DNA of 64,000 nt, from the NCBI RefSeq assembly GCF_018687675.1, contig NZ_CP061302.1, positions 1,945,229 to 2,009,228 on the forward strand, in the 5' to 3' direction. Of this stretch, positions 1-64,000 are shown piece by piece. The number at the start of each line of letters is the position of its first letter. Position 1 is the stretch's first letter. Position numbers and translations under genes: made by a program. Origin of the DNA: Polynucleobacter sp. MG-Unter2-18 (lineage in GTDB: Bacteria > Pseudomonadota > Gammaproteobacteria > Burkholderiales > Burkholderiaceae). Below the pieces are notes generated by a model. It had not been told where the DNA came from. It did no database searches and saw nothing but the letters and a program-made list of their open reading frames with translations.

Positions 1-2
1 GG

Positions 3-437
3 CACCGAGACCCTTATGCAGGCTCTTTACGCTATCACATCGGCCTTGTGACCCCAAATGATCCCAAGTGCTTTATTAATGTGGATGGAGAGCGGTATTA
101 CTGGAAAGATGGTGAGCCAGTGATGTTTGATGAAACCTACATCCACTATGCAGCCAACGAAACAGATCACCAACGAATTGTCTTATTTTGCGATGTAGAG
201 CGGCCGGTTCACACTAAAGTGGTGCAACTGCTAAATCACTGGTTTGGGCGTTACGTCATGAGCGCAGCCTCTTCCCAGAACGTTGAAGGAGAGAAAGTGG
301 GATTTGTAAACGTTCTCTTTAAGTATTTTTACCACCTCCGGGCCCAGGCCAAAAAGCTCAAAGCAAAACATCGCAGCGTGTATTACATCGGAAAATGGGT
401 TTTGATTTTAGGGATTTTGTACGCACTATTTTGGTAA
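3..437 (+). CDS. Aspartyl/asparaginyl beta-hydroxylase (LpxO-like), 5' end outside window
   Basis: The frame is open from the first bases of the window, so this is the C-terminal part of a longer protein. It begins inside the catalytic domain with HRDPYAGSLRYHIGL, followed by CFINVDGERYYWKDGE and DETYIHYAANETDHQRIVL. These are typical of the Fe(II)/2-oxoglutarate aspartyl beta-hydroxylase family. LpxO members of this family hydroxylate a lipid A acyl chain at the inner membrane. A hydrophobic C-terminus (WVLILGILYALFW) fits membrane attachment. The GTG at 48 is only an internal Val codon. A lipid A acyltransferase 1 kb downstream supports an envelope role, but the exact substrate is inferred. 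Confidence 0.8.
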   Translation, partial: HRDPYAGSLRYHIGLVTPNDPKCFINVDGERYYWKDGEPVMFDETYIHYAANETDHQRIVLFCDVERPVHTKVVQLLNHWFGRYVMSAASSQNVEGEKVGFVNVLFKYFYHLRAQAKKLKAKHRSVYYIGKWVLILGILYALFW

Positions 438-440
438 GTC

Positions 441-737
441 CTAAGGGCTTAATGCTTGAGTAATCTGCTCTGGGGTGATTGAGCCCCAGATTTCCACTCG
501 CTTTATGCGGCTGCTTTGTCCCGATAAAAGTTGAATTTGTTTTTGTGGCACCCTCAATTGCTTAGAAAGCCAAGACAGCAGCATTTCATTTGCTTTATTT
601 TCCAGAGCAGGAGCCTGCAGAGATATCTTGAGACAGCCGTCATGCAGACCAACCACCTTAGTCAGCTTGGCGCCAGGCTGGCAATGTAGATGAAGAACAA
701 TGCCGGTAGGGGTTTGCTTTAACCAAATAGGCATCAA
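441..737 (-). CDS. DUF167 (YggU) family protein
   Basis: A 98-residue protein with the DUF167/YggU pattern: CQPGAKLTKVVGLHDGCLKISL, then ALENKANEMLLSWL and a SRIKRVEIWG strand near the C-terminus. Family members are small alpha/beta proteins found across bacteria with no settled function. The gene runs convergently into the hydroxylase fragment (3 bases apart). It starts 22 bases from the divergent carbonic anhydrase, so the two promoters must be packed into a very short region or lie inside the genes. Either of two adjacent ATG codons could be the start. Confidence 0.75.
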   Translation of the reverse strand: MMPIWLKQTPTGIVLHLHCQPGAKLTKVVGLHDGCLKISLQAPALENKANEMLLSWLSKQLRVPQKQIQLLSGQSSRIKRVEIWGSITPEQITQALSP

Positions 738-759
738 TAAAGTACTTTAAACTTAAACC

Positions 760-1425
760 ATGATTATGAAGAACTCCAACGCCTTAGACCAGCTATTTGC
801 CAATAATCGCGAATGGGCAGAAGCCATGGTCGCCAAAGATGCTAATTTTTTTAAGCGCCTAGTTTCACAGCAGGCGCCCGAATATTTATGGATTGGCTGC
901 TCAGACAGTCGCGTACCCGCAAATGACATTGTGAATCTTCTGCCCGGCGAACTTTTTGTACATCGCAATGTTGCCAACGTGGTGGTTCATACTGACCTGA
1001 ACTGCTTATCCGTGATTCAGTTTGCCATCGACCTATTGAAGGTCAAGCATATTCTAGTAGTAGGGCATTACGGTTGCTCAGGCGTACATGCCGCCCTAAC
1101 CGATAAACGGGTTGGCCTTGCTGACAATTGGCTGCGTCATGTGAAGGATGTACATCAAAAACATGAGCGCTATCTCGGTGAAATGATTCCATCTCCAAAA
1201 CGTCAAGATCGCTTATGCGAGCTCAATGTTATTGAGCAAGTAGTCAATGTTTGTGAAACTACTATTGTTCAGGATGCATGGGCTAGAGGACAAGAGCTCA
1301 CAGTACATGGATGGACTTACCGTCTGGAGACCGGCCTAGTCAATGATTTAGGCATGTCCATTAGCTCTACCGAAGAAATGAATCTTCGCTACGCTAAATC
1401 TTTATCTCGCTATGACACTGAATAA
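760..1425 (+). CDS. can: Beta-class carbonic anhydrase
   Basis: Catalyses reversible hydration of CO2 to bicarbonate in the cytoplasm. The zinc ligands of the beta class are visible: Cys47 in WIGCSDSR, with the Asp49/Arg51 dyad, and His103 and Cys106 in VGHYGC. The length of 221 residues is normal for the family. A start at 760 or 766 (Met3) is possible. The acyltransferase starts nine bases after the stop, so the two are probably cotranscribed although functionally unrelated. Identity is very secure; physiological regulation cannot be read from the sequence. Confidence 0.95.
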   Translation: MIMKNSNALDQLFANNREWAEAMVAKDANFFKRLVSQQAPEYLWIGCSDSRVPANDIVNLLPGELFVHRNVANVVVHTDLNCLSVIQFAIDLLKVKHILVVGHYGCSGVHAALTDKRVGLADNWLRHVKDVHQKHERYLGEMIPSPKRQDRLCELNVIEQVVNVCETTIVQDAWARGQELTVHGWTYRLETGLVNDLGMSISSTEEMNLRYAKSLSRYDTE

Positions 1426-1433
1426 ATTGAGTT

Positions 1434-2321
1434 TTGTTTAAAAACTTTTCAAACTATTCTGGGGTAGCACTTCTAAGATTTCTGGTTTCGCTTCCCTATA
1501 AGACTTTGGTCTCTATTGGCTATGGCTTAGGCTATCTGGCAGCTAACATTCCCAATGATCGTAATCGCGTAGTTCAAAAAAACTTGGAACTCTGTTTCCC
1601 CGAGCTAAGCGCAACAGAAGTTGACCAACTTAGAAGGCAACATTGGCGACTACTGGGTCGTAGCTTGGTTGAAAAAAGCATTATTTGGCTGGGCAGCAAA
1701 AAACAGCTTGCCGACATGATTGAGGTTCGCTCGGAGGTTGATCTAAATGATAGGCAGCCTCGTATTTTAGTAAATATGCATTTTATTGGTATTGAAGGCA
1801 GCATTATTTTGAGTGCACTTGCCAAGGAAAAGGGTTGGCCACGCACCTCTGGCTTTTTTCAAAGAATGAAAAGCCCTTTCTTCAACAAAAAAATTGTTGA
1901 ATGGCGCAATCGTTTCGGTGGAAATTCAATTGATCGCCAAGGAAACTCGCTTGAGCTCATTCGAGAAATCCGCAAAGGAAGCTTCATCATTATTGCTCCC
2001 GATATTGATTTAGGACTTAAAGACTCCGCCTTCGTACCCTTCTTTAATATTCAAACCAATACGATCACAGCTGTATCGCGTCTAGCCAAAATCACAGGGG
2101 CACAAGTCTGCATGATGGTTACTACTCTGAAAAAAGATGAGGCTGGCTATATTTGCACTATTAGCAAACCCCTTGAAAATTTCCCAACCGAAAATCCTGA
2201 AGCTGATACAGCCCGGCTCAACACCATTTTTGAAAAAGAAATTAGGCTCAGACCAGCCGAATACTATTGGGTTCATAAGCGCTTCAAAAACAGGCCGCAT
2301 AATGAAGCGAGCCCCTATTAG
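1434..2321 (+). CDS. Lipid A lysophospholipid acyltransferase (LpxL/HtrB family)
   Basis: Resembles the late acyltransferases that add a secondary acyl chain to Kdo2-lipid A at the inner membrane. The family HX4(D/E) catalytic motif is seen as HFIGIE near residue 117. Near the C-terminus is the characteristic EYYWVHKRFKNRP. The first in-frame start candidate after an in-frame TGA at 1428 is the TTG at 1434, only nine bases after the carbonic anhydrase stop, so translational coupling is likely. The 295-residue length fits the family. Which acyl chain and position it uses cannot be decided here. Confidence 0.88.
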   Translation: MFKNFSNYSGVALLRFLVSLPYKTLVSIGYGLGYLAANIPNDRNRVVQKNLELCFPELSATEVDQLRRQHWRLLGRSLVEKSIIWLGSKKQLADMIEVRSEVDLNDRQPRILVNMHFIGIEGSIILSALAKEKGWPRTSGFFQRMKSPFFNKKIVEWRNRFGGNSIDRQGNSLELIREIRKGSFIIIAPDIDLGLKDSAFVPFFNIQTNTITAVSRLAKITGAQVCMMVTTLKKDEAGYICTISKPLENFPTENPEADTARLNTIFEKEIRLRPAEYYWVHKRFKNRPHNEASPY

Positions 2322-2359
2322 CGCTTCTGCTAGAACTACTTTTGTCCTATCATTACCAA

Positions 2360-3112
2360 ATGACTGAACGCATTGGCTTATTCGCTGATCTACATAGCAA
2401 TTTAGAGGCTTTTGAGGCCTGCATGGAGCGAGCTGAAGAACTAGGTGTTACTCGCATGGTTTTCTTGGGTGATATTGTTGGTTATAACGCCGACCCCGGT
2501 ATTGTGATTGATCGTATTGGTGAAATGGTCGCCAATAAAAAAGCAATTGCTGTTTTGGGAAATCATGATCAGGCAATCTTTGAAGACCGCAGCAGGCAAA
2601 TGAATGCAAGCGCAAATGCAGCAATAGAATGGACTAAGGCTCAGCTCAGCTCTCAGCAAATTCGATTTCTAAAAGAATTACCGCTAATAGTTCAAGAGGA
2701 AGCGATGTGTTTTGTTCACGCATCAGCCCACAATCCTGCTGACTGGAATTACATTACCGACAGCATGAGTGCCTGGCGTTGTCTACAAAGCTCAGGAAAG
2801 ACATATACCTTTGTCGGCCATGCTCATGAGCAAGCACTTTTCTATCAAAGCGCTGTTGGTAAGTTGATTCGTTTTACGCCACATCCTGGAGATGGCATTC
2901 CAGTAATGCATCATCGTCAGTGGGTTAGCGTGGTTGGATCACTTGGTCAGCCACGAGATGGAAATCCAGAAGCCTGCTTTGCTGTGTTTGAACCAGCATT
3001 AGAAGTGCTTACCTTTCATCGGACTCCATACGATCAATTTACGGCAGCTGAAAAAGTGCGTCGTGCAGGGTTGCCAGAAGACCTAGCCAATCGCCTCATC
3101 ACCGGTAAATAA
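2360..3112 (+). CDS. Calcineurin-like metallophosphoesterase
   Basis: Binuclear-metal phosphoesterase signature in order: FADLHSN near the N-terminus, GDIVGYNADP, GNHD, and a C-terminal VGHAH. It belongs to the compact YfcE/ApaH-like group acting on phosphodiesters or phosphoproteins; the substrate is unknown. The frame extends back to a TTG at 2342, but the ATG at 2360 places the first beta strand (ERIGLFADLHSN) right at the N-terminus as in homologues, so I prefer it. It is followed after 7 bases by a Ser/Thr kinase. This suggests, without proof, that the pair are antagonistic enzymes. Confidence 0.8.
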   Translation: MTERIGLFADLHSNLEAFEACMERAEELGVTRMVFLGDIVGYNADPGIVIDRIGEMVANKKAIAVLGNHDQAIFEDRSRQMNASANAAIEWTKAQLSSQQIRFLKELPLIVQEEAMCFVHASAHNPADWNYITDSMSAWRCLQSSGKTYTFVGHAHEQALFYQSAVGKLIRFTPHPGDGIPVMHHRQWVSVVGSLGQPRDGNPEACFAVFEPALEVLTFHRTPYDQFTAAEKVRRAGLPEDLANRLITGK

Positions 3113-3119
3113 TTTAACC

Positions 3120-4538
3120 ATGTCGATTAATACTGACATTAAAGCAGTTGATGAGATTTTCCAAGAAGGCAAAGTAGTTGATGGATTTCGATTGGGAGCA
3201 GAGGTACATCGCGGCGGTATGGCCAGCCTTTATTCCGCCAGCAAAGAAGGAATCGATGTCCCCATTCTCTTGAAGATTCCTCGGGTAGGTCGTGATCAAC
3301 CTGTTGAAAGCCTCATTGGCTTTGAGACTGAGCTCACTATCCTGCGCTCACTGAAGAGCCCTTACGTCCCCAAGTATCTCGGCTCCGGGAACATGGCAAC
3401 ACGACCTTATATTGCAATGGAGCGCGTGACAGGAAGACCGCTTGAGGACTTTATTAAAGAAGGTAAAGTTTTTACCATCGATGAGGTGGTGAAGATTGGC
3501 GCTGATTTAGCGCAAGCGGTGCAATCGCTACATGCACAAGATGCTATTCATTTAGATATCAAGCCCGATAATATTCTGATTGATGATCATGGCAAGATCA
3601 CATTAATTGACTTTGGCTTATCGCATCATGCGCGCTTTCCAGACTTGCTCGCAGAAGAGATGCGCAAGGGGGTTGGCTCGGCACCCTACATTGCTCCGGA
3701 GCAAGTGATCGGCATTCGCTCAGACTACCGTAGCGATATTTTTTCTATCGGCGTCATCTTGTATGAGTTACTCACGGGTGAACTTCCCTTTGGTAACCCT
3801 CAGTCGCTGAGCGGCTTACGGAACAGAATGTGGGCGCAAGCATTTCCTCCGCGTGCCATTCGAAAAGAAATCCCCCGCTGGCTACAAGAAGTTGTTTTGC
3901 GCTGTCTAGAGCCTCGTGCAGCAGATCGCTATCAGAGCGCTACTCGTTTACGTCAAGTCTTACGCGATCATGAGAGCGTCACCCTAACTGAGCGCGCTGA
4001 TCGAGTGGATCCCCTGAGCTTTTGGGAGAACCTCAAGCGCATGTTCCGCGCGGCGGGTTACGAGCCATCACTTAGTCCTCGCCCCAGCATTGGCAATGAT
4101 GATGCGCCTCTAATGATTGCGGCGATTGATACACGCCAATCTGATGAGGACTTGCGTGTACGCATGCAAACAACTGCAAAGAACTTACTTCAGGCCTACC
4201 CCGAAAGTAGACTTGTTTGTATTAGTACGATTGCGAGCACTCCAACTTTTGAGGGTAATCAAGAAAGTGAGACTGCGAGCGGTATTGTGCGAGGACACCT
4301 TGTACAGCTGATGGAATGGGCAAAGCCTTTGAAATTACCGCCAGAGCGAATTTCGTATCACGTCCTAGAAGCGCTTGATCCAGCAAGTCGGATCGTAGAG
4401 TTTGCCAAAGACAACGATGCCTCGCTAATCCTGATTGGAGCATCCCATAAGCCAGCAAACAAAATAACGCCTTGGCGAACCTCGATGACAAAGATTGTTG
4501 AAGAGGCCCCTTGCAGCGTTCATATTGTCAGAACCTAG
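3120..4538 (+). CDS. Serine/threonine protein kinase fused to a universal stress protein domain
   Basis: Residues ~20-280 form a eukaryotic-type kinase: glycine-rich loop around 26-39, probable ATP-anchoring Lys53 in LLKIPR, catalytic loop HLDIKPDN at 145-152 and DFG at 165-167. The HRD arginine is Leu here, so the kinase is non-RD. After a linker, residues ~330-472 look like a UspA domain, with ILIGASHK resembling the nucleotide-binding G-x2-G-x9 region. There is no membrane segment, so it is a soluble cytoplasmic kinase. The gene sits 7 bases after a phosphoesterase. Activity and targets are unknown. Confidence 0.85.
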   Translation: MSINTDIKAVDEIFQEGKVVDGFRLGAEVHRGGMASLYSASKEGIDVPILLKIPRVGRDQPVESLIGFETELTILRSLKSPYVPKYLGSGNMATRPYIAMERVTGRPLEDFIKEGKVFTIDEVVKIGADLAQAVQSLHAQDAIHLDIKPDNILIDDHGKITLIDFGLSHHARFPDLLAEEMRKGVGSAPYIAPEQVIGIRSDYRSDIFSIGVILYELLTGELPFGNPQSLSGLRNRMWAQAFPPRAIRKEIPRWLQEVVLRCLEPRAADRYQSATRLRQVLRDHESVTLTERADRVDPLSFWENLKRMFRAAGYEPSLSPRPSIGNDDAPLMIAAIDTRQSDEDLRVRMQTTAKNLLQAYPESRLVCISTIASTPTFEGNQESETASGIVRGHLVQLMEWAKPLKLPPERISYHVLEALDPASRIVEFAKDNDASLILIGASHKPANKITPWRTSMTKIVEEAPCSVHIVRT

Positions 4539-4571
4539 TCTTTACTGGGGCAATTGCCCGATAATATAATC

Positions 4572-5309
4572 ATGGAAGAAAAAATACGTGTATCTAAGCT
4601 ACTATCTGAACTAGGTCTTTGCTCACGACGTGAGGCAGACTCCTATATTGAGCAAGGCTTGGTTACTGTTGATGGTGAAGTGGTCAATGAGTTAGGCTCT
4701 CGAGCTTTTCGCCATCAGAAGATTGAGCTCCAGTCTGGCGCCAAAGCACAACAGGCATCGCGTATTACAGTTATTTTGAATAAGCCAGTCGGCTTCATCT
4801 CTCACTACGATGACGAGCAAGAGTATCAACCCGCAGCCTCGCTCATCACTCCCGAGAATTACTTTGCAAGCCCCTTAGACAAGGGTCGTAATCCACGCTT
4901 TAATACCCGCGGCTTAGCGCCTGCCGGTCGCCTTGATATTGACTCCACTGGCATGCTGGTCTTAACTCAAGATGGTCGCGTCGCAAAACTCCTCATTGGC
5001 GAAAATAGCCCCATCGAAAAAGAGTACTTAGTCCGAGTTGAAGGCGCACTCTCTTTTGAAGATTTAGATCGCCTAAAACATGGCCTGGAATTGGATGGTG
5101 TCGTTTTGAAGCCAGCTCAAGTCAGCTGGCAGAACGAAGATCAACTACGCTTTGTTCTACGCGAGGGCCGCAAGCGTCAAATTCGTCGTATGTGTGAATT
5201 GGTTGGCCTCAGGGTTTTAGGTCTCAAGCGCGTGCGTATGGGTCGAATTTCTCTGGGCGCCCTACCCCCTGGGAAATGGCGCTTTGTAAGGCCCGAAGAG
5301 CAATTCTAA
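4572..5309 (+). CDS. RsuA/RluB-family rRNA pseudouridine synthase
   Basis: An N-terminal S4 RNA-binding domain (RVSKLLSELGLCSRREADSYI) is followed by a pseudouridine synthase domain whose catalytic Asp lies in GRLDIDSTGMLVL. Near the C-terminus is the family motif EGRKRQIRRMCE. It isomerises a uridine in ribosomal RNA; RluB, RluF and RsuA cannot be separated by eye. The frame extends upstream to a TTG at 4554, but the ATG at 4572 puts the S4 domain at the usual distance from the N-terminus. Confidence 0.85.
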   Translation: MEEKIRVSKLLSELGLCSRREADSYIEQGLVTVDGEVVNELGSRAFRHQKIELQSGAKAQQASRITVILNKPVGFISHYDDEQEYQPAASLITPENYFASPLDKGRNPRFNTRGLAPAGRLDIDSTGMLVLTQDGRVAKLLIGENSPIEKEYLVRVEGALSFEDLDRLKHGLELDGVVLKPAQVSWQNEDQLRFVLREGRKRQIRRMCELVGLRVLGLKRVRMGRISLGALPPGKWRFVRPEEQF

Positions 5310-5342
5310 GAAGCTCTGCCCGTCTATAATTCTGTCAATTAG

Positions 5343-6989
5343 ATTAAGCGCAGAATTACCATCGATACCATCACCTCCAGCACTCCCGGCGCAGAAGTTT
5401 TAAGGCGCCGTAGCTTTGCCATCATCTCCCACCCAGATGCTGGCAAGACCACGCTTACTGAAAAACTCTTGCTATACGCGGGGGCGATTCAGATTGCGGG
5501 TAGCGTAAAAGCCCGCAAGGCTAGCCGACATGCGACCTCAGACTGGATGGAAATTGAGAAACAGCGCGGCATTTCTGTGGCCAGCTCTGTAATGCAAATG
5601 GAATATCGTGATTGCATTATTAATCTTCTCGATACCCCGGGTCACCAAGACTTCTCTGAAGACACTTATCGCGTATTGACTGCAGTAGATTCTGCACTCA
5701 TGGTGATTGATGCCGCAAATGGTGTTGAATCACAGACCTTACGTTTGCTTGAAGTCTGTCGTGCGCGCAATACGCCCATTGTGACTTTCATCAATAAAAT
5801 GGATCGCGAAGTAAAGCCACCCATGGAACTCATGGATGAGATTGAAACTGCACTAGGTATTGAAGTAGTTCCTTTTACTTGGCCAGTAGGCATGGGTAAA
5901 TCCTTCGCCGGCGTGATTGATATTGCTAACTCTCAAATGCGCATGTTCAAGGCGGGCGAGGATCGCGTTACCGAGGATTCTCATGCAATCGTTGATATTA
6001 ATGATCCCGCCCTAAAAGAGCGCCTCGGCACTGATCTTGAAAATGCGCTTGCTGAAGTAGATTTAATTAAAAATGCGATGCCTGCCTTTGATCGAGAAGC
6101 CTTTTTAGCAGGTCGTCAGTCACCGGTATTCTTTGGTTCAGCAATTAATAATTTTGGTGTACGTGAAATTCTCAACACCCTAGTTGAACTTGCACCATCA
6201 CCGGGATCACGCAAAGCATTACAACGCGAAGTTAGTCCAGCAGAGAATAAATTCTCTGCAGTGGTGTTTAAGATTCAAGCAAACATGGATCCAGCACATC
6301 GAGATCGCGTTGCATTCTTGCGTATTTGCTCGGGGCATTTTCAGCGTGGCATGAAATTGAAGATTTGTCGTAACGGTAAAGAAGTGCGTACTAATAATGC
6401 GCTATCTTTCTTATCGCAACGACGCGATATCTTGGATGAAGCTTTCCCCGGAGATATTATTGGATTGCCAAATCATGGCCTACTTCGATTGGGCGATACG
6501 CTCACCGAGGGCGAGCAATTGCAATTTACAGGCTTACCATTTTTCGCCCCAGAAATTTTCCGTATGGTCGAGTCTGCAGATCCATTGCGCTCCAAGCAAT
6601 TACGCACGGGCCTAATGCAGCTTGGCGAAGAGGGCGCGATTCAAGTATTTCGCCCTATGACTGGTGGCACCATGTTGCTTGGGGCATTTGGACAGCTGCA
6701 GTTCGAAGTAGTAAGCCATCGCCTACAAACGGAATACGGGGCGGAAGTGCGCCTACTACCGGCACGCTATAACCTGGCTCGCTGGGTAAGCTCAGAAGAT
6801 CCTATAGCACTCAAGAAATTCATACTAGAAAATATTCACCGTATGGCAGAGGATGTAGTGGGTGCTTCCGTATTTTTAGCTAGCCATAAATCTGAACTAG
6901 ATGTTGCTCAACAGCGCTGGGAATCTATTCAGTTCCATGCCCTAAGAGAACATGCAGGTCTGATCTATCAATCAGACCTCGCTGGCTAA
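5343..6989 (+). CDS. prfC: Peptide chain release factor 3, apparently with a non-canonical start codon
   Basis: A translation GTPase that recycles RF1/RF2 from terminating ribosomes. The G1 P-loop (SHPDAGKTT), the QRGISV switch, G3 DTPGHQD and G4 NKMD are intact, and the length is normal for RF3. The first ATG, GTG or TTG in frame is Leu at 5469, which lies after the essential P-loop. The frame is open back to a TAG at 5340 with no canonical start between. The start must be ATT (5343 or 5355), ATC (5361 or 5370), or there is an error. I place it at the upstream limit; true initiation may be up to nine codons further in. A TATAAT lies at 5325-5330. Confidence 0.85.
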   Translation: MKRRITIDTITSSTPGAEVLRRRSFAIISHPDAGKTTLTEKLLLYAGAIQIAGSVKARKASRHATSDWMEIEKQRGISVASSVMQMEYRDCIINLLDTPGHQDFSEDTYRVLTAVDSALMVIDAANGVESQTLRLLEVCRARNTPIVTFINKMDREVKPPMELMDEIETALGIEVVPFTWPVGMGKSFAGVIDIANSQMRMFKAGEDRVTEDSHAIVDINDPALKERLGTDLENALAEVDLIKNAMPAFDREAFLAGRQSPVFFGSAINNFGVREILNTLVELAPSPGSRKALQREVSPAENKFSAVVFKIQANMDPAHRDRVAFLRICSGHFQRGMKLKICRNGKEVRTNNALSFLSQRRDILDEAFPGDIIGLPNHGLLRLGDTLTEGEQLQFTGLPFFAPEIFRMVESADPLRSKQLRTGLMQLGEEGAIQVFRPMTGGTMLLGAFGQLQFEVVSHRLQTEYGAEVRLLPARYNLARWVSSEDPIALKKFILENIHRMAEDVVGASVFLASHKSELDVAQQRWESIQFHALREHAGLIYQSDLAG

Positions 6990-6991
6990 AT

Positions 6992-7240
6992 CTAGCGTGG
7001 GCTCGATTGCGGCCAATTGCAATCAAATACCGCAAGTAACTGAGTATCGTTTTTTCTAAACGATGCAGTCTTGCCATATTGTGCGCAATACGCATTGGCC
7101 TTTGGTGTAAGTGAGGCAATAGATTCGCCGTCACTAATTAGAAAGGTCACATGATTCGAATCTGATGCGTCGGTATAAACCGCGGCGCAAGCACTTAAGC
7201 CAACTATGCTGAGCAATACAATATATTTGAAATGGGTCAT
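6992..7240 (-). CDS. Small putative lipoprotein
   Basis: Starting at the ATG at 7240, the protein begins MTHFKYIVLLSIVGLSACAA. This is a short signal peptide with a lipobox (LSAC), so it is probably lipidated and exported. The mature part is about 60 residues with two further Cys (YCAQYG, FDCNWP) that could form a disulfide. The frame extends to 7279, but that would put 13 extra basic residues before the signal. It ends two bases from the prfC stop, convergently. No family recognised. Confidence 0.6.
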   Translation of the reverse strand: MTHFKYIVLLSIVGLSACAAVYTDASDSNHVTFLISDGESIASLTPKANAYCAQYGKTASFRKNDTQLLAVFDCNWPQSSPR

Positions 7241-7275
7241 AAAAATTCTCTTTTTCAATAAAGACATTCGCCTAC

Positions 7276-7500
7276 TCATCGCTCCAGCATCTTGACCAAA
7301 CTGGCAGTGAGCTTGCTAGCAAATGGGCGATAGATCAAAATACAAATCATCGCCACTGGGTAAGCAACCGCCCAAACCTCCAGCCACACCCAAAAGAAAT
7401 CCTGTGCAAAACCTACCCGTACCAAAGTGGTGGCCAAAGTAATGCTTATTGACATGAGCCCACCCATAATGGCGGCAAAAATAAGATTAGGAATATTCAT
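7276..7500 (-). CDS. DUF2798-like small membrane protein
   Basis: A 74-residue protein with two predicted membrane helices (residues ~6-28 and ~40-60) and a layout matching DUF2798 proteins: short N-terminus, MGGLMSISITL, then FFWVWLEVWAVAYPVAM and a basic C-terminus. Members are small inner-membrane proteins of unknown function. It lies just upstream of, and nearly overlaps, the lipoprotein frame, so the two may share a transcript. Confidence 0.65.
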   Translation of the reverse strand: MNIPNLIFAAIMGGLMSISITLATTLVRVGFAQDFFWVWLEVWAVAYPVAMICILIYRPFASKLTASLVKMLER

Positions 7501-7629
7501 CAGGATCTAATCATAGCGCCTTGACTGCTTAGCTGTTATTCTGATTTGTGATCACTATTCTGCGCCCTACTTAGGGGAGTCTGCTGAGCAAGCTCAGAGG
7601 TTCATCATTCCAAGACTCTAGGAAAATAT

Positions 7630-7836
7630 ATGGCTGTTGGCCAAAATCAAAGAAATAGAAAAAACGACCCCATGGTGAGCAAAACTGGCAAGGCTAAATT
7701 GGGGCCACTTACTGTTACTCAACTCAATAAATTGCTCGAATCCAGCACCAAGCCTAAAGAAAAGGCAAAGATACAGAGGGCTCTTAATAAGCGCCCTCCG
7801 GTCGCGGCGCCCACTGCAACAGCAGTCGCAGTATAA
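7630..7836 (+). CDS. Small basic hypothetical protein
   Basis: A 68-residue Lys/Arg-rich protein with a low-complexity Ala/Pro/Thr C-terminus (PPVAAPTATAVAV). No family recognised. It is supported as a gene by a preceding AGGAAA-type ribosome site and by a strong intrinsic terminator 6 bases after the stop. The basic central part (TKPKEKAKIQRALNKR) could bind nucleic acid, but this is only compositional. Confidence 0.55.
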   Translation: MAVGQNQRNRKNDPMVSKTGKAKLGPLTVTQLNKLLESSTKPKEKAKIQRALNKRPPVAAPTATAVAV

Positions 7837-7841
7837 GTACT

Positions 7842-7868
7842 AAGCCCCGAAATTACCGGGGCTTTTTC
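7842..7868 (+). terminator. Intrinsic terminator
   Basis: A 7-bp stem (AGCCCCG pairing with CGGGGCT) with a 7-nt loop, followed by a T-rich run. It closes the single-gene unit at 7630-7836. Confidence 0.85.
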
Positions 7869-7888
7869 TTATGTAATATGCTGTCACT

Positions 7889-8395
7889 ATGAAAGCATTT
7901 CCCCAAATTCACTCCATTTATATTGCAGCTAGAGCAGGTGATTTGATGATGCAGCTTGCGCGAGCTGAAATTATTGCCGAAGAGGGAATTGTGGGAGATC
8001 GCTATGCACTAGGTCTAGGTGCATTCTCTAAAACTAAGCCAAAAATACGCCATGTTTCCCTCATTGCCCTCTCAGCCATAGAAAACGCTAATGACCAATT
8101 GCGCACTAAACAGCAAGCTTTATTTGGCGAGGGCGATACCAGAAGAAATCTTGTGATTCAGGGAATTTCTGAGAGTGAGCTAAATGATCTAGTTGGACAG
8201 ATTTTCTATTTAGGAGGTCTCGCATTTAAAGGCACTGAATTATGCGAGCCTTGTCAGCGACCGGCCAATTTACTGAAAAGACCAAACTTCATGAACGCTT
8301 TTGAGAATAGGGGCGGTCTCAGAGCGGAAGCGCTAGACTCTGGGACTATTAGCAATGGGGATTCGCTCACATACTCATCAGACCAAAAAAAATGA
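7889..8395 (+). CDS. MOSC domain protein
   Basis: A stand-alone MOSC domain: GIVGDRYALG near residue 32, an RRNLVIQG strand, and TELCEPCQRP with the conserved Cys proposed to handle sulfur or metal-sulfur groups. Related to the C-terminal domain of molybdenum cofactor sulfurases and to YiiM/YuaD. The physiological substrate is unknown. The stop overlaps the start of the next gene (ATGA), indicating coupling to the acetyltransferase. Confidence 0.8.
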   Translation: MKAFPQIHSIYIAARAGDLMMQLARAEIIAEEGIVGDRYALGLGAFSKTKPKIRHVSLIALSAIENANDQLRTKQQALFGEGDTRRNLVIQGISESELNDLVGQIFYLGGLAFKGTELCEPCQRPANLLKRPNFMNAFENRGGLRAEALDSGTISNGDSLTYSSDQKK

Positions 8396-8787
8396 TTACC
8401 TATACCGAGCACGCAAGTATTAGTCCTGAACAGGCGATTGACCTCTATATCCGATCCAATCTCGGTGAGCGCCGCCCAATCGATAGTATTGAAACCTTTG
8501 CGGCGATGCTTGCCAATGCAAATCTCACCATTTCCGCATGGGATAGTGAAAAACTAATTGGGATCAGCCGTAGCCTGACAGACTTCGCCTATGTGGCATA
8601 TTTGGCTGACCTTGCAGTAGATGAACATTACCAGCGACAGGGAATAGGAAAGCGACTCATTGAAGAAACTCAGGAGCGCTTAAAGCCTGGCTGCATGATT
8701 GTGTTGCTTGCAGCTCCAAAAGCAAATACCTACTATGAGCATTTGGGCTTTGAGCACAATCCTCGTGCTTGGATCATGAAAAAATAA
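8392..8787 (+). CDS. GNAT family N-acetyltransferase
   Basis: A 131-residue single-domain acetyltransferase. The acetyl-CoA pyrophosphate-binding loop is clear as YQRQGIGKRL. The later strand/helix ANTYYEHLGFE is the usual end of the fold. It overlaps the MOSC gene by four bases and is followed by a histidine phosphatase. The acceptor substrate is unknown. Confidence 0.8.
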   Translation: MITYTEHASISPEQAIDLYIRSNLGERRPIDSIETFAAMLANANLTISAWDSEKLIGISRSLTDFAYVAYLADLAVDEHYQRQGIGKRLIEETQERLKPGCMIVLLAAPKANTYYEHLGFEHNPRAWIMKK

Positions 8788-8806
8788 TTAAACTAAATAT
8801 TGCAAT

Positions 8807-9454
8807 ATGTCGACCACAAAACTCTGCCTCATTCGCCATGGTGAAACCAACTGGAATGCTGAAAGACGCCTTCAAGGACATACCGACATCCCCCTGAATG
8901 AAAAAGGCGTCCTGCAGGCTCGCCAAATGGCGCAGGGCATTAAAAACTCAAAACTCTTGTTCGATGTTTTATATACCAGCGACCTTAAAAGAGCAGCCGA
9001 CACTGCAAATGCTATTGTTGAGTTGTTTGGCGTAGAGGCAAGGGTGGATAGCGCTTTACGAGAGCGCCACTTTGGCGCACTTCAGGGGCTCACGATTCAA
9101 GAGGCTCCATTACTACAGCCTATGATTTGGCAAGCGCATATTACTCGTGACTTAGAGCATGAGCTCGAAGGCGGTGAGAGTATTCAGCAATTTGCATTGC
9201 GCGTTCATGCTACTTTAGACAAAATACAAGAACAGCATTCAGGCAAAACAATTTTGCTTGTTAGTCATGGCGGCACTCTCGATATGATGTATCGAATTGC
9301 TAGCAAGCAAGATTTGAGTACTGAGCGGGTTGCCTCAGTGCCAAATGCCTCGTTAAATTGGATTACACATCAGCCAGATGATGGCTGGTCAATCGAGAAA
9401 TGGGCCGATACTCGCCACCTTGAAGGTATTAGCCTGGATGGCGTTGATCTCTAA
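8807..9454 (+). CDS. Histidine phosphatase / phosphoglycerate mutase-like protein
   Basis: The N-terminal LIRHGETNWN carries the catalytic RHG motif with the phosphorylated His, then GHTDIPLNEKG and the family motif LRERHFGALQG. The C-terminal LLVSHGGTLD contains the second active-site His. The 215 residues fit the cobC/gpmB branch, which mostly consists of phosphatases rather than true mutases. Substrate not assignable. A terminator follows directly. Confidence 0.85.
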   Translation: MSTTKLCLIRHGETNWNAERRLQGHTDIPLNEKGVLQARQMAQGIKNSKLLFDVLYTSDLKRAADTANAIVELFGVEARVDSALRERHFGALQGLTIQEAPLLQPMIWQAHITRDLEHELEGGESIQQFALRVHATLDKIQEQHSGKTILLVSHGGTLDMMYRIASKQDLSTERVASVPNASLNWITHQPDDGWSIEKWADTRHLEGISLDGVDL

Positions 9455-9458
9455 GCAA

Positions 9459-9484
9459 AAAGTCACCCATAGGTGGCTTTTTGT
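9459..9484 (+). terminator. Intrinsic terminator
   Basis: AGTCACC pairs with GGTGGCT across a CATA loop, flanked by A-run and T-run, after the histidine phosphatase. It probably also serves transcripts from the opposite side. Confidence 0.8.
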
Positions 9485-9499
9485 ATTTTTAAAGAAGAT

Positions 9500-9739
9500 T
9501 TACTTTCTAATATGGGCGTGGCGAGCAGCATCTTGTGACATGCCCTCACCCTTTGGCTTTCCTTCAAGGGCTTCTTTCTCGGCGGTAATTTCTTTACGGC
9601 GCTCTTTACACGAACCAGCTATCTCTTGCAAAGCTTTACGGGCTCTCGCTGCAGAAGCTTTAACCCCTTTTCCGTGAAACTTTTCATTCTCTGACTGGTA
9701 CACCTCAAAAGCAGCCATTAGCTTGTCATGATGGGACAT
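9500..9739 (-). CDS. Small charged helical protein, histone-like in composition
   Basis: A 79-residue, Lys/Arg/Glu-rich, probably all-helical protein (KASAARARKALQEIAG, CKERRKEITAEKEAL). Similar short basic proteins are common in Burkholderiales and are sometimes called histone-like. DNA binding is an inference from charge only. The start at 9739 has an AAGGAAA-like site upstream. Confidence 0.55.
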   Translation of the reverse strand: MSHHDKLMAAFEVYQSENEKFHGKGVKASAARARKALQEIAGSCKERRKEITAEKEALEGKPKGEGMSQDAARHAHIRK

Positions 9740-9812
9740 GTTTTTCCTTATAAATTATTGAAATAATCGACCTCAGAAACACTTTAACCTAATCTATGCG
9801 AACCACTTCAAT

Positions 9813-10565
9813 TTATTGTGTCCAGCGATTAATAATGGCTTTTAACTTTTCTGGTCCGAGCTCAGCAAGGTACAGGTTAAAGTCATCGCGCAGCTTAGAA
9901 TCTTTTTTGAAAGCAAACCCGAGATTATCAAACCCAACAACTTGGTAGCTACTACTAACCGGGAGATTTAGGGTTTTTTGGTAATTAACCAGCATCACGT
10001 TATCAACAAATACCAAATCTACGCTTCCATTTTGTAATGCAATCAAGGCTTCGGTTGGCGATGGGAATAGCTTTATCTGCTCAAGTGAGTAATAGCCTTT
10101 TGGCTGTAATACATTTTTCACATAATCATCAAATACGCTTCCTGTTGGATAGGCAATAGTGTATTTACTTAGCTGTGATAAGTCCGTTATTTTGATGTCA
10201 CGGTTTTTTAAACCAATCAACTGCCAAGTGCTTGTGAAATATGGATTGGAAAAATCCATTACTTCTTTGCGCTTGTCTGTAATAGAGATTCCTGAAAATG
10301 CGACATCAGCCTGGCCACTAGTCACCGCCCCCAGCATTCCAAGCCAGTCATAGGCAGTTACCTTAAATGTACAGCCTCGTGACTTGCAGTAGCCCTCAAA
10401 TATTTCTAAATCTATGCCTGAATATTTCCCATCTTTTTCAAAGAGCATTGGCGGGATCGCGGGCGATACGGCAACCTTAATGAGATTAGATGGCTCTTCT
10501 TTAGAGCATCCACCTAGAAGAAGTAGGCCAATCAAGAGGATAGAAAGGATGCGTTCAAGTCTCAT
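9813..10565 (-). CDS. Periplasmic amino-acid-type solute-binding lipoprotein (family 3)
   Basis: Starting at the ATG at 10565, a signal peptide ends in the lipobox LLGGC, so the protein is anchored in the envelope. The mature part is a family 3 solute-binding domain: VAVSPAIPPMLFEKDGKYSGIDLE, DVAFSGISITDKRKEVMDFS and SVDLVFVDN. These proteins feed polar amino acid ABC importers, but no permease or ATPase gene is adjacent, so it is an orphan binding protein or sensor. The frame extends to 10604, which would bury the signal peptide. Confidence 0.8.
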   Translation of the reverse strand: MRLERILSILLIGLLLLGGCSKEEPSNLIKVAVSPAIPPMLFEKDGKYSGIDLEIFEGYCKSRGCTFKVTAYDWLGMLGAVTSGQADVAFSGISITDKRKEVMDFSNPYFTSTWQLIGLKNRDIKITDLSQLSKYTIAYPTGSVFDDYVKNVLQPKGYYSLEQIKLFPSPTEALIALQNGSVDLVFVDNVMLVNYQKTLNLPVSSSYQVVGFDNLGFAFKKDSKLRDDFNLYLAELGPEKLKAIINRWTQ

Positions 10566-10684
10566 AGTGTTTTCAAGTTTTATTTGATTGAATGATCTTA
10601 TCAAGAATTGAATCTAACAATACCATCAGGGTAATACTTTTTAACCCCGGCATTTTTCTCATCCAGCTGGGCAATGATGCCAAT

Positions 10685-10712
10685 AAAAAACCCCGCTTAT
10701 ACGGGGCTTTTT
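10685..10712 (-). terminator. Intrinsic terminator of the phasin gene
   Basis: On the minus strand a GC-rich stem (GCCCCG with CGGGG) is followed by six T residues. It lies 20 bases past the phasin stop, with an A/T-flanked layout that could also work on the plus strand. Confidence 0.8.
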
Positions 10713-10732
10713 ATCTGACTGCGATATACCAA

Positions 10733-11290
10733 TTACTTAGTACGACTTTTTGCCGCTTTAGGAGTCTGACTAAATTGACCCTGCGCACCCTTCATTGCAG
10801 TTTCTACACTTTTTTCAAAGTTGGCAAAAGCATCTTGAGTGCTTGAACGTACTTGGTCAAAGTTTTGCATTGTCGTATTGAATGCAGATGTAAAGGCGCT
10901 GACATAAGCCTCTGACCCAGCAGGCGCCTTTGATGTAGCAGCAGCAACAAAGCTCTTTAGGTCATCCTGCGATTGATCGATAGCAGCCTCTACAGCCTCA
11001 ACTAATTCTTGATTACCGCGGCGCAATACTGCAGCAACTTTTTTCTGATAATCAGCAACTTCAGCAACAGCCTCTTGTACTTCTGGGCTTTGCAGAAGGT
11101 CTAATGCTGCTTTTGCATCTTTGCCTTTCATTAACTCAGCTGCCTTAGCTTGTGCATTTGCAACAGCCTGTTGAGCAGCTTGGTAATTGATTTCCGCTAA
11201 CTCTTGAGCATTTTCAAGTGCCGTTTGGCCCAGGGCACGTGCACTTTCTACGGATTTAGTTTGGTTTTCTGCAAATTGATTTTTGAACAT
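10733..11290 (-). CDS. Phasin family protein
   Basis: An Ala/Gln/Glu-rich, entirely helical 185-residue protein with the phasin pattern: NQAKSVESARALGQ-like start, LAEINYQAAQQAVANAQAKA, then a long amphipathic helix and a Lys/Arg-rich end. Phasins coat polyhydroxybutyrate granules and control their size and number. A PHB depolymerase at 23.9-25.2 kb shows that the organism handles PHB. It has its own terminator and no partner genes. Confidence 0.88.
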   Translation of the reverse strand: MFKNQFAENQTKSVESARALGQTALENAQELAEINYQAAQQAVANAQAKAAELMKGKDAKAALDLLQSPEVQEAVAEVADYQKKVAAVLRRGNQELVEAVEAAIDQSQDDLKSFVAAATSKAPAGSEAYVSAFTSAFNTTMQNFDQVRSSTQDAFANFEKSVETAMKGAQGQFSQTPKAAKSRTK

Positions 11291-11484
11291 GATTTTTCCA
11301 TTAATTGGTTATTTGTTGCACTGCACCATATTAATGGCATATTTGAGGCTTAGCAAGGAAATTTTGCTGCAAAGCAACATTTTATTTCTGAGAGCGCTCT
11401 CTATGGCCTCAATTGACCGTAAGAATCTGCGTTTTCAGGCTGCATGTTTGTCTAGCGGGTAAAAATGCATTTACCCAAAAACAA

Positions 11485-12045
11485 TTAAGCAGCTTTATTT
11501 TTTAAATAGTCAATCACCCAAGCCGGATCACTGTCGCTTGGAAAGATGGGGTAGTGAACAGCCTCGATCACACCATCATTTGCTATCAGGGTGATGCGCT
11601 TTAATAAGGTCATTCCAGCCGCAACAAAGGTGGGCAAGCGCAAAGCTTGCTGAAATCGATAATCTGCATCACTTAGCACTGGGAATGGCAAATGCAAACG
11701 ATCCGCCATTTCTTGTTGATATTCAGTAGATTGCACACTCAGTCCTACAACATCGGCACCAAGTAACCGAAGATCTTGATAGTAATCCCTAAATGAGCAG
11801 CTTTGTGGGGTACATCCCCTTGCTCCCGGAATTTGGTCCCATCCATCTGGCAATGGAACATTGGGCTGACCTGTCATTGGGTAACAGTAAATCACGATAC
11901 GCCCCTGAGTCTGACCGAGATTAAATTGGCTATGGGTCGTTGTTTCTAGTGAGATGGCTGGCAAGCGCATGCCCACTAAGTGATCGGCGGCTCCATCATC
12001 TTGAGGGATAGGTAGGTCACCAGGTAATTGATTGAGATTTGTCAT
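11485..12045 (-). CDS. Peroxiredoxin (AhpC/TSA type)
   Basis: A thioredoxin-fold peroxidase: YCYPMTG near residue 53 and GARGCTPQSCSFRD carrying the likely peroxidatic Cys followed five residues later by a second Cys, as in PrxQ/BCP-type enzymes. The segment GWDQIPGARG is an insertion typical of a betaproteobacterial subgroup. It reduces peroxides in the cytoplasm using thioredoxin or a similar donor. Transcribed alone. Confidence 0.8.
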   Translation of the reverse strand: MTNLNQLPGDLPIPQDDGAADHLVGMRLPAISLETTTHSQFNLGQTQGRIVIYCYPMTGQPNVPLPDGWDQIPGARGCTPQSCSFRDYYQDLRLLGADVVGLSVQSTEYQQEMADRLHLPFPVLSDADYRFQQALRLPTFVAAGMTLLKRITLIANDGVIEAVHYPIFPSDSDPAWVIDYLKNKAA

Positions 12046-12075
12046 AAATGTAATCTTAGCCTACTAAGTCAGGAT

Positions 12076-12642
12076 CTATCTACAAGTCTTTGGCGGCACC
12101 GACCTCTTAAGTAATGCGGCCTCGGCCATTGACTCAAACTGTCGACGTAATATATTTTTAATGAAGAATTCAATCACTACTGATGGCACTAAAGAATTCG
12201 GCTCAATTTTGGCGTCGTACTTAAAGGCAGTAAACTCCTTTTCAGAAAATAGTCGCCAACTTCCCTTGTAATACTTTGTATCTCCACTTAATTGCTCAAA
12301 AAGTAATGCTCTGTTGGGGATCTCTACATACTCCAACTCAGAACGCATCTCAAATGGAATGAATAGAATTCTTTCCTCAAGTGAACGAGCGACCTTCACT
12401 TTATTGCCAGATCTAGAAAGCACTTTTGAGTCGACCACTCCGGGTAGATTTTTAGCGCCCTCATAGTCAGTAATGAAAGCAAAAGCTTCACATATAGTGA
12501 TCGGTACCTCATAACTTGCATTCACCTGAAAGCGATCGCCGGCTCTCGTGACCGCTACTTTTAAGTCATATGCATTGGATGACTCTTGCGCCAAGGCAAT
12601 GCCGCACGATGCAATCAGAAAAAAGTAAAGGAGCTGCTTCAT
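12076..12642 (-). CDS. Secreted START/SRPBCC-like protein
   Basis: A cleavable signal peptide (MKQLLYFFLIASCGIALAQ) precedes a 170-residue domain that looks like the polyketide-cyclase/START fold: FQVNASYEVPITICEAFAFI, then a beta-rich middle and a C-terminal long helix. Such folds bind hydrophobic ligands, but exported forms are uncharacterised. It lies in the same direction as the peroxiredoxin, 30 bases upstream. Confidence 0.6.
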   Translation of the reverse strand: MKQLLYFFLIASCGIALAQESSNAYDLKVAVTRAGDRFQVNASYEVPITICEAFAFITDYEGAKNLPGVVDSKVLSRSGNKVKVARSLEERILFIPFEMRSELEYVEIPNRALLFEQLSGDTKYYKGSWRLFSEKEFTAFKYDAKIEPNSLVPSVVIEFFIKNILRRQFESMAEAALLKRSVPPKTCR

Positions 12643-12717
12643 GCTGGTAATTTAGCAGTATTAAAGTGATCCGCTTACGAATGCCATCGCAAAAGATTAT
12701 GGCTCGGCATCCGAAGA

Positions 12718-13401
12718 TTAAATTACTTCCAAGACTTTGGTTAAGTAGCTACCTTCATAATTTGGTCTCTCACCAATTTCTTCAAAGGGGTGACCTAGGC
12801 GATTGACCCAAAATACATCAAAACCGAACCACTTGGCAGCTAGCGCATCCCAAGCATTACTCGATACAAAAAGAACCTCTTCTTTTTTAATTGGAAATGC
12901 TTTTAAAAGAAGCTCATAGGCTTGCGGAGCAGTTTTAAATAAATGGATGTCTTCTACTGTCACCACTTTATCTAAATAAGGCTTCAGGCCGTTACTGTCC
13001 ACTACAGTAGCGAGCATATCTTTGCTGCCGTTAGACAATATAGCCGTAGAAATAGCTTTTTCTTTAATGGTCTTAAGAACACTCAAGCTATCTTCAAAAC
13101 CAGTTAGCTTGGCATATTGATCCATCAGTTGCTTTTCATATTCTGGTGTGAGATTCAAATTCATCCGCTTGCAAACATAACGCAATGAACGAATGGTTAG
13201 CTCCCAAAATGGGAGATAGTACTTGCTCCCATTTGGGTTGGGGTCGCTCATCGTCACTAAGCGGGTGTACTCAATTTGACGATCGCGCCACATCAAAGCA
13301 AGTGCTTGGCCATGCCCTGGAAATAATTCTTCAGCCAACTGACCCATGGAGTAAACGTCGAACAATGTTCCATAGGCGTCAAAGGCAATTAACTTGTACA
13401 T
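12718..13401 (-). CDS. HAD-superfamily haloacid dehalogenase type II
   Basis: The N-terminal IAFDAYGTLFD carries the nucleophilic Asp. AILSNGSKDML contains the second motif, and VSSNAWDALAAKWFG matches the conserved end of (S)-2-haloacid dehalogenases. The enzyme class removes halide from 2-haloalkanoates; many genomic members have other phosphoesterase-like roles. This is the last core gene before the island: its start lies 70 bases from the first tRNA-tail repeat. Confidence 0.82.
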   Translation of the reverse strand: MYKLIAFDAYGTLFDVYSMGQLAEELFPGHGQALALMWRDRQIEYTRLVTMSDPNPNGSKYYLPFWELTIRSLRYVCKRMNLNLTPEYEKQLMDQYAKLTGFEDSLSVLKTIKEKAISTAILSNGSKDMLATVVDSNGLKPYLDKVVTVEDIHLFKTAPQAYELLLKAFPIKKEEVLFVSSNAWDALAAKWFGFDVFWVNRLGHPFEEIGERPNYEGSYLTKVLEVI

Positions 13402-13470
13402 AATTTGTCCTATATTTTTTATTATGAATTTCTATTGTCGTTTAAAAAAATATCTTCAGTCCGCAGATAA

Positions 13471-13549
13471 GAAAACCACCCGAAGGTGGTTTTCTTATCT
13501 CTTAGTGGCCCATGGCGGAATCGACCAAAGGGCCTAAGATGTCAAATCC
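13471..13549 (-). repeat. tRNA-Phe tail repeat 1 (terminator + degenerate tRNA 3' part)
   Basis: Plus-strand order: a terminator hairpin identical in stem and loop to the one after tRNA-Phe (ACCACC, CGAA, GGTGGT), then TAGTGGCCCATGGCGGAATCG, a degenerate copy of the acceptor 3' strand and T arm, then AGGGCC and an imperfect GGAT hairpin. The minus-strand lipoprotein gene stops eight bases further on. This is the tail copy farthest from the tRNA and marks the left end of the island. Confidence 0.8.
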
Positions 13550-13556
13550 TTATTAA

Positions 13557-13952
13557 TCACATCTTGATAATCTGCCACGCACCTTCTGAGCGACCATCAC
13601 CAATCTTATCACCGGGCTTGGCATCTTTAGCATAGAAATACAATGGCATGCCATTGAAGGCTAACTGCTTTTTGCCATCATCACGGGTAATAACTGAATA
13701 GCCGCTAGAGACTGCAGGGCTTCCTTCAACTAATAGTGGCGGCCAGTTCGTTGCGCACATACCATTACAAACCGACTTACCCGAACCTCGCGCATCCTTG
13801 CTGTAGGTATATAGGGTCATATTATTATTGCCGGCCATTACGCCATCGTTAGCTTTAGTAAATGGTGCTAATGCCACGCCAGTCATTGAAGCACAAGCGG
13901 CAAGAGTAGCTGTGGCGACTAAGGCAGCCAATAGACTTTTGATTCGATTCAT
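13557..13952 (-). CDS. COG4315-type secreted repeat lipoprotein
   Basis: A signal peptide with lipobox (TLAACASM) is followed by the COG4315/Lipoprotein_15 pattern: NMTLYTYSKDARGSGKSVCNGMCATNWPPLL, then a second half-repeat MPLYFYAKDAKPGDKIGDG and a WQII end. Family members are exported proteins of unknown function. One tRNA-tail repeat lies immediately 3' of the stop, so this is the first cargo gene of the island. Confidence 0.8.
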   Translation of the reverse strand: MNRIKSLLAALVATATLAACASMTGVALAPFTKANDGVMAGNNNMTLYTYSKDARGSGKSVCNGMCATNWPPLLVEGSPAVSSGYSVITRDDGKKQLAFNGMPLYFYAKDAKPGDKIGDGRSEGAWQIIKM

Positions 13953-14072
13953 GTTTACCCCTTTGTTAGTTGATTTTGTACTTTAACTCTAATTTATGTC
14001 TTTTGCTTTACACGAAATCTATTAATAAGGGCGCCATCCTAATTAACGGAGTCTCATTCGCTGGCCCAAATG

Positions 14073-14149
14073 AAAAAGCCATTCGAAGGTCGTTTTAGTG
14101 CTTCTTGGTGACCCGAGGTGGAATTGAAAAGGGCCGAGGATGCCGGATC
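14073..14149 (-). repeat. tRNA-Phe tail repeat 2
   Basis: A degenerate terminator (AGCCATTCGAAGGTCGT) is followed by TGGTGACCCGAGGTGGAATT, a mutated acceptor/T-arm copy, and GGGCCGAGGATG. The 5' GGCCC of the minus strand can still pair with the altered acceptor (GGGTC) through a G-U pair. The hydrolase gene stops seven bases beyond. Confidence 0.75.
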
Positions 14150-14155
14150 TGGAAC

Positions 14156-14998
14156 CTATTCCCCAACAATGAATTGAATTTGACCCGTTTTTATCCACTG
14201 AATGACCGCCCTTGAGGTAGCCTCTTCCCTGCCGCCCATTGAATGCAGGTGAGTTCCACCACAAACATCTCCCGTACCTTCACCACCTTTTACTGTTACT
14301 AGATTATTCTTTGAATATGCTGCCACTGTTGCGTAAGGAGTATGAACGCATTGGTCATCTTGGTGATGAACATTTAGTGCGGATGCCTTTAATGCACCCA
14401 TATCAAATGACTCTACAGAGTATCCATATGCTCGATTTCGAGAATTTGCATGCGTCATGGCTGCTGAATGAATGCTTCCCTGAATTTCATTTCCTAAATT
14501 TTTAGCGAGCCATTTTGATGAGATAGTTCCATAGCTATGGCCCATGACAAAAAACTTAGTAATTCCATATTTTTCCTTTAAGACGGCCATTATTTTTCTA
14601 ACATCGTCGGCATGCTTTGTGGAAGATCGATAATCATCATTACAAGCTAGTGGAGTGTTGCCTGGGGCTATTTTATTTTCATCGCTTGGGCAATCCATCA
14701 CAACAATGGCTATACCTGCTTGAGCAAACAGATCAGTATTATTTTGTAAGTAATTTAAGTTTCTTTTCCAATCATGTTCTGTCTTGATATTGGCAATACC
14801 AGACCAGCCGCGATAAAAAAGTAATGCTGTATCTGATGGTATTGAGGGTTTCAGAAGAATTGCTCTTTGAACAACCGGAGATTTTGAAAAAACTCCAGAC
14901 TCCCTACCAACATCGGCCTCTATGAGAATAGGGGTTATTGTTTGGGCTGTCGCAAAGTTAAAACAAGCTAAGGCACAAATACTAAATAGCCATTTCAT
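14156..14998 (-). CDS. Secreted alpha/beta hydrolase
   Basis: A signal peptide (MKWLFSICALACFNFATAQ) precedes an alpha/beta hydrolase: nucleophile elbow GHSYG, an acidic region in VHHQDDQC, and a late His in GGTHLHSMGG. Three Cys in the mature part may form disulfides. It is a distant paralogue of 36244-36978 (same order of elbow, HHQ motif and Cys). Substrate unknown. Confidence 0.72.
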   Translation of the reverse strand: MKWLFSICALACFNFATAQTITPILIEADVGRESGVFSKSPVVQRAILLKPSIPSDTALLFYRGWSGIANIKTEHDWKRNLNYLQNNTDLFAQAGIAIVVMDCPSDENKIAPGNTPLACNDDYRSSTKHADDVRKIMAVLKEKYGITKFFVMGHSYGTISSKWLAKNLGNEIQGSIHSAAMTHANSRNRAYGYSVESFDMGALKASALNVHHQDDQCVHTPYATVAAYSKNNLVTVKGGEGTGDVCGGTHLHSMGGREEATSRAVIQWIKTGQIQFIVGE

Positions 14999-15086
14999 TT
15001 CATAACCCCAGAGTTATATAGGTGAGCAGATTTGCTGACTATGAAACTCTACTCTATTAGTAAAACATTCAAGGAAACCCGCACAT

Positions 15087-15108
15087 GAAAAAGCCACCCG
15101 AAGGTGGC
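15087..15108 (-). repeat. tRNA-Phe tail repeat 3 (terminator only)
   Basis: GCCACC and GGTGGC around a CGAA loop, with a T5 run on the minus strand, match the tRNA-Phe terminator. The tRNA-derived part has decayed or been deleted. It lies 37 bases past the patatin stop and should end that transcript. Confidence 0.65.
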
Positions 15109-15144
15109 GCAAGCCGGCAATGACTAAAACCAAAGATCCTAACT

Positions 15145-16251
15145 CTATGCCCAGAATTCTTTTATTTTTGGCGCCTCAATTTTTGATCGATCGTAGCCGT
15201 TACGCAAAGCACCAGCAATTTGTTTTGGGTCAAGCAAGTCAACACCCTTAGGGGTGCCGGCAACTATCCACTTTACTTTTGTACCGGTCGCCTTAATGTC
15301 TTCAATATTTTGAGCAACGGGATGAGGAATGGTAGTGAGAATTGCACCCGTCACCCCATCAGTCAAGGTAATGACCAGAGCTCTTTTTGAGCCAGCAACC
15401 AAATCCACATGGGCTGGATTTGAGCAAATTCCCCCATCCATAACGTAACGTTGGCCCAATAATGTTGGTCCTGCTACCCCTGGCAAGGAGCTACTTGCTG
15501 CTGCACCATGCGCCAAGGGAATGCCATTTTTTCTAGCAACTTGTTGCCCTACAACAATGCGTTCGCCTGTATAGCAATCAATACCTGTTGTGAACATCCG
15601 ACCTGTAGGCCAATCTTTTTTACTATCGCCTGTTAATAATGCAACTAGTCTTTCAACGTGATCGCCGTTTAATTTATTGTTAGCCGCTAAAGCCGCATTG
15701 CCGATTATTTTGCGCGTCTCTATGCTCCCATCGGTTGCACTCATATTAATTAGGTCAGCCCTCATCTGACTTATATTGGGCTTAGTTAAAGGTGCAATCT
15801 TGGCAAAAATATCGGGGAACTTCCCAAAGAAATCAAACTCGGTTCGTAGGCGTGTAAATTCGCCCGAGAGTAGTGATGAGCCCATATAAGATCCAGCAGA
15901 GGTGCCCACTACCATTTCAGGAAGTTGGGTCATATCTAGCCCGGCCTCAATAAGGCCATGAAAGAATCCGCAATACCAAGCAATGTAATATTCTCCGCCG
16001 CCACCGAGCACCATTGTTCGATCGAGGCCTTTTGCTAATTTTGAAACCGTTGGTTTGGTCGCTATTGGCAATGACAAGCCATCATCGGCAAATAATTTAT
16101 TAGATATTTCATCGGCCTTAATTTGAATATTTGACTTTGGGTGCGTTGACTGCGCTTTAGCTGCATCAGCCATGACTCCTGAAGCACTACTAATGGCCAC
16201 AGCACCAACAGCGGAAGTTTTTAAAAAATTACGGCGTGAAGATTGCGTCAT
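15145..16251 (-). CDS. Tat-exported patatin-like phospholipase
   Basis: The N-terminus SRRNFLKTSAVGAVAISSASG is a twin-arginine signal, so the protein is exported folded. The patatin catalytic dyad is visible as the Ser in GTSAG (MVVGTSAGSYMG) and the Asp in MDGG (YVMDGGICSNP), with a glycine-rich oxyanion loop VLGGGGEYY. It probably hydrolyses phospholipid or other acyl esters in the periplasm. Single-gene unit in the island. Confidence 0.85.
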   Translation of the reverse strand: MTQSSRRNFLKTSAVGAVAISSASGVMADAAKAQSTHPKSNIQIKADEISNKLFADDGLSLPIATKPTVSKLAKGLDRTMVLGGGGEYYIAWYCGFFHGLIEAGLDMTQLPEMVVGTSAGSYMGSSLLSGEFTRLRTEFDFFGKFPDIFAKIAPLTKPNISQMRADLINMSATDGSIETRKIIGNAALAANNKLNGDHVERLVALLTGDSKKDWPTGRMFTTGIDCYTGERIVVGQQVARKNGIPLAHGAAASSSLPGVAGPTLLGQRYVMDGGICSNPAHVDLVAGSKRALVITLTDGVTGAILTTIPHPVAQNIEDIKATGTKVKWIVAGTPKGVDLLDPKQIAGALRNGYDRSKIEAPKIKEFWA

Positions 16252-16298
16252 ATCGGCTCCATTGATAATTAATCAATTTATAGCAGATCCGCAAATGA

Positions 16299-16374
16299 GA
16301 AAACCACCCGAAGGTGGTTTTGGTATTTCTTCGTGGCCCGAGGTGGAATCAACTAGGGCTGAGGATGCCTGATC
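16299..16374 (-). repeat. tRNA-Phe tail repeat 4
   Basis: A perfect copy of the tRNA-Phe terminator stem (ACCACC, CGAA, GGTGGT), then CGTGGCCCGAGGTGGAATC, AGGGCT and GAGGATGCCTGATC. The next minus-strand gene stops ten bases beyond. Confidence 0.78.
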
Positions 16375-16383
16375 TTTAAGGCA

Positions 16384-16989
16384 TTAGTGATTATGGCCCT
16401 TATTATTCATTGGCATCTGACCGTCGATCATTTTCTGATGTTGTTTCATCATGTCGCCATGCCCATCAGGATGGCAAAACTCATGATCCGAGTTGCCACC
16501 CATTTGATGAGGGTTAGCGCTTTTGTATCCCAGAATACTTGGATCAAGCATGCCGGCGATCATGGCGATGTGTCCAAATACCAAGAACAAGGCAACGCAT
16601 ATCGCATGAATCTTTAACTTACCCATTTGATCTAGCGCTCGATTAACTAAACCAAACTCTTGTAGGGCAATCCAGATCAGCGGCAATCCTGCGATGACAT
16701 AAGTACTAACAGCGATTACATCAATCACTGTTCTCCACTCGCCTGCCTGTGTAATGGGAATAATGGCGTTAGTCACAATGTAGTAAATGATTCCAACAAA
16801 ATAAACGCCCACAGCAATCCCAGAAAAGCGATTGAGGTAATAAACAGCACCATCGAACTTGCGAGTAAAGAGTAGATATAGCTCAGTGATAGCTAAAGTC
16901 TCTGCCAAGATGATTGGGATGGCCATAAAGATAATTAAATTCCAAGGCTGATTAACAGCCAATAACTCCATGTAGTGGGTCATGTTCAT
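16384..16989 (-). CDS. Multi-pass membrane protein with His/Met-rich C-terminus
   Basis: Four to five predicted membrane helices (around residues 16-40, 54-76, 88-112 and 124-148) are followed by a ~45-residue tail rich in His, Met and Asp (DHEFCHPDGHGDMMKQHQKMIDGQMPM), which suggests metal binding on one side of the membrane. It resembles a small family of inner-membrane proteins of unknown role. The next gene upstream is a secreted Cys/His-rich protein, so a metal-related pair is possible but unproven. Confidence 0.6.
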   Translation of the reverse strand: MNMTHYMELLAVNQPWNLIIFMAIPIILAETLAITELYLLFTRKFDGAVYYLNRFSGIAVGVYFVGIIYYIVTNAIIPITQAGEWRTVIDVIAVSTYVIAGLPLIWIALQEFGLVNRALDQMGKLKIHAICVALFLVFGHIAMIAGMLDPSILGYKSANPHQMGGNSDHEFCHPDGHGDMMKQHQKMIDGQMPMNNKGHNH

Positions 16990-17057
16990 TGTGTTTCTCC
17001 AAAATAAAGGCGTGACTGAGTGTCACAAATCAAACTAACTTGCATTACAAAATTAGC

Positions 17058-17396
17058 TTAGGCTTTTGGAGGTTTATAGATAAAGTTGATCATTGGCTGG
17101 AGAACCAATAATGAGCCTGTTGAAGGCGGAGCTTGGGTTGAGGCTATCGATAACTCAATACTCAATATTGGAATAACGACTAAACCTAAACAGCACTGAT
17201 AACTGTCGGCATGGCAAGGTTGATTGGTATTTGTATCTTGAGAGTTGCTCACCAGCTCATCACAATGATGGTCTGAGTTATCAGTAACGGCAACTTGATG
17301 CTGAGGCTGATGTGCCGATAAATCAATGGGCATCACTGCCGCATGAATCAAGCTGGCGAACAGACTAAAGCAAAGAGCGACACATATCCTTCTCAT
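17058..17396 (-). CDS. Secreted Cys/His-rich hypothetical protein
   Basis: A signal peptide (MRRICVALCFSLFASLIHAA) precedes a ~90-residue mature protein with clustered His and Cys (SDHHCDELV, PCHADSYQCC) and a C-terminal IYKPPKA. The composition is like small periplasmic copper- or metal-related proteins, but I do not recognise the family firmly. A palindrome-overlapped promoter (-35 17426-17431, -10 TAAAAT at 17403-17408) would start transcription almost at the ATG, so the mRNA may be leaderless. Confidence 0.6.
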   Translation of the reverse strand: MRRICVALCFSLFASLIHAAVMPIDLSAHQPQHQVAVTDNSDHHCDELVSNSQDTNTNQPCHADSYQCCLGLVVIPILSIELSIASTQAPPSTGSLLVLQPMINFIYKPPKA

Positions 17397-17402
17397 AATT
17401 CC

Positions 17403-17452
17403 ATTTTATGCCCATTTGCTAGATTTGTCGTTTTAAACGACATTCCTATAAT
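17403..17452. promoter_or_regulatory. Divergent promoter pair sharing the palindrome TGTCGTTTTAAACGACA (17426-17442)
   Basis: On the plus strand, TTGTCG (17425-17430), a 16-bp spacer and a perfect TATAAT (17447-17452) lead to the gene at 17480. On the minus strand, ACGACA (plus 17426-17431), a 17-bp spacer and TAAAAT (17403-17408) lead to the gene at 17396. Both -35 elements lie within the 17-bp palindrome, the usual position for an operator. The binding protein is unknown. Confidence 0.6.
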
Positions 17453-17479
17453 GGGGCAAGCAAAAAATTTAAGGCATCT

Positions 17480-17830
17480 ATGGCTTGGATTATTACTAAG
17501 TATCTCCTAACAGCAGGAATGGTTGTGTTCATCTCTGAGGCAGCTAAACGCAGTGATAGGTTAGGCGGCTTTATTGCGGCATTGCCATTAATGACTCTTC
17601 TAACACTTGTATGGCTGTATGTAGAAAACCAACCCGAAGAGAAGATAGCTAATCACGCTTATTACACCTTCTGGTATGTGATTCCAACATTGCCAATGTT
17701 TCTGCTGTTCCCATATTTACTTCCAAGGCTGGGGTTTTGGATGGCTATGGGGACATGCGTAATGGCGACAGTTATCTTTTTTGGCTTATTCGCTTTGCTG
17801 ATGAAAAACTTTGGAATTGATTTGCTCTAA
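17480..17830 (+). CDS. DUF3147-like inner membrane protein
   Basis: A 116-residue protein with four hydrophobic helices covering nearly the whole chain, like DUF3147/GlpM-type proteins: RLGGFIAALPLMTLLTLVW, then WYVIPTLPMFLLFPYLL and a final VMATVIFFGLFALL. Function unknown. It is expressed from the TTGTCG-16-TATAAT promoter with the palindrome operator. Confidence 0.65.
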   Translation: MAWIITKYLLTAGMVVFISEAAKRSDRLGGFIAALPLMTLLTLVWLYVENQPEEKIANHAYYTFWYVIPTLPMFLLFPYLLPRLGFWMAMGTCVMATVIFFGLFALLMKNFGIDLL

Positions 17831-17833
17831 GAA

Positions 17834-17896
17834 TTGTCGTTTTAAACAATATCGACTTACGCAGGGGTGAATAATTGACTCGTCTTTTTAAGGGAC
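17834..17896. repeat. Palindrome module, degenerate copy between 17480 gene and dps
   Basis: First palindrome as TTGTCGTTTTAAACAATA (17834-17851, one arm mutated). The shared middle ACGCAGGGGTGAATAATTGA follows, then a degenerate second palindrome GTCTTTTTAAGGGAC. The order and spacing match the intact copies at 19644 and 37022. It lies in the 230-base gap before dps. Confidence 0.7.
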
Positions 17897-18059
17897 ATTT
17901 TATGCCGGGGATAGCCAAGACTAATGGCTTATATCCCTGTAAAGCTAAAAAAAATAGCATAACAAGCAGCTTAACAACATCATATCTTTTGGACACAAAA
18001 TGGCGCATGATAGTCAGATAAGTTCACAAAAAAATGCAACTAAAAAGCAGAGGTATCAA

Positions 18060-18536
18060 ATGAGCACAAAAATAGATATTGGCATTAACGAAAAAGATCG
18101 AAAAGCCATTGCCAAAGGACTATCAGAGCTTTTAGCTGACAGCTACTCCTTATATTTGATGACACATAACTTCCATTGGAATGTGAAGGGCCAGATGTTC
18201 AACACCCTTCACACGATGTTCATGGCTCAATATACGGAGCAGTGGGCGGCGCTCGATTTAATCGCAGAGCGCATCAGAGCACTCGGGGAGCCAGCACCTG
18301 GCACTTATAAAGAGTTCTCAAAACTGACCTCAATCAAAGAAGTTGAAGGGGTGCCAAAGGCAATGGATATGGTGAGGCATCTTGTTAAGGCTCAAGAAGC
18401 TACAGCAAAAACTGCTCGTAAACTTTTTCCCTTGGTTGATAAAGCAAATGATCAACCCTCAGCAGATCTTCTGACTCAACGACAAGATATCCATGAGAAA
18501 ACTGCCTGGATGCTAAGAAGTCTATTGGAGGAGTAA
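18060..18536 (+). CDS. dps: Dps ferritin-like DNA-protection protein
   Basis: A four-helix ferritin-like subunit with the Dps ferroxidase signature LYLMTHNFHWNVKGQMF and the second helix QWAALDLIAERIRALG. Dodecamers oxidise and store iron and protect DNA in stress and starvation. The frame extends to 18000, but ATG 18060 is preceded by AGAGG at proper distance and matches the usual N-terminus. A degenerate palindrome module lies upstream. Dps near SodC fits oxidative-stress cargo. Confidence 0.92.
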   Translation: MSTKIDIGINEKDRKAIAKGLSELLADSYSLYLMTHNFHWNVKGQMFNTLHTMFMAQYTEQWAALDLIAERIRALGEPAPGTYKEFSKLTSIKEVEGVPKAMDMVRHLVKAQEATAKTARKLFPLVDKANDQPSADLLTQRQDIHEKTAWMLRSLLEE

Positions 18537-18549
18537 ATCCCGTATAAAT

Positions 18550-18626
18550 GAAAAAACCACCCAAGGTGGTTTTGGTATTTCTTGGTTGCCCGGGGCGGAA
18601 TCGGCCAGGACCGAGGACATGAATCC
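18550..18626 (-). repeat. tRNA-Phe tail repeat 5
   Basis: A terminator copy (ACCACC, CAA loop, GGTGGT) followed by TGGTTGCCCGGGGCGGAATC, then AGGACC and GAGGACATGAATCC. The minus-strand 5' GGTCC still pairs with the acceptor GGGCC by one G-U pair. It can terminate dps on the plus strand and the 18643 lipoprotein on the minus strand. Confidence 0.78.
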
Positions 18627-18642
18627 CTCAAGAGTATGCCGT

Positions 18643-18963
18643 CTATCTATAACCCAGAACATCGTCCTGAGTTCTTTTTTGACCCTCTAAGAATCTTTTA
18701 CTACATATTCCCGAACCACTTTGATTTGCGAGCTTTTTTGCGTCTACCTGCATTTGATACATTGTTTCAAAACAATCTCTTCTATTCACAAACTCAAATG
18801 CTTTTGTATGGGTTTGCTTACCCTTATGAAAATAGAAAAAATCTAAAGTCCAGTACTTATCGCCTGTAATGCTAACGCTCATAGGCGCTGAGTCTAGTGG
18901 CGGAGGTTGACTCGCACAGGAAATCAAAAACACCACAATGCAAAGAATAGAAAACTTGTTCAC
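18643..18963 (-). CDS. Putative lipoprotein of unknown function
   Basis: Signal peptide and lipobox (VVFLISCASQ) followed by a ~90-residue domain with two Cys (DCFETM, GICSKR) and an aromatic strand pattern (YWTLDFFYFHKGKQ). No family recognised. A tRNA tail lies 17 bases past the stop. Single-gene cassette. Confidence 0.6.
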   Translation of the reverse strand: MNKFSILCIVVFLISCASQPPPLDSAPMSVSITGDKYWTLDFFYFHKGKQTHTKAFEFVNRRDCFETMYQMQVDAKKLANQSGSGICSKRFLEGQKRTQDDVLGYR

Positions 18964-19042
18964 GTTTGGCTTACTGTCTATAAATCCTCAATTTCCAAGA
19001 ATTCTATACTTTTTTAACAAGTAAATTCCTGACATCCCAAAA

Positions 19043-19091
19043 TAAAAAAAACACCCGAAGGTGGTTTTGGTGTTTCTTGGTGGCCGGGTCA
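19043..19091 (-). repeat. tRNA-Phe tail repeat 6 (truncated)
   Basis: A terminator copy (ACACCCGAAGGTGGT, one arm mutated) with the same spacer as at the tRNA (GGTGTTTCT), then TGGTGGCCGGGTC, where the tRNA similarity stops after the acceptor strand. The next gene's stop codon is 8 bases further on. Confidence 0.72.
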
Positions 19092-19098
19092 AATTTAC

Positions 19099-19593
19099 TT
19101 ACTTTGCTGGGCGTAAATCAGCCGATCCGATGTACTCTTTAAATTGTTTACACCAAATCAGCATGCTGTTTATATCTTCTGAATTTTGTGTTTTTAAAAG
19201 ATAGAATGCGGCGCCATTGGGCTTTTTAATGCGACTGACTTCAATCTGTTGAGAGCTAAACTCATCATTATCTTTAATGGCAGGCTTGCTACTGATATAG
19301 ATGTGATAGTCCGGCCCAGGACTAGACTTAAAGTCATCACTGGATTGTAAAAACAATTGATTACCAACTTTAACTAACGACCACTCACCAGAAGAGTTGT
19401 GGATCAAATCTTGTCCCTTAGCGTTTTTATCAATTTGTCCTCGCTTGAGGATTTCGCCTTCAACTTTTTGATTGTCTTCAAAACGTGACTTAATATCTTG
19501 TGCGTGACCACGGATTGCGTCGAGAAGCTGGGCGCTTGCTGAAATTGGAAGTAGCAAGAAAACGCTTAAAAAGAGGATATTTAATTTATTCAT
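19099..19593 (-). CDS. Secreted DM13-domain protein
   Basis: A signal peptide (MNKLNILFLSVFLLLPISASA) is followed by a DM13-like domain: GEWSLVKVGNQLFLQSSDDF, GPDYHIYIS and MLIWCKQFKEYIGSADL. DM13 domains are extracellular and have been proposed to be redox or electron-transfer modules. ATG 19593 is preceded by GAGG at the right distance, so I prefer it to 19605. The promoter lies in the adjacent palindrome module. Confidence 0.72.
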   Translation of the reverse strand: MNKLNILFLSVFLLLPISASAQLLDAIRGHAQDIKSRFEDNQKVEGEILKRGQIDKNAKGQDLIHNSSGEWSLVKVGNQLFLQSSDDFKSSPGPDYHIYISSKPAIKDNDEFSSQQIEVSRIKKPNGAAFYLLKTQNSEDINSMLIWCKQFKEYIGSADLRPAK

Positions 19594-19620
19594 CCAAAGC
19601 CTCATAAAGTAACTAGCATC

Positions 19621-19649
19621 AATATAGATCCTTTCACAATATTTGTCGT
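19621..19649 (-). promoter_or_regulatory. Promoter with -35 inside the palindrome, for the DM13 gene
   Basis: On the minus strand ACGACA (plus 19644-19649, the arm of the palindrome) is followed after exactly 17 bp by TATATT (plus 19621-19626), about 28 bases from the preferred start codon. Confidence 0.55.
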
Positions 19650-19706
19650 TTTAAACGACATCGACTGACGCAGGGATGAATAATTGACGTGTCCTTTTAA
19701 AGGACA
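19644..19706. repeat. Palindrome module, complete copy
   Basis: TGTCGTTTTAAACGACA (19644-19660), the middle segment TCGACTGACGCAGGGATGAA, and TGTCCTTTTAAAGGACA (19690-19706). It continues into a further conserved stretch (GGGGATATCCGA, TGCCAAGCC) that leads directly into tail repeat 7, so this copy forms a composite unit with a tRNA tail. Confidence 0.85.
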
Positions 19707-19762
19707 GTTCTTGATGGGGATATCCGAGACTAATGGCGTCAAACCCTGCCAAGCCATAAAAG

Positions 19763-19839
19763 AAAATAGCCCAACAAGTGGGCTATTGAGATTCTTGGTG
19801 GCCCGGGGCGGAATCGAACCAAGGCCGAGGATGTCAATC
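19763..19839 (-). repeat. tRNA-Phe tail repeat 7, abutting the sodC stop codon
   Basis: The second terminator type (ATAGCCCA, TAGGGC-like loop, TGGGCTAT) is followed by TGGTGGCCCGGGGCGGAATC, GAACC, AAGGCC and GAGGATGTCAATCC. The sodC stop (TAG on the minus strand, 19840-19842) is contiguous with the element. The minus-strand GGCCT pairs with the acceptor GGGCC including one G-U pair. Confidence 0.85.
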
Positions 19840-20364
19840 CTACTTAATCAAGCCACATGCGATTCTTGGTCCTGAATTTCCAGCTGGTTGAGATTTATAG
19901 TCATCAGGATCGCGATGAACAACAACGGATCTTCCTAATATTCCAGTCGGTCCATTATTAACAGCAAATCCACTTAACTTTGCCGAATAAACCGCATTAC
20001 CATTCGCATCTGATTTTATATTTGGCATATCGCCAGCATGACTTGAGCCACTTCCTGGCATACCATGTGATTTTGTGTCTGGGTTGAAATGCCCGCCTGC
20101 GCTAGTGGCATCTGGCGAGGAACAATCCCCTTTTTCATGAACATGAAACCCTTGTTCAGCATTTGGTTTCAAACCAGAAAAATTTCCTGTAACCAGCACA
20201 TCATGGCCTTGCCATACAAAATTAACCGTTCCTTTTGTATTTGAGCCTGAACGGGAATCCAGGGTAGCCGATGCTTTTTGACCAGTACCATGTTCCATGG
20301 ACTGACAAGCCACCAACGACAAAATGGATACAGTGCCAATTAATAGAGCAGCTTTTTTAATCAT
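19840..20364 (-). CDS. sodC: Cu/Zn superoxide dismutase (lipoprotein)
   Basis: Lipobox LSLVACQS after the signal peptide, then the Cu/Zn SOD fold: GFHVHEKGDCSSPDATSAGG with copper His and the disulfide Cys, GGHFNP, SHAGDMPN with zinc-site residues, SVVVHRDPDDY and the C-terminal GPRIACG disulfide partner. It removes superoxide in the periplasm. Single-gene unit whose stop codon joins tail repeat 7. Confidence 0.93.
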   Translation of the reverse strand: MIKKAALLIGTVSILSLVACQSMEHGTGQKASATLDSRSGSNTKGTVNFVWQGHDVLVTGNFSGLKPNAEQGFHVHEKGDCSSPDATSAGGHFNPDTKSHGMPGSGSSHAGDMPNIKSDANGNAVYSAKLSGFAVNNGPTGILGRSVVVHRDPDDYKSQPAGNSGPRIACGLIK

Positions 20365-20733
20365 TATTCATCTCCTGTCTTTATGTCGGATCAGAATAGA
20401 CCTTTTGTTAATATTCTTCAATAAAAATAGGGGCCTTGCTCTAGGCAGCCTTATTGAAAGGCCTAAAACTGCATGGCAAATGAAAAAACCACCCTCGAGT
20501 GGTTTTGGTGATGCTTGGTGATAAAGAATCTAATGGTTCACCAGCCCAAAATGGTTATCCGCAGACCCACAAGCATTGGCAGCCTCTAGACGGGAGCGTT
20601 TCCAATCAAGTAATCTCTGCAAACTGAAATTTAGTTTGCTACTAGATTTTTTGATTGTCGAGAAATAGTTGATAGGGGTTTACCTTTATGTAAGTTGCTT
20701 GGGTAAACGCTGGGTTTAAAGCCTGTTAGCTTA
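20365..20733. other. Non-coding stretch with truncated tail repeat 8 and two hairpins
   Basis: 20482-20507 is a degenerate copy of the tRNA-Phe terminator (ACCACCCTCGAGTGGT) followed by a stub of the tail (CTTGGTG). GCAAACT (20619-20625) pairs with AGTTTGC (20633-20639) and is followed by TACTAGATTTTTT, which could be a terminator on the plus strand. GTTTACC (20678-20684) pairs with GGTAAAC (20702-20708). No open frame is convincing. Confidence 0.55.
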
Positions 20734-20913
20734 TCAATCCCCCTTTGGTACATTGATGTATTCAAAGGGACAATGACGACAGCGGTTACCACAGCATGTA
20801 CCCCGCTTTAAATGGGCTTGACTAGTAAGAACCAAATATCCTGAAGCTGGATCAATATAGGTATCTTGTCTATTTTCACAGGCAAGGCGATGGAGCTCTT
20901 CTATGCTTAACAT
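20734..20913 (-). CDS. DUF5522-type small Cys-rich protein
   Basis: A 59-residue protein: TYIDPASGYLVLTSQAHLKRG then CCGNRCRHCPFEYINVP. The CC-G-x-CRHCP cluster and DP-G-Y-V-T-HL-RG pattern match the short DUF5522 proteins found in many bacteria and eukaryotes, function unknown and probably metal binding. There is no Shine-Dalgarno before ATG 20913. The predicted promoter places the transcript start about two bases upstream, so the mRNA is probably leaderless. Confidence 0.75.
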   Translation of the reverse strand: MLSIEELHRLACENRQDTYIDPASGYLVLTSQAHLKRGTCCGNRCRHCPFEYINVPKGD

Positions 20914-20921
20914 GATCTTAT

Positions 20922-20950
20922 TTTATCTAGTCCTACCCTAAGACTGTCGT
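20922..20950 (-). promoter_or_regulatory. Promoter with -35 inside the palindrome, for the DUF5522 gene
   Basis: ACGACA on the minus strand (plus 20945-20950), a 17-bp spacer and GATAAA (plus 20922-20927). Initiation about seven bases on would fall next to ATG 20913. Confidence 0.45.
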
Positions 20951-21006
20951 TTTAAACGACATCGACTGTCGCAGGGATGAATAATTGATTCGTCCTTTTA
21001 AAGGAC
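20945..21006. repeat. Palindrome module, complete copy
   Basis: TGTCGTTTTAAACGACA (20945-20961), the middle TCGACTGTCGCAGGGATGAA, and GTCCTTTTAAAGGAC (20992-21006). The second palindrome ends two bases from the stop of the gene at 21008, so the module spans the entire space between two genes. Confidence 0.85.
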
Positions 21007-21007
21007 A

Positions 21008-21223
21008 TTACTCATTAATAATGACAGCGGCTTTGGACTTGATGATTTGCTCTAATTCATGACTTGTGAGATGGCAAACTGTCACGCTAGATTTAGCAAC
21101 CTCATATTGTTCATCTTCAATTGCCCTAATTGGGTATTGACCCACCTTTAGTGGCGTAAGTCCAATTACATCATCGTCAAGAACTGTTTTAGCTAGGAAG
21201 ATATCAATTACTTTTAATTGCAT
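21008..21223 (-). CDS. Hypothetical acidic small protein
   Basis: A ~71-residue protein with no recognised family: MQLKVIDIFLAKTVLDDDVIGL, a GQYPIRAIEDEQYEVA strand pair and a C-terminal helix (HELEQIIKSKAAVIINE). The frame could begin three codons earlier (21232). A GGAGG sequence lies between the two candidate ATGs, so the start is uncertain. It has no signal peptide. Confidence 0.5.
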   Translation of the reverse strand: MQLKVIDIFLAKTVLDDDVIGLTPLKVGQYPIRAIEDEQYEVAKSSVTVCHLTSHELEQIIKSKAAVIINE

Positions 21224-21424
21224 ACCCTCCATTCTATAAAAAGCAATATGTCAGTCTCTTTAGATGAATAAATTATTAAGCACTGGGAATTTCTGTCTTG
21301 TAAATTATTACTCACCCGCCAAGCTAATTAACCGATAGCTTTTATGGCGTTGCACCAAATTAAAGCTAATTTTTGTCACAAAAGTGCCATTGAAAGTTCA
21401 TGTGGCAGCTGTTAAATGAATCCC

Positions 21425-21475
21425 CCAAGGACAGTTTCCTTGGAACTCAACACTTTCAATCATTCACCAAGGAGA
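21425..21475 (+). promoter_or_regulatory. Candidate Shine-Dalgarno switch in a 5' leader
   Basis: TCCTTGG (21437-21443) is perfectly complementary to two identical CCAAGGA copies: one just upstream (21425-21431, 5-nt loop) and one that contains the ribosome site of the next gene (21467-21473, AAGGAG). The two pairings exclude each other, an architecture used for translational on/off control. Confidence 0.4.
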
Positions 21476-21481
21476 TTGACC

Positions 21482-21667
21482 ATGCCACTTAACGAAAACA
21501 ATGCTGAGCCGTATGAGCTCAAAAAATTCAGTAGAAAATTAGACCCAGTGAATCACTTAAAAGATCGACTTATCATCAGACATCTGCGGAGACGTAAAAA
21601 TAATTTCTTATTGGATTTTGATGAGCCTATAAAAGCCCATAAGCAATTTAGGGGAAGCGATGAGTAG
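21482..21667 (+). CDS. Small basic hypothetical protein
   Basis: A 61-residue protein starting at ATG 21482 behind AAGGAG. It has a basic centre (LIIRHLRRRKNNFLL) and no recognised domain. The frame is open to 21416, but no ribosome site supports that start. Its stop overlaps the start of a 34-residue membrane peptide, so the two are coupled. The leader contains the candidate Shine-Dalgarno switch. Confidence 0.5.
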   Translation: MPLNENNAEPYELKKFSRKLDPVNHLKDRLIIRHLRRRKNNFLLDFDEPIKAHKQFRGSDE

Positions 21668-21764
21668 AAACATTATTTTGTATGCTCCAGGTGTAGGCAT
21701 GTATCTCACCCTATCGTGCGCCGCTTTAATAGCTTCCACCTTCATTATTTGCCTTAATACGTAA
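21660..21764 (+). CDS. 34-residue hydrophobic peptide
   Basis: ATG 21660 overlaps the end of the preceding gene (stop at 21667). The product MSRNIILYAPGVGMYLTLSC continues as one hydrophobic helix and ends in ICLNT, so it is probably a single-pass membrane peptide. Support is the overlap and the terminator 21 bases downstream. Function unknown. Confidence 0.4.
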   Translation: MSRNIILYAPGVGMYLTLSCAALIASTFIICLNT

Positions 21765-21784
21765 AACCTGATCTTCTGTTACAG

Positions 21785-21808
21785 AGCCATCCAAGAGGTG
21801 GCTTTTTC
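21785..21808 (+). terminator. Intrinsic terminator before tRNA-Cys
   Basis: AGCCATC pairs with GGTGGCT (one G-U) across a 5-nt loop and is followed by TTTTTC. It ends the two-gene unit 21482-21764 just before the tRNA. Confidence 0.75.
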
Positions 21809-21813
21809 TTTGT

Positions 21814-21888
21814 GGCGGAATGGCAGAGTGGTAATGTATGAGATTGCAAATCTCAACACCCTAGTTCGATTCTAGGTTTCCGCCTCCA
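21814..21888 (+). tRNA. tRNA-Cys (GCA)
   Basis: Acceptor GGCGGAA pairs with TTCCGCC, with U73 and encoded CCA. The anticodon arm TGAGA/TCTCA closes the loop TTGCAAA, giving anticodon GCA. The T stem is CCTAG/CTAGG. U73 and the short 3-bp D stem are typical of tRNA-Cys. It lies inside the island among small accessory genes; whether it is the only tRNA-Cys in the genome cannot be seen. Confidence 0.93.
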
Positions 21889-21893
21889 AGCTC

Positions 21894-22070
21894 TTAATGC
21901 TCTTTATGTTTCTTACCCAACTTCTCGGGTTTGCCGTTGCCATAAAGACACCACTGTTTGATTTCCTCAGTGAGCACTTCAAGATCTTTCATCTTCAAAC
22001 TTCTAAAATCTTCCAAGCCAACAACGCCAGTCTGTCTTAATTTCCCTAGAACTTCTTTTAATACGCTCAT
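21894..22070 (-). CDS. Small hypothetical protein (58 residues)
   Basis: MSVLKEVLGKLRQTGVVGLE continues with DFRSLKMKDLEVLTEEIKQW and a Lys/His-rich end. Mostly helical and soluble, with no recognised family. It is supported by an uninterrupted frame between tRNA-Cys and the leader of the next plus-strand gene; its stop is five bases from the tRNA end. Convergent with the tRNA. Confidence 0.45.
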   Translation of the reverse strand: MSVLKEVLGKLRQTGVVGLEDFRSLKMKDLEVLTEEIKQWCLYGNGKPEKLGKKHKEH

Positions 22071-22266
22071 CGTGATGTCTTTTTTGTTGAATTGAGTAGT
22101 TATTTTAATTTATGACTCATTTTTATCGCCGATTGATCTAACTTTGCTCCTTTCTGAGGTGATATTGGAGTTTTATGACCAATTGACGACAAATAGTTAT
22201 TTTAGTCATTAACTTACGATCTTTTAATCTAAATAGTTATTTTGCTGTCATGCAATATTCATTAAG

Positions 22267-22320
22267 AAGGCTCATACTGTGTAGGTAGTAACCCTAGTAT
22301 TTTTTAACTAAAGGAGCCTT
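22267..22320 (+). promoter_or_regulatory. Structured leader with Shine-Dalgarno sequestration
   Basis: AAGGCTC (22267-22273) is perfectly complementary to GAGCCTT (22314-22320), which contains half of the AAGGAG ribosome site of the gene at 22323. Inside, ATAC and TAGG pair with CCTA and GTAT, and this inner hairpin is followed by TTTTTT, like an intrinsic terminator. The leader could work by attenuation or by blocking translation. Confidence 0.4.
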
Positions 22321-22322
22321 AA

Positions 22323-22484
22323 ATGACAAAATTATTGAGTCTCTTAAATCAAGTCTTTGGTAACCAGACCAAATGCAACGATTTAGAGCAGTACATCAAT
22401 AGCCGCAACCCTAATAGCCATCAGCAAGTAGAGGAGCTTACTCGTGACTACCTCTACAGCTTCAACACTTCTAGGGGGCTATAA
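22323..22484 (+). CDS. Small hypothetical protein, DUF3563-like in style
   Basis: A 53-residue protein beginning MTKLLSLLNQVFGNQ, followed by DLEQYINSRNPNSHQQVEEL. The acidic DLExYI motif and helical N-terminus recall the short DUF3563-like proteins of Burkholderiales, but the match is weak. A strong AAGGAG lies four bases before the ATG. It is followed after three bases by another tiny gene. Confidence 0.5.
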   Translation: MTKLLSLLNQVFGNQTKCNDLEQYINSRNPNSHQQVEELTRDYLYSFNTSRGL

Positions 22485-22487
22485 ATC

Positions 22488-22589
22488 ATGGGAAAACTAA
22501 AACGACTGTTCATTAAAGCGGCTTTAGCGTGGGTTGAGACTCGCCAAGCCTACGCCAACCGTTATAACAATCACCGTCTGGGTTCATGA
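22488..22589 (+). CDS. 33-residue basic peptide
   Basis: MGKLKRLFIKAALAWVETRQ then AYANRYNNHRLGS. An amphipathic, strongly basic peptide starting three bases after the previous stop and followed 18 bases later by an acetyltransferase, so probably one transcript. No family recognised. Confidence 0.4.
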   Translation: MGKLKRLFIKAALAWVETRQAYANRYNNHRLGS

Positions 22590-22607
22590 GCTCTTTTGAG
22601 TGAATAA

Positions 22608-23177
22608 ATGCTAACGACCGAGTTTCTCTCTAGTGATCAGTATTCAAAATATGGATCTTGGTTAAAAGCCCAAGATCCACAAACTCTTCATGACTACTTT
22701 GGTCATTCAATGCGTAAGAAATCCATTGATAACCTAGTCAAACAGTTTGCAGGCGATCCTAAAAATAACCATTTTTTAGTCGCAAAGATCGATGGCAAGT
22801 GGGCGGGTACCATTCATATTGCTTCGCGCGGGACTGAAGTTGAGTTTGGTGTCATTGTGAGCCCCAAATATCGCAAGCAAGGTATTGCCGATACTATGAT
22901 GGATGAAGCTATCACATGGGCTCGCAATCGCTACTATCAAGATCTTTTCATGCATTGCATCAGTTGGAATAGGCCCATTAAGAAACTATGCCAAAAACAT
23001 GGCTTAGTACCTCGCAATATGATGGGTGATTCAGAGGCGAACTTACAACTAGAGCCGCCCACACCGGCGACATTTTTCAAAGAACAAATGATTGTTGCCA
23101 AGCGCAATTGGCTATCGATGTTTCCATTTCAGCAGTTTGGCCTAGCTTTGAGGGGATGGCGGTATGGACCGTCCTGA
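22608..23177 (+). CDS. GNAT family acetyltransferase
   Basis: A 189-residue protein with the acetyl-CoA loop VSPKYRKQGIADTMM preceded by the beta strand EFGVIV and followed by the late motif NRPIKKLCQKHGL. The 45-residue C-terminal extension (FFKEQMIVAKRNWLSMFPF) is outside the normal domain. Substrate unknown. It is the last gene of a run with two tiny ORFs. Confidence 0.78.
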   Translation: MLTTEFLSSDQYSKYGSWLKAQDPQTLHDYFGHSMRKKSIDNLVKQFAGDPKNNHFLVAKIDGKWAGTIHIASRGTEVEFGVIVSPKYRKQGIADTMMDEAITWARNRYYQDLFMHCISWNRPIKKLCQKHGLVPRNMMGDSEANLQLEPPTPATFFKEQMIVAKRNWLSMFPFQQFGLALRGWRYGPS

Positions 23178-23266
23178 TTGCTCAAACAAGTGGCCAATGC
23201 TTTTGCAAGTCACCGCACAGATTATCACCTTAGATTATTCGCTTAATTAATTTAGGACTACATTAA

Positions 23267-23461
23267 ATGAAGTTAACCGTCTTTCGTTACAAAGTTTGGG
23301 ATCATCAAGATGATAATCATGTTCATATCGCCCCTTATTACGCGATTAGAGAATACATAGAGCACCTGGAGGGTGCAACAGTCATTGAAGATGATCGCTT
23401 AGAAGTTGATGAGACCGATCTTGATACTCATGGACGAATTGCTGTAAGAGATGAGTTTTAG
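23267..23461 (+). CDS. Small hypothetical protein, paralogue of 26293-26526
   Basis: A 64-residue acidic protein: MKLTVFRYKVWDHQDDNHVH, YYAIREYIEHLEGATVIEDD, and EVDETDLDTHGRIAV. The same layout (APYYA-EYIEHL-GA, EVDE-DLD-GRIA) is shared with the product at 26.3-26.5 kb, so the two form a small family. No known domain; no export signal. Confidence 0.55.
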   Translation: MKLTVFRYKVWDHQDDNHVHIAPYYAIREYIEHLEGATVIEDDRLEVDETDLDTHGRIAVRDEF

Positions 23462-23504
23462 TATGTCGTACCCCATAAGAACTAAAACTGTCCTGACAAC
23501 TTTT

Positions 23505-23891
23505 TTATATCTGACTGGCATCTTTATAAATCTGCTGATGCCCTTTATCCATTAGCTGAAAGAAGCTGTCCATAAATTGATGATGTTGCTCAGCCATGGC
23601 GTTATAAATTGTTAGATTCGTTTGTCCAAATGCTTGACAGGCAATAGTCATGGCCGCCATAAATTCATTAGGCTTACTATGATCAACCGCTTCAACTACT
23701 CTATCAGTAACCCGCTAATTGGCTTCTTGCATTAACTCAATTAATTCTACGTGTAATTTTTTATGATTTTCAATAGAATTACTCGTCACAGCCCAAATAG
23801 GCATCAGCAAACTATAAAATCCCTCCATAGTTTTCATGGGGTTCATTTGTCCTGATGTCTGTCCTGATCCACCAAAATGGTTTAAGGTCAT
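23505..23891 (-). pseudogene. Phasin-like gene interrupted by an in-frame amber codon
   Basis: The frame starts at ATG 23891, overlapping the phaZ stop (ATGA). It reads NPMKTMEGFYSLLMPIW, then ends at TAG (23717-23715, codon 59). The same frame continues with RVTDRVVEAVDHSKPNEFM to a TAA at 23507-23505. The whole 128-codon product is helical and Gln/His-rich like a granule-associated phasin, and its position next to a PHB depolymerase fits. It is either a pseudogene, two separate peptides, or a read-through gene. Confidence 0.65.
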
Positions 23892-25171
23892 GATTGGTCT
23901 CCTGTTGTAGTTACTTGGGAAGGTGAAACTGTTACTTCATGGTGCTGATCAGCATCTTGAATAAATTGGGTAATCATTGGGGCAATCGTGCGACGAAACA
24001 CTGCGCCATTAAAGGTTCCGTAATGCCCTACTCCTTGAATCAACTCGTAGCGTTTGTGTTTTTCAGGTAGGTTTGGCGTGATATCAAATGCCGCTTTCGT
24101 TTGACCAACACCACAAATATCATCCTCTTCACCTTCTATGACCATCAAATAGCTTTTGCGAATATGTTTAGTATCTACCTGATGCCAACGGCTCATCATC
24201 TTTCCTTGTGGTAAGGAATGTTCTTGAAAGACTTCTTTGATGGTTTGAAGATAAAACTCTTCGGTTAAATCCATCACTGAAAGATATTCATCATAAAAAG
24301 CTTTGCGCCGATGGGCTTCTTCTTCATTTCCCCGAACCAATGCCTCGTGCATGGCATCAATTGAGATGGCATGACGATCAGAATTCATAGCCATAAAACT
24401 GTTTAGCTGTAAAAAACCTGGATAAACCCTTCTGCCCATGCCTAAAAATGGTGGTGGCACAGGTTGAATCAAATTTTTCTCAAACCACTCTAGATCGTGA
24501 GATTTTGCAAACTCATTAACCTTGGTTGGATTTACTCGAGTATCAATCGGTCCAGCGATCAGCGTTAATGAGCATGGCTGACATCGATCACCCCAATCTG
24601 ACATGATGGCAGTAGTTGCAAGGGCGGCTACGGTAGGCTGACACACTGCCAACACATGGGTCTTAGGGCCTAAGAAATGCAAGAAATCAATTAAGTAGTC
24701 TATGAAATCATTAAGATTAAAGCGATCTTGATTGGTGGGAATGTTCTTGCAATCTAACCAATCAGTAATGTAAACATCATGCTCCGGTAGCATTGCCTCA
24801 ACGGTACCTCGCAAAAGGGTGGCAAAGTGCCCCGAATAGGGAGCAACAATGAGTAGTTTTGGTTGATGTAATTTTGTGGCTACTTTTTTGAAATGCACTA
24901 ATTGGCAATAAGTTCGCTTGAGAACTATTTCATCTTGAATCTCAACTGCCCCTCCATTAACCTCAGTCTCATGAATACCCCACTCCGGCTTGAGATGAGC
25001 GCCTGACAATTGCTCTATGACATCTAGCCAAGCAAGATTAGATTTATGGAGTTCCGTATTAATAAATGGGTTGGCCGCACTATTTAAAGTAGCCCGCACA
25101 ATCCTGAGAGATTGACGCATTGGTCGAATACTGGAAGCAATTGTGTTTTGCAAAAGGTATAGCATGCCCAT
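23888..25171 (-). CDS. phaZ: Intracellular polyhydroxybutyrate depolymerase
   Basis: A 427-residue PhaZ-type hydrolase that mobilises stored PHB. Catalytic Cys in the lipase-box-like VLAVCQP, Asp in IEGEEDDICGVGQT and His in GVGHYGTFNG. The N-terminal LIVAPYSGHFATLLRGTVE and DWLDCKNIP are conserved in this family. It overlaps the start of the interrupted phasin by four bases. A palindrome module lies 70 bases upstream. No tRNA tail at its 3' end. Confidence 0.9.
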   Translation of the reverse strand: MGMLYLLQNTIASSIRPMRQSLRIVRATLNSAANPFINTELHKSNLAWLDVIEQLSGAHLKPEWGIHETEVNGGAVEIQDEIVLKRTYCQLVHFKKVATKLHQPKLLIVAPYSGHFATLLRGTVEAMLPEHDVYITDWLDCKNIPTNQDRFNLNDFIDYLIDFLHFLGPKTHVLAVCQPTVAALATTAIMSDWGDRCQPCSLTLIAGPIDTRVNPTKVNEFAKSHDLEWFEKNLIQPVPPPFLGMGRRVYPGFLQLNSFMAMNSDRHAISIDAMHEALVRGNEEEAHRRKAFYDEYLSVMDLTEEFYLQTIKEVFQEHSLPQGKMMSRWHQVDTKHIRKSYLMVIEGEEDDICGVGQTKAAFDITPNLPEKHKRYELIQGVGHYGTFNGAVFRRTIAPMITQFIQDADQHHEVTVSPSQVTTTGDQS

Positions 25172-25241
25172 CCCTTAGCTAAGAGTTTGAACCCTGATAG
25201 TTATCCTTAGATATGACAACTTGATTACAAGCTGTTTAATC

Positions 25242-25296
25242 TCGTTTTAAACGACATTACGAGCAGTGATGGTAAATAAGCGTCGCTTAAATCGAC
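25242..25296. repeat. Palindrome module, variant with inner inverted repeat
   Basis: TCGTTTTAAACGACA (25242-25256) and, in place of the usual middle, GTCGCTTAAATCGAC (25282-25296). This is followed by ACGCAGGGATGA and a decayed second palindrome (AGAGGTCC). It lies upstream of phaZ and downstream of 25345. Confidence 0.7.
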
Positions 25297-25344
25297 GGTT
25301 AACCAACGCAGGGATGACCATCATCTGATTCACCTATAGAGGTC

Positions 25345-25554
25345 CTACTCATGTGACCATTCATAGTCTATATCGATAATCTCTAAAACATAGCCATATT
25401 TGTTTAGACAATGCTGATTCCAGGCAATCACGAAGTCTTTGGTATTGACATCACAATGGTAACGATTTAACAAATGAATCAAGCCATGGTCCTTCATTTC
25501 TATTTGTCCGTTAGTGGTCTTTACGATCACTGCTTTGGCATGCTTAAAGCTCAT
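25345..25554 (-). CDS. Small hypothetical protein
   Basis: A 69-residue protein: MSFKHAKAVIVKTTNGQIEM, then HLLNRYHCDVNTKDFVIAW and an acidic end (IIDIDYEWSHE). No domain recognised and no signal peptide. A GAGG-type site precedes ATG 25554. It is followed 33 bases upstream by the CDGSH gene in the same direction, so they are probably cotranscribed. Confidence 0.5.
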   Translation of the reverse strand: MSFKHAKAVIVKTTNGQIEMKDHGLIHLLNRYHCDVNTKDFVIAWNQHCLNKYGYVLEIIDIDYEWSHE

Positions 25555-25586
25555 CCTGACCTCCGATAGATTTAGATTGTCAATAC

Positions 25587-25823
25587 CTAGAGGGAGAAGT
25601 GGGTGCCATCACATAGCGGCGCATTAGCTGATTGCTTGCATCCACAGAAATAGACAGTCATGGTCTCTGTGGCAATAAATTCCAACGGCGTCATATCCGT
25701 TCTTTGGTGTGATGCATCACAAAAGGGTTGGTTCTCACTCAGTCCACAAGTACACCAATAGTAAATCTGATCTTTGATGACTTCTACGGGATATGGCTCG
25801 TTCTTGGCAGTTTTTATTTCCAT
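25587..25823 (-). CDS. Double CDGSH-type iron-sulfur protein
   Basis: Two CDGSH cluster-binding motifs in 78 residues: CTCGLSENQPFCDASH and CGCKQSANAPLCDGTH. Each has the C-x-C-x9-C-x3-H-like pattern that holds a 2Fe-2S cluster with three Cys and one His. Bacterial double-CDGSH proteins are small soluble electron or cluster carriers. There is a GGAGGAATT ribosome site before the ATG. It fits the stress/redox flavour of the island cargo. Confidence 0.85.
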   Translation of the reverse strand: MEIKTAKNEPYPVEVIKDQIYYWCTCGLSENQPFCDASHQRTDMTPLEFIATETMTVYFCGCKQSANAPLCDGTHFSL

Positions 25824-26126
25824 AGCAATTCCTCCAGCATTTAACTCACCTAGATTTAATTTAATCTCTATTCACCCCTTTAGCAATTGTTAACAATAAA
25901 TTCATTTAAAAAGTAAGTAATTACTCATTACATTAAATTTTGGATGCAATGCAATAGATTTTCACCAGATAAAAAATTTAAAAATTTATTAGACAGCCCC
26001 TTCATTTTGGAGCAGACTAAATTTCTGCTGATGAGTTGTTTGGGCACCCCATGGTCCTGTCTCGATACAGCGTGACCCAAGCAATTTATTGGCAACCAAT
26101 TTTGATTTTGTCGAAAGGAGTAAGCT
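25824..26126. other. 303-base intergenic region with three hairpins before the 26127 gene
   Basis: AGCAGA (26011-26016) pairs with TCTGCT (26024-26029). TTGGGCAC (26040-26047) pairs with GTG-CCCAA (26072-26080, one bulged A) and encloses CTGT/ACAG (26057-26070). ATTGG (26088-26092) pairs with CCAAT (26096-26100) and is followed by TTTTGATTTTG. The left 180 bases are AT-rich with no clear signal. This could be a structured 5' leader or a small RNA. Confidence 0.35.
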
Positions 26127-26300
26127 ATGAACCATCAACAACTAGAGATCGAAGAAGATAGTCTTCCGGACAAATACTTTGAACTGCAAAGCAATGAATT
26201 GGTGCAAGAGCGATTAATCTGGCAACACTTAACCAAACGAAAAATTAATGAAATGAATCATATTCCAGATGAAGACTATGCAGACTGGGGTGATGATTAA
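26127..26300 (+). CDS. Small acidic hypothetical protein (57 residues)
   Basis: MNHQQLEIEEDSLPDKYFEL continues through IWQHLTKRKINEMNHIP to DYADWGDD. A strong AAAGGAG lies upstream. The stop overlaps the candidate start of the next gene (ATGATTAA), indicating translational coupling. No family recognised. Confidence 0.55.
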   Translation: MNHQQLEIEEDSLPDKYFELQSNELVQERLIWQHLTKRKINEMNHIPDEDYADWGDD

Positions 26301-26526
26301 TTCGTTTGATATGAAGCTATTGGTCTATCGTTATCGGTATGGGAGTGATCAAGCGGCTAACCACGCTCATATGCCCCCTTACTATGCAACTTTAGAATAT
26401 ATCGAGCATTTAATAGGTGCTAACGCTATTAAAGATCAAAGTATAGAAGTCGATGAGTCAGACTTAGATAGCCTAGGTCGAATCGCCATTGACGAAAAAG
26501 TTAATAGCCGACCGTGCGCAGATTAA
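26293..26526 (+). CDS. Small hypothetical protein, paralogue of 23267-23461
   Basis: Shares MKL-V-RY, H-H-PPYYA, EYIEHL-GA and VDE-DLD-GRIA with the 23.3-kb product, so these are two members of one uncharacterised family within 3 kb. The start at 26293 overlaps the previous stop; the alignment with the paralogue would favour Met at 26311. No signal peptide. Confidence 0.55.
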   Translation: MINSFDMKLLVYRYRYGSDQAANHAHMPPYYATLEYIEHLIGANAIKDQSIEVDESDLDSLGRIAIDEKVNSRPCAD

Positions 26527-26566
26527 TGCGGCTAAAAATCCAGCTTAAGCGGCAAAAAGTACCAGT

Positions 26567-26638
26567 CTAATTTGCCTGTATCGCTAGAGCAAAACAGCAC
26601 AGTATTAAAAATAGCCATAAAGAATCGGTATTTGACAT
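26567..26638 (-). CDS. Possible 23-residue membrane peptide
   Basis: MSNTDSLWLFLILCCFALAI followed by QAN. A single hydrophobic helix with an AGAGGAG site seven bases before ATG 26638. Short enough to be chance, but the ribosome site is good. Confidence 0.3.
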   Translation of the reverse strand: MSNTDSLWLFLILCCFALAIQAN

Positions 26639-26715
26639 AAGCGCTCCTCTAAAGGATTGACTCATTTATTACTATGCATAATCTGTGCCATTTTGAATCC
26701 TAAAACTTGCCACTG

Positions 26716-26991
26716 TTACAGACCATTTTTATCCCGATAGTCTTTGACCATTTTGTTGGTGACATTAGAGGGATAGCAAAGAAGAGCGAGCCTGCCGGTT
26801 TTTGAGTAAGCGCTATTGAGGCCGCACTGACCACCGCTGGGCGATATACTATAGGGGCATGGGCAGGACTTTCCATACTCTTGGATCGACTGTTGGATCA
26901 AGCTCGTTTTAATTTCCTTATCTGAGATCCTGTCATCGGCCATGGACCATGTTGCGCCCAATATAAAGGTCATGAATATCAGAAATTTCAT
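26716..26991 (-). CDS. Small secreted Cys-rich protein
   Basis: From ATG 26991 (AGGAGGATCCT upstream) a signal peptide MKFLIFMTFILGATWSMA is followed by a ~70-residue mature protein with GKSCPCPYSISPSGGQCGLN and RLALLCYPSNVT. Four Cys suggest disulfides. Similar short exported proteins with the CPCPY...CG-SAYS...LCY pattern occur in many proteobacteria, function unknown. The longer frame to 27117 is not needed. A palindrome module lies upstream. Confidence 0.65.
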   Translation of the reverse strand: MKFLIFMTFILGATWSMADDRISDKEIKTSLIQQSIQEYGKSCPCPYSISPSGGQCGLNSAYSKTGRLALLCYPSNVTNKMVKDYRDKNGL

Positions 26992-27048
26992 AGGATCCTC
27001 CTGAGTTTTTACTCTACTATGAATTAACCTATCCAAGCATTTAAATTG

Positions 27049-27151
27049 GTCGTTTAAAACGACACGCCAAGCACTGACCCTAGGTAAGCGTCGCTTAAAT
27101 GGACGCAGGACCAGCACAAAGATCTTTAATTGATCCGTCCTTTTAAGGGAC
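27049..27151. repeat. Palindrome module, three-palindrome variant
   Basis: GTCGTTTAAAACGAC (27049-27063), GCGTC/GACGC around GCTTAAATG (27088-27106) and GTCCTTTTAAGGGAC (27137-27151). The centre-rich TTAA layout is kept in all three. It fills the space between the 26716 and 27184 genes. Confidence 0.75.
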
Positions 27152-27183
27152 AGTTCTTGAAATATTTAATTCATTGGAAGTGA

Positions 27184-27612
27184 TTATCTAGCCAACTTTT
27201 TAGTAAGCCCAAAGTTGATTACATCCGAACTGTTGATTTGAGCCTCATCTAAACCCTCACAAGACAACAATCCATTAACTCTAGCATCCGGATGAATATC
27301 TAAAGTTTTATAGCGAATATTTCCCTCAATGATCGCTGTGGGATAAACCGTCATTTTTTCAGTAACAGTGATTGATCCTTTTACTGTTCCAGCAACAATT
27401 AAATTGCTGTAGTTCAGGTCACCCGTTAATACTCCAATCTTATCAATATAAAGCGTAGCATGACTATCAGCCGCCTCAGTAATATCGCCAATAAGGTGCC
27501 CAGCTAAACAAACGTTACCATTACCCTCAAGACTGCCATGGACAGTAGAGCCCGCACCGATCTCATTGGTAAAGGTAAGATGATGATTGGTTGATTTATA
27601 AGATTCAAACAT
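27184..27612 (-). CDS. Bactofilin family protein A
   Basis: A right-handed beta-helix polymer-forming protein: STVHGSLEGNGNVCLAGHLIGDI, LTGDLNYSNLIVAGTVKGSI and a hydrophobic strand every ~18 residues, as in bactofilins (DUF583). Bactofilins form nucleotide-independent filaments at the membrane and influence shape or localisation. ATG 27612 has a GGAGAC site; the longer frame to 27648 is unlikely. A second bactofilin is encoded divergently 450 bases away. Confidence 0.82.
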   Translation of the reverse strand: MFESYKSTNHHLTFTNEIGAGSTVHGSLEGNGNVCLAGHLIGDITEAADSHATLYIDKIGVLTGDLNYSNLIVAGTVKGSITVTEKMTVYPTAIIEGNIRYKTLDIHPDARVNGLLSCEGLDEAQINSSDVINFGLTKKLAR

Positions 27613-27723
27613 CTTTGTCTCCTGCTTACGATCACAATCTAAATGCAACTATATGCCTGATTGAAGACTATTTAGATATTGGGGGCTTGTTTTGGTGCAG
27701 AAAATAGTAAAGTAAGCGAACAC

Positions 27724-27984
27724 TTAGCTTGGTAAGGTCTTTGTTTCTAGATAGTCAGACTCTTCTAAATTTAAATACTTCCCAACTCTTTTGGCCGCGT
27801 GTATCTTAATTACCATTGTGTAAAAGGTAAAAAAAGTGTCTGACTCTTCTAACTCTTTGATATGCCACTTTCTAAGACAGACAACCTCTGCAAGTTCTTC
27901 ATGGCTCAAACCCCGCCCCTCTCGGGCAGTTCTTAACACCCCTCCTATGATGCGTTGATCTATCTTCAGTTTTTTCTTTAGCAT
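27724..27984 (-). CDS. RodZ-like helix-turn-helix protein
   Basis: An 86-residue protein made of one Xre-type HTH: IGGVLRTAREGRGLSHEELA, VVCLRKWHIKELEESD, similar to the N-terminal cytoplasmic domain of RodZ (HTH_25). It lacks RodZ's membrane helix and beta domain. It lies between two bactofilins and could regulate them or bind them. The stop is 110 bases from bactofilin A. Confidence 0.65.
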   Translation of the reverse strand: MLKKKLKIDQRIIGGVLRTAREGRGLSHEELAEVVCLRKWHIKELEESDTFFTFYTMVIKIHAAKRVGKYLNLEESDYLETKTLPS

Positions 27985-28059
27985 TATTTATTACTAAGGC
28001 TGTAATTTATATATGTTATGTTGAATTTGTGAATCATTTATTACCTAGGAACAAATTTA

Positions 28060-28479
28060 GTGTTTTTTAAAGACCCCTCCCCCACTCAACCAACAGAGAC
28101 AGAAAATAAGCTGTTACAAAACATACCTATGGCTACATTACCAATCACTCAAAATCAAGCCTCCTTTAACAGCAATGACCTAGTCGTTGGGGAGGGCGTG
28201 GTTCTAAACGGAACCCTGGAAGTTCCCAAAACAGCTTTGGTCTCAGGAGTCATTAATGGGGATTTGAAAGTTCGATCATTAATTGTCGGAAGCACAGGCA
28301 AAATTGAGGGCAAGGTCGATTGTCAGATAGCGGATATAGCTGGGCATGTAAAGGATGATCTTCTCGTTCATGAATTGCTCGTTGTTAGAGCAAGCTCGAC
28401 CATTTCTGGCAATATCTTTTATAAAGATATTGACATTGAAAGAGGCGCCAAAATTACTGGTCAACTATCTATGTTGTAA
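28060..28479 (+). CDS. Bactofilin family protein B
   Basis: A 139-residue bactofilin: VVGEGVVLNGTLEVPKTALV, VINGDLKVRSLIVGSTGKI, then repeating beta-helix turns to GAKITGQLSML. The start is GTG 28060 with AGGA upstream. Divergent from the HTH gene across 75 bases, which must carry both promoters. It is followed by a palindrome module. Confidence 0.78.
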   Translation: MFFKDPSPTQPTETENKLLQNIPMATLPITQNQASFNSNDLVVGEGVVLNGTLEVPKTALVSGVINGDLKVRSLIVGSTGKIEGKVDCQIADIAGHVKDDLLVHELLVVRASSTISGNIFYKDIDIERGAKITGQLSML

Positions 28480-28483
28480 GTTT

Positions 28484-28597
28484 TGTCGTTTTAAACGACA
28501 TTACAATCATCGACCCTGGATGAGCGTCGATTTAAGCGACACTTGACCGCTACAGGGATGAGAGATCCCTGTCACGCAATTGTCCTTTTAAAGGACA
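28484..28597. repeat. Palindrome module, complete three-palindrome copy
   Basis: TGTCGTTTTAAACGACA (28484-28500), GTCGATTTAAGCGAC (28526-28540), an added hairpin CAGGGAT/ATCCCTG (28553-28571) and TGTCCTTTTAAAGGACA (28581-28597). It lies between bactofilin B and the 28694 gene. Confidence 0.85.
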
Positions 28598-28693
28598 ACG
28601 CTTTCAGCAACATCTTCCCAAATCGTCACTTCATTGCCATATTAAAGATGTAACTTGTGTTTGTAGCATCCATTCAATAGTTAAGGGGGCAAT

Positions 28694-29140
28694 ATGAATC
28701 TCAAAGATCTACATACAACCGCTACAAATGTAACTTCCCTAACTGGACACTATGCTGTTTTGCAAGAAATTTTTAGTGAATTTCATTCCCATCTTGAAAC
28801 TCAATTAGAGACCGAGCAGTATCAAGATTGGAATATTGAAGTTTCTGACTTAACCGAGCTAAATGAATTTATTATCTTGATAGCCGGGCAAGAAATCATC
28901 TTTAGTTTTGACATAGAGTCTGATGATGCAGGATCCTACTTGGGGTTGGTAACAGCTTTTGTAACAGATGATTATTTTGATGATCTTCCAAAAGTAATAG
29001 CGTCATTTACATTTGATGGAAGTGGTATTGCTAAGGATCTAACTGGTCTTGAAGATCCTGCAAATCTTAAAGTAGCCGAGCATTGCCTCAACATAGCCTT
29101 ACAAATCTGTCTTGGTGCTTTTGATGAAATTGAGGAGTAG
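28694..29140 (+). CDS. Hypothetical acidic protein
   Basis: A 148-residue soluble, acidic protein (NIEVSDLTELNEFIILIAGQ, DDAGSYLGLVTAFVTDDYFD) with an alternating beta pattern and a C-terminal helix (AEHCLNIALQICLGAFDEIE). No family recognised. AAGGGGG precedes ATG 28694. Its stop codon is the first base group of the 160-bp repeat shared with 36.1 kb. Confidence 0.5.
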   Translation: MNLKDLHTTATNVTSLTGHYAVLQEIFSEFHSHLETQLETEQYQDWNIEVSDLTELNEFIILIAGQEIIFSFDIESDDAGSYLGLVTAFVTDDYFDDLPKVIASFTFDGSGIAKDLTGLEDPANLKVAEHCLNIALQICLGAFDEIEE

Positions 29141-29300
29141 TCCGAGCAGTCAATCAGGATTTGGCATCCTGAACCTAGATTTAGAGCTCTCAGAAAGATA
29201 GCCACGCTGGGCTATGGTGGTGTCACCGTCCGCTACTTTGGTGCCACTATAGATTCTTGGTGGCCCGGGGCGGAATCGAACCAGGGTCGAGGATGTCTTA
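29139..29300 (-). repeat. 160-bp repeat copy A ending in tRNA-Phe tail repeat 9
   Basis: Starts TAGTCCGAGCAGTCAATCAG, contains the perfect hairpin CAGGAT-TTGGC-ATCCTG, a decayed terminator (TAGCCACGCTGGGCTA) and finishes with the tRNA tail TGGTGGCCCGGGGCGGAATC from 29258. The same block is present at 36073-36237. The lipoprotein gene 29303 stops three bases beyond the tail. Confidence 0.8.
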
Positions 29301-29302
29301 CT

Positions 29303-29626
29303 CTATTTACAGTTTTTCTTGTCCATCAAGTCGGTTAGCCTTACCATTCTTGTATCAGCAGCCGCTATAGCTTCATTGGCATTGCTATAGGTAGCAATGA
29401 TGCCTGGGAGCCAAAAAAGTGCGGCCAACGTATTTGTGCCAGTAACACCTTTTACATCCTCTGCGTCTTTTTTAGCTTTCTCGGCCTGCTTAAATTCATC
29501 CTTTAAAGATTCACAGGACAAATCTCGATCTGAAAGCTTTGTAGCATCAATCACTTTAGGTGTGGAGCAAGCACTTATGAGAGCCAGCATAAAAGCAATC
29601 AATGTAATGCGGCCAGCAGTATTCAT
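29303..29626 (-). CDS. Putative lipoprotein
   Basis: From ATG 29626 (GGAGAATTAC upstream) the signal peptide ends in the lipobox LISACS. The mature part has a charged helix (CESLKDEFKQAEKAKKDAED) and a short hydrophobic segment (TLAALFWLPGIIATY) that could be a membrane-embedded hairpin. No family recognised. Single-gene cassette. Confidence 0.6.
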   Translation of the reverse strand: MNTAGRITLIAFMLALISACSTPKVIDATKLSDRDLSCESLKDEFKQAEKAKKDAEDVKGVTGTNTLAALFWLPGIIATYSNANEAIAAADTRMVRLTDLMDKKNCK

Positions 29627-29712
29627 GTAATTCTCCAATGTAAATTTCAGACTAAGCCGCATCACAACTTAAGTTAATGAGTGATTACCCTCGAATGGCC
29701 AAGCCCTAAAAG

Positions 29713-29792
29713 AAAATAGCCCAACAAGTGGGCTATTGTGATTCTTGGTGGCCCGGGGCGGAATCGAACCAGGGCCTAGGATGTCTAAATCC
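29713..29792 (-). repeat. tRNA-Phe tail repeat 10
   Basis: Second-type terminator (ATAGCCCA with TGGGCTAT), then TGGTGGCCCGGGGCGGAATC, GAACC, AGGGCC and TAGGATGTCTAAATCC. The minus-strand GGCCC can pair perfectly with the acceptor GGGCC. It is 20 bases from the stop of the DUF4410-like gene. Confidence 0.85.
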
Positions 29793-29811
29793 TTAACCCA
29801 CCAATAATGAT

Positions 29812-30360
29812 TTATTTTTTTACAACAGCCTCGTTTTTAAGTTCTTTACGGATATCGTCCGCAAATGTTTCGTATATCCAGCTTAAAACATTGGTTGTGC
29901 CGACTGTATAACTTTCATAATGGTCCGTGGAAATTTGGAAGGCGTCCAAGGTTTTTCCTGACACATCTTTTACAGTAACATTGCCCATTACATAATCTGC
30001 ACCCGACATGAAGCCTAAAAACATCCTATTAGCTATTGATCTTACGCGTATGTTAGTCACTTCAACATAAAGAGTAGGTTTTTTAGGGTCTGTATTATCG
30101 GAAATTAATTTTGCGGCAGATAATGTTTTTTGAATCTGAAGTTTAAGATCTCTGTCGCTGAAGGCCGTGTTATCTGAAAGCTTTTTTCTAGCCTCTTCAG
30201 AATACGTAACAACAATATTGCCAAGGGGATTACTTGGGGTAATTATGGTCTGGGCTGGCCTACTTTGACCATCTTGGCGACTCACTGTTGAAGAGCACCC
30301 GTTGATCACAAGTATCGCTGTGAAGCAAAGGCAAATTAACTTTAAAGAATTTTTTATCAT
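29812..30360 (-). CDS. DUF4410-like lipoprotein
   Basis: Lipobox VINGCSS, then a domain resembling DUF4410: IVVTYSEEARKKLSDN, LYVEVTNIRVRSIANRM, GNVTVKDVSGKTLDAFQI and a C-terminal helix (FADDIRKELKNE). The family is a periplasmic alpha/beta domain of unknown function. Single-gene cassette with a tail at the 3' end. Confidence 0.65.
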   Translation of the reverse strand: MIKNSLKLICLCFTAILVINGCSSTVSRQDGQSRPAQTIITPSNPLGNIVVTYSEEARKKLSDNTAFSDRDLKLQIQKTLSAAKLISDNTDPKKPTLYVEVTNIRVRSIANRMFLGFMSGADYVMGNVTVKDVSGKTLDAFQISTDHYESYTVGTTNVLSWIYETFADDIRKELKNEAVVKK

Positions 30361-30755
30361 GATGTTCGCTTATTTAAAATAAAAAATAATTTAGCATATT
30401 TTGAATATTTGGTTTCGGCACAAAGTTGAGGAATAGATCTATTCGACTTAATTTCCTCAAGTAACGCACCAAATGTGTGCCATACAATTCCTGTTATAGA
30501 GCCGCTTTTATAAAGGGCAGCTTATGATGAGGATATATGGTCCATTGGATTCATACGATCTCTTTCATCTGGCTTTGCTGGGTTTTAGATTAACTGCCAA
30601 ATTTTTTTTTAACATACTATTTTGAAATTTATATGTATTGTTACTTGTCCCGTAGCAAATTATTCAAATGGGGCGTTTTTAGGGGGATATTTTTGATGAT
30701 GACTTCAGAGCAACGCCATCCAACCAAAGGAGTCTCATCTGCCAAGCCCGAAAAG
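30361..30755. other. Gene-free stretch with a diverged copy of the 39.0-kb promoter region
   Basis: Bases 30612-30696 resemble 39003-39086 (ACTATT-TGAAATTT-ATGTATT-TTACTT, then AAATTATTCAA), which lies upstream of a lipoprotein gene at 39151. No open frame follows here. The rest is AT-rich with no recognisable gene, probably the decayed front of a former cassette. Confidence 0.45.
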
Positions 30756-30833
30756 AAAATAGCCCAGCAAGTGGGCTATTGACATTCTTGGTGGCCCGGG
30801 GCGGAATCGAACCAGGGCCGAGGATGCCTAATC
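30756..30833 (-). repeat. tRNA-Phe tail repeat 11
   Basis: Second-type terminator, then TGGTGGCCCGGGGCGGAATC, GAACC, AGGGCC and GAGGATGCCTAATCC (GGAT/ATCC hairpin intact). It lies 63 bases past the stop of the four-gene operon and should terminate it. Confidence 0.85.
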
Positions 30834-30895
30834 CACCGCCACTACAAAATCAATTTCTACTGGGGCATTCCTTCCGCCTAAACTGTCGACTCTAC

Positions 30896-31876
30896 TTATA
30901 AAGCTCCTGAAACTATTAACAAACTAAAGCCAATAAAGAAAGATGTCATCGTAATGAAGGAAACCCTATCTAATTTAACGCTACTAAATGAAATAGACTC
31001 TTTTTGACTTAGAAATCTAGAAATAGATGTCAGGATCAAAAGAATCATAATTGTGAGCATTCCCAACATATGCAGCATATCAATTAGAGTTACTGCGGTT
31101 GTATCTCCTTGCTTTGCATCCACGAACTGCTGATTCACCACTACAGCAAGAAGCGTTCCCCCTAATAGCCCCATACGACCGCTAAATATATCCTCGCTAA
31201 TCGTTGGCATAAAGCATGAGCATAGTGCCACAAAAACGGCAAGAAATAAGCCCATGGTTAATTTAAAAAAAATAAATGGGGCGTCCCTCTCGATAAGAAT
31301 ATCTAGTACCAATCGGGAATAGGATTCTTTGCTTGGAGCAGTAAAATTACCAAAATTAGAATCGTAAGTCTTTAGGTCCTTCCTCAAATTAACTGATTTA
31401 ATTTTCCATCCATCAATAGAGATCGCGCTATCGAAGCCGCTAGTATTGTCAGGCTGGTATTCTAGAAGGGATGAATTAAGCAACCCGTCCTCAAAAGATA
31501 TTTGCAAATTTTGTGTATCAAATGGAAACTTCTCTAAGTTGAAGTCATGCAAAAAAACACTCTGAACCTTTTTTTGTTGAAGGGTAATTTTTTGATTCAA
31601 TATTTCAGTATTTTGATTAGAGAAAATTCTCGGAAATTCGCTACTTGAGTAATTAATCTCTAAAGAATCATTCATTTTATATTTGGCATGTTGGGAAGAC
31701 AAAGTCCAAACCCAAAAATCAGCGCTAAAGGTTCCCTTATCGGCATTAATGTTATGTAAAGAAGTTACAAATGCGCCAAGTTTAATTTGCTCTGGCTGCG
31801 CTTTCTCCCCAGCAGCAAATGCCGAAGTTGATACTGTAAGCAGAAAAACTAGAAGGTGTCTAACGACAAATTTCAT
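30896..31876 (-). CDS. Pentameric ligand-gated ion channel-like receptor
   Basis: A signal peptide (MKFVVRHLLVFLLTVSTSAFA) is followed by ~190 residues of beta-rich extracellular domain with FSADFWVWT and EKFPFDTQNLQISFED, the FPFD-Q motif of the Cys-loop receptor binding domain. Four membrane helices follow (around residues 206-230, 236-256, 268-290, 305-325). This is the topology of prokaryotic pentameric channels such as GLIC, without the Cys loop. It is the last gene of a tight four-gene operon. The ligand is unknown, and the assignment rests on pattern and topology. Confidence 0.6.
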   Translation of the reverse strand: MKFVVRHLLVFLLTVSTSAFAAGEKAQPEQIKLGAFVTSLHNINADKGTFSADFWVWTLSSQHAKYKMNDSLEINYSSSEFPRIFSNQNTEILNQKITLQQKKVQSVFLHDFNLEKFPFDTQNLQISFEDGLLNSSLLEYQPDNTSGFDSAISIDGWKIKSVNLRKDLKTYDSNFGNFTAPSKESYSRLVLDILIERDAPFIFFKLTMGLFLAVFVALCSCFMPTISEDIFSGRMGLLGGTLLAVVVNQQFVDAKQGDTTAVTLIDMLHMLGMLTIMILLILTSISRFLSQKESISFSSVKLDRVSFITMTSFFIGFSLLIVSGAL

Positions 31877-31886
31877 TTTTGACCTA

Positions 31887-33053
31887 CTAGTTACTTAATT
31901 GATTTAATGCTTTAGTTATAGCGAATCGCAAATTTTCATTCGGATCATCGCTTGCTGTATTTTTTAAGAATTGAAGTGCTTTTTCTTTATTTCCAGAAAA
32001 CTGGAAGCCCACCAAGAAAGCGGCGGCGGCTGCATCCATTCGTAAGGTATAGGCATAAAGCTCGCCTAAATTGGCCCAGGCACTAGTTCTGCTTGGTGCA
32101 TATGACAGCACAAGCCCTAATGCCTGTTCAGCCTGAGGGTAATTCCCAGATTTTAATAATGCATATGCGTAATTATTAATGATTTCAACGTCCGCAGGAT
32201 TTGCTTTACTAGCCTCATAAAATACTCTTGCCGCCTCAATATAATTCGCTTGCCTAAAAGCAACTAAGCCATTTTCATTTAATGTTCTCGCTACTTTTAC
32301 ATCTCCCTTTTCTTGTTTCGGAAATTCTTCAATTTTTGATTTGGCGTCTGCCAATTTTATAAAGCTGGAGTTATTTAATAACATCTCAGTCAATAACCCA
32401 GCAGTTTGGGTTGGTGCAATTACAGTCTTAATGTTATCAAGGCTGATAGCTGTAGATACTGTTTCTGCTATTGGTGCTGGCTGTGGAGCCACTTCTACAG
32501 CACTCTGTGGTACGGCGGGCAGGGTGGTTTGACCGGCGTTGAAGTCGGCATGTTTATTAATAATTGGCAATACAAAATACGCCACTGTAGCTAATGTAAT
32601 TAAGCCTGCGCCACTAATCGCAAAGCGCACTAATTTTTTATTCTGCGCCGCACCTTCTACAGTTTTTTTTCCATACAAAATATCTTGGGGGTCACTTAAT
32701 ACCGATGAGGTTGGGCCCAAATTTTGTAATGCCTTAACAGCATTGTGTGTACCCAATTCACCGCTAATAATTTCACGGCAAATTCGTGCATCAGAGTCTT
32801 TAGGCTTAGCTAAAATACACCGATGAGCATATTCACTTGCGCTTTGAATATTGCGACTAACGCCCACGCCAATAAAGTAGATCAGCGCCGAAGCAAGCAT
32901 GGCCTTTATGCATCCCAAGTCTGCAGCATCCAATAGTTTAGCGGCTGCCATGCCATCATCTTTTGGTTTGCCAATACCGGTATAAAAGGCCATACCATCC
33001 ACAAATAACTCCTCTCCAGGAGAGCCCTGACTAGAGCTTGATTCATTTGCCAT
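31887..33053 (-). CDS. Membrane-anchored Sel1/TPR repeat protein
   Basis: The N-terminal ~100 residues look like Sel1-type repeats (AAKLLDAADLGCIKAMLASA). One membrane helix (FAISGAGLITLATVAYFVL) lies near residue 145-165, followed by a Pro/Ala linker. The C-terminal half has three TPR units (AARVFYEASKANPADVEIIN, NYAYALLKSGNYPQAEQAL, AWANLGELYAYTLRMDA). It is probably a scaffold spanning the inner membrane. Ten bases separate it from the channel-like gene. Confidence 0.7.
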   Translation of the reverse strand: MANESSSSQGSPGEELFVDGMAFYTGIGKPKDDGMAAAKLLDAADLGCIKAMLASALIYFIGVGVSRNIQSASEYAHRCILAKPKDSDARICREIISGELGTHNAVKALQNLGPTSSVLSDPQDILYGKKTVEGAAQNKKLVRFAISGAGLITLATVAYFVLPIINKHADFNAGQTTLPAVPQSAVEVAPQPAPIAETVSTAISLDNIKTVIAPTQTAGLLTEMLLNNSSFIKLADAKSKIEEFPKQEKGDVKVARTLNENGLVAFRQANYIEAARVFYEASKANPADVEIINNYAYALLKSGNYPQAEQALGLVLSYAPSRTSAWANLGELYAYTLRMDAAAAAFLVGFQFSGNKEKALQFLKNTASDDPNENLRFAITKALNQLSN

Positions 33054-33076
33054 TTCAGTCTTTCATTAATTGAAAA

Positions 33077-33826
33077 TTAGTTTTTGGTTAAAGCTATTTT
33101 GTCTTTCATTACCTTTGTTTGTCTCTTGAAGTCATCCAAGACGAGTTTCTTCTGTTCTACATTTAAATATTGGTAATCTTTAATTAAGTCTTTTTGAGAC
33201 TGAGCCCAGCTATTAGCAGCCTCAACCAATTTCTTGAATTGACTCTGCCCAGAATATACGGGGAGGTATCTTGCTTCTTCAATAAGCAAGTCAATGTGCT
33301 TTTTAGCATCCGCATCAAACTCAACCGTCCTCAACAAACCTTGAGATTGATTTTGTAGCAATTCTATAAGGTTTTCTTTTCTTGCAGACCCCACCTCAGC
33401 TATAGCGTTGAATGTAGTATTTGATGCGCTGACTTGTTTCGCACTCGCCCAAATAATCAGCATGATTACATGCTGAGCAGCGATTAGACTCCAGTAGATT
33501 TTATATTCTGTAGATTTCCAAGCTAGTTGATAAAAATACAGTGTGACTAATAGTGAATTTAAAAATAAGAATACGATTAGATTAGCCCTAAAAAAACTTT
33601 CATTTTTTAGTGACTTCACAACATTTTTAGCCAACACCAAAAACACCCATAGTGGACTTAATATCCAAGGCAGCATCGCAAGCGAATAATAAACACTTTC
33701 TTGCGAGGGTGCGACATCCAAAAAAACAGGTCTCCACAGTATCCCTAGTAACGCAAATAACAATGAGACGCTAAAACCGACAGCAATTAACAAATATGGT
33801 GTCATATCTTCCTTAAGGTTAGCCAC
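33077..33826 (-). CDS. Four-helix membrane protein with cytoplasmic helical domain
   Basis: Four hydrophobic segments in residues ~10-125 (LLIAVGFSVSLLFALLGIL, LAMLPWILSPLWVFLVLA, NLIVFLFLNSLLVTLYFY, YWSLIAAQHVIMLIIWAS) are followed by a ~120-residue charged helical domain. No family recognised. It overlaps the SPFH gene by eight bases, so they are translationally coupled. Confidence 0.6.
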   Translation of the reverse strand: MANLKEDMTPYLLIAVGFSVSLLFALLGILWRPVFLDVAPSQESVYYSLAMLPWILSPLWVFLVLAKNVVKSLKNESFFRANLIVFLFLNSLLVTLYFYQLAWKSTEYKIYWSLIAAQHVIMLIIWASAKQVSASNTTFNAIAEVGSARKENLIELLQNQSQGLLRTVEFDADAKKHIDLLIEEARYLPVYSGQSQFKKLVEAANSWAQSQKDLIKDYQYLNVEQKKLVLDDFKRQTKVMKDKIALTKN

Positions 33827-34898
33827 CTAGAATTTTGGCTTTTTCTAAATTAAATTCTTCCTCACTCAGAATTCCACTGGTTCTCAGCTCTCCTAATTCC
33901 TTTAGTAGCTTCATCTTTTGGCTTGGATCGGCAGCTACCGAGCCAATTGCACCCGATACTTGTTGCCCAAAGACTTGTCCCACCGGTATTCCTACGCCCA
34001 ATCCAAGCCCCATATTTAGAGCGCCCCCGCCTTCAGCAGGCATATTTTGAAACCGATTATCAGCATTTCCTTTTGCTCCCGTAAATCCAGCAACTCCCTC
34101 CATCGCATTAAAACTTCTTTCTTGCTGGTAATTAAATCCAACAATATCCATTTGCGCTTTTTTTGCTAAAGCTTCTCTAAGGGTCCTAATTGAAGGATCA
34201 TCCTCTTTAACATCGATGTGATTCACAAAAAAATTCACAAGCTTTAACCCAAACTCTTCAAGTTGTGATTGCAGCTCTTGTTTTATTGCGTCTGAAATTT
34301 CTGTTAATTGGGTGGCAATTTCTAAAACGGAAACCCCCTCAGATCCTGCCATTTTTTTCGCAATAGTAGTTTTTGCTATTGTTAAGATCAACCCTCTAAA
34401 GTAATCCTTTAGCTTATCCTGAGTAAACTCGGTCATTGTCCCAACAAGCTTTACCAAAAACTTTCGCGAGTTTTCAATTTGCACCGCATATTGACCATGC
34501 GCTTGTATAGGAATGACAATTCGGTATTTTGAATCTTGAAGTCTGATAGGCTCACTTGTTCCCCAACGAACATCTAGCGGTATAGCCCTATTTAGGAACC
34601 AGACTTCAGCTGTAAAAGGTGATCTCCCAAAGGGTAGATTAAGAATTTTTCCAATGACGGGTAAATTCTCTGTTTTTAGAACATGTCTACCGGGCCCAAA
34701 AGGGCCGTCCATCGCACCACCACGAAATAAAACGGCCTCTTGCGATTCATGAACAATTAACTGTGTCCAGGTTGATAGTTCAGTACTCCCGAACTTCCAA
34801 GCATAAACTTGATCTATCGGCACGGCAATCTTGCCTGACCCTTGCTGGGAGTTTTTATTGGTTTCCTCGTCCCACTTAACGACATCAATAATTGCCAT
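33819..34898 (-). CDS. SPFH-domain protein with C-terminal SHOCT motif
   Basis: An SPFH/Band-7 domain covers residues ~45-250 (VHESQEAVLFRGGAMDGPFG, GRSPFTAEVWFLN, and the helix EFGLKLVNFFVNHIDV). A Gly-rich linker follows, and the C-terminus KLLKELGELRTSGILSEEEF is a SHOCT motif, seen on many membrane-associated or oligomeric proteins. This build is like Bacillus YdjI-type SPFH proteins, which form membrane scaffolds. It heads the four-gene operon. Confidence 0.82.
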   Translation of the reverse strand: MAIIDVVKWDEETNKNSQQGSGKIAVPIDQVYAWKFGSTELSTWTQLIVHESQEAVLFRGGAMDGPFGPGRHVLKTENLPVIGKILNLPFGRSPFTAEVWFLNRAIPLDVRWGTSEPIRLQDSKYRIVIPIQAHGQYAVQIENSRKFLVKLVGTMTEFTQDKLKDYFRGLILTIAKTTIAKKMAGSEGVSVLEIATQLTEISDAIKQELQSQLEEFGLKLVNFFVNHIDVKEDDPSIRTLREALAKKAQMDIVGFNYQQERSFNAMEGVAGFTGAKGNADNRFQNMPAEGGGALNMGLGLGVGIPVGQVFGQQVSGAIGSVAADPSQKMKLLKELGELRTSGILSEEEFNLEKAKILGG

Positions 34899-35054
34899 AA
34901 ATTCATCCTTAATTTAGATTTAAAGCAAAAGGAAGGGGCTTATGCTGTAATTTGCGCCATTTGTGTAAGAATCGTTACAATTTTTAATGGTTAAAGTGAT
35001 TATACTAATCGAAACTAGATTTATCAGACTCTTTGAGCGAAAGACATATTATCT

Positions 35055-35546
35055 ATGCAATGCATTACATGTGGCGGCCAAAACCAGGTTGAAACTAAAA
35101 AATGTGGGTATTGTGGGTCTGATATGCGCTCGTCTGATCAGACTCATCAGCCTAAAAATTCTGGCGCTTTATTGGGCATCTCTATAAACACGCCCAATAC
35201 CGCAGCTGATGAAAAGTGGAGTGGCTTGACCATTAAGCCAGAACATGGGGAAAGCGAAGGCAGGGATATTACTGCTGGCCTAGACCAATATTACAAAGAT
35301 GCTTTCAAGGTATTTGAAAGCACTTCTCCGCCTAAATTTGCGCCCAAATTTAACTGGGCGGCATTTCTTTTTGGTCCATTTTGGTATTTTTATCATGGCA
35401 TGTGGGCAAAGGGTCTTCTTTATTTAGTCTTCAATATTGTAGTAATTGAAGCTCCTTTTTTGTGGGTTATCCCTTGGATTTATGCGTCCCTGTTTGGAAC
35501 GTATGATTTTTTTATTTTAAGAAAGTTTGATAAGCAGCTCTGGTAG
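35055..35546 (+). CDS. Zinc-ribbon protein with DUF2628-like membrane region
   Basis: The N-terminus MQCITCGGQNQ...KCGYCGSDM is a CxxC-CxxC zinc ribbon. A linker is followed by KFAPKFNWAAFLFGPFWYFY and two membrane helices (GLLYLVFNIVVIEAPFLWVI, WIYASLFGTYDFFIL) as in DUF2628-type proteins. Divergent from the SPFH operon across 156 bases, so the two may share regulation. A second small membrane gene follows. Confidence 0.65.
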   Translation: MQCITCGGQNQVETKKCGYCGSDMRSSDQTHQPKNSGALLGISINTPNTAADEKWSGLTIKPEHGESEGRDITAGLDQYYKDAFKVFESTSPPKFAPKFNWAAFLFGPFWYFYHGMWAKGLLYLVFNIVVIEAPFLWVIPWIYASLFGTYDFFILRKFDKQLW

Positions 35547-35584
35547 TGGGTATGTTTTTTATAATTAAACAAAAGGAATTAATT

Positions 35585-35902
35585 ATGGCATTCGATACAT
35601 TAGTACTAAAAAATCCAAATACAGGTGAAATTAAAAATGCTCCTGTAGGCTTCTCTTGGACTACGTTCTTTTTTGGCTTCTTCCCCGCAATTTTTAGGGG
35701 CGACTGGAAGTGGGCGGCAATAATTTTCGTTGTCGCGTTCTTCACCATCGGAGTAGGCAACATTGTTTTTGCCTTTATTTACAATAAATTTTATATAAAA
35801 GAACAAATTTACAGCAATGGATTTAAGGTAGTTAGTAGCGCAAAAGGGAATTTGCAAAGAGTCTCTTCTAATCTTGGAATTGAACTCCCCGTCCTTCAGT
35901 AA
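35585..35902 (+). CDS. HrgC/DUF2628-like small membrane protein
   Basis: ATG 35585 behind AAAGGAATTAATT. The product has NPNTGEIKNAPVGFSWTTFF then FGFFPAIFRGDWKWAAIIF and two helices, a layout also found in HrgC-type proteins. It shares the W-T-FFFG-FPA-FRGDW theme with the gene before it. The frame could start at 35546, overlapping the previous stop. Function unknown. Confidence 0.6.
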   Translation: MAFDTLVLKNPNTGEIKNAPVGFSWTTFFFGFFPAIFRGDWKWAAIIFVVAFFTIGVGNIVFAFIYNKFYIKEQIYSNGFKVVSSAKGNLQRVSSNLGIELPVLQ

Positions 35903-36004
35903 AGTTGCTGATATTTTAGTTCTGCTACGCGGAAGTTATTAAAGCTTTGAAGTAAGTCTCTAATATCTAGATACTTACTCCCATTCCGCGTTTGATTTGG
36001 AAGG

Positions 36005-36049
36005 CCCCACCCATGATTCGTCCTTTTAAAGGACACTTCATATGTGGGG
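36005..36049. repeat. Palindrome module, single-palindrome nested hairpin
   Basis: GTCCTTTTAAAGGAC (36020-36034) is enclosed by ATGA/TCAT and then by CCCCAC (36005-36010) and GTGGGG (36044-36049), giving one long interrupted hairpin. The first palindrome of the family is absent. Confidence 0.7.
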
Positions 36050-36072
36050 TACCCCTAGCATGACCAATTGAA

Positions 36073-36237
36073 TAGTCCGAGCGGTCAATCAGGATTTGGC
36101 ATCCTGAAACTAGATTTAGAGTTCTCAGAAAGATAGCCACGCTGGGCTAAGGTAGTCGCACCATCTGCTACTTTGGCGCCACTATGGATTCTTGGTGGCC
36201 CGGGGCGGAATCTACCAGGGCCGAGGATGTCTGATCC
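36073..36237 (-). repeat. 160-bp repeat copy B ending in tRNA-Phe tail repeat 12
   Basis: About 90% identical by eye to 29139-29300: TAGTCCGAGCGGTCAATCAG, the CAGGAT/ATCCTG hairpin, a decayed terminator, and the tail from 36193 (TGGTGGCCCGGGGCGGAATC, with the T loop altered to TCTACC). The hydrolase stop is seven bases beyond. Confidence 0.8.
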
Positions 36238-36243
36238 ACCCAG

Positions 36244-36978
36244 CTAATTTGCCAAAATAAATTTGGCGGCGGCATTGACCATCTGGTCTTCTACCTTATT
36301 GAACCCATGGTATGCCAATCCCATACATGGCAAGCCTACGTCTTCTCCCCCATCAATCATGACTAATTCTGATTTAGTTTCTTTACTTCGCCCCTTAATG
36401 ATTGATTCTGATGCGCTTATTGGTGTAGCGGCGCACGCTTCTTTTTGATGGTGGATTGCCATTACCGGCTTACTAAAGTTATTGCCTAAAGTTTCCCCAA
36501 TATGTGTCCCGGCAATAATGATCCCAGCTACTGCCCCAGACTTCTCGCTCTGATTCGCAAATTGAACTGCTGTTACCGTTCCCATGCTGTGTCCAAAAAT
36601 CCAGACGGGTACATTGAATTTATTTCTGTAATATTTAACGACACTTTCAACTCGTGCTATGTGTTCAGATTTGCCGCGTACATTCCCACGCCTTGCGTCA
36701 CCCAAATCATAGGGCGAATCCACCAATACTGAATTAATTCCATACTGCTGCCATAATCCTGCCGAACGATTTAGCGGATTTTGCTTGGTGGTTGACCCGT
36801 CAGACTTTAAATCTAATACCCCATCGCCACCAATGAATAGAAGAACAACTGCTTTTGGCTTGGCAGTCTCAATTAGAAATGTTTTTGTAGGTGTCTCACC
36901 AGTCTGTGGAACCTCTAGCAACTGTCCATAGACAAAAGCCGGCACGAAAAGCGATATCAGACAAATAATTATTTTCAT
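36244..36978 (-). CDS. Secreted alpha/beta hydrolase, paralogue of 14156-14998
   Basis: From ATG 36978 (GGAGACACGCTCA upstream) a signal peptide MKIIICLISLFVPAFVYGQ precedes a hydrolase with the elbow GHSMG, AIHHQKEACAATP, and a C-terminal AYHGF with a likely catalytic His. Same order and spacing of motifs as the 14-kb gene. The palindrome module at 37022 lies 44 bases upstream and a tRNA tail directly downstream: a complete unit. Confidence 0.72.
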   Translation of the reverse strand: MKIIICLISLFVPAFVYGQLLEVPQTGETPTKTFLIETAKPKAVVLLFIGGDGVLDLKSDGSTTKQNPLNRSAGLWQQYGINSVLVDSPYDLGDARRGNVRGKSEHIARVESVVKYYRNKFNVPVWIFGHSMGTVTAVQFANQSEKSGAVAGIIIAGTHIGETLGNNFSKPVMAIHHQKEACAATPISASESIIKGRSKETKSELVMIDGGEDVGLPCMGLAYHGFNKVEDQMVNAAAKFILAN

Positions 36979-37021
36979 TGAGCGTGTCTCCATTAGCTTT
37001 AAATATTAGCATCATCTACGT

Positions 37022-37083
37022 TGTCGTTTTAAACGACATCAACTGACGCAAGGATGTCTAATTGACGTGTCCTTTTAAAGGAC
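37022..37083. repeat. Palindrome module, complete copy joined to tail repeat 13
   Basis: TGTCGTTTTAAACGACA (37022-37038), middle ACTGACGCAAGGATGTCTAA, and TGTCCTTTTAAAGGAC (37068-37083). It then runs through GGGGGTATCCGA and TGCCAAGCCC into the next tail, the same composite order as at 19644-19839. Confidence 0.85.
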
Positions 37084-37140
37084 GGTTCATACTGGGGGTA
37101 TCCGAAAGTAATGGTGGCTAACCATGCCAAGCCCTAAATG

Positions 37141-37218
37141 AAAATAGCCCAACTAGTGGGCTATTGAGATTCTTGGTGGCCCGGGGCGGAATCGAACCAC
37201 CGACACAAGGATTTTCAA
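37141..37218 (-). repeat. tRNA-Phe tail repeat 13: exact 45-nt 3' half of tRNA-Phe
   Basis: After a second-type terminator, bases 37174-37218 match the last 45 nt of the tRNA-Phe gene without a mismatch: ACCA end, acceptor 3' strand, T arm, variable loop and anticodon arm up to TTTTCAA. Then the sequence changes (CTCTGCCCCCCC), as expected for a recombination junction in the anticodon stem-loop. This is the only tail copy that extends that far. Confidence 0.9.
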
Positions 37219-37503
37219 CTCTGCCCCCCCAGACTAAACTCCCGCTAGATCTCAAAAGGTTCACCCCACCCGAGTCTAACTTTGTGCACAAAACTTTGAT
37301 GGAGTGATCTAAGAGACTGAATTGGTTGAGTTATTTTGACCCACGCAAGGAGTGAGGGAAAGTTTGGTGGCGTGATGGGGATTCGACTGACGCAGGGGAG
37401 ATAACTCCTTGTTGTGATCGGGGATACCTCACACATGAAGTGTCCTTTAAAAGGACAAAATAAAACCACCCCGAAGGGTGGTTTTATCCAGAACAAGGGC
37501 CAA
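37219..37503. other. Gene-free stretch with partial palindrome module
   Basis: Contains the middle motif TTCGACTGACGCAGGGG (near 37382) and TGTCCTTTAAAAGGACA (37441-37457), the second palindrome. The first palindrome is missing. An open minus frame at 37245-37496 runs through the palindrome and the terminator and is not credible as a gene. Confidence 0.5.
37462..37487 (-). terminator. Intrinsic terminator of the 37504 gene
   Basis: A 10-bp stem AAAACCACCC / GGGTGGTTTT around CGAA, 17 bases past the stop. It is the same stem type as the tRNA-Phe terminator, but here next to a palindrome rather than a tail. Confidence 0.85.
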
Positions 37504-38946
37504 CTAATTTAGTTTGTACACATAACATGCTGTACGAACATTATTTTTGTATTTATTTTGTTCACAATTTTGCAATGCATTTTGAGTTGCTTGTTGCGGT
37601 GTTGGGCTGTTATAGCTCATAGTGCAATAACTATTTGTACCGTCATAAGCTACAGCATAGGCCTTATTGTTTCCATAACCAGGCTTGTTATAATTTGCAT
37701 TGAAGTGATTCGTGCACTGAGAAGGCAATACCTGAGGATTTGCTAGGGCACGTTTTCTCTCCTCCTCTTCCCTTGCCGCCTCTTGCTTCGCAAATTCCTG
37801 ACGTTGAGCCTCTTCAGCTTTTGCAAGCTCCTCCTGTCTTAATGTTTCTTGCTTAGTCTCTTCTTGACGTTTTGCCTCTTCAGCTTTTGCAATTTCCTCT
37901 TGCTGGGTAATTTCAGCCTTACGATCAAGCTCTAGCTTATATTGCCAACCACCATATCCGATGCCGCCAATCACGGATGCCGCAACCAATCCAATCACAA
38001 TTTTTTTTGCTACCTGGGGGTCAATTGAAATTGGGTTCTTAAAAACATCTGGGTTGCCCTGACTAGAGCCTAAAGCCCCTGCCTGAAAAGGTTGCTGGTG
38101 AGGTGCTGAGTTATTTGTACCTGTTGAGCCGCCATGAATAACTCCACCCGATGAGATCGAGAGTATTGCTTTCATTAAGTCAATGGCTAAGTAAAAAATT
38201 ACAAAAAATACATATGCTAAAAATGGGTAGGCTAGGCCTCCCAGTACCTGGGCTACGCCTTCTATAGACTCTAACCCACCGGCATATATTTCAAAACCAC
38301 TGCCTTTAATTAATCTGAATAATCCAAATATTAAATTTATAGTTCCAAAAATAGTAGCGGCACCAAAAATTATTCCAGCCATTCTTACTGATGATTTGTA
38401 GCCAAAAGCCAAAATTGCTATTGCATCCTCACCTGCTGATGTATTTTTATCAACATTAGTAGAGACCAGGCTGGGGTGGAGACTAAAGCACACTGAAAAT
38501 ACCAGTGCCACCAGAATTAGCACAGTCCATTTAAGAATATCTGGAGAGCTCATCTTAATCGCTAAAACCATACCTCCAAGAGCCACGAAAATTATGCCGA
38601 GCACTCCTATGAGGCCAATAACATCTATATATTCTTTGCTACTGATTTTTGTTGGATTGTTATGAACAACCGTCTTGCAACTAACCAAAAATTTTGAGCC
38701 AATGTAGTAACCCACTGCAATAGCAATCACCCACCCAATACCCGCTAAAAATGCAATGAAGGAATCTGTCTTAATGGCCGCTGTTAAACCCATTAAGAGT
38801 CCCACTATTGCCGCAAGAGGAGCCGCATAAGATGCCGCCTGCTCTAGTCTTTGCTCACTTTTTACAAAAAACTCGACGCTAATTGCTTTTCTAAAAAATT
38901 TAATCAGATTATCAATAATCTGATTGCTGTGGTCCATCGGGTTCAT
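37504..38946 (-). CDS. Multi-pass membrane protein with coiled coil and DUF4189-like end
   Basis: From ATG 38946 (TGGAGACAAA upstream). About six membrane helices occupy the first 260 residues, then a Gly/Ser linker and one more helix (KIVIGLVAASVIGGIGYGGW). A Glu/Ala/Lys coiled coil with repeated EELAKAEEAQRQE units follows, and the C-terminal ~75 residues have AYAVAYDGTNSYCTMSYNSP and QNALQNCEQNK, as in exported DUF4189 domains. No overall family recognised. It is separated from its neighbours by repeats. Confidence 0.55.
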   Translation of the reverse strand: MNPMDHSNQIIDNLIKFFRKAISVEFFVKSEQRLEQAASYAAPLAAIVGLLMGLTAAIKTDSFIAFLAGIGWVIAIAVGYYIGSKFLVSCKTVVHNNPTKISSKEYIDVIGLIGVLGIIFVALGGMVLAIKMSSPDILKWTVLILVALVFSVCFSLHPSLVSTNVDKNTSAGEDAIAILAFGYKSSVRMAGIIFGAATIFGTINLIFGLFRLIKGSGFEIYAGGLESIEGVAQVLGGLAYPFLAYVFFVIFYLAIDLMKAILSISSGGVIHGGSTGTNNSAPHQQPFQAGALGSSQGNPDVFKNPISIDPQVAKKIVIGLVAASVIGGIGYGGWQYKLELDRKAEITQQEEIAKAEEAKRQEETKQETLRQEELAKAEEAQRQEFAKQEAAREEEERKRALANPQVLPSQCTNHFNANYNKPGYGNNKAYAVAYDGTNSYCTMSYNSPTPQQATQNALQNCEQNKYKNNVRTACYVYKLN

Positions 38947-39150
38947 TTTGTCTCCATTTTGGCTTTTTGGGATTTGTGAAATTTTTATTCGATTCGAATA
39001 TATCAAACTATTCTGAAATTTTATGTATTTTTACTTTACCTTTAGGAAATTATTCAATAAGAGGTGCTTTTGCAGGGCATTTCAATTAATTCGGTTGTAA
39101 ATTCATCTAATTATGTTAAAAATTAGAGTAATTAATTTTTATCTACATTT

Positions 39151-39795
39151 ATGAAAATCCTATTTTTAGCCCTCTCCGCATCTTTCATTCTTGGGGCATG
39201 CTCCACTACCCCTAATAAATCTGCCGAAAGCGCTAATCTTAAAGATCGGGCTATTGCTACAGACTTTACGGATGAGGGCATCAAAATCACCTATACCTTT
39301 ACTGGAAAACTCGATTCCATCGAGGTGTATGGGCAAGCCGAAGCATGGAGAGGAAACGTAGAGGCTATCGCTGAAGCAGATGCCATGGCTAAATTAACTA
39401 AGTTTGTTAATGGCAGGAATGTGTCTACAGAGCGCCGCGTCAAGGTCATTGGTCGCTCAATTGAAGAGGCGCAAGACAACAAACTGGACAAATATAAGAG
39501 TCAGGATGGTACGATTAATGTCACAGACAAACAGGTAGATTACGAGCCCTATGTTGATAAAAATCAACAGTCATCCCAAGATACCAGCGCCATGCGTAAC
39601 GCTAAGGTCATTAACGAGACAATCGTCACTACAGTAACCAATATCACCTCCAAGGGTCGCCTTACTGGCGTTCGTAAAATTCGCGACTTCCAGCGCAATG
39701 ATGGAAAAACTTATGTTGCTGTCTATGTATGGAGCGATAAAGACCAGGCTACCTCTGAATACATCCGTAATCGGATGCAAGGCAAATCACAGTAA
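39151..39795 (+). CDS. Putative lipoprotein, paired with 39798
   Basis: Lipobox ILGACST after a short signal peptide. The mature domain (EAWRGNVEAIAEADAMAKLTK, RRVKVIGRSIEEAQDNK, YVAVYVWSDKDQATS) has the alpha/beta look of LPP20-type outer membrane lipoproteins. It ends three bases before the next start, so the two genes form one unit. The upstream region resembles 30612-30696. Confidence 0.6.
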   Translation: MKILFLALSASFILGACSTTPNKSAESANLKDRAIATDFTDEGIKITYTFTGKLDSIEVYGQAEAWRGNVEAIAEADAMAKLTKFVNGRNVSTERRVKVIGRSIEEAQDNKLDKYKSQDGTINVTDKQVDYEPYVDKNQQSSQDTSAMRNAKVINETIVTTVTNITSKGRLTGVRKIRDFQRNDGKTYVAVYVWSDKDQATSEYIRNRMQGKSQ

Positions 39796-39797
39796 TC

Positions 39798-40949
39798 ATG
39801 CGTTTTAAAGTAATTGCATTAGCTATTTGTCTATGCTGTGCAGTTACGGCTAAAGGCCAAATACTTGGGGCCTTAGCCCCCAGCCCCCTGACTATTGCCC
39901 TAACTGTTGGGCAGTGGTTAGTAAAAGACTCTCAAAAAGCCTATTACGTTCAGGTTGAGTCTACTGCGGCTACACCCGCCCAAGCGAGAGCTGAAGGCTT
40001 TAAATTAGCGGTTGGCCAAGCAGTTGGAACATTGGTAGTGGCTGAGAGTGAAGTGAAAAATCAACAACTTGTTCGTAATGAAATCATTCAATACTCATCT
40101 GGCTATATTCAGGATTTTAAAATCTTAGGCGAGACTCACGTAGGCTCCATGACGAGAGTTGTGATGGATGTCTGGGTGACTGAGAGCAAAATTGCTGACA
40201 GACTACTTAATGTAAGTAAAGCTGATGGTGCGGTGGATGGTGAAAAGTCTGCGGCTCAATATCGCTCTAACTTAAATCAAATGCAATCGGGTGATCGTTT
40301 GCTAGAGTTGATTTTGAATGACTTTCCTAGCAAATCATTTGATATCAAGGCTGGTAAGTCTATTGTGACAATGCCCGCCAGAAGCATTCAAATTCAAATA
40401 CCCATCAATATTTCTTGGAATAAGGAATACATCTCTAGCCTAACTGAGGTACTAGATAAAGTACGCCAAGGCAGAACTGCAAATTACTATGGGGGACCAA
40501 ACTGGGCCGCAGTTATCCGCTACAAAAATAAGTCGGATTGGAGTATGTCTACAGCCTCGTTTAGAGACACAATTAAATTAGAGCTCATAGAATCCAATCT
40601 GATTAAATCTGAACCACTTATTAAGTTAATCATCAAGGATGAAGCCGGATATCACCTTTTTGGGCAATGCTTTCGTTATCCCGGATTATCAGGGGCTTAT
40701 TTGGGCGAGCCCGTTCCTCTCATTGGTTACGTTAAAGATCGTTATGGGAATACTGCGGGTCAATTTTTCAGCTATGGGGGCGAATTTGGCGAAAGAACCA
40801 ATTTGAAATCTGCTGACTTAAGTATTTTTGGGGACTTTAAAGATGAACCGGTCCTAATAATTGATTTGCCGCCCAATATTGCGCTAGAGCGGCTAGGGGG
40901 GATGAGTAAAACTGAGATAACTGTAGTTCGTGGAAGTAGTTGCAGATAA
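39798..40949 (+). CDS. Exported protein with FlgT-N-like domain
   Basis: A signal peptide (MRFKVIALAICLCCAVTAKG) is followed by VQVESTAATPAQARAEGFKL and NEIIQYSSGYIQDFKILGE, similar to the N-terminal domain of FlgT and related envelope proteins. The remaining ~200 residues are beta-rich and not recognised. Three bases after the lipoprotein stop. It faces tail repeat 14 convergently. A role with the lipoprotein in the outer envelope is inferred. Confidence 0.55.
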   Translation: MRFKVIALAICLCCAVTAKGQILGALAPSPLTIALTVGQWLVKDSQKAYYVQVESTAATPAQARAEGFKLAVGQAVGTLVVAESEVKNQQLVRNEIIQYSSGYIQDFKILGETHVGSMTRVVMDVWVTESKIADRLLNVSKADGAVDGEKSAAQYRSNLNQMQSGDRLLELILNDFPSKSFDIKAGKSIVTMPARSIQIQIPINISWNKEYISSLTEVLDKVRQGRTANYYGGPNWAAVIRYKNKSDWSMSTASFRDTIKLELIESNLIKSEPLIKLIIKDEAGYHLFGQCFRYPGLSGAYLGEPVPLIGYVKDRYGNTAGQFFSYGGEFGERTNLKSADLSIFGDFKDEPVLIIDLPPNIALERLGGMSKTEITVVRGSSCR

Positions 40950-40970
40950 CTACAGTGCCAAGCCCAAAAG

Positions 40971-41045
40971 AAAATAGCCCAACAAGTGGGCTATTGAGAT
41001 TCTTGGTGGCCCGGGGCGGAATCGAACTAGGGCCGAGGATGACTG
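40971..41045 (-). repeat. tRNA-Phe tail repeat 14, nearest the tRNA
   Basis: Second-type terminator (usable from both sides), then TGGTGGCCCGGGGCGGAATC, GAACT, AGGGCC and GAGGATGACTGACTC. The GGCCC/GGGCC pairing is intact; the GGAT hairpin has decayed. The lipoprotein gene stops about 85 bases beyond, and a decayed first palindrome (TGTCTCTTTAAACAACA, 41061-41077) lies between. Confidence 0.82.
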
Positions 41046-41132
41046 ACTCTATCTCTGGACTGTCTCTTTAAACAACATATCAATCTAATCAAATAAATGA
41101 TTTTACTTCGACTGGTCTGAAAAATAATTTAG

Positions 41133-42227
41133 CTAAATTTTATTTTTTCTAAGTTGATCATCAATTGTTTTTTGTTTTAGCTCTTCTACTTTCTTTTTTT
41201 CAAGCTCAACCGCCTCAGAGAATTCTTTTTTATATTTTTTATTACTATCTATAATTGATTCATAATTTTGTGGCTCTGCGAATTTACAGATAAAACTTGT
41301 TTTTCTAAGACAAGAATAAGGCCTAAAATTCGTTCCCCCAAAACATGTTGAGTATCTCACTACTGAAACAGTTAGCGTATCTCTTTCAACTCTAATTGAT
41401 TCAATTGTATCTTCATATTTGTCATCCAAGGGATATGATTCAACAACCTTAAATTGATGATAATTATCAGGCTTATCACTTACATCTTTAATTAATTCAT
41501 ATTCTTTAAACGATGAATCCAATTTTGACTTTGCTGCTTCATATGAAGTGAACCTAGCAATATCGTATCCGCTCTTAGAAAAGGATAAAAAATTAGCCGT
41601 GGCATTATTTGACTCCCCCGAACATGTCAAAGCATATTCAACTTTATCTGCCATTCTTTTTTCTTCATACCTTTCTTGCTCCCTATTCAAAGCAGAATTT
41701 ACGAAGCTATGTGACTTGAGTGTTAATGCCTGTGCCTCCACGTTTGTGACAACTTTAATGAAATCTGCTTGATTTACGTCAGGATGAATTATATTTAAGG
41801 GGCCAGCGACGCCTCTAAAAAGAAAAATGTTACCCGTTTTCAACTTTGAATTTTCAAAAGACCTCCACTGTATGTCTACCTTCTTGCCTCCCTCATACAG
41901 CCTGACTCTTTTACTATCTCCCTCATAAAATGCCAGCCATAGTATTTGTTTATTCTGACAATTTTTACGATAGAAATCTCCTCCGTTTTCCCTTTTAAAT
42001 TCTCCAGCTGAAAAACAGTAGTTTGGGCCTCTGTATGCTACGTCTTCGAAATCTTTTTTTGTATCAAAATTACCATAACTTTTTATTTCAGCCATTTCTT
42101 TGGCATCGGCAAATCCCAGCGATACCGCTAATTTATCTTCATTCTTTAGTATTTTTTCCGATTCATTGCCACAACCAGTCGCCAAGATTGTCGAAATTAT
42201 GACTACATAAAATTTCAATATTTTCAT
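41133..42227 (-). CDS. Putative lipoprotein of unknown function
   Basis: The lipobox ILATGCGN follows a signal peptide. The 345-residue mature part is charged, AT-rich in codons, with several Cys (YCFSAG, ENCQNKQ-like, TCFGG, SYCLR/FICKF) and a C-terminal Lys/Glu helix. No family recognised. Its base composition is lower in GC than the core genes on either side, suggesting recent transfer. It is the cargo gene closest to tRNA-Phe. Confidence 0.55.
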   Translation of the reverse strand: MKILKFYVVIISTILATGCGNESEKILKNEDKLAVSLGFADAKEMAEIKSYGNFDTKKDFEDVAYRGPNYCFSAGEFKRENGGDFYRKNCQNKQILWLAFYEGDSKRVRLYEGGKKVDIQWRSFENSKLKTGNIFLFRGVAGPLNIIHPDVNQADFIKVVTNVEAQALTLKSHSFVNSALNREQERYEEKRMADKVEYALTCSGESNNATANFLSFSKSGYDIARFTSYEAAKSKLDSSFKEYELIKDVSDKPDNYHQFKVVESYPLDDKYEDTIESIRVERDTLTVSVVRYSTCFGGTNFRPYSCLRKTSFICKFAEPQNYESIIDSNKKYKKEFSEAVELEKKKVEELKQKTIDDQLRKNKI

Positions 42228-42454
42228 AATTATTTTGTTTGGGTGTTGGATTAAATGAAAAAATATTAATTGAATATTTAAAGAATATCAATTACCTATC
42301 AATTTATACTAGACCCCTATATTTTTCTATATACAATTTTTAATCTGGATTTCGACTACCCTCTTCATTCCCACAATAATCAAGCCAATAATTACATAGA
42401 AACACCGAGGGGTCGCAGGATAGCTGGCCCTGCGGTGGTGGCGATAATTGGACT

Positions 42455-42649
42455 ATGAGGAATTATGAAGTTATCTCCATTGATCCTACCGACCAAATGA
42501 ACCACTGGGTTATTACCTATCGAACAGCTAATGGCCTCACCGACAAGCAATCTGTCGTGGCAATTGACTCCAACGATGCTTTTATTGTGTTTCGTAACCA
42601 AATGATTAAAGAAGCTAAGGCTAAAGTTAAGTTTATTAAACCTAAATGA
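42455..42649 (+). CDS. Small hypothetical protein next to tRNA-Phe
   Basis: A 64-residue protein: [40 protein letters not shown], then a Lys-rich end. Looks like a small beta-alpha domain; no family recognised. It ends at the shared terminator of tRNA-Phe, with which it is convergent. An unsupported overlapping minus frame through the tRNA is not a gene. Confidence 0.5.
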
Positions 42650-42650
42650 A

Positions 42651-42672
42651 AAAACCACCCGAAGGTGGTTTT
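42651..42672 (-). terminator. Terminator of tRNA-Phe, parent of the first-type tail terminators
   Basis: AAAACCACC / GGTGGTTTT around CGAA, nine bases after the tRNA 3' end. The same stem, loop and the GTGTTTCT spacer recur at 16.3, 18.6 and 19.05 kb next to tRNA tails. Confidence 0.88.
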
Positions 42673-42681
42673 AGTGTTTCT

Positions 42682-42757
42682 TGGTGGCCCGGGGCGGAAT
42701 CGAACCACCGACACAAGGATTTTCAATCCTCTGCTCTACCGACTGAGCTACCAGGCC
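42682..42757 (-). tRNA. tRNA-Phe (GAA), anchor of the island
   Basis: Acceptor GGCCTGG pairs with CCGGGCC, with A73 and encoded CCA. The anticodon loop TTGAAAA on a GGATT-type stem gives GAA, and the T stem is GGTGG/CCGCC. A TATAAT (minus strand, plus 42768-42773) lies ten bases before the 5' end. All fourteen tail repeats lie downstream of this gene in the same orientation, as expected if it is the attachment site. Confidence 0.96.
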
Positions 42758-42918
42758 AAGAGATGGAATTATAAATGAAACTGTGTTTTAGCTCGGAAAA
42801 CGTTCAAACTGCGCTTATCCTGCTTCACTAGCAGAGAAATCCTATGGGGGCGTCCCCCTACGGCGGGTGAATGGGGATAAGGCAGGAGACTGAAGTTGCT
42901 CTTTATGGTGTCCGTCTA

Positions 42919-44250
42919 TTACTTAGATGTTATTTGAATCGATAACTGCTCGGCCTGTTTGGCAATTGAGCTTGCAGCTATCACGTCGCCTAGGCTGCCC
43001 ATAGTTGCCGGCCCAATCATCCATAAATCATCCCATTCCCCACCCGATAACTTGGAAACCTTATAGTCGCTAGTTACCGCAATCGATTTTCCAAGGGCAT
43101 CCGGTCTTGCAATTTGATCTGCAATTAACTTACTAAGCAAAGGATCGCGCCCAACCCCAGTGCAATTGAATATCCGATCTCCCGACACCTTAGACCCATC
43201 GCCCAAAACTACCGTTACTGTTTGTGCAACCTCAATTCGTTTGGCGCGCCCCAATACAAATTGAATCTGCTTATTAGCCTCCAGCTTTCTATAGGCCTTA
43301 ATTGTTTGGGGTGATGCCCTAAAGCGATATAAAGACCAAAGCCAGCCGAGCCGCTTAAAAAGAATTCGACGCTGGAAATAAGAAAATTGCTGCCAAATCA
43401 TATTTATATTTGGTCTGAGCTCTTCCCATGCGCTTTGCCACACCACGCTATCCGTTGGTGCGGAAGGAAGGTAGTTACGAATAAAGCGAACTAACTTAGC
43501 CGGAGTTAAGTTTTTTGGCCAATCGGGTTGACCCTCTCTCTTCCAGCCCGCTTGCATCGGCGGGAAGACTGCTCTTGGACCTATCACTTTAATCAAGCCT
43601 TGATGCCCTTGACCAACAAGCGCATTAATTGCATCTAGTGCAGTTAAGCCTCCGCCAAGCAAAATAATTTCTTCATGAGAATGAATATTGCCGAGGTCCT
43701 GACCCACCCAAGGCCTCTCAATAAGCTGCGAAGGGCTCATAGCAGTCTGAATACTTTGAACGGCGCAGGGCCAAATAGGTGGCGGATTACCGGTTGCAAT
43801 AATCACCCGCTGCGCAACAATCTTCTTGAGCGTATCTGTCTCAAGATACCAATACTCATTAGTCTTATATAGATTGCTTATTTTTGCATAAATTTGATCG
43901 ATCTGATCTGAGCCAAGTTCTTTGCTTACAAGCTCAGAAATATAGCGACCAAAATCATGGCGTCGATAAAAGTAGCCCGCATCCGTTTGTGCTTCAGGGT
44001 CATCTATATGCACCTCAGCCCACCTTGCAAAATGCAATGGGTCCTCAGAAAAAACAGATGGAAGATCCTCGCGAACATTGAGGCGAAAAAAAGGGCTAAT
44101 GCAGTTATATGCATTCCCTTTACCCAATAATCCAGGGCCAATTAATACAATCTTTGACCAATGTATTCCCCTGCGCAAGAGATGAATCAACGCAGCTGCG
44201 GCAGCAAAGCCATCCCCAATAATTGCAATTTCTTTTATATCTTGGGTCAT
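42919..44250 (-). CDS. FAD-NAD(P)-binding oxidoreductase-like protein
   Basis: The N-terminal IAIIGDGFAAAAALIHLLRR is a dinucleotide-binding fold with GxGxxA, and NAYNCISPFFRLNVRED and RVIIATGNPP follow. It matches the FAD-NAD(P)-binding (NAD_binding_9) group of single-component flavoproteins, with a second nucleotide region at EIILLGGGLTALDAINAL. Substrate unknown. It flanks the island on the right and lies downstream of the YcaO genes in the same direction. Confidence 0.78.
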   Translation of the reverse strand: MTQDIKEIAIIGDGFAAAAALIHLLRRGIHWSKIVLIGPGLLGKGNAYNCISPFFRLNVREDLPSVFSEDPLHFARWAEVHIDDPEAQTDAGYFYRRHDFGRYISELVSKELGSDQIDQIYAKISNLYKTNEYWYLETDTLKKIVAQRVIIATGNPPPIWPCAVQSIQTAMSPSQLIERPWVGQDLGNIHSHEEIILLGGGLTALDAINALVGQGHQGLIKVIGPRAVFPPMQAGWKREGQPDWPKNLTPAKLVRFIRNYLPSAPTDSVVWQSAWEELRPNINMIWQQFSYFQRRILFKRLGWLWSLYRFRASPQTIKAYRKLEANKQIQFVLGRAKRIEVAQTVTVVLGDGSKVSGDRIFNCTGVGRDPLLSKLIADQIARPDALGKSIAVTSDYKVSKLSGGEWDDLWMIGPATMGSLGDVIAASSIAKQAEQLSIQITSK

Positions 44251-44339
44251 CAGGAAATTATTAGAATGGAAATCAAAACCCGCATTTTTTCTTTGTCAGC
44301 CCCACTACGACATAAGTGCTTGCGCACTGAATAATGGGC

Positions 44340-44525
44340 TTACTCCTCCCACGGGAATCTTGCACGACTTAATTCTTCCATCATTTCGCGCTTGCTTGGG
44401 GCCCTTCTTCTAGTGGTGCTATTGTCACTTTTAGGTGCATTTTGAAAATCATTAGCGCATCCTAGCTCTGAAAGTTCGCAAGGCGCCATAGATTCTTGAT
44501 CGATTGGTTTTAGAGGTGTTGTCAA
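44340..44525 (-). CDS. 61-residue protein directly downstream of the OsmC-YcaO gene
   Basis: MTTPLKPIDQESMAPCELSE continues to a basic/acidic C-terminus (RRRAPSKREMMEELSRARF, then PWEE). It has two Cys in the first half and no signal peptide. It starts ten bases after the YcaO stop, so it is probably cotranscribed with it. It is small and adjacent to a YcaO enzyme, but nothing shows that it is modified. Family not recognised. Confidence 0.55.
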   Translation of the reverse strand: MTTPLKPIDQESMAPCELSELGCANDFQNAPKSDNSTTRRRAPSKREMMEELSRARFPWEE

Positions 44526-44534
44526 TGCCCAATC

Positions 44535-46739
44535 CTAATTAGTCACAATTGCCATTTTTGCTCTAGCGGCATGTATTTTTCTATAGCTATCTATCAAACG
44601 GTGATGCCTATCGAGGCCCTCGAGTTTCATGCTTGTGGGGGTTAAACCATAGAAGCGAATAGTTCCATCTACGGACCCCACTACAGCATCCATTCTCTCG
44701 CTACCAAACATTCTACGAAAGTTAACTAGGTAGTCATCAAGCTCTAAGTCGTCATCTAGCACCGTCTCTAACACTGCATTTAAGGCCTGATAAAACAATT
44801 TACGCTCGACTGTATTGTCGTTATATTGAAGGAAAGAGCCGACAAGCTCATGGGCCTCTTCATGCTGCTTCAAAGCAAGATGAATGAGTAGCTTTAACTC
44901 CAACACTGTTAACTGACCCCAGGGCGTATTTTCATCAAACTCGATACCAATCAGTGTGGCGATATCACCGTACTCATCTAGCTCATTATTTTCTAAGCGC
45001 TCAAGCAGCGCGTATAAGCTGGCATCATCTAAATTGGATATACTCAAAATATCGGCGCGGAATAACAACGCTTTATTGGTGTTGTCCCAAACAAGGTCTT
45101 CAATTGGATAAACCTCAGAATAGCCAGGCACTAAGATTCGACACGCGATTGCTCCTAGCTGATCATAGGTCGCAACGTAAGCTTCTTTGCCAATAGACTG
45201 AAGAATGCCGAACAAGGTGGCTACCTCTTCTTCATTCGAGTTTTCACCTTTGCCAGAAAAATCCCACTCAACAAAATCGTAGTCTGATCTTGCACTGAAG
45301 AAACGCCAAGAGACGATGCCGCTTGAATCAATAAAGTGTTCAACAAAGTTATTTGGCTCGGTGACCGCTTCACTTATAAAGGTAGGCGGGGGCAAATCAT
45401 TGAGGCCCTCCAAGCTTCGCCCCTGAAGTAGCTCTGTCAAACTCCGCTCCAATGCCACCTCTAAACTTGGATGCGCGCCGAATGAAGCAAACACGCCACC
45501 TGTTCTTGGGTTCATTAGAGTAACGCACATAACTGGATATACACCACCCAGTGAAGCGTCCTTTACCAATACTGGAAAGCCCTGCTCCTCAAGACTCTGA
45601 ATGCCTGCCAAGATGCTAGGGTACTTTGCAAGCACTTCCTGCGGAACATCTGGCAAAGCAATTTCACGTTCAAGAATTTCACGCTTCAATGCTCGCTCAA
45701 ATATCTCAGATAAGCATTGCACCTGAGCTTCAGCCAGCGTATTGCCAGCGCTCATACCATTGCTGACATAGAGATTTTCAATCAGGTTAGAAGGAAAATA
45801 CACAGTCTCACCATCGGACTGGCGCATATAGGGCAATGAACAAATACCGCGCTCGCCATTACCAGAATTAGTGTCAATCAAATGTGACCCGCGCAACTCG
45901 CCATCAGCATTAAAAATATTGAGGCAGTACTCATCCAGTATTTCTTTAGGCAGGGTATCTTTAGGGCCCGGCTTAAACCAGAGCTCAGCGGGGTAATGAA
46001 CAAAGGAAGCATTAGCGATCTCTTCACCCCAGAATGCGCCCGCATAGAAATGGTTGTTACTCAGTCGCTCGATATACTCACCCAAGGCTGAAGCAAGTGC
46101 ACTCTCTTTCGTAGATCCCTTGCCATTAGTAAAGCACATTGGTGAGTGTGCATCGCGAATATGCAAAGACCATACATTCGGGATTAAATTGCGCCACGAA
46201 GCGATTTCAATCTTAATTCCTAGATTAGCCAACACACCAGACATATTGGCAATAGTTTGTTCTAGCGGTAAATCTTTGCCGGCAATGTAAGTGCTCAAAT
46301 TTGAATCTGGCCTTAAAGCCAATAAAGTTTGGGCATCCGCATCTAAGTTTTTAACTTCTTCAATAACAAACTCTGGGCCTTCTTGCACCACTTTCTTCAC
46401 CGTACAACGCTCAATGGAGCGCAAAATACCCTGGCGATCGTTGGCAGAAATGTCTTCCGGAAGCTCTACTTGAATTTTGAAAATTTGTTGATACCGGTTT
46501 TCTGGATCGACAATATTATTTTGAGAAAGGCGAATATGCTCGGTTGAGATATTGCGTGCATCACAATACAACTTCACAAAATAGGCAGCGCATAGGGCTG
46601 ACGAGGCTAAGAAGTAATCAAAAGGCCCCGGGGCTGAACCGTCACCCTTATAGCGGATAGGCTGATCAGCAATCACCGTGAAGTCGTCAAACTTAGCTTC
46701 AAGGCGTAGCTTATCGAGAAAATTAACCTTTATTTCCAT
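44535..46739 (-). CDS. OsmC-YcaO fusion protein
   Basis: Residues ~1-130 form an OsmC domain (FDYFLASSALCAAYFVKLYC), followed by a YcaO domain (NGKGSTKESALASALGEYIERLSN, SAGNTLAEAQVQCLSEIFER) and a helical C-terminal extension with Pro-poor end. The OsmC-YcaO fusion is known in proteobacteria; YcaO enzymes use ATP to activate amide backbones, and E. coli YcaO is linked to RimO methylthiolation of ribosomal protein S12. No rimO is visible here. 734 residues is the normal size of the fusion. Confidence 0.9.
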   Translation of the reverse strand: MEIKVNFLDKLRLEAKFDDFTVIADQPIRYKGDGSAPGPFDYFLASSALCAAYFVKLYCDARNISTEHIRLSQNNIVDPENRYQQIFKIQVELPEDISANDRQGILRSIERCTVKKVVQEGPEFVIEEVKNLDADAQTLLALRPDSNLSTYIAGKDLPLEQTIANMSGVLANLGIKIEIASWRNLIPNVWSLHIRDAHSPMCFTNGKGSTKESALASALGEYIERLSNNHFYAGAFWGEEIANASFVHYPAELWFKPGPKDTLPKEILDEYCLNIFNADGELRGSHLIDTNSGNGERGICSLPYMRQSDGETVYFPSNLIENLYVSNGMSAGNTLAEAQVQCLSEIFERALKREILEREIALPDVPQEVLAKYPSILAGIQSLEEQGFPVLVKDASLGGVYPVMCVTLMNPRTGGVFASFGAHPSLEVALERSLTELLQGRSLEGLNDLPPPTFISEAVTEPNNFVEHFIDSSGIVSWRFFSARSDYDFVEWDFSGKGENSNEEEVATLFGILQSIGKEAYVATYDQLGAIACRILVPGYSEVYPIEDLVWDNTNKALLFRADILSISNLDDASLYALLERLENNELDEYGDIATLIGIEFDENTPWGQLTVLELKLLIHLALKQHEEAHELVGSFLQYNDNTVERKLFYQALNAVLETVLDDDLELDDYLVNFRRMFGSERMDAVVGSVDGTIRFYGLTPTSMKLEGLDRHHRLIDSYRKIHAARAKMAIVTN

Positions 46740-46846
46740 GGGAATAATTCCGGAATGATATAGGCGCTATTATCCGTCGCAACGTTGATGCTGTGTGCCT
46801 TATTAAAAACCTCAGAATTAATAACAAGGACTAATGGCAAGGCGTC

Positions 46847-47527
46847 TTATTGCTCAGCTTTATTGCGTGAAGTATCGATTCCCAAAGCTTTAAGCTTGCG
46901 ATAGAGGTGAGTCCGCTCTAAGCCCGTGTATTCAGAAATTTTGGTCATGCTACCACCCATGATGATCATTTGATGCTCAAAGTAGGCCTTTTCGAACAAG
47001 TCTCTAGCCTCACGAAGCGGCAAATCAAAATAGGTTTTTGCAATCCCGCTGATGTACTCCCCACTCTGAACTTGCGAGGCCGGCTCGCTGACTACCGCTT
47101 TCGGGCTTGGACTTGATGAAGGCGCCACCGACAATTTTTCTTCAGCTAACTCAACATGCCTAGGCGAACTTTCTAAGGCCTTGGTAACCGTCTTGAGTAA
47201 CTTTTGGAGTGCAATCGGTTTTTCCAAGAAATTGAGTGCGCCTATGCGAGTGGCTTCAACGGCCGTATCAATGGTGGCATGCCCTGACATCATCACCACG
47301 GGCATAGTGAGTTGCCCTGTTTTAGACCATTCTTTTAATAAGCTAATACCGTCAACATCGGGCATCCAAATATCCAGCAAAACTAGGTCTGGGCGCATTT
47401 GTTCGCGAATTGTACGCGCCTGCATAGCGCTCTCAGCCGCATACACGGTGTGGCCCTCATCCGTCAGAATCTCATTGAGAAGCTCACGAATTCCCATCTC
47501 ATCATCGACCACCAAAATACTTGCCAT
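46847..47527 (-). CDS. Response regulator with Fis-type HTH, lacking the AAA+ domain
   Basis: The receiver domain has the acidic pair in LVVDDE, phosphoacceptor Asp in LVLLDIWMPDVDG, and a conserved Lys in LEKPI. A Ser/Pro linker leads to a C-terminal Fis-like HTH (MTKISEYTGLERTHLYRKLK). NtrX/NtrC regulators normally carry a sigma54-activating AAA+ domain between these; here it is absent (226 residues). It therefore cannot activate sigma54 promoters in the usual way. Two bases after the NtrY-like kinase. Confidence 0.85.
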   Translation of the reverse strand: MASILVVDDEMGIRELLNEILTDEGHTVYAAESAMQARTIREQMRPDLVLLDIWMPDVDGISLLKEWSKTGQLTMPVVMMSGHATIDTAVEATRIGALNFLEKPIALQKLLKTVTKALESSPRHVELAEEKLSVAPSSSPSPKAVVSEPASQVQSGEYISGIAKTYFDLPLREARDLFEKAYFEHQMIIMGGSMTKISEYTGLERTHLYRKLKALGIDTSRNKAEQ

Positions 47528-47529
47528 TC

Positions 47530-49839
47530 TTATGCTGCCTCTTTTGCCAGATTCATAAACAAAATTGATACTTGCGCACCGATCACCTCATCCGCCTGCA
47601 TACGATTCCGGATTTCGATTTTGGCGCCGTGATCGTCTACTATTTTCTTCACCACCGCCAATCCCAATCCAGTGCCTTTACTTTTCGTTGTTACATAGGG
47701 CTCAAAGGCTCTTGCCAATATCTTAGCTGGAAAACCTGAACCACTATCACTTATTGTTAAACGCACCGCATTTTGTGGCACACCATGTGATTCTCCGTAA
47801 GGCACTAATTCTGTTTTTATCTCAACTGGCTCAGATTGATGGGTGCCCTCGAGAGTAGCATCTTGCGCATTTTGCAAAAGATTATGAATAATCTGTCTGA
47901 GTTGAGTTGAGTCTCCCATAATATTTGGGCAACGAGAATCCAACCGGGTTTTTATAGGGCTTCCTTCGTATAGCCCGAGGATCTCTTGTGTCAAAGTATT
48001 AATAGAGACCGCTTTTAGTTGCGGGCTTGGTGTCTTTGCGAAATCCCTGAAATCATTCACCATTTCTTTCATGGCCTGAACTTGGCCGATGATCGTTTCT
48101 GTGCTGCGATTCATCATCTCCTCTTGCTCGGGACTCAGTTTGCCGGCTAACTTGTGCTGCAGTCTCTCTGCTGAGAGCTGTATGGGGGTTAGCGGATTCT
48201 TAATCTCATGCGCCAAGCGTCTTGCCACCTCACTCCAAGCAATGGAGCGCTGTGCACTAACTACATCGGTAATATCATCAAAAACCACCATACGTAAATC
48301 GGCAGTTAGCTCGGTTCCACGAATAAATAAAGTAACACCGGGCTCATTCTCAAACTCATTTGTGCTGTGAAGCTGAATCTGTTTTTGCCAGACTGGCGCT
48401 AATTTATTTTTAGCTAACGGGGGCTGACTATCGTCTTCTCCAACCGACAACTTTAACGTAGCAAAGCCCTCTTTGATAGCCTTATCAAACTCAATGAGAC
48501 TTGGGCTATCGCCTAAAGGACGTCCATCCATTTTGGTTAAGTCTTGACTAAAGATACGGTCAGCACCAGCATTACTAGAGACCATATTGAAATTTTTATC
48601 AAAGATACAAACACCAGCAGTTAAATTGCCCAAGACTGTTTCAAGAAATGCTTTAGATTCTTGAAGAGAGGTTCTTGTATCTGCAAGCTGACGAGTCATC
48701 ACATTAAATTGACGCGTCAACATTCCCAATTCATCGCCAGTATCTAACTCCGGCTTTGGAGATAAGTCACCCTGAGCAACGGCTTGGGTACCCTTTAATA
48801 ACATCAATAAAGGCCTGGCCAACTGACGACCCAGAATCAAAGCTAAAGTCACCGCCACAAATAATGCGAAAAATAACGTGAGCGTGAGCGTACCAACAAA
48901 CATTTTTCTTAGGCCAGTTCTACCTAATGATTTCTCCTGATAGTCGCTGTAGGCAGACTCAACCGCAACGATATTTTTGGCCAATGGGCTAGGAATGAAG
49001 CGCACTAGTTGCAAAAAATATTTATCCTCTACCTCTGAGCTAGCGCCCGATTTTCCCGAGATCTGTTTCTTTCGCACAATCGGCACAATCGCTCTAACCC
49101 GATAAGCACGCTGCCCCCCATCCACCTCTATTTGCTCAATAGAGGTGATGCCCTTCTTTTTAAATGCCTCAGTAACGACATCGGGAGTAGGTGCGGGTAG
49201 GTATTTTTTTGGCCTAGACTCGCTAGTTAAGATTAGGTTGCGCTGGGCATTAAACAGGCTCACCTCCTGGATACCAAATTGATTACGGATCTTCATTACC
49301 ATGGCGCCAACCTGTTCAGAAGTCGCGCCCGAGGGGACCTGAACAATTTGCTCAGCAATGTAATTGCCCTCCGCCAAAATCTCTTCTTGTGCAACGCGCA
49401 AGGTAACACGTCCCAGCTCAAGCCCAGCGTCTAGCGCAGACTCTACCTGAACGTCAAACCAAGTCTCAATACTGCGAGATACGAACTGCAAAGAAACGCC
49501 ATATAAAATTAATCCTGGAACGACGCCAACCAAAGCAAAAATCATGGCTAATTTAGCAACTAAGCGCGTACCAAATCGGCCCTTACGCCAACGAATGGCA
49601 ATTACGATGACTAAAGTCAGAATGACTAAAGTTAAACAAATTCCAACAATGACATTGGCCGCATAAAGCCAAATAAAATAGTTATCAAAAAGCTCAGTAT
49701 TGGATGTTGCAACCGATAGCAGCGCTAACAACAATAGCGCAAAAGCACCAGTTACTACCATGGCTAATGGTAGCGCTCGTCTTTTCCAAGCGTCTTTCTC
49801 AAACGCATTTGACCCAATGAAGTCTAAAGATATCTTCAT
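47530..49839 (-). CDS. ntrY: NtrY-like sensor histidine kinase
   Basis: A 769-residue membrane kinase: two N-terminal helices plus a third pair framing a periplasmic region, a HAMP linker (LLMLLKGTQAVAQGDLSPKP), a PAS domain (GVCIFDKNFNMVSSNAGADR), HisKA with HEIKNPLTPIQLSAERL and HATPase with LTISDSGSGFP and GTGLGLAVVKKIV. It pairs with the following regulator. NtrY systems respond to nitrogen or envelope/redox state in other bacteria. It overlaps the DUF4390 gene by four bases. Confidence 0.9.
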   Translation of the reverse strand: MKISLDFIGSNAFEKDAWKRRALPLAMVVTGAFALLLLALLSVATSNTELFDNYFIWLYAANVIVGICLTLVILTLVIVIAIRWRKGRFGTRLVAKLAMIFALVGVVPGLILYGVSLQFVSRSIETWFDVQVESALDAGLELGRVTLRVAQEEILAEGNYIAEQIVQVPSGATSEQVGAMVMKIRNQFGIQEVSLFNAQRNLILTSESRPKKYLPAPTPDVVTEAFKKKGITSIEQIEVDGGQRAYRVRAIVPIVRKKQISGKSGASSEVEDKYFLQLVRFIPSPLAKNIVAVESAYSDYQEKSLGRTGLRKMFVGTLTLTLFFALFVAVTLALILGRQLARPLLMLLKGTQAVAQGDLSPKPELDTGDELGMLTRQFNVMTRQLADTRTSLQESKAFLETVLGNLTAGVCIFDKNFNMVSSNAGADRIFSQDLTKMDGRPLGDSPSLIEFDKAIKEGFATLKLSVGEDDSQPPLAKNKLAPVWQKQIQLHSTNEFENEPGVTLFIRGTELTADLRMVVFDDITDVVSAQRSIAWSEVARRLAHEIKNPLTPIQLSAERLQHKLAGKLSPEQEEMMNRSTETIIGQVQAMKEMVNDFRDFAKTPSPQLKAVSINTLTQEILGLYEGSPIKTRLDSRCPNIMGDSTQLRQIIHNLLQNAQDATLEGTHQSEPVEIKTELVPYGESHGVPQNAVRLTISDSGSGFPAKILARAFEPYVTTKSKGTGLGLAVVKKIVDDHGAKIEIRNRMQADEVIGAQVSILFMNLAKEAA

Positions 49840-50417
49840 CGCTTAATGAGGTTGGGGCCGTTTTGTAAGAAAGGAAAGCGCACCCAATCACTGGTGACAT
49901 TCCAGTCACGATTGTTAAGGGCATTTACCTGAAATGGTTTGGGTAGCCTGCTTAAATCCAGGGTCATTCTGAGTGCAGCAGTGTACGACTTGTTTGCGTC
50001 AATTTGGTCGCTATCAATAACCCGCCAACCTCCAACACTGCCCACGGTCTGCAAAGCCTCAAATAGTGTTTTTGCAGAAAAGGTAAAACCCTCAGAAGCT
50101 ATACGGTATTGCTGAGTCATTGGCTGATAAGAAAGGCGGGTCGATCTTTGAGCAATTGCAGGCTTTTCATCAAACCAATACCAACGCGAACGCGTTAAGT
50201 CAAACTCAGTTTGAAAATATAAAACAACCCCTTTTTGAACGGCATCTTCTAAGCCAGGCGTTAACTCAATCTTAAATGTTGCATTCAGAAGCCAATCGTT
50301 ATCCACCCGCTCCAGATCAGCAGTTTTGAGCTTGATTCCCTCTGCACTTGCAGCTACTGAAAATAGGCTCAAGGACATCAAAACACAAAGAGTGAATTGT
50401 CTAACGCCTTGGTTCAT
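49836..50417 (-). CDS. DUF4390 exported protein
   Basis: A signal peptide (CVLMSLSLFSVAASA) then the DUF4390 pattern: LKTADLERVDNDWLLNATFK, VLYFQTEFDLTRSRWYWFDE and LSYQPMTQQYRI. The family is a conserved betaproteobacterial periplasmic protein found between rsmB and ntrY, as here. It overlaps both neighbours by four bases, so rsmB-DUF4390-ntrY are translationally coupled. Confidence 0.88.
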   Translation of the reverse strand: MNQGVRQFTLCVLMSLSLFSVAASAEGIKLKTADLERVDNDWLLNATFKIELTPGLEDAVQKGVVLYFQTEFDLTRSRWYWFDEKPAIAQRSTRLSYQPMTQQYRIASEGFTFSAKTLFEALQTVGSVGGWRVIDSDQIDANKSYTAALRMTLDLSRLPKPFQVNALNNRDWNVTSDWVRFPFLQNGPNLIKR

Positions 50418-51727
50418 GGCCCATTTTTCTTAAACAAAGCATAGTAAAAACCGTCGTTTAGCTCAGCAGGCAAAATTTGCCCAGGTGCGCTTAATCGTAA
50501 TGCATCAGCATGCTTTGCAGCAAACCATGCCGCCTGCTCCTCACCCTCCTCTGGGAACACAGAACAAGTTACATACAAAAGTGTGCCGCCGATCTTCAGG
50601 ATCTTCCAAGCTTGCTCCAAAATGGCGCGCTGCCTAGTTTGCAAGGCCTTAATATCAGCCTCACGCCGCAAAAAAGGTATGTCCGGGTGCCTTGCAACAA
50701 TGCCCGATGCAGAGCAAGGCGCATCCAAAAGAATTTTGTCAAATAACTTGCCATCCCACCATGCAGTCTTTGAGGCATCCCCGCGCACTATGCGAACAGC
50801 ATCAGACTGCAGGCGTAAACGGTCTAAATTGCCGCCAATTTTTCCAAGGCGCTCACCATCCAACTCCAAAGCAGTCATCTCGCACTGCGCCAACTCTAGT
50901 AGGTGCGCTGTTTTTCCACCAGGTGCAGCACAGGCATCCAAGATGCGCTCACCCGGTTTTGGATCCAGCAATATAGCTGCAATTTGTGCCCCCGCATCTT
51001 GAACAGAAACTGCACCACTATAAAAACCTGGTAAATCTGAGACTGGCACCGCCTCTTGTAATAACAAAGCAGAATTTAATATGACCCCAGCAACACTATC
51101 AATTGGTTCAGCTGCAATACCAGCTTGATGTAATAGCTCTTGATATTCCTTGCGCGTATGTTGTTTCACATTCACACGCAAAATTAAGGGTGCCCGTTGA
51201 GCCTGCTGAATCAACATAGCTTGCCAAGCCTTGGAGTAATTTCTCTTTAAGCTAGCTCGCCACCAGGGTGGGAAAAACATGGGGATAGGATCTGGAGGGT
51301 AAGGCTTTTCATTCTCAGCCTGAACCGCAAGGCTCACCTTACGAAGTACAGCATTTACAAGGCCCTTGGCATACGTTGTCGGCTCATATTCACTACAAGC
51401 TTTTACAGCTTGGTCAACGATTGTATGCACTGCATAACCCTTGCCGTCGGATCCACCCTGCAAAAACAAAGCAATCGCAACACTTAATAAGTACTCTACT
51501 TCTGGTGGAGGCGTCTTTGGAATAAATTGTTGAATGAATTCATGTGATCTCACCCATTTACGCAAAGCATCAAACGTGAGACTTTGAACAATCGGTCGCT
51601 CATGGGCATCTAGTTGATCTAACACTTCGGTTAGCGATCGGCCTACCATCACCTCACCAATTGCTTGCGCAGAAATGGTAATTGCCTCTGATAGCGGAAG
51701 ACTGCGCGGTGTTTTTTGATCGGTCAA
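50414..51727 (-). CDS. rsmB: 16S rRNA m5C967 methyltransferase
   Basis: An N-terminal NusB-like RNA-binding region is followed by a Rossmann methyltransferase: ILDACAAPGGKTAHLLEL binds SAM. The two catalytic Cys are in DAPCSASG and LLYVTCSVFPEE. It methylates C967 of 16S rRNA. 437 residues is normal for RsmB/Sun. It is one base after fmt, in the def-fmt-rsmB order common in bacteria. Confidence 0.95.
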   Translation of the reverse strand: MTDQKTPRSLPLSEAITISAQAIGEVMVGRSLTEVLDQLDAHERPIVQSLTFDALRKWVRSHEFIQQFIPKTPPPEVEYLLSVAIALFLQGGSDGKGYAVHTIVDQAVKACSEYEPTTYAKGLVNAVLRKVSLAVQAENEKPYPPDPIPMFFPPWWRASLKRNYSKAWQAMLIQQAQRAPLILRVNVKQHTRKEYQELLHQAGIAAEPIDSVAGVILNSALLLQEAVPVSDLPGFYSGAVSVQDAGAQIAAILLDPKPGERILDACAAPGGKTAHLLELAQCEMTALELDGERLGKIGGNLDRLRLQSDAVRIVRGDASKTAWWDGKLFDKILLDAPCSASGIVARHPDIPFLRREADIKALQTRQRAILEQAWKILKIGGTLLYVTCSVFPEEGEEQAAWFAAKHADALRLSAPGQILPAELNDGFYYALFKKNGP

Positions 51728-51728
51728 A

Positions 51729-52724
51729 TTAATCTTTCTTGAACTGCATTATTTTTTCCTGCGCACGATAGCTTTGTAAACAAGCGCTGGCTGCAATTTT
51801 TTTTCCGCCGGGCTTTTGCATTTCCAAAATTTCAATGATGCCTTCTCCGCACTGAACATACACGCCACCTCCACTAAAGTCTAAGACCTGTCCTGGGATC
51901 GCATCTAGATGTATTTGCTCCTTGCTAGGCAAACAAGAATTCCAAAACTTCAATTGCTCGCCATTCAAACTGCTGGTTGATCCAGGAAATGGATTGAACG
52001 CTCGAATGCGTCGATCAATTTCTCTAGCACTTAAATGCCAATCAATTTCTGCCTCACTCTTTAATATTTTTTCTGCATAAGTAACTCCCTCTTTAGGTTG
52101 TGGAGTTCTTGAGATGGCGATACCTTCATCTAAATCATTGAGAGTCTTGACGATCAACTTGGCCCCTAGGGTTGCCAAATGCTCATGAAGTGATGCGCTA
52201 GTTTCTTGGGGTGTAATTTTTAGATCACCCACCAGAACGGTGTCACCGGTATCGAGGCCTGCATCCATTTGCATGATGCTTACACCTGTATCAGCGTCAC
52301 CGCTTTCTATGGCACGCTGTATCGGCGCTGCACCGCGCCACCTTGGCAGCACAGAGGCGTGAATATTAAAGCAACCATGCCTCCCGCTCTGGGAAGCAAG
52401 ATCAAGAATAGCCTGGGGAAGAATTAATCCATAAGCAACAACTACCATTGCATCAAATTCAATATCGGATAAATATTGAAAGGCCTCTTGCGCTGCTATT
52501 TTTTTCTGTAAGTCTGTATGGTTCTGCTTGAGCGTTTCAGGTTGCAGAACCGGAATACCTTTCTCTTGTGCAAATTCTTTTACAGGGCTCGCTTGAAGAT
52601 GCATGCCTCGACCTGCACGACGATCTGGCTGTGTCAGCACTAAAACAATTTGATGGCCAGCCTTTTCTATTGCACGCATTGCTTGCGCAGCAAACTCTGG
52701 GGTACCAGCAAAGACAATTCTCAT
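51729..52724 (-). CDS. fmt: Methionyl-tRNA formyltransferase
   Basis: Formylates initiator Met-tRNA. The N-terminal RIVFAGTPEFA, the folate-site HASVLPRWRGAAPIQRAI with catalytic Asn/His, and DTGVSIMQMDAGLDTGD are all present, and there is a C-terminal OB-like domain. 331 residues is slightly long because of an inserted segment (AAQEAFQYLSDIEF). It lies seven bases after def. Confidence 0.95.
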   Translation of the reverse strand: MRIVFAGTPEFAAQAMRAIEKAGHQIVLVLTQPDRRAGRGMHLQASPVKEFAQEKGIPVLQPETLKQNHTDLQKKIAAQEAFQYLSDIEFDAMVVVAYGLILPQAILDLASQSGRHGCFNIHASVLPRWRGAAPIQRAIESGDADTGVSIMQMDAGLDTGDTVLVGDLKITPQETSASLHEHLATLGAKLIVKTLNDLDEGIAISRTPQPKEGVTYAEKILKSEAEIDWHLSAREIDRRIRAFNPFPGSTSSLNGEQLKFWNSCLPSKEQIHLDAIPGQVLDFSGGGVYVQCGEGIIEILEMQKPGGKKIAASACLQSYRAQEKIMQFKKD

Positions 52725-52731
52725 TGGGCGC

Positions 52732-53247
52732 TTAGCGCTCGCCTACTAATTCTTTTGCGCGCTTTTTCATTTTGAGAGAAATACGATTACGCTTCAACAT
52801 AGATAGATACTCAACAAACACCTTGCCTTGCAAGTGATCCATCTCGTGCTGCAAACAAACTGACAGTAAGCCGTCTGCCTCTATTTCAAATTCTTTACCG
52901 TTGATATCGAGCGCCTTTACTCGTATGACTGCTGGGCGGTCTACTTCGTCATAATATTCAGGCACAGAAAGGCAACCTTCGCGCCATGATTTTTTTTCAG
53001 GGCTTGCCCAAACCAGCTCAGGATTAATGAATACCATTAGCTCGTCTTGATTATCTGAAACATCAATAACAACAATTCGCTCATGAATGTCTACCTGCGT
53101 TGCAGCTAAACCAACGCCTGGCGCGTCATACATAGTCTGGGCCATATCAGCCACAATTTTTTTAATGCGCGCATCTACCTGCGCTACCGGTTTGGCAACC
53201 TTATGTAGGCGTGGATCTGGATAACAAAGGACGGTTAATAAAGCCAT
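52732..53247 (-). CDS. def: Peptide deformylase
   Basis: All three family motifs are present: [18 protein letters not shown] with the metal-ligand Cys, and [11 protein letters not shown] with two metal His. It removes the formyl group from nascent proteins. ATG 53247 gives the standard N-terminus ([20 protein letters not shown]); the frame to 53262 adds five atypical residues. First gene of the operon, divergent from dprA. Confidence 0.95.
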
Positions 53248-53318
53248 ATGGGAATTATCCAACAGAGTAATCAGACTGTCCCGATAGTTCTTTACAGCCC
53301 TATGCCGAAAATTGCCTT

Positions 53319-54017
53319 ATGCGCATATCTAAAAACTCTAACATTGTCCAAATTCAACGAAATTCCCCTGACTATCCAGCTCGTCTGCTAGATTTATACG
53401 ATCCACCCAGCTCACTCTATATATATGGTGATATTCGCCTACTAAATATTCCGACGATTGCCATCGTGGGCTCAAGAATTGCCAGCCCAGAAGGGGTCAA
53501 GAACGCTCACTATTTTGCACAAGCCCTGTCAGCCGAGGGTTATCTCATTATTTCTGGGCTGGCCCGAGGCATTGATGGGGCCGCCCATTTAGGTGCCCTT
53601 GGGTCAAATCAGGATCATCCAACCATAGCAGTATGTGGAACAGGGCTTGATATCGTGTATCCAAGAGAACATCTTGGGTTGGCCCAGGCCATTGGTGGGG
53701 TAGGCCTCTTGGTGTCTGAACTAGTCCCAGGATCAGGGCCAAAAGCATGGCATTTCCCTCGCAGAAACCGCATCATTGCAGCCCTGTCCCTTGGAATACT
53801 CGTGATAGAGGCGGCCGAGCGCTCTGGCTCGCTCATTACGGCTAGGTTGGGCTGTGAACTTGGCCGCGAGATTTTTGCGATTCCGGGGTCAATACACAAC
53901 CCACTCTCTAGGGGCTGCCACCAACTACTTAGGCAAGGAGCCAAACTGGTTCAATCCCCGAAAGATATTCTTGAGGAGCTGCCAAAATGGTCAAAAACCG
54001 AATTTAAAGGTGTTTAA
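53319..54017 (+). CDS. dprA: DNA processing protein DprA, minimal form
   Basis: The Rossmann-like fold that loads RecA on incoming single-stranded DNA is present: IAIVGSRIASPEG, SGLARGIDGAAHLGAL, AVCGTGLDIVYP, WHFPRRNRIIAALS and GSIHNPLSRGCHQLL. At 232 residues it lacks the N-terminal SAM-like and C-terminal winged-helix (DML1) domains of longer DprA proteins. No upstream frame extends it. Natural transformation ability is implied but needs other genes. Confidence 0.88.
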   Translation: MRISKNSNIVQIQRNSPDYPARLLDLYDPPSSLYIYGDIRLLNIPTIAIVGSRIASPEGVKNAHYFAQALSAEGYLIISGLARGIDGAAHLGALGSNQDHPTIAVCGTGLDIVYPREHLGLAQAIGGVGLLVSELVPGSGPKAWHFPRRNRIIAALSLGILVIEAAERSGSLITARLGCELGREIFAIPGSIHNPLSRGCHQLLRQGAKLVQSPKDILEELPKWSKTEFKGV

Positions 54018-54214
54018 AGCACCATTTTAAGAAAAATAGGGTCTTAACTGGGGTTTTACCAAGCCCCAAAAATGAGGTTTTTGGACTTTTGTCAATTTAT
54101 CGGTTAATAATAAAAAAGGGGCATGAAAGAGGTCTGACCAGAATCTGGTTTAAATTGGTCACCCGTTTTCACCCATTAAAAACATCATTTCAAGCTCAAA
54201 TTTAGGCAAAACGC

Positions 54215-56893
54215 GTGGCAACTAAAGCAACTACCAAAAAAAGCAGTTCAAAGACTTCAACTGTTGATCAGCCAAAGGCGCTGATCATTGCGGAGAAACC
54301 TTCCGTTGCGAATGACATTGCCAAAGCTTTAGGTGGCTTTACTAAATACGAGGATTATTTTGAGAGCGATGACTTTGTTATCTCCTCTGCAGTTGGCCAT
54401 CTATTAGAAATCGCCGCCCCCGAAGAATTTGATGTCAAGCGTGGCAAATGGTCTTTTGCAAATCTGCCGGTTGTACCCCCCTATTTTGATTTACGCCCAA
54501 TCGCCAAAACTGAATCTCGACTGAAGGTTTTGCAAAAGCTCATTAAGCGTAAAGATATTAACGAACTCATTAATGCATGTGACGCGGGTCGAGAAGGTGA
54601 GCTGATCTTTCGTTTGATTGCGCAACATGCAAAAGCACCTCAGGCTATTAAACGGCTCTGGTTGCAATCCATGACACCGGCAGCAATCAGAGATGGCTTT
54701 GCCTCCCTGCGCAGCGATACGGATATGCAGCCTCTCGCCGATGCGGCACGCTGCCGCTCTGAAGCGGATTGGCTAGTCGGAATTAACGGCACTCGCGCTA
54801 TGACGGCATTCAATAGCAAGAGCGGTGGATTCTTTCTGACAACAGTGGGCCGAGTACAAACACCAACGCTATCAATCGTTGTTGAGCGTGAAGAACTAAT
54901 TCGGAAATTTATCTCCAAAGACTATTGGGAAGTGAAAGCAGAATTTATTGCTGCAGCTGGCGTATATGAGGGGCGCTGGTTTGATCCTAAGTTTAAGAAA
55001 GATGCTGCCGCTCCAGACGCTCGAGAGAACCGCCTTTGGAGTGAAGCCGCAGCACAAAGTATTGTTGCTGCGTGTCGCGATAAAAAAGCGAGCGTTAAAG
55101 AAGAAGCAAAACCAGCAACACAATTAGCGCCTCAACTGTTTGATTTAACGAGCCTACAGCGCGAAGCAAATGCACGCTTTGGTTTCTCTGCAAAAAATAC
55201 TCTTGGCTTGGCCCAAGCGCTTTACGAGCGACATAAAGTACTGACCTATCCACGTACCGATGCTAAGGCTCTGCCTGAAGATTACTTGGATACCGTGAAG
55301 CAGACGATGGAAAACCTGGCTGAGAACTCACAAGAATATCGTTCCTTTGCCAAACAAATCTTACAAGGCGATCCAAAGGATCCAAAAGCCAAGGCAGGGT
55401 ATGGCTGGATCAAACCAAACAAACGTATTTTTGATAACTCAAAAATATCTGATCACTTTGCGATCATCCCTACCTTAGAGTCTCCAAAGAGTCTGAGCGA
55501 GCCGGAACAAAAACTGTATGACTTAGTTGTTCGTCGCTTCTTGGCAGTGTTTTATCCTGCTGCCGAATTCCGCGTCACCACTCGCATCACCGAAGCATCG
55601 GGACATCACTTTAAAACTGAAGGTCGCGTCCTAGTCTCACCGGGTTGGCTAACGGTATACGGCAGATCCAATCAAGCAGATGATGAGTTGGTGGCGGTAC
55701 AAGAAGGCGAAACTGTTCAAAATGAATCTATTGCAGCCGTTCCATTAAAAACCAAACCGCCAGCTCGATATACCGAGGCAACTTTATTATCAGCAATGGA
55801 GAGCGCTGGCAAATGGGTCGATGATGATGAGATGCGTGAAGCAATGGCCGAAAAAGGCTTGGGCACACCTGCAACTCGAGCTGCCATCATTGAAGGCCTA
55901 CTAGCAGAGAAATATATGGTCCGGGAAGCGCGTGAGCTCATTCCTACTGCTAAGGCATTTCAGTTGATGACGCTCTTGCGCGGCTTAGATGTTGAAGAAT
56001 TAACACGACCCGATCTCACTGGTAGTTGGGAAAATAAACTCTCTCTGATTGAGCGCGGTGAGATGAATCGCGATACCTTCATGCAAGAAATTGCACAGAT
56101 GACGCAACGCATTGTTAAGCGCGCCAAAGAATATGACAGCGACACCATTCCCGGTGACTATGCGACCATGTCTACGCCATGCCCTCACTGCAAAGGTTCC
56201 GTTAAAGAAAACTATCGTCGGTTTGCCTGTGAGAAGTGTGGCTTTACGATTAGCAAAACTCCGGGTGGACGAGCATTTGAGTATCCAGAGGTTGAAGAAT
56301 TACTACGCGAGAAAACCATTGGGCCACTGCAGGGTTTCCGCAGCAAAATGGGCAGACCATTTGCAGCAATTATTAAGTTAAGCGAAATCCCAGAAGATGA
56401 TGCTGATTATCCAAATGCGGGCTTCAAGCTCGAATTTGATTTTGGCAATACTCAAGAAGATGAATCCGAAGCAATCGACTTTACTGGCCGTCAGGCTTTG
56501 GGTGTTTGTCCAAAATGTTCTGGTGCTGTTTACGAAGATGGCATGCGCTACTTGTGCGAACGAAATACTGGACCTGATAAATCATGTGACTTCAAAACCG
56601 GTAAGGTCGTTTTGCAACAAGAAATTTCTGCTGAGCAGGTTCAAAAATTGCTTACCGAGGGTAAAACCGATTTGCTAACCAATTTCAAATCTAACCGTAC
56701 CGGCCGAGGCTTTAAAGCTTATCTTGCCTTGGGTGCAGACGGCAAAATTGGTTTTGAGTTTGAGGCAAAGGCGCCTAAGGCAGGTGCTGCTGCTAAAGCG
56801 CCAGCAAAAAAACGTGCAGGCGCCAGTGCGGCCACTAAGTCAGCATCAAAACCTAAGCGCGCCAGCAAAGCAAAGTCATCTTCAAGCACTTGA
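54215..56893 (+). CDS. topB: DNA topoisomerase III (type IA)
   Basis: N-terminal Toprim domain (ALIIAEKPSVANDIAKALGG, DAGREGELIFR), then VGRVQTPTLSIVV and the active-site Tyr in LTYPRTDAK. Two Cys-type zinc ribbons near residues 650 and 765 (CPHCKGS...CEKCG, CPKCSG...CERN) are followed by a Lys/Ala/Ser tail. The enzyme relaxes negative supercoils or decatenates DNA. The GTG start at 54215 is the first codon of the conserved N-terminus. The 3' end overlaps the opposite-strand FAD gene by 175 bases. Confidence 0.92.
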   Translation: MATKATTKKSSSKTSTVDQPKALIIAEKPSVANDIAKALGGFTKYEDYFESDDFVISSAVGHLLEIAAPEEFDVKRGKWSFANLPVVPPYFDLRPIAKTESRLKVLQKLIKRKDINELINACDAGREGELIFRLIAQHAKAPQAIKRLWLQSMTPAAIRDGFASLRSDTDMQPLADAARCRSEADWLVGINGTRAMTAFNSKSGGFFLTTVGRVQTPTLSIVVEREELIRKFISKDYWEVKAEFIAAAGVYEGRWFDPKFKKDAAAPDARENRLWSEAAAQSIVAACRDKKASVKEEAKPATQLAPQLFDLTSLQREANARFGFSAKNTLGLAQALYERHKVLTYPRTDAKALPEDYLDTVKQTMENLAENSQEYRSFAKQILQGDPKDPKAKAGYGWIKPNKRIFDNSKISDHFAIIPTLESPKSLSEPEQKLYDLVVRRFLAVFYPAAEFRVTTRITEASGHHFKTEGRVLVSPGWLTVYGRSNQADDELVAVQEGETVQNESIAAVPLKTKPPARYTEATLLSAMESAGKWVDDDEMREAMAEKGLGTPATRAAIIEGLLAEKYMVREARELIPTAKAFQLMTLLRGLDVEELTRPDLTGSWENKLSLIERGEMNRDTFMQEIAQMTQRIVKRAKEYDSDTIPGDYATMSTPCPHCKGSVKENYRRFACEKCGFTISKTPGGRAFEYPEVEELLREKTIGPLQGFRSKMGRPFAAIIKLSEIPEDDADYPNAGFKLEFDFGNTQEDESEAIDFTGRQALGVCPKCSGAVYEDGMRYLCERNTGPDKSCDFKTGKVVLQQEISAEQVQKLLTEGKTDLLTNFKSNRTGRGFKAYLALGADGKIGFEFEAKAPKAGAAAKAPAKKRAGASAATKSASKPKRASKAKSSSST

Positions 56894-57954
56894 GCAGTTA
56901 TGAGCTTAGCTGCTAAAGCTGACCATAACGCGCCTCTTGACCCCAGGGCTGTTGCTAAAAATATCCCGGGGCGTTGAGTTAACGTACCAATGATAGGTAG
57001 GCGGTCGCCAGCGACACAGCGCACCCCGACAAAACTTCCTACCTTGTGGAGTTGCTCTGTATCGCCCTCTGGATAATTCAACAAGCCCTTGGCTAATTCG
57101 CGATTAAAGTCATCGCTTGAATTCCAATCTTGAAGATCCGATTCGCCCTCATCAAAACTTGAGCCCACTATCCACTGATAATTTCCATCGGGTAAATTCT
57201 TGGCTGGCAAACAATAGCCGTCGCCTGATACAGCGGTGCGAGGTAATTTTGGCGCCCACAAGCTATTTTTATCAACAGAAAAAATACTCAACTGTCCGCG
57301 TACTGGCCGCAAGGGAAGTCGCACGTCTATGCTTTCAACTAAGCTTTTGGTTTCTAGCGCTGCTGCAATGATGACTTTGCCAGCAGTCATGATGGGCTTA
57401 TCTTGAGAGTTGACTAGCCTCCAACCCACATCGACTTTTTCCAACCGGGCTACTGAGATATTCCAGCAACAAGTCAGTTTTGGATGGGGCCTTAGTGCAT
57501 CCTGCGTTGCCTCAGATAAGTTTAGTGACGCGCCCCGTGGGAGCCAAATACCGTCTTGATTAATACCGCAGACTTGCAATGCCTCATCCGCATAAAGTGC
57601 TTGAGCCATGTCCTCATCGAGATTAAGTGACTGTAGATAGCTTGCAACATCATCCTGATTAAAGGCTTTGTCTTTTTTATTTGGCTGGGAGATGCCGTGC
57701 TGATTCCAGTCTTTGCCCCAGCGAGCTTCAGCCATCAAAAATGCAATACGAGTTAAGCGCAATAAACGGGGAGCACCACGGCCAACATGTGGATGAGCAA
57801 TAGCGTAGGCATGGCTTGAGCATCCTGATGCAGGGTGAGGCGCTGAGTCAACAATACAAACTGCTTGACCGCGCTCGAGCAACTCACTGGCGATGCTCGA
57901 TCCAGCAATGCCTGCCCCAATCACCACGATGTCATGGTGTTGGGGTGAGGTCAT
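56719..57954 (-). CDS. MnmC/DAO-type FAD oxidoreductase
   Basis: The N-terminal HDIVVIGAGIAGSSIASELL binds FAD. Later segments (ASGCSSHAYAIAHPHVGRGA, RPVRGQLSIFS, CVAGDRLPIIGTL, ATALGSRGALWSALAAKLI) match the D-amino acid oxidase-like C-terminal half of MnmC, which oxidises the cmnm5 side chain in tRNA wobble uridine. Here it is a stand-alone protein. The Ala-rich last 55 residues are antisense to topB and look like translated overlap rather than a domain. Confidence 0.8.
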   Translation of the reverse strand: MTSPQHHDIVVIGAGIAGSSIASELLERGQAVCIVDSAPHPASGCSSHAYAIAHPHVGRGAPRLLRLTRIAFLMAEARWGKDWNQHGISQPNKKDKAFNQDDVASYLQSLNLDEDMAQALYADEALQVCGINQDGIWLPRGASLNLSEATQDALRPHPKLTCCWNISVARLEKVDVGWRLVNSQDKPIMTAGKVIIAAALETKSLVESIDVRLPLRPVRGQLSIFSVDKNSLWAPKLPRTAVSGDGYCLPAKNLPDGNYQWIVGSSFDEGESDLQDWNSSDDFNRELAKGLLNYPEGDTEQLHKVGSFVGVRCVAGDRLPIIGTLTQRPGIFLATALGSRGALWSALAAKLITAQVLEDDFALLARLGFDADLVAALAPARFFAGALAAAPALGAFASNSKPILPSAPKAR

Positions 57955-58000
57955 TAAATAAAGGGTTTTTAAAGAGGCTTCTTAAATTTCTAGGGAATGC

Positions 58001-59848
58001 CTAGGCGTTTAAGCGCTTCTCAATTTTGCTGCGCGCTTCGATTAACTCTTTTGGCAAGCGCTCGCCCAAATGTTCAAACAATTCTGAATGAAGCTTGAGC
58101 TCGCTCTTCCAATCATCAACAGCAACCGTAATGGCTTTTTCAAACTTGTCTGCTGAGTAATCGAGACCATTCCAATGCATATCAGCATGCTCTGGGCAAA
58201 TACCAAATACAGTTTCCTTGCCTTTGGCTGTACCTTCAGCGCGGCCCAAGATCCAAGAAAGCACGCGCATGTTTTCACCAAAACCAGGCCATACAAACTT
58301 GCCGTTTTCATCTTTACGGAACCAGTTGACGCAATAGATCTTTGGCAATACAGCACCTTCAGCAGCAAGCTTGCTACCGATATTTAACCAGTGCTGGAAG
58401 TAGTCGCTCATGTTGTAGCCAGCAAATGCAATCATTGCAAATGGATCACGACGCACAACCCCTACTTGGCCAGTAATCGCAGCAGTGGTTTCAGAGCCCA
58501 TTGTTGCGGCCATGTAAACACCTTCTACCCAATCACGTGCTTCGCTTACCAATGGAACGGTATTTGAGCGACGACCGCCGAACAAGAATGCATCAATCGC
58601 TACTCCCTCAGGATTATCCCAATTAGGATCGACTGCAGGGTTGTTTGTAGCGGCTACAGTAAAGCGTGAGTTTGGATGTGCGGCTTTGCGGCCAGCAGCG
58701 CCATCAGCAGGAGTCCAGTCTTTGCCTTGCCAATCAATTAGGTGTGCTGGGGGCGTGTCAGTTAAGCCTTCCCACCAAACATCGCCATCATCAGTTAAAC
58801 CAACGTTAGTAAAGATTACATCTTGGTTTAATGAATCTAAGCAGTTTGGATTAGTTTGACGATTTGTTCCAGGGGCAACGCCGAAGTAACCAGACTCTGG
58901 ATTGATCGCAAACAAACGTGTCTTGCCTGTAACGCTGTCTTTACGTGGCTTGATCCATGCAATGTCATCACCAACCGTAGTGACCTTCCAACCCTCAAAT
59001 CCCTTTGGAGGAATCATCATAGAGAAGTTGGTTTTTCCGCAGGCGGATGGGAACGCAGCAGCAATATGGTATTTCTTGCCCTCAGGTGAAGTGACACCTA
59101 AGATCAACATGTGCTCAGCCAACCAACCTTGGTCGCGACCCATATTGGAGGCAATGCGCAATGCAAAACATTTTTTACCTAACAAAGCGTTACCGCCGTA
59201 ACCGGATCCGAAAGACCAAATCTCGCGAGTTTCTGGATAGTGAACGATGTACTTGGTTTTGTTATTGGGCCAAGCGACGTCTTTTTCACCGACAGCCAGA
59301 GGCTTACCAACAGTGTGGATACAAGGAACGAACTCACCAGTAGCGCCAAGCTGATCAATCACTGCCTTACCCATGCGAGTCATTAAACGCATGTTGATAG
59401 CAACATATGGGCTATCAGAAAGTTCAACGCCAATGTGCGCAATTGGGGAACCGATTGGGCCCATTGAGAATGGCACCACATACATTGTTCTGCCACGCAT
59501 ACAACCATCAAACAATGGCTGGAGAGTGGCACGCATTTCACTTGGCTCTACCCAATTATTGGTTGGGCCTGCATCTTCTTTATTTGCAGAGCAGATAAAG
59601 GTGCGATCTTCTACGCGAGCTACGTCATCTGGGTCTGATAGTGCTAAGAAAGCATTTTTGCGCTTCGCAGGGTTGAGGCGCTTGAACACGCCTGCACTTA
59701 CCAACAACTCACAAAATTCATCATATTCAGTCTGGGAGCCATCACACCAGCGAATTTTGTCAGGCTTGGTTAAGGCGGCTATATCTGCGACCCATTGAAT
59801 CAATTTTTGATTTTTTACGTACTCAGGCGCATTGGTATTGATGGTCAT
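58001..59848 (-). CDS. pckG: Phosphoenolpyruvate carboxykinase (GTP)
   Basis: Converts oxaloacetate and GTP to PEP for gluconeogenesis. The P-loop [13 protein letters not shown] contains the active-site Cys and Lys; [14 protein letters not shown] and [11 protein letters not shown] are typical of the GTP-dependent class. 615 residues is full length. A 90-base gap separates it from mnmE, with no coupling to neighbours. Confidence 0.97.
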
Positions 59849-59938
59849 GTGAATCCTATGAAATGTAATATTTTTGATCGCATTATTTTAACATTTTGGG
59901 CGTCTTTTTTATGCGTGAGCCCACTAAGAGTGAATCCT

Positions 59939-61330
59939 TTATTTACCAATACAAAATTGGCTAAATATTTTGCCCAAAAGATCGTCTGGGAGCAGTTTCC
60001 CGGTAATTTGCCCAAGTTGGTCTTGTGCTAAACGGAGCTCTTCTGCAAATAACTCCAGCGATATATTGCCATTAGCAGCAAATTGTTGGGATTGATCTAG
60101 GTGGTTAGCAGCCCTATCTAGGCAGTCTAAGTGCCGCCTACGCGCCACAATGACACCCTCTTGAGAACCACCCCAACCTACGAGCTCCAAGATTTTCTGT
60201 TTTAAGGCCTCGATACCCTGGCCCGTCTTGGCGGAAATGAATAAGGTTTGATTTTCATCTTGGGCAGAAATAGGGTTGCCCAATAAGTCCGACTTGTTAT
60301 TGACTTCCAGCACAGGGCACTTTGGGGGGAGTGCTTTCAATATTTGGCCTTTTAACTCCAAAACTTCAGTGGCAGCAGTTGTTTCTGAAGCGCTTGAATC
60401 TTGGAGAAAAATAACTAGGTCTGCCGCCCCAATAGCCTCCCACGATCTTTCGATACCTTTTGCCTCAACTAGATCACTGGTCGCGCGTAAGCCTGCGGTA
60501 TCAATAATATGCATAGGAACACCGCCGATGGTAATGCTCTCTTTCACACGATCTCTTGTGGTCCCGGCGATAGGGGTAACAATAGCGACCTCCTCACCGG
60601 CCAGTCGATTAAGAAGAGAGCTTTTGCCAACGTTAGGCGCGCCAGCCAAAACCAGCTGAATGCCGTCACGCAAAATCTTGCCCTGTTTCGCCCCCTCCCT
60701 TAGTGCAGACAACTTTCGCATCACAGCGCTTAGGCGTTCACGAGCTTGGGCATTCTCCAAGAACTCAATCTCCTCCTCGGGAAAGTCTAGGGTGGACTCC
60801 ACCAAAATGCGCAGTTGGGTAATTTCTTCAATCAGGCTGTTGATGTCATTTGAGAAAGCTCCTTGCAGTGAGCGTGCTGCGCCGCGAACTGCCGCTGCAC
60901 TTTGAGCATCAATTAAATCTGCAATCGCCTCAGCTTGGGCTAAATCGATTTTGTTATTAAGGTAGGCTCGTAAAGAAAATTCGCCAGGCTCAGCAATTAC
61001 TAAGCCTTGATCTTTTCCCAGCTCAAGACATCGCTTCATGACCAACTCTAAAAGCTGTGGTCCGCCATGGCATTGCAGCTCTAGGACATCTTCACCCGTA
61101 AAAGAGGCGGGGGCTGCGAAATAAATTGCCAGGAGTTGGTCGATCGATTCACCCTGTGCATCTCGTAGAGTGAGTAGGTTGGCTTGCCGGGGTGTAAGCG
61201 CCCTATTGAATAAGGCTTTAGCCATAGGCAAAAGTTGGGGCCCGCTAATACGAATGACGCCGATACCAGCTTTGCCCGGCGCAGTGGCAAGCGCAATGAT
61301 GGGCAGCTTTCTCGTCATCATTGCGGGCAC
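59939..61330 (-). CDS. mnmE: tRNA modification GTPase MnmE
   Basis: The N-terminal folate-binding domain (ALATAPGKAGIGVIRISG), a helical domain, and an inserted G domain with GAPNVGKSSLLN, DTAGLR and NKSD are seen, and the C-terminal CIGK has the essential Cys. With MnmG it adds cmnm5 groups to U34 of tRNAs, the reaction whose product an MnmC-like enzyme (57 kb) would process. Next to yidC as in many bacteria. Confidence 0.97.
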   Translation of the reverse strand: MPAMMTRKLPIIALATAPGKAGIGVIRISGPQLLPMAKALFNRALTPRQANLLTLRDAQGESIDQLLAIYFAAPASFTGEDVLELQCHGGPQLLELVMKRCLELGKDQGLVIAEPGEFSLRAYLNNKIDLAQAEAIADLIDAQSAAAVRGAARSLQGAFSNDINSLIEEITQLRILVESTLDFPEEEIEFLENAQARERLSAVMRKLSALREGAKQGKILRDGIQLVLAGAPNVGKSSLLNRLAGEEVAIVTPIAGTTRDRVKESITIGGVPMHIIDTAGLRATSDLVEAKGIERSWEAIGAADLVIFLQDSSASETTAATEVLELKGQILKALPPKCPVLEVNNKSDLLGNPISAQDENQTLFISAKTGQGIEALKQKILELVGWGGSQEGVIVARRRHLDCLDRAANHLDQSQQFAANGNISLELFAEELRLAQDQLGQITGKLLPDDLLGKIFSQFCIGK

Positions 61331-61359
61331 TCCCTATTTATTCTTCAGTAGCTAAAAAT

Positions 61360-63072
61360 TTATTTAGCCAACTTCTTTCCAAATATTTGATTGATCTGCC
61401 ACTGTTGAGCAATCGACAGCAAGTTGTTCACCACCCAATACAAAACTAAACCTGCAGGAAAGAAGAAGAACATAACTGAAAATACCAAAGGCATATACAT
61501 CATCACCTTCGCCTGAATTGGATCTGGTGGCGTTGGGTTAAGTTTGGTTTGCACAAACATAGAAGCTGCCATGATGATTGGCAAAATTCCAATTGGGATT
61601 GACTTTAAGCCAATCAGGTCACTAATGGATGTGTCAGGTAACGAGAGATCGTGAACCCACAAAATCCAAGGGGCGCCACGCAACTCAACTGATGACAATA
61701 ACACCCAGTACAAAGCGATAAATACTGGAATCTGAATCACCACCGGCAAACAACCACCTAGTGGGTTAATTTTTTCTTTGCGATACATCTCCATCATCGC
61801 CTGATTCATTTTTTGTGGCTCGCCTTTGAACTGCTCTTTCATGGCTACTAGGCGTGGCTGCACTTCCTTCATACGCGCCATAGATTTATAGCTTGCAGCT
61901 GAAAGTGGGAAGAACACCAACTTAATTAAAATGGTTAATAGGATGATTGACCAACCCCAGTTACCAACATAAGAGTGGATGTTGTCTAATAACCAGAAAA
62001 TAGGTTTCGCCAAAATAGTTAGGTAGCCATAGTCTTTCAGCAACTCAAAGCCTGGGGCAATTGTTTCTAACATGCGCTCTTCTTGCGGGCCGACAAATAG
62101 TTTTGCTTTTTCTACAACAGTAGAGCCCGCAGGAACAATCCCAAGCGGTGTTTGCATGCCAATTCGGTACAAATTGTTATCAATTTTGTTGGCATAGATA
62201 TCGCGAGTTGCCTTATCGCCTGGAATCCATGCGCTTGCAAAATAATGCTGAACCATGGCAATCCATGCAGGCTCACCTGCAGCTACCTGAGTGGGAATGG
62301 TAATTTTGTTCTTGTCTATTGCTGTGAACTCAAGCTTATTAAACTTTTCTTTATCTGTGTAAGCTGCTGGCCCAGTAAATGTACTTGCTGAGAAGGCACC
62401 ATCAAAGGGGCCAATTTTTTGTTCTTGGGAAGCGTCGCGAACAATCTCTGTATATAGAACTAGAGGGTTAGGATTATTGCCTGCTTGAGTAACGCGATGA
62501 CCCACATCCACAACATAGCTTCCTGGGCCAAGGATGAAGGTTTTTTCAAGCTTAACCCCATTGCGCTCACTAACCAAAACAATAAATGGTCTACCTGACC
62601 CATCTTTTCCAGACTGGACTAGCTTGAAGTTACTAGTGTGGTTTGGAAGATCGCTATTTAAAGAAATCAAGCCTGAGCGTGCAAAATATTTGTGTGTGGG
62701 TGTGTATTGAAACAACTCAATAGGTTTGTTTTCTGGTGTGAAAGATTTTAATAATCTGGCATCAACGACATTTGCACCGCTTGAGCTAATTTTCAGCACG
62801 AGAACATCGTTCTCTAGTGTGAACTTTTCAGCGCCCGCCATCGAGTCGCCATTGATAATTGGTGTTGTTTCTATGACTGGTGCGCTAGACATTTGGGCAG
62901 GTACATCGGCCTTGCTCGCGGCAGTGGGCTTATCAGTATTGGCTGGGGCGCTTACTAATGGCCCACCAAACATCGATGGCTTTCCCTCGTGAACTTGCCA
63001 GTTGTTATATAACAATAGGCCTGACATGGAGAAAACTGCCCAAAGAATTGTTTTTTTAAAGTCCATTTGCAT
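61360..63072 (-). CDS. yidC: Membrane protein insertase YidC
   Basis: An N-terminal membrane helix, a large periplasmic domain (residues ~55-350) and five C-terminal helices including KSMARMKEVQPRLVAMKEQF and GCLPVVIQIPVFIALYWVLL form a complete YidC of 570 residues. It inserts and folds inner-membrane proteins. Start at 63072 or two codons later. Preceded after 4 bases by yidD. Confidence 0.97.
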   Translation of the reverse strand: MQMDFKKTILWAVFSMSGLLLYNNWQVHEGKPSMFGGPLVSAPANTDKPTAASKADVPAQMSSAPVIETTPIINGDSMAGAEKFTLENDVLVLKISSSGANVVDARLLKSFTPENKPIELFQYTPTHKYFARSGLISLNSDLPNHTSNFKLVQSGKDGSGRPFIVLVSERNGVKLEKTFILGPGSYVVDVGHRVTQAGNNPNPLVLYTEIVRDASQEQKIGPFDGAFSASTFTGPAAYTDKEKFNKLEFTAIDKNKITIPTQVAAGEPAWIAMVQHYFASAWIPGDKATRDIYANKIDNNLYRIGMQTPLGIVPAGSTVVEKAKLFVGPQEERMLETIAPGFELLKDYGYLTILAKPIFWLLDNIHSYVGNWGWSIILLTILIKLVFFPLSAASYKSMARMKEVQPRLVAMKEQFKGEPQKMNQAMMEMYRKEKINPLGGCLPVVIQIPVFIALYWVLLSSVELRGAPWILWVHDLSLPDTSISDLIGLKSIPIGILPIIMAASMFVQTKLNPTPPDPIQAKVMMYMPLVFSVMFFFFPAGLVLYWVVNNLLSIAQQWQINQIFGKKLAK

Positions 63073-63076
63073 TCAC

Positions 63077-63316
63077 TTAATAATGATGAGATGTTGGTTT
63101 TACTGCGGGGTCATGTCCACCTTGTGACCATGGATTGCAACGCAAAATACGCCACACCGACAGCCGAAAGCTTTTTAAAAGTCCGTAATTAGCAAAGCAG
63201 TCACAAGCATATTGTGAGCATGAGGGCATGAATTTACAGTGCATACCAACAAAAGGGCTGAGTGTGATTTGATAGAGTCTCACAACCTTAATAGCCAGCT
63301 TATTAAGTGGGCGCAC
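63077..63316 (-). CDS. yidD: Membrane protein insertion efficiency factor YidD
   Basis: A 79-residue protein with FMPSCSQYACDCFANYG and WRILRCNPWSQGGHDP, the signature of YidD (DUF37), including the three conserved Cys. It helps YidC-dependent insertion. It begins one base after rnpA ends, in the standard rpmH-rnpA-yidD-yidC order. Confidence 0.93.
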   Translation of the reverse strand: MRPLNKLAIKVVRLYQITLSPFVGMHCKFMPSCSQYACDCFANYGLLKSFRLSVWRILRCNPWSQGGHDPAVKPTSHHY

Positions 63317-63317
63317 C

Positions 63318-63635
63318 TTAAATTAGCCCCGCAATTTGCGCTCGTAGGCCCTCTTTTTCCTTAACGCGGAGTCTGCCACGCGTTTCGCGCCCAATTGGTT
63401 TTTTTAACTTCACCACAACATCACTATTCAGGTTTGTTGCTTGAGCACTTCTAACCAACTCGCGGATCATGCGCTTTAACTGATTGCGGTCTACCGCACG
63501 TTTAGCTAGTTTTTTGGCTACCGCGATACCCAAATCTGGTTTCGCCCCCTGATTCGGAGATGCCAAATACAAACCCCAACACAAACTTGTCTTGGGGCGT
63601 GTTTTTAGTAATTCAGAAATCCTGGCGCTATTCAA
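63318..63635 (-). CDS. rnpA: Ribonuclease P protein component
   Basis: Basic 105-residue protein with LGIAVAKKLAKRAVDRNQLKRMIREL, the RNR-type motif that binds the RNase P RNA and pre-tRNA leader. It matures tRNA 5' ends. Starts eight bases after rpmH. Confidence 0.95.
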   Translation of the reverse strand: MNSARISELLKTRPKTSLCWGLYLASPNQGAKPDLGIAVAKKLAKRAVDRNQLKRMIRELVRSAQATNLNSDVVVKLKKPIGRETRGRLRVKEKEGLRAQIAGLI

Positions 63636-63643
63636 CTGCTAAA

Positions 63644-63778
63644 TTAAACGGCCAGACGTTTGCGACCTTTGGCGCGACGGGCATTTAATACCGCGCGTCC
63701 ACTCTTGGTTTTCATACGAATACGAAATCCGTGTGTGCGTTTGCGACGTGTTACTGAGGGTTGGTATGTTCTTTTCAT
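63644..63778 (-). CDS. rpmH: 50S ribosomal protein L34
   Basis: A 44-residue basic protein, [20 protein letters not shown] then [17 protein letters not shown] and RKRLAV, the complete L34 sequence. It is found by reading the minus strand below the usual ORF size limit. It starts the rpmH-rnpA-yidD-yidC-mnmE cluster and is divergent from the putative dnaA. Confidence 0.97.
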
Positions 63779-63925
63779 GATTCATCCTGCAAAACCCAGT
63801 ATTTTCCTTGTTGCTCGGCAAAAGGTCAACCGCTGAAGGAGAATATATAGGTATTTTTCTCTATTTATTTAGTTAAAAATTAATAAACCCTTAATTTATA
63901 TAGGTTTTTTTGTTTTATTCACAAG

Positions 63926-63965
63926 TTATCCACAGGTTTTCCACGTTTTTCAAGCTTGTGGATAA
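63926..63965. promoter_or_regulatory. DnaA boxes near the replication origin
   Basis: A perfect TTATCCACA (63926-63934) and its inverse TGTGGATAA (63957-63965) flank a weaker TTTTCCACG (63937-63945) in an AT-rich stretch between rpmH and a probable dnaA. This is the common place for oriC or for dnaA autoregulation. Confidence 0.8.
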
Positions 63966-63983
63966 CTTTATGGGATCGCTACA

Positions 63984-64000
63984 ATGAATCCTCCAAAAAT
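63984..64000 (+). CDS. dnaA: Probable dnaA, first codons only
   Basis: ATG 63984 opens MNPPK at the window edge, directly after the DnaA boxes and divergent from rpmH, the position of dnaA in related genomes. Only five complete codons are visible, so identity rests on context. Confidence 0.45.

Follow-up and report, generated by a model that had tools for sequence, protein, structure and literature searches.

A tRNA-Phe-anchored array of small gene units with an integron-like layout in Polynucleobacter

Introduction

The attC sites of integrons carry the core motifs GTTRRRY and RYYYAAC. Passages of PMC4119200 report toxin-antitoxin cassettes in the integrons of Alteromonas, and additive flexible genomic islands, as portrayed in passages of PMC5217437, PMC4119200, PMC7771536 and PMC10872708, combine a tRNA target with repeats of its 3' end and variable cassettes. 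The tycheposons described in part of PMC10872708 span 4-200 kb and carry a tyrosine recombinase. Titles and abstract openings in the literature give no account of a Polynucleobacter array of the kind described here, which a 2017 AEM paper on P. asymbioticus islands may mention.

The array adjoins tRNA-Phe in a 64,000-nt stretch of DNA (the window) from a Polynucleobacter genome near P. hallstattensis. It shares with integrons and superintegrons small mobile gene cassettes with a site at the 3' end of the gene, a co-oriented and anchored arrangement, shuffling, sharing across species and the presence of toxin-antitoxin cassettes, but differs in that its site is derived from tRNA-Phe and lacks both attC core motifs and a covarying fold, its units carry terminators, its anchor is a tRNA gene and, in the window, it contains no PF00589 gene. 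A conserved tRNA target, repeats of the 3' end of that tRNA and variable cassettes are likewise found in the additive islands of Alteromonas, Ca. Actinomarinales and Ca. Methylopumilus; as far as the published passages characterise them, these islands are set apart from the Polynucleobacter units, which are small, often hold a single gene, have a genus-wide cassette-specific arm, often place the tail at the stop codon and move with a terminator. Tycheposons also link cargo elements to a tRNA, whereas the units here, with a median of 1,106 bp and recombinases detected in certain larger stretches only, do not correspond to the elements that the source passages describe. Integrase-bearing tRNA islands use the same tRNA, from which the larger insertions in our arrays end in a copy beginning at the anticodon loop, but no integrase was detected in the small Polynucleobacter cassettes. 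In its workings the array resembles an integron without attC-type sites, and it is akin to the tRNA-linked additive islands.

Results

The tRNA-Phe gene that anchors the array has the same 76-nt sequence in 36 of the 39 genomes read. A preliminary description had counted 14 co-oriented copies of its tail or terminator on its 3' side (11 clear, two stubs and one terminator only), and our count agrees. With as many as 3 mismatches allowed, the 24-nt tail end GATTCCGCCCCGGGCCACCAAGAA has 10 matches in the window, every one of them on the minus strand and one of them the tRNA itself, compared with 0 in 100 shuffles. A 50-nt tail model (R1), for which 48 tails including those of the window were used, identifies 12 minus-strand sites between 13500 and 42730 at E<=1 and none elsewhere in the window; these comprise ten cassette-type tails, the tRNA and, at 37170-37221, a copy whose arm is tRNA-like. 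Degenerate copies are located at 15.1, 19.05 and 20.5 kb. Upstream of 13 of the 14 copies there is a minus-strand ORF of at least 80 aa whose stop is no more than ~100 nt away; the exception is the copy at 20.5 kb. Outside the window, the same genome has a few copies at ~1.324, 1.325, 1.575 and 1.606 Mb and a weak one at ~1.159 Mb. From the tRNA outward, the window contains the following features.

42682..42757, minus: tRNA-Phe (GAA), array anchor
42678..42701, minus: 3' end of tRNA-Phe, 24-nt core common to the tails
42649..42672, minus: type A terminator immediately 3' of tRNA-Phe, taken to be the 5' part of the first cassette
41023..42677, minus: unit 1, ORFs 41133-42227 and 42392-42658, no Pfam match
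41000..41050, minus: cassette tail site (R1, 58.5 bits), then type B terminator
37194..40999, both strands: unit 2, ORF 37504-39006 (minus), ORFs 39151-39795 and 39798-40949 (plus), no Pfam match
37170..37221, minus: tail with tRNA-like arm starting at the anticodon loop (R1), of the kind that ends larger insertions
36244..36993, minus: unit 3 gene, alpha/beta hydrolase, stop 7 nt from the tail
36189..36237, minus: cassette tail site (R1, 59.8 bits), then type C sequence, no terminator found there
30896..34898, minus: unit 4, run of four genes (Band 7/SPFH, TPR, two without match)
30785..30834, minus: cassette tail site (R1, 63.4 bits), then type B terminator
29812..30360, minus: unit 5 gene, DUF4410
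29742..29790, minus: cassette tail site (R1, 59.6 bits), then type B terminator
29303..29665, minus: unit 6 gene, stop overlaps the tail
29254..29304, minus: cassette tail site (R1, 58.7 bits), then type C sequence, no terminator found there
25294..29304, no strand assigned: 4-kb block with 99.5% identity to P. hallstattensis
20478..20520, minus: degenerate tail stub and terminator
19840..20364, minus: unit gene, Cu/Zn superoxide dismutase, stop at the tail
19792..19839, minus: cassette tail site (sodC tail, R1), insertion point of the extra P. hallstattensis unit
19099..19605, minus: unit gene, DM13 domain
19037..19088, minus: degenerate tail stub and terminator
18579..18622, minus: cassette tail site (R1)
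16384..16989, minus: unit gene, DUF6803, a cassette family found in 8 of the genomes compared
16327..16374, minus: cassette tail site (R1, 43.6 bits)
15145..16251, minus: unit gene, patatin-like
15085..15107, minus: terminator only
14156..14998, minus: unit gene, alpha/beta hydrolase-like (weak match)
14102..14149, minus: cassette tail site (R1, 38.0 bits)
13557..13952, minus: unit gene, Lipoprotein_15 repeat protein
13500..13550, minus: cassette tail site (R1, 43.9 bits), most distal

The copies had been described as the T arm-acceptor-ACCA end of the tRNA and/or its terminator, and interpreted as 3' fragments left behind by successive insertions. Their tRNA-derived 3' end stands, but in the ten cassette-type tails of the window the match to the tRNA is limited to the last ~20-25 nt, with mismatches in older copies, and the remainder is a shared non-tRNA motif. 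This left arm, conserved across 48 tails that follow many unrelated genes, is absent from the tRNA, so the tails are not simply leftovers of insertion. Tails of the larger insertions in these arrays consist instead of a tRNA copy that starts at the anticodon loop. The attC core motifs are absent from the consensus of the 48 tails, and an attC-like folded single-strand site was rejected, as 0 of 7 predicted pairs showed a two-sided change among these tails and there was no covariation. Upstream of the sites, a second motif, GTCTWD, was present at 62 of 224 sites and at 10 of 224 random points; it is suggestive and not universal.

Units are compact and are commonly built around one gene. A single ORF of at least 80 aa was present in 101 of 162 units, and among units of 250-2500 bp with an ORF the longest was co-oriented in 123 of 160, with a stop less than 50 nt from the core in 72 of the 117 such units that end in a cassette-type tail. 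The toxin-antitoxin cassettes BrnT-BrnA and Phd-YoeB/ParE recur at differing positions of the loci.

Tails are widespread in the genus. At least 2 matches, the tRNA counted, were found in 56 of 61 Polynucleobacter genomes and at least 5 in 41. Within their own loci, all 269 sites in the retrieved loci are co-oriented (261 of them fall in 55 loci with at least 2 sites), and all 139 distinct sites beside an intact tRNA lie on its 3' side (39 genomes). Among 197 genomes of the order outside the genus, there were at most 4 matches each, under stricter filters for many genomes; the highest listed was one site in G194 at 46.6 bits, and the other listed matches did not exceed the 37.9 bits that the tRNA itself scores. 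Viral contigs yielded no exact match to the tail pattern, and in plasmids and phages the terminator part alone was matched, in 6 and 7 records, respectively. A genome-wide scatter of tails unrelated to tRNA-Phe was not seen.

Comparison with P. hallstattensis revealed the precise presence or absence of a single gene-plus-tail unit between tails that the preliminary description had anticipated. The two sequences are identical over the 60 nt that lead to the core of the sodC tail, where they part: in P. hallstattensis a single additional unit of 1,061 bp, with a tail of its own and exact junctions, follows before the window sequence resumes. The 25294..29304 block begins, in P. hallstattensis, at the tail that closes the cassette next to tRNA-Phe. 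In the loci compared between genomes, alignments of at least 300 bp had 260 ends; a tail lay no more than 60 nt away in one or both genomes for 151 of these and in both for 115, whereas random points in one genome gave 10.5%, and the pairs are non-independent as one cassette may count several times. The order of units is shuffled, gains and losses fall at tails, and cassettes are present or absent among relatives when species are compared; gradual divergence with the same genes and tails in all relatives was not found. Under the same non-independence, 17 of 224 shared cassette pairs were at least 95% identical, some between species whose flanks are 70-90% identical, and of the 68 pairs with a reference 50 exceeded the higher core reference by more than 3 points; one pair is 100% identical over 512 bp where the core references are 73.5% and 69.9%. 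These comparisons support the proposed integron-like layout at one tRNA gene, made up of gene-plus-tail units that are each mobile on their own.

We then considered where units are joined. A terminator-like hairpin follows within 55 nt of 221 of 267 sites, as opposed to 14 of 426 random windows. The bases that directly follow CCACCA track the class of the downstream terminator, which travels with the downstream unit. These data support a joint at tRNA-Phe within its last 20 nt, GATTCCGCCCCGGGCCACCA; as the joint is inside the tRNA 3' end, tRNA-Phe stays intact and the following unit provides its terminator. The joint from cassette to cassette is less well defined in position than that at the tRNA, and the breakpoints do not share a single base position. 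In pairs with the same upstream gene and another terminator class, which are again non-independent, the left arm was kept at 85% identity or more in 16 of 54, as compared to 3.1% of random tail pairs, and linkage to the upstream gene was near random at -12 to -5, just after CATCCT (0.78 vs 0.70-0.75, 40 non-independent pairs). A fixed crossover in the last 20 bp fits the tRNA joints and the cleanest pairs (window/P. hallstattensis and G010/G013), but was dropped for joints in general, as the arm is often exchanged too between cassettes.

There are 6 PF00589 genes in G000, none of them inside the window array. A small tyrosine recombinase was found in 33 of 61 genomes, where tail counts are slightly higher (mean 7.9 vs 5.5, p=0.065); given this distribution and weak link to tail number, it was rejected as an obligatory partner and stays a candidate. 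The three small recombinases of G018, G000 and G002 scored far below the cut-offs for integron integrases, and Pfam gave no match for 5 of 6 small-recombinase neighbours. The occurrence of a small recombinase near arrays is a biased finding because several of the loci searched (L113, L115-L120 and L130) had been chosen for such genes. Recombinases were detected in some larger stretches only: no integrase was found in small cassettes, and no recombinase family appeared in the matches listed for 47 chosen cassette proteins (25 of 47 families). A serine recombinase is unlikely, with PF00239 in 1 of 5 genomes tested (G000 only).

Discussion

Taken together, the locus is probably a tRNA-anchored gene-cassette array whose units join inside the tail and move by site-specific recombination with an enzyme acting in trans. 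The mobile unit would consist of a terminator, an upstream region, a gene (mostly one) or a toxin-antitoxin pair, and the conserved tail, with units joined head to tail inside the latter. Units may be excised as small circles and integrated again, through site-specific recombination, either into the 3' end of the tRNA or into another tail; an incoming unit would restore the tRNA 3' end and supply a terminator, so that insertion at the tRNA would be harmless. A tyrosine recombinase, provided in trans by larger tRNA-Phe islands rather than encoded by the units, is the most likely enzyme, and a recombinase of ~190-260 aa with little beyond the catalytic domain is a candidate. Natural transformation is a plausible route between cells.

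The presence of comEC in all 5 genomes tested makes homologous recombination possible, and units could be shuffled after natural transformation through the short homology of tails and terminators, with no dedicated recombinase and with tails as relics of old islands. Consistent with this, three tail-bearing genomes (G063, G065 and G051) each have just one pair of PF00589 genes, interpreted as XerC and XerD, breakpoints are spread across arm and core, type A terminators offer extra homology, and 120 sites show no age gradient of tails with distance from the tRNA. However, where terminators differ between the window and P. hallstattensis, only ~30 bp of identity is available at the joint, and neither the left arm conserved at unrelated gene ends nor the one-way orientation of sites 3' of the tRNA is explained; we regard this account as unlikely.

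That integrase-bearing islands inserted serially at tRNA-Phe and decayed to single genes between tails would fit the larger insertions with anticodon-loop tails in the same arrays, some with a small tyrosine recombinase, but is hard to reconcile with units of 1.1 kb in the median, in which the gene often has the orientation of the array and stops at the tail, with whole units common to different species and with the non-tRNA arm of the window's cassette-type tails, and we consider it improbable. Spread of tail and terminator as a small mobile repeat behind pre-existing genes is largely refuted and barely credible, since genomes differ by whole units rather than lone tails and the sites are co-oriented 3' of tRNA-Phe, although the arm absent from the tRNA and the few copies elsewhere in the genome agree with it; of the earlier suggestion that the tail is itself a recombinogenic repeat, the conserved left arm preserves a part.

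Site-specific recombination in trans remains our preferred reading, and the arrays predict circles, crossover inside the tail and a trans-acting enzyme. More tentatively, they could represent a second, independently evolved cassette system beside the integron, genus-wide, with a site descended from tRNA-Phe, an intact docking tRNA, unit-borne terminators and a recombinase in trans. The joints suggest how a tRNA gene survives repeated insertion, with its 3' end restored by the joint and its terminator coming from the new unit. If our reading is true, a plain tRNA attachment site can give rise to integron-like cassette capture, and a freshwater genus with small genomes would have a concrete, testable route for the exchange of single genes.

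Organization of the tRNA-Phe array

The genome of Polynucleobacter sp. MG-Unter2-18 (G000) is a single 2.0-Mb contig. Its tRNA-Phe gene is followed on the 3' side by 14 copies of a tail and/or its terminator, every one in the orientation of the tRNA. This is the arrangement that the preliminary description had proposed and it is borne out, as 11 copies are matched by a tail model and three, at 15.1, 19.05 and 20.5 kb, are degenerate. Ten of the matched tails are cassette-type, with an arm of their own to the left of a core that matches the tRNA end, and one has a tRNA-like arm; together with the tRNA itself they account for 12 model matches. The two features to which the text refers are:

42682-42757, minus strand, intact tRNA-Phe
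37170-37221, tail with the tRNA-like arm, identified by the tail model

The 24-nt tail end occurs 10 times in the window at up to three mismatches, and not once in 100 shuffles. We looked for a PF00589 gene inside the window's array and found none. A tRNA-Cys gene (21814-21888, plus strand) lies within the distal array.

The consensus of 48 cassette tails, picked from several genomes, is AGGATnAGGCATCCTCGGCCCTGGTCGATTCCGCCCCGGGCCACCAAGAA. Its right part, from about CGATTCC, is the 3' end of tRNA-Phe, while the left arm looks like a modified anticodon arm yet differs from the tRNA sequence. The proposal that the tails are plain tRNA 3' fragments therefore holds for the right part and fails for the left arm. 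A second kind of tail, whose sequence is that of the tRNA starting at the anticodon loop and which often has a left flank like AGCGGTCTATCGGAGGATAT, closes larger stretches in the same arrays. The tails gave no support for a conserved fold of the type expected of a single-strand site.

The 17-bp palindromes TGTCGTTTTAAACGACA and TGTCCTTTTAAAGGACA occur at 15 places within 17426-37457, where 0.03 would be expected in the window. With at most one mismatch, 13 of 15 lie inside this array in G000, 11 of 11 in a second genome (G016) and 12 of 13 in a third (G012). Three pairs are spaced 46 bp apart, two pairs come after a type B terminator (a terminator class found after the tail core), and some palindromes coincide with further alignment breakpoints.

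Content of the units

Consecutive sites are separated by a median of 1,106 bp (206 units). Among 162 units of 250-2500 bp, with ORFs called mechanically, 101 contain one ORF of at least 80 aa, 34 contain two, 16 contain three or four and 11 contain none. The longest ORF runs in the direction of the tRNA in 123 of 160 units (two further units lack an ORF), and the stop codon lies less than 50 nt from the core in 72 of the 117 co-oriented units closed by a cassette-type tail. A site at the gene's 3' end, a feature of mobile cassettes, is thus present in these units.

The 156 cassette proteins form 92 families, including 57 singletons. Pfam searches used 47 representatives, one per family and only co-oriented with a stop within 60 nt of the core; the 25 families listed include transporters, acetyltransferases, SodC, uracil-DNA glycosylase, BLUF and patatin proteins, among others. 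Toxin-antitoxin cassettes recur: the BrnT family is present in 8 genomes (8 loci), the Phd family in 6 (7 loci), and a Gp49-like family at 3 loci. In four loci inspected for the partner gene, three partners received a Pfam name (BrnA, YoeB/ParE and an HTH protein).

Units move individually

The nearest named relative that we found, P. hallstattensis (91% identity in the protein encoded upstream of tRNA-Phe), aligns with the window over 11.6 kb at 88% identity, and the end of this alignment is tRNA-Phe. The two genomes do not differ in the 60 nt that lead to the core of the sodC tail. After this core P. hallstattensis carries one additional 1,061-bp unit with its own tail, beyond whose core its sequence is again that of the window. 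Exact presence or absence of a single unit between tails, as the preliminary description had anticipated, is therefore seen. A 4-kb block that is 99.5% identical in the two genomes starts at the first-cassette tail in P. hallstattensis, but in the window it starts 13 kb away from the tRNA.

In a subset of the loci, 151 of 260 inter-genome alignment ends fell within 60 nt of a tail in at least one genome and 115 in both, compared with 10.5% of random points (one genome). Of 224 shared unit pairs, which are not independent of each other, 17 are at least 95% identical; for the 68 with a reference, the cassette exceeded the higher core reference by more than 3 points in 50. One cassette matches at 100% over 512 bp, in genomes whose identity in the reference regions is 73.5% and 69.9%. 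Units move individually.

Distribution across the genus and order

The tail model matches 59 of 61 genus genomes, with at least two matches in 56 and at least five in 41 (the tRNA itself counted). Sites are present in 63 of 71 pooled loci, and all 269 are co-oriented within their locus, the true test being the 261 sites in the 55 loci with at least two. Beside an intact tRNA, 140 of 140 sites lie on its 3' side (139 of 139 in 39 genomes after duplicate removal).

The survey of the order covered 200 genomes. Three belong to the genus; the remaining 197 have at most four matches each. Among the outside-genus matches listed, none scores above the tRNA itself (37.9 bits), except one site at 46.6 bits in a genome from another family of the order (G194), where the tail closes a BrnT-BrnA unit adjoining tRNA-Phe. 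At this locus (L127) the cassette and its cassette-type tail directly follow the tRNA on a contig of 3.2 kb, and reflect either transfer beyond the genus or assembly contamination.

G000 also has tails outside the array, at about 1.324-1.325, 1.575 and 1.606 Mb (loci L114, L123 and L113), and ARAGORN found no intact tRNA in these fetched stretches. One of these tails is a tRNA-Phe remnant from position 13 onward; the 17-bp palindrome is present about 90 bp away from one of them and 3.5 kb away from another. In a further genome, locus L129 (G076:C1:1780000-1796000) has four cassette-type tails in succession, with no tRNA found within the fetched 16 kb, and is possibly an array away from tRNA-Phe.

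Position of the joint and the terminators

In 36 of 39 genomes the tRNA-Phe gene has the same sequence, but what directly follows it is of at least four classes. This places the joint at the very end of the tRNA, within GATTCCGCCCCGGGCCACCA, unless selection removes other outcomes. The letters right after CCACCA track the downstream terminator class: AGAAAC or AGAAAT at 88 of 115 type A sites, AGAATC at 39 of 52 type B sites and AGAATT at all 10 sites preceding the conserved end of larger insertions, with 57 of 242 sites left unclassed. Terminator-like hairpins were found after 221 of 267 sites, versus 14 of 426 random windows. Together these data show that the terminator belongs to the incoming unit, and it may thereby protect expression of tRNA-Phe.

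Joints between cassettes are less sharply placed than that at the tRNA. In the cleanest pairs (window and P. hallstattensis; G010 and G013, two further genomes), the entire arm remains with the upstream gene. Where the same upstream gene precedes another terminator class, the arm is at least 85% identical in 16 of 54 pairs, compared with 3.1% of random tail pairs. For 40 such pairs, identity is 0.81-0.85 at positions -28 to -17 (random, 0.63-0.65) and 0.78 at -12 to -5 (random, 0.70-0.75). This pattern suggests either that the joint varies, falling in the core in some cases and near CATCCT in the arm in others, or that a further process exchanges arms. In the other 38 of the 54 pairs, positions -26 to -1 before the core are less than 85% identical despite nearly identical gene ends, and the arm seems to have been exchanged or to diverge more rapidly than its flank. 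The spread of cassette joints weakens the case for one fixed crossover.

Mechanism and relation to known systems

Our best reading is that small circles would be exchanged site-specifically at the tail by an enzyme supplied in trans. For this role the candidate is a small tyrosine recombinase (about 190-260 aa) with little beyond the catalytic domain (PF00589); its nearest models are Xer recombinases, at scores far below the cut-offs. This family occurs in 33 of 61 genus genomes, with up to five copies per genome, and in tRNA-Phe loci of ten of the genomes inspected, a figure biased because some of these loci had been chosen for carrying such a gene. The presence of tails is not strictly tied to it (p=0.065), and three tail-bearing genomes have just two PF00589 genes each, read as XerC and XerD. 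Homologous recombination after transformation may possibly move units instead: comEC was found in all five genomes tested, and breakpoints are spread rather than fixed. A decay gradient of tails away from the tRNA was tested for and none was seen, so insertion may or may not occur first at the tRNA.

Five genomes carry the 5' half of tRNA-Phe in a displaced position, several kb upstream of the intact gene, which represents another type of insertion, at the anticodon loop:

L115, L116, L117, L121 and L122, displaced half, covering tRNA-Phe positions 1 to about 33-39

In L115, L116 and L121 a small tyrosine recombinase lies between this half and the intact gene.

The array behaves similarly to an integron, and the earlier picture of an integron-like array with tRNA tails in place of attC is partly supported. 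However, since the tail consensus lacks attC motifs and a conserved fold, and the window's array lacks a PF00589 gene, we do not class it as an integron. Our search of the literature on Polynucleobacter with tRNA-Phe gave no account of it; it may be mentioned in the work on islands of P. asymbioticus. In broad terms the array agrees with the concept of additive flexible islands at tRNA genes, as outlined in passages of four accounts (PMC5217437, PMC4119200, PMC7771536, PMC10872708). The nearest known case in those passages is fGI-2 of Ca. Methylopumilus, where the last 20 nt of tRNA-Lys are repeated. Compared with the islands as described there, four features are seen only here: an arm specific to the cassettes, a tail located at the stop codon, small units of a single gene and a unit-linked terminator. 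This suggests that the Polynucleobacter array is a variant of that kind.
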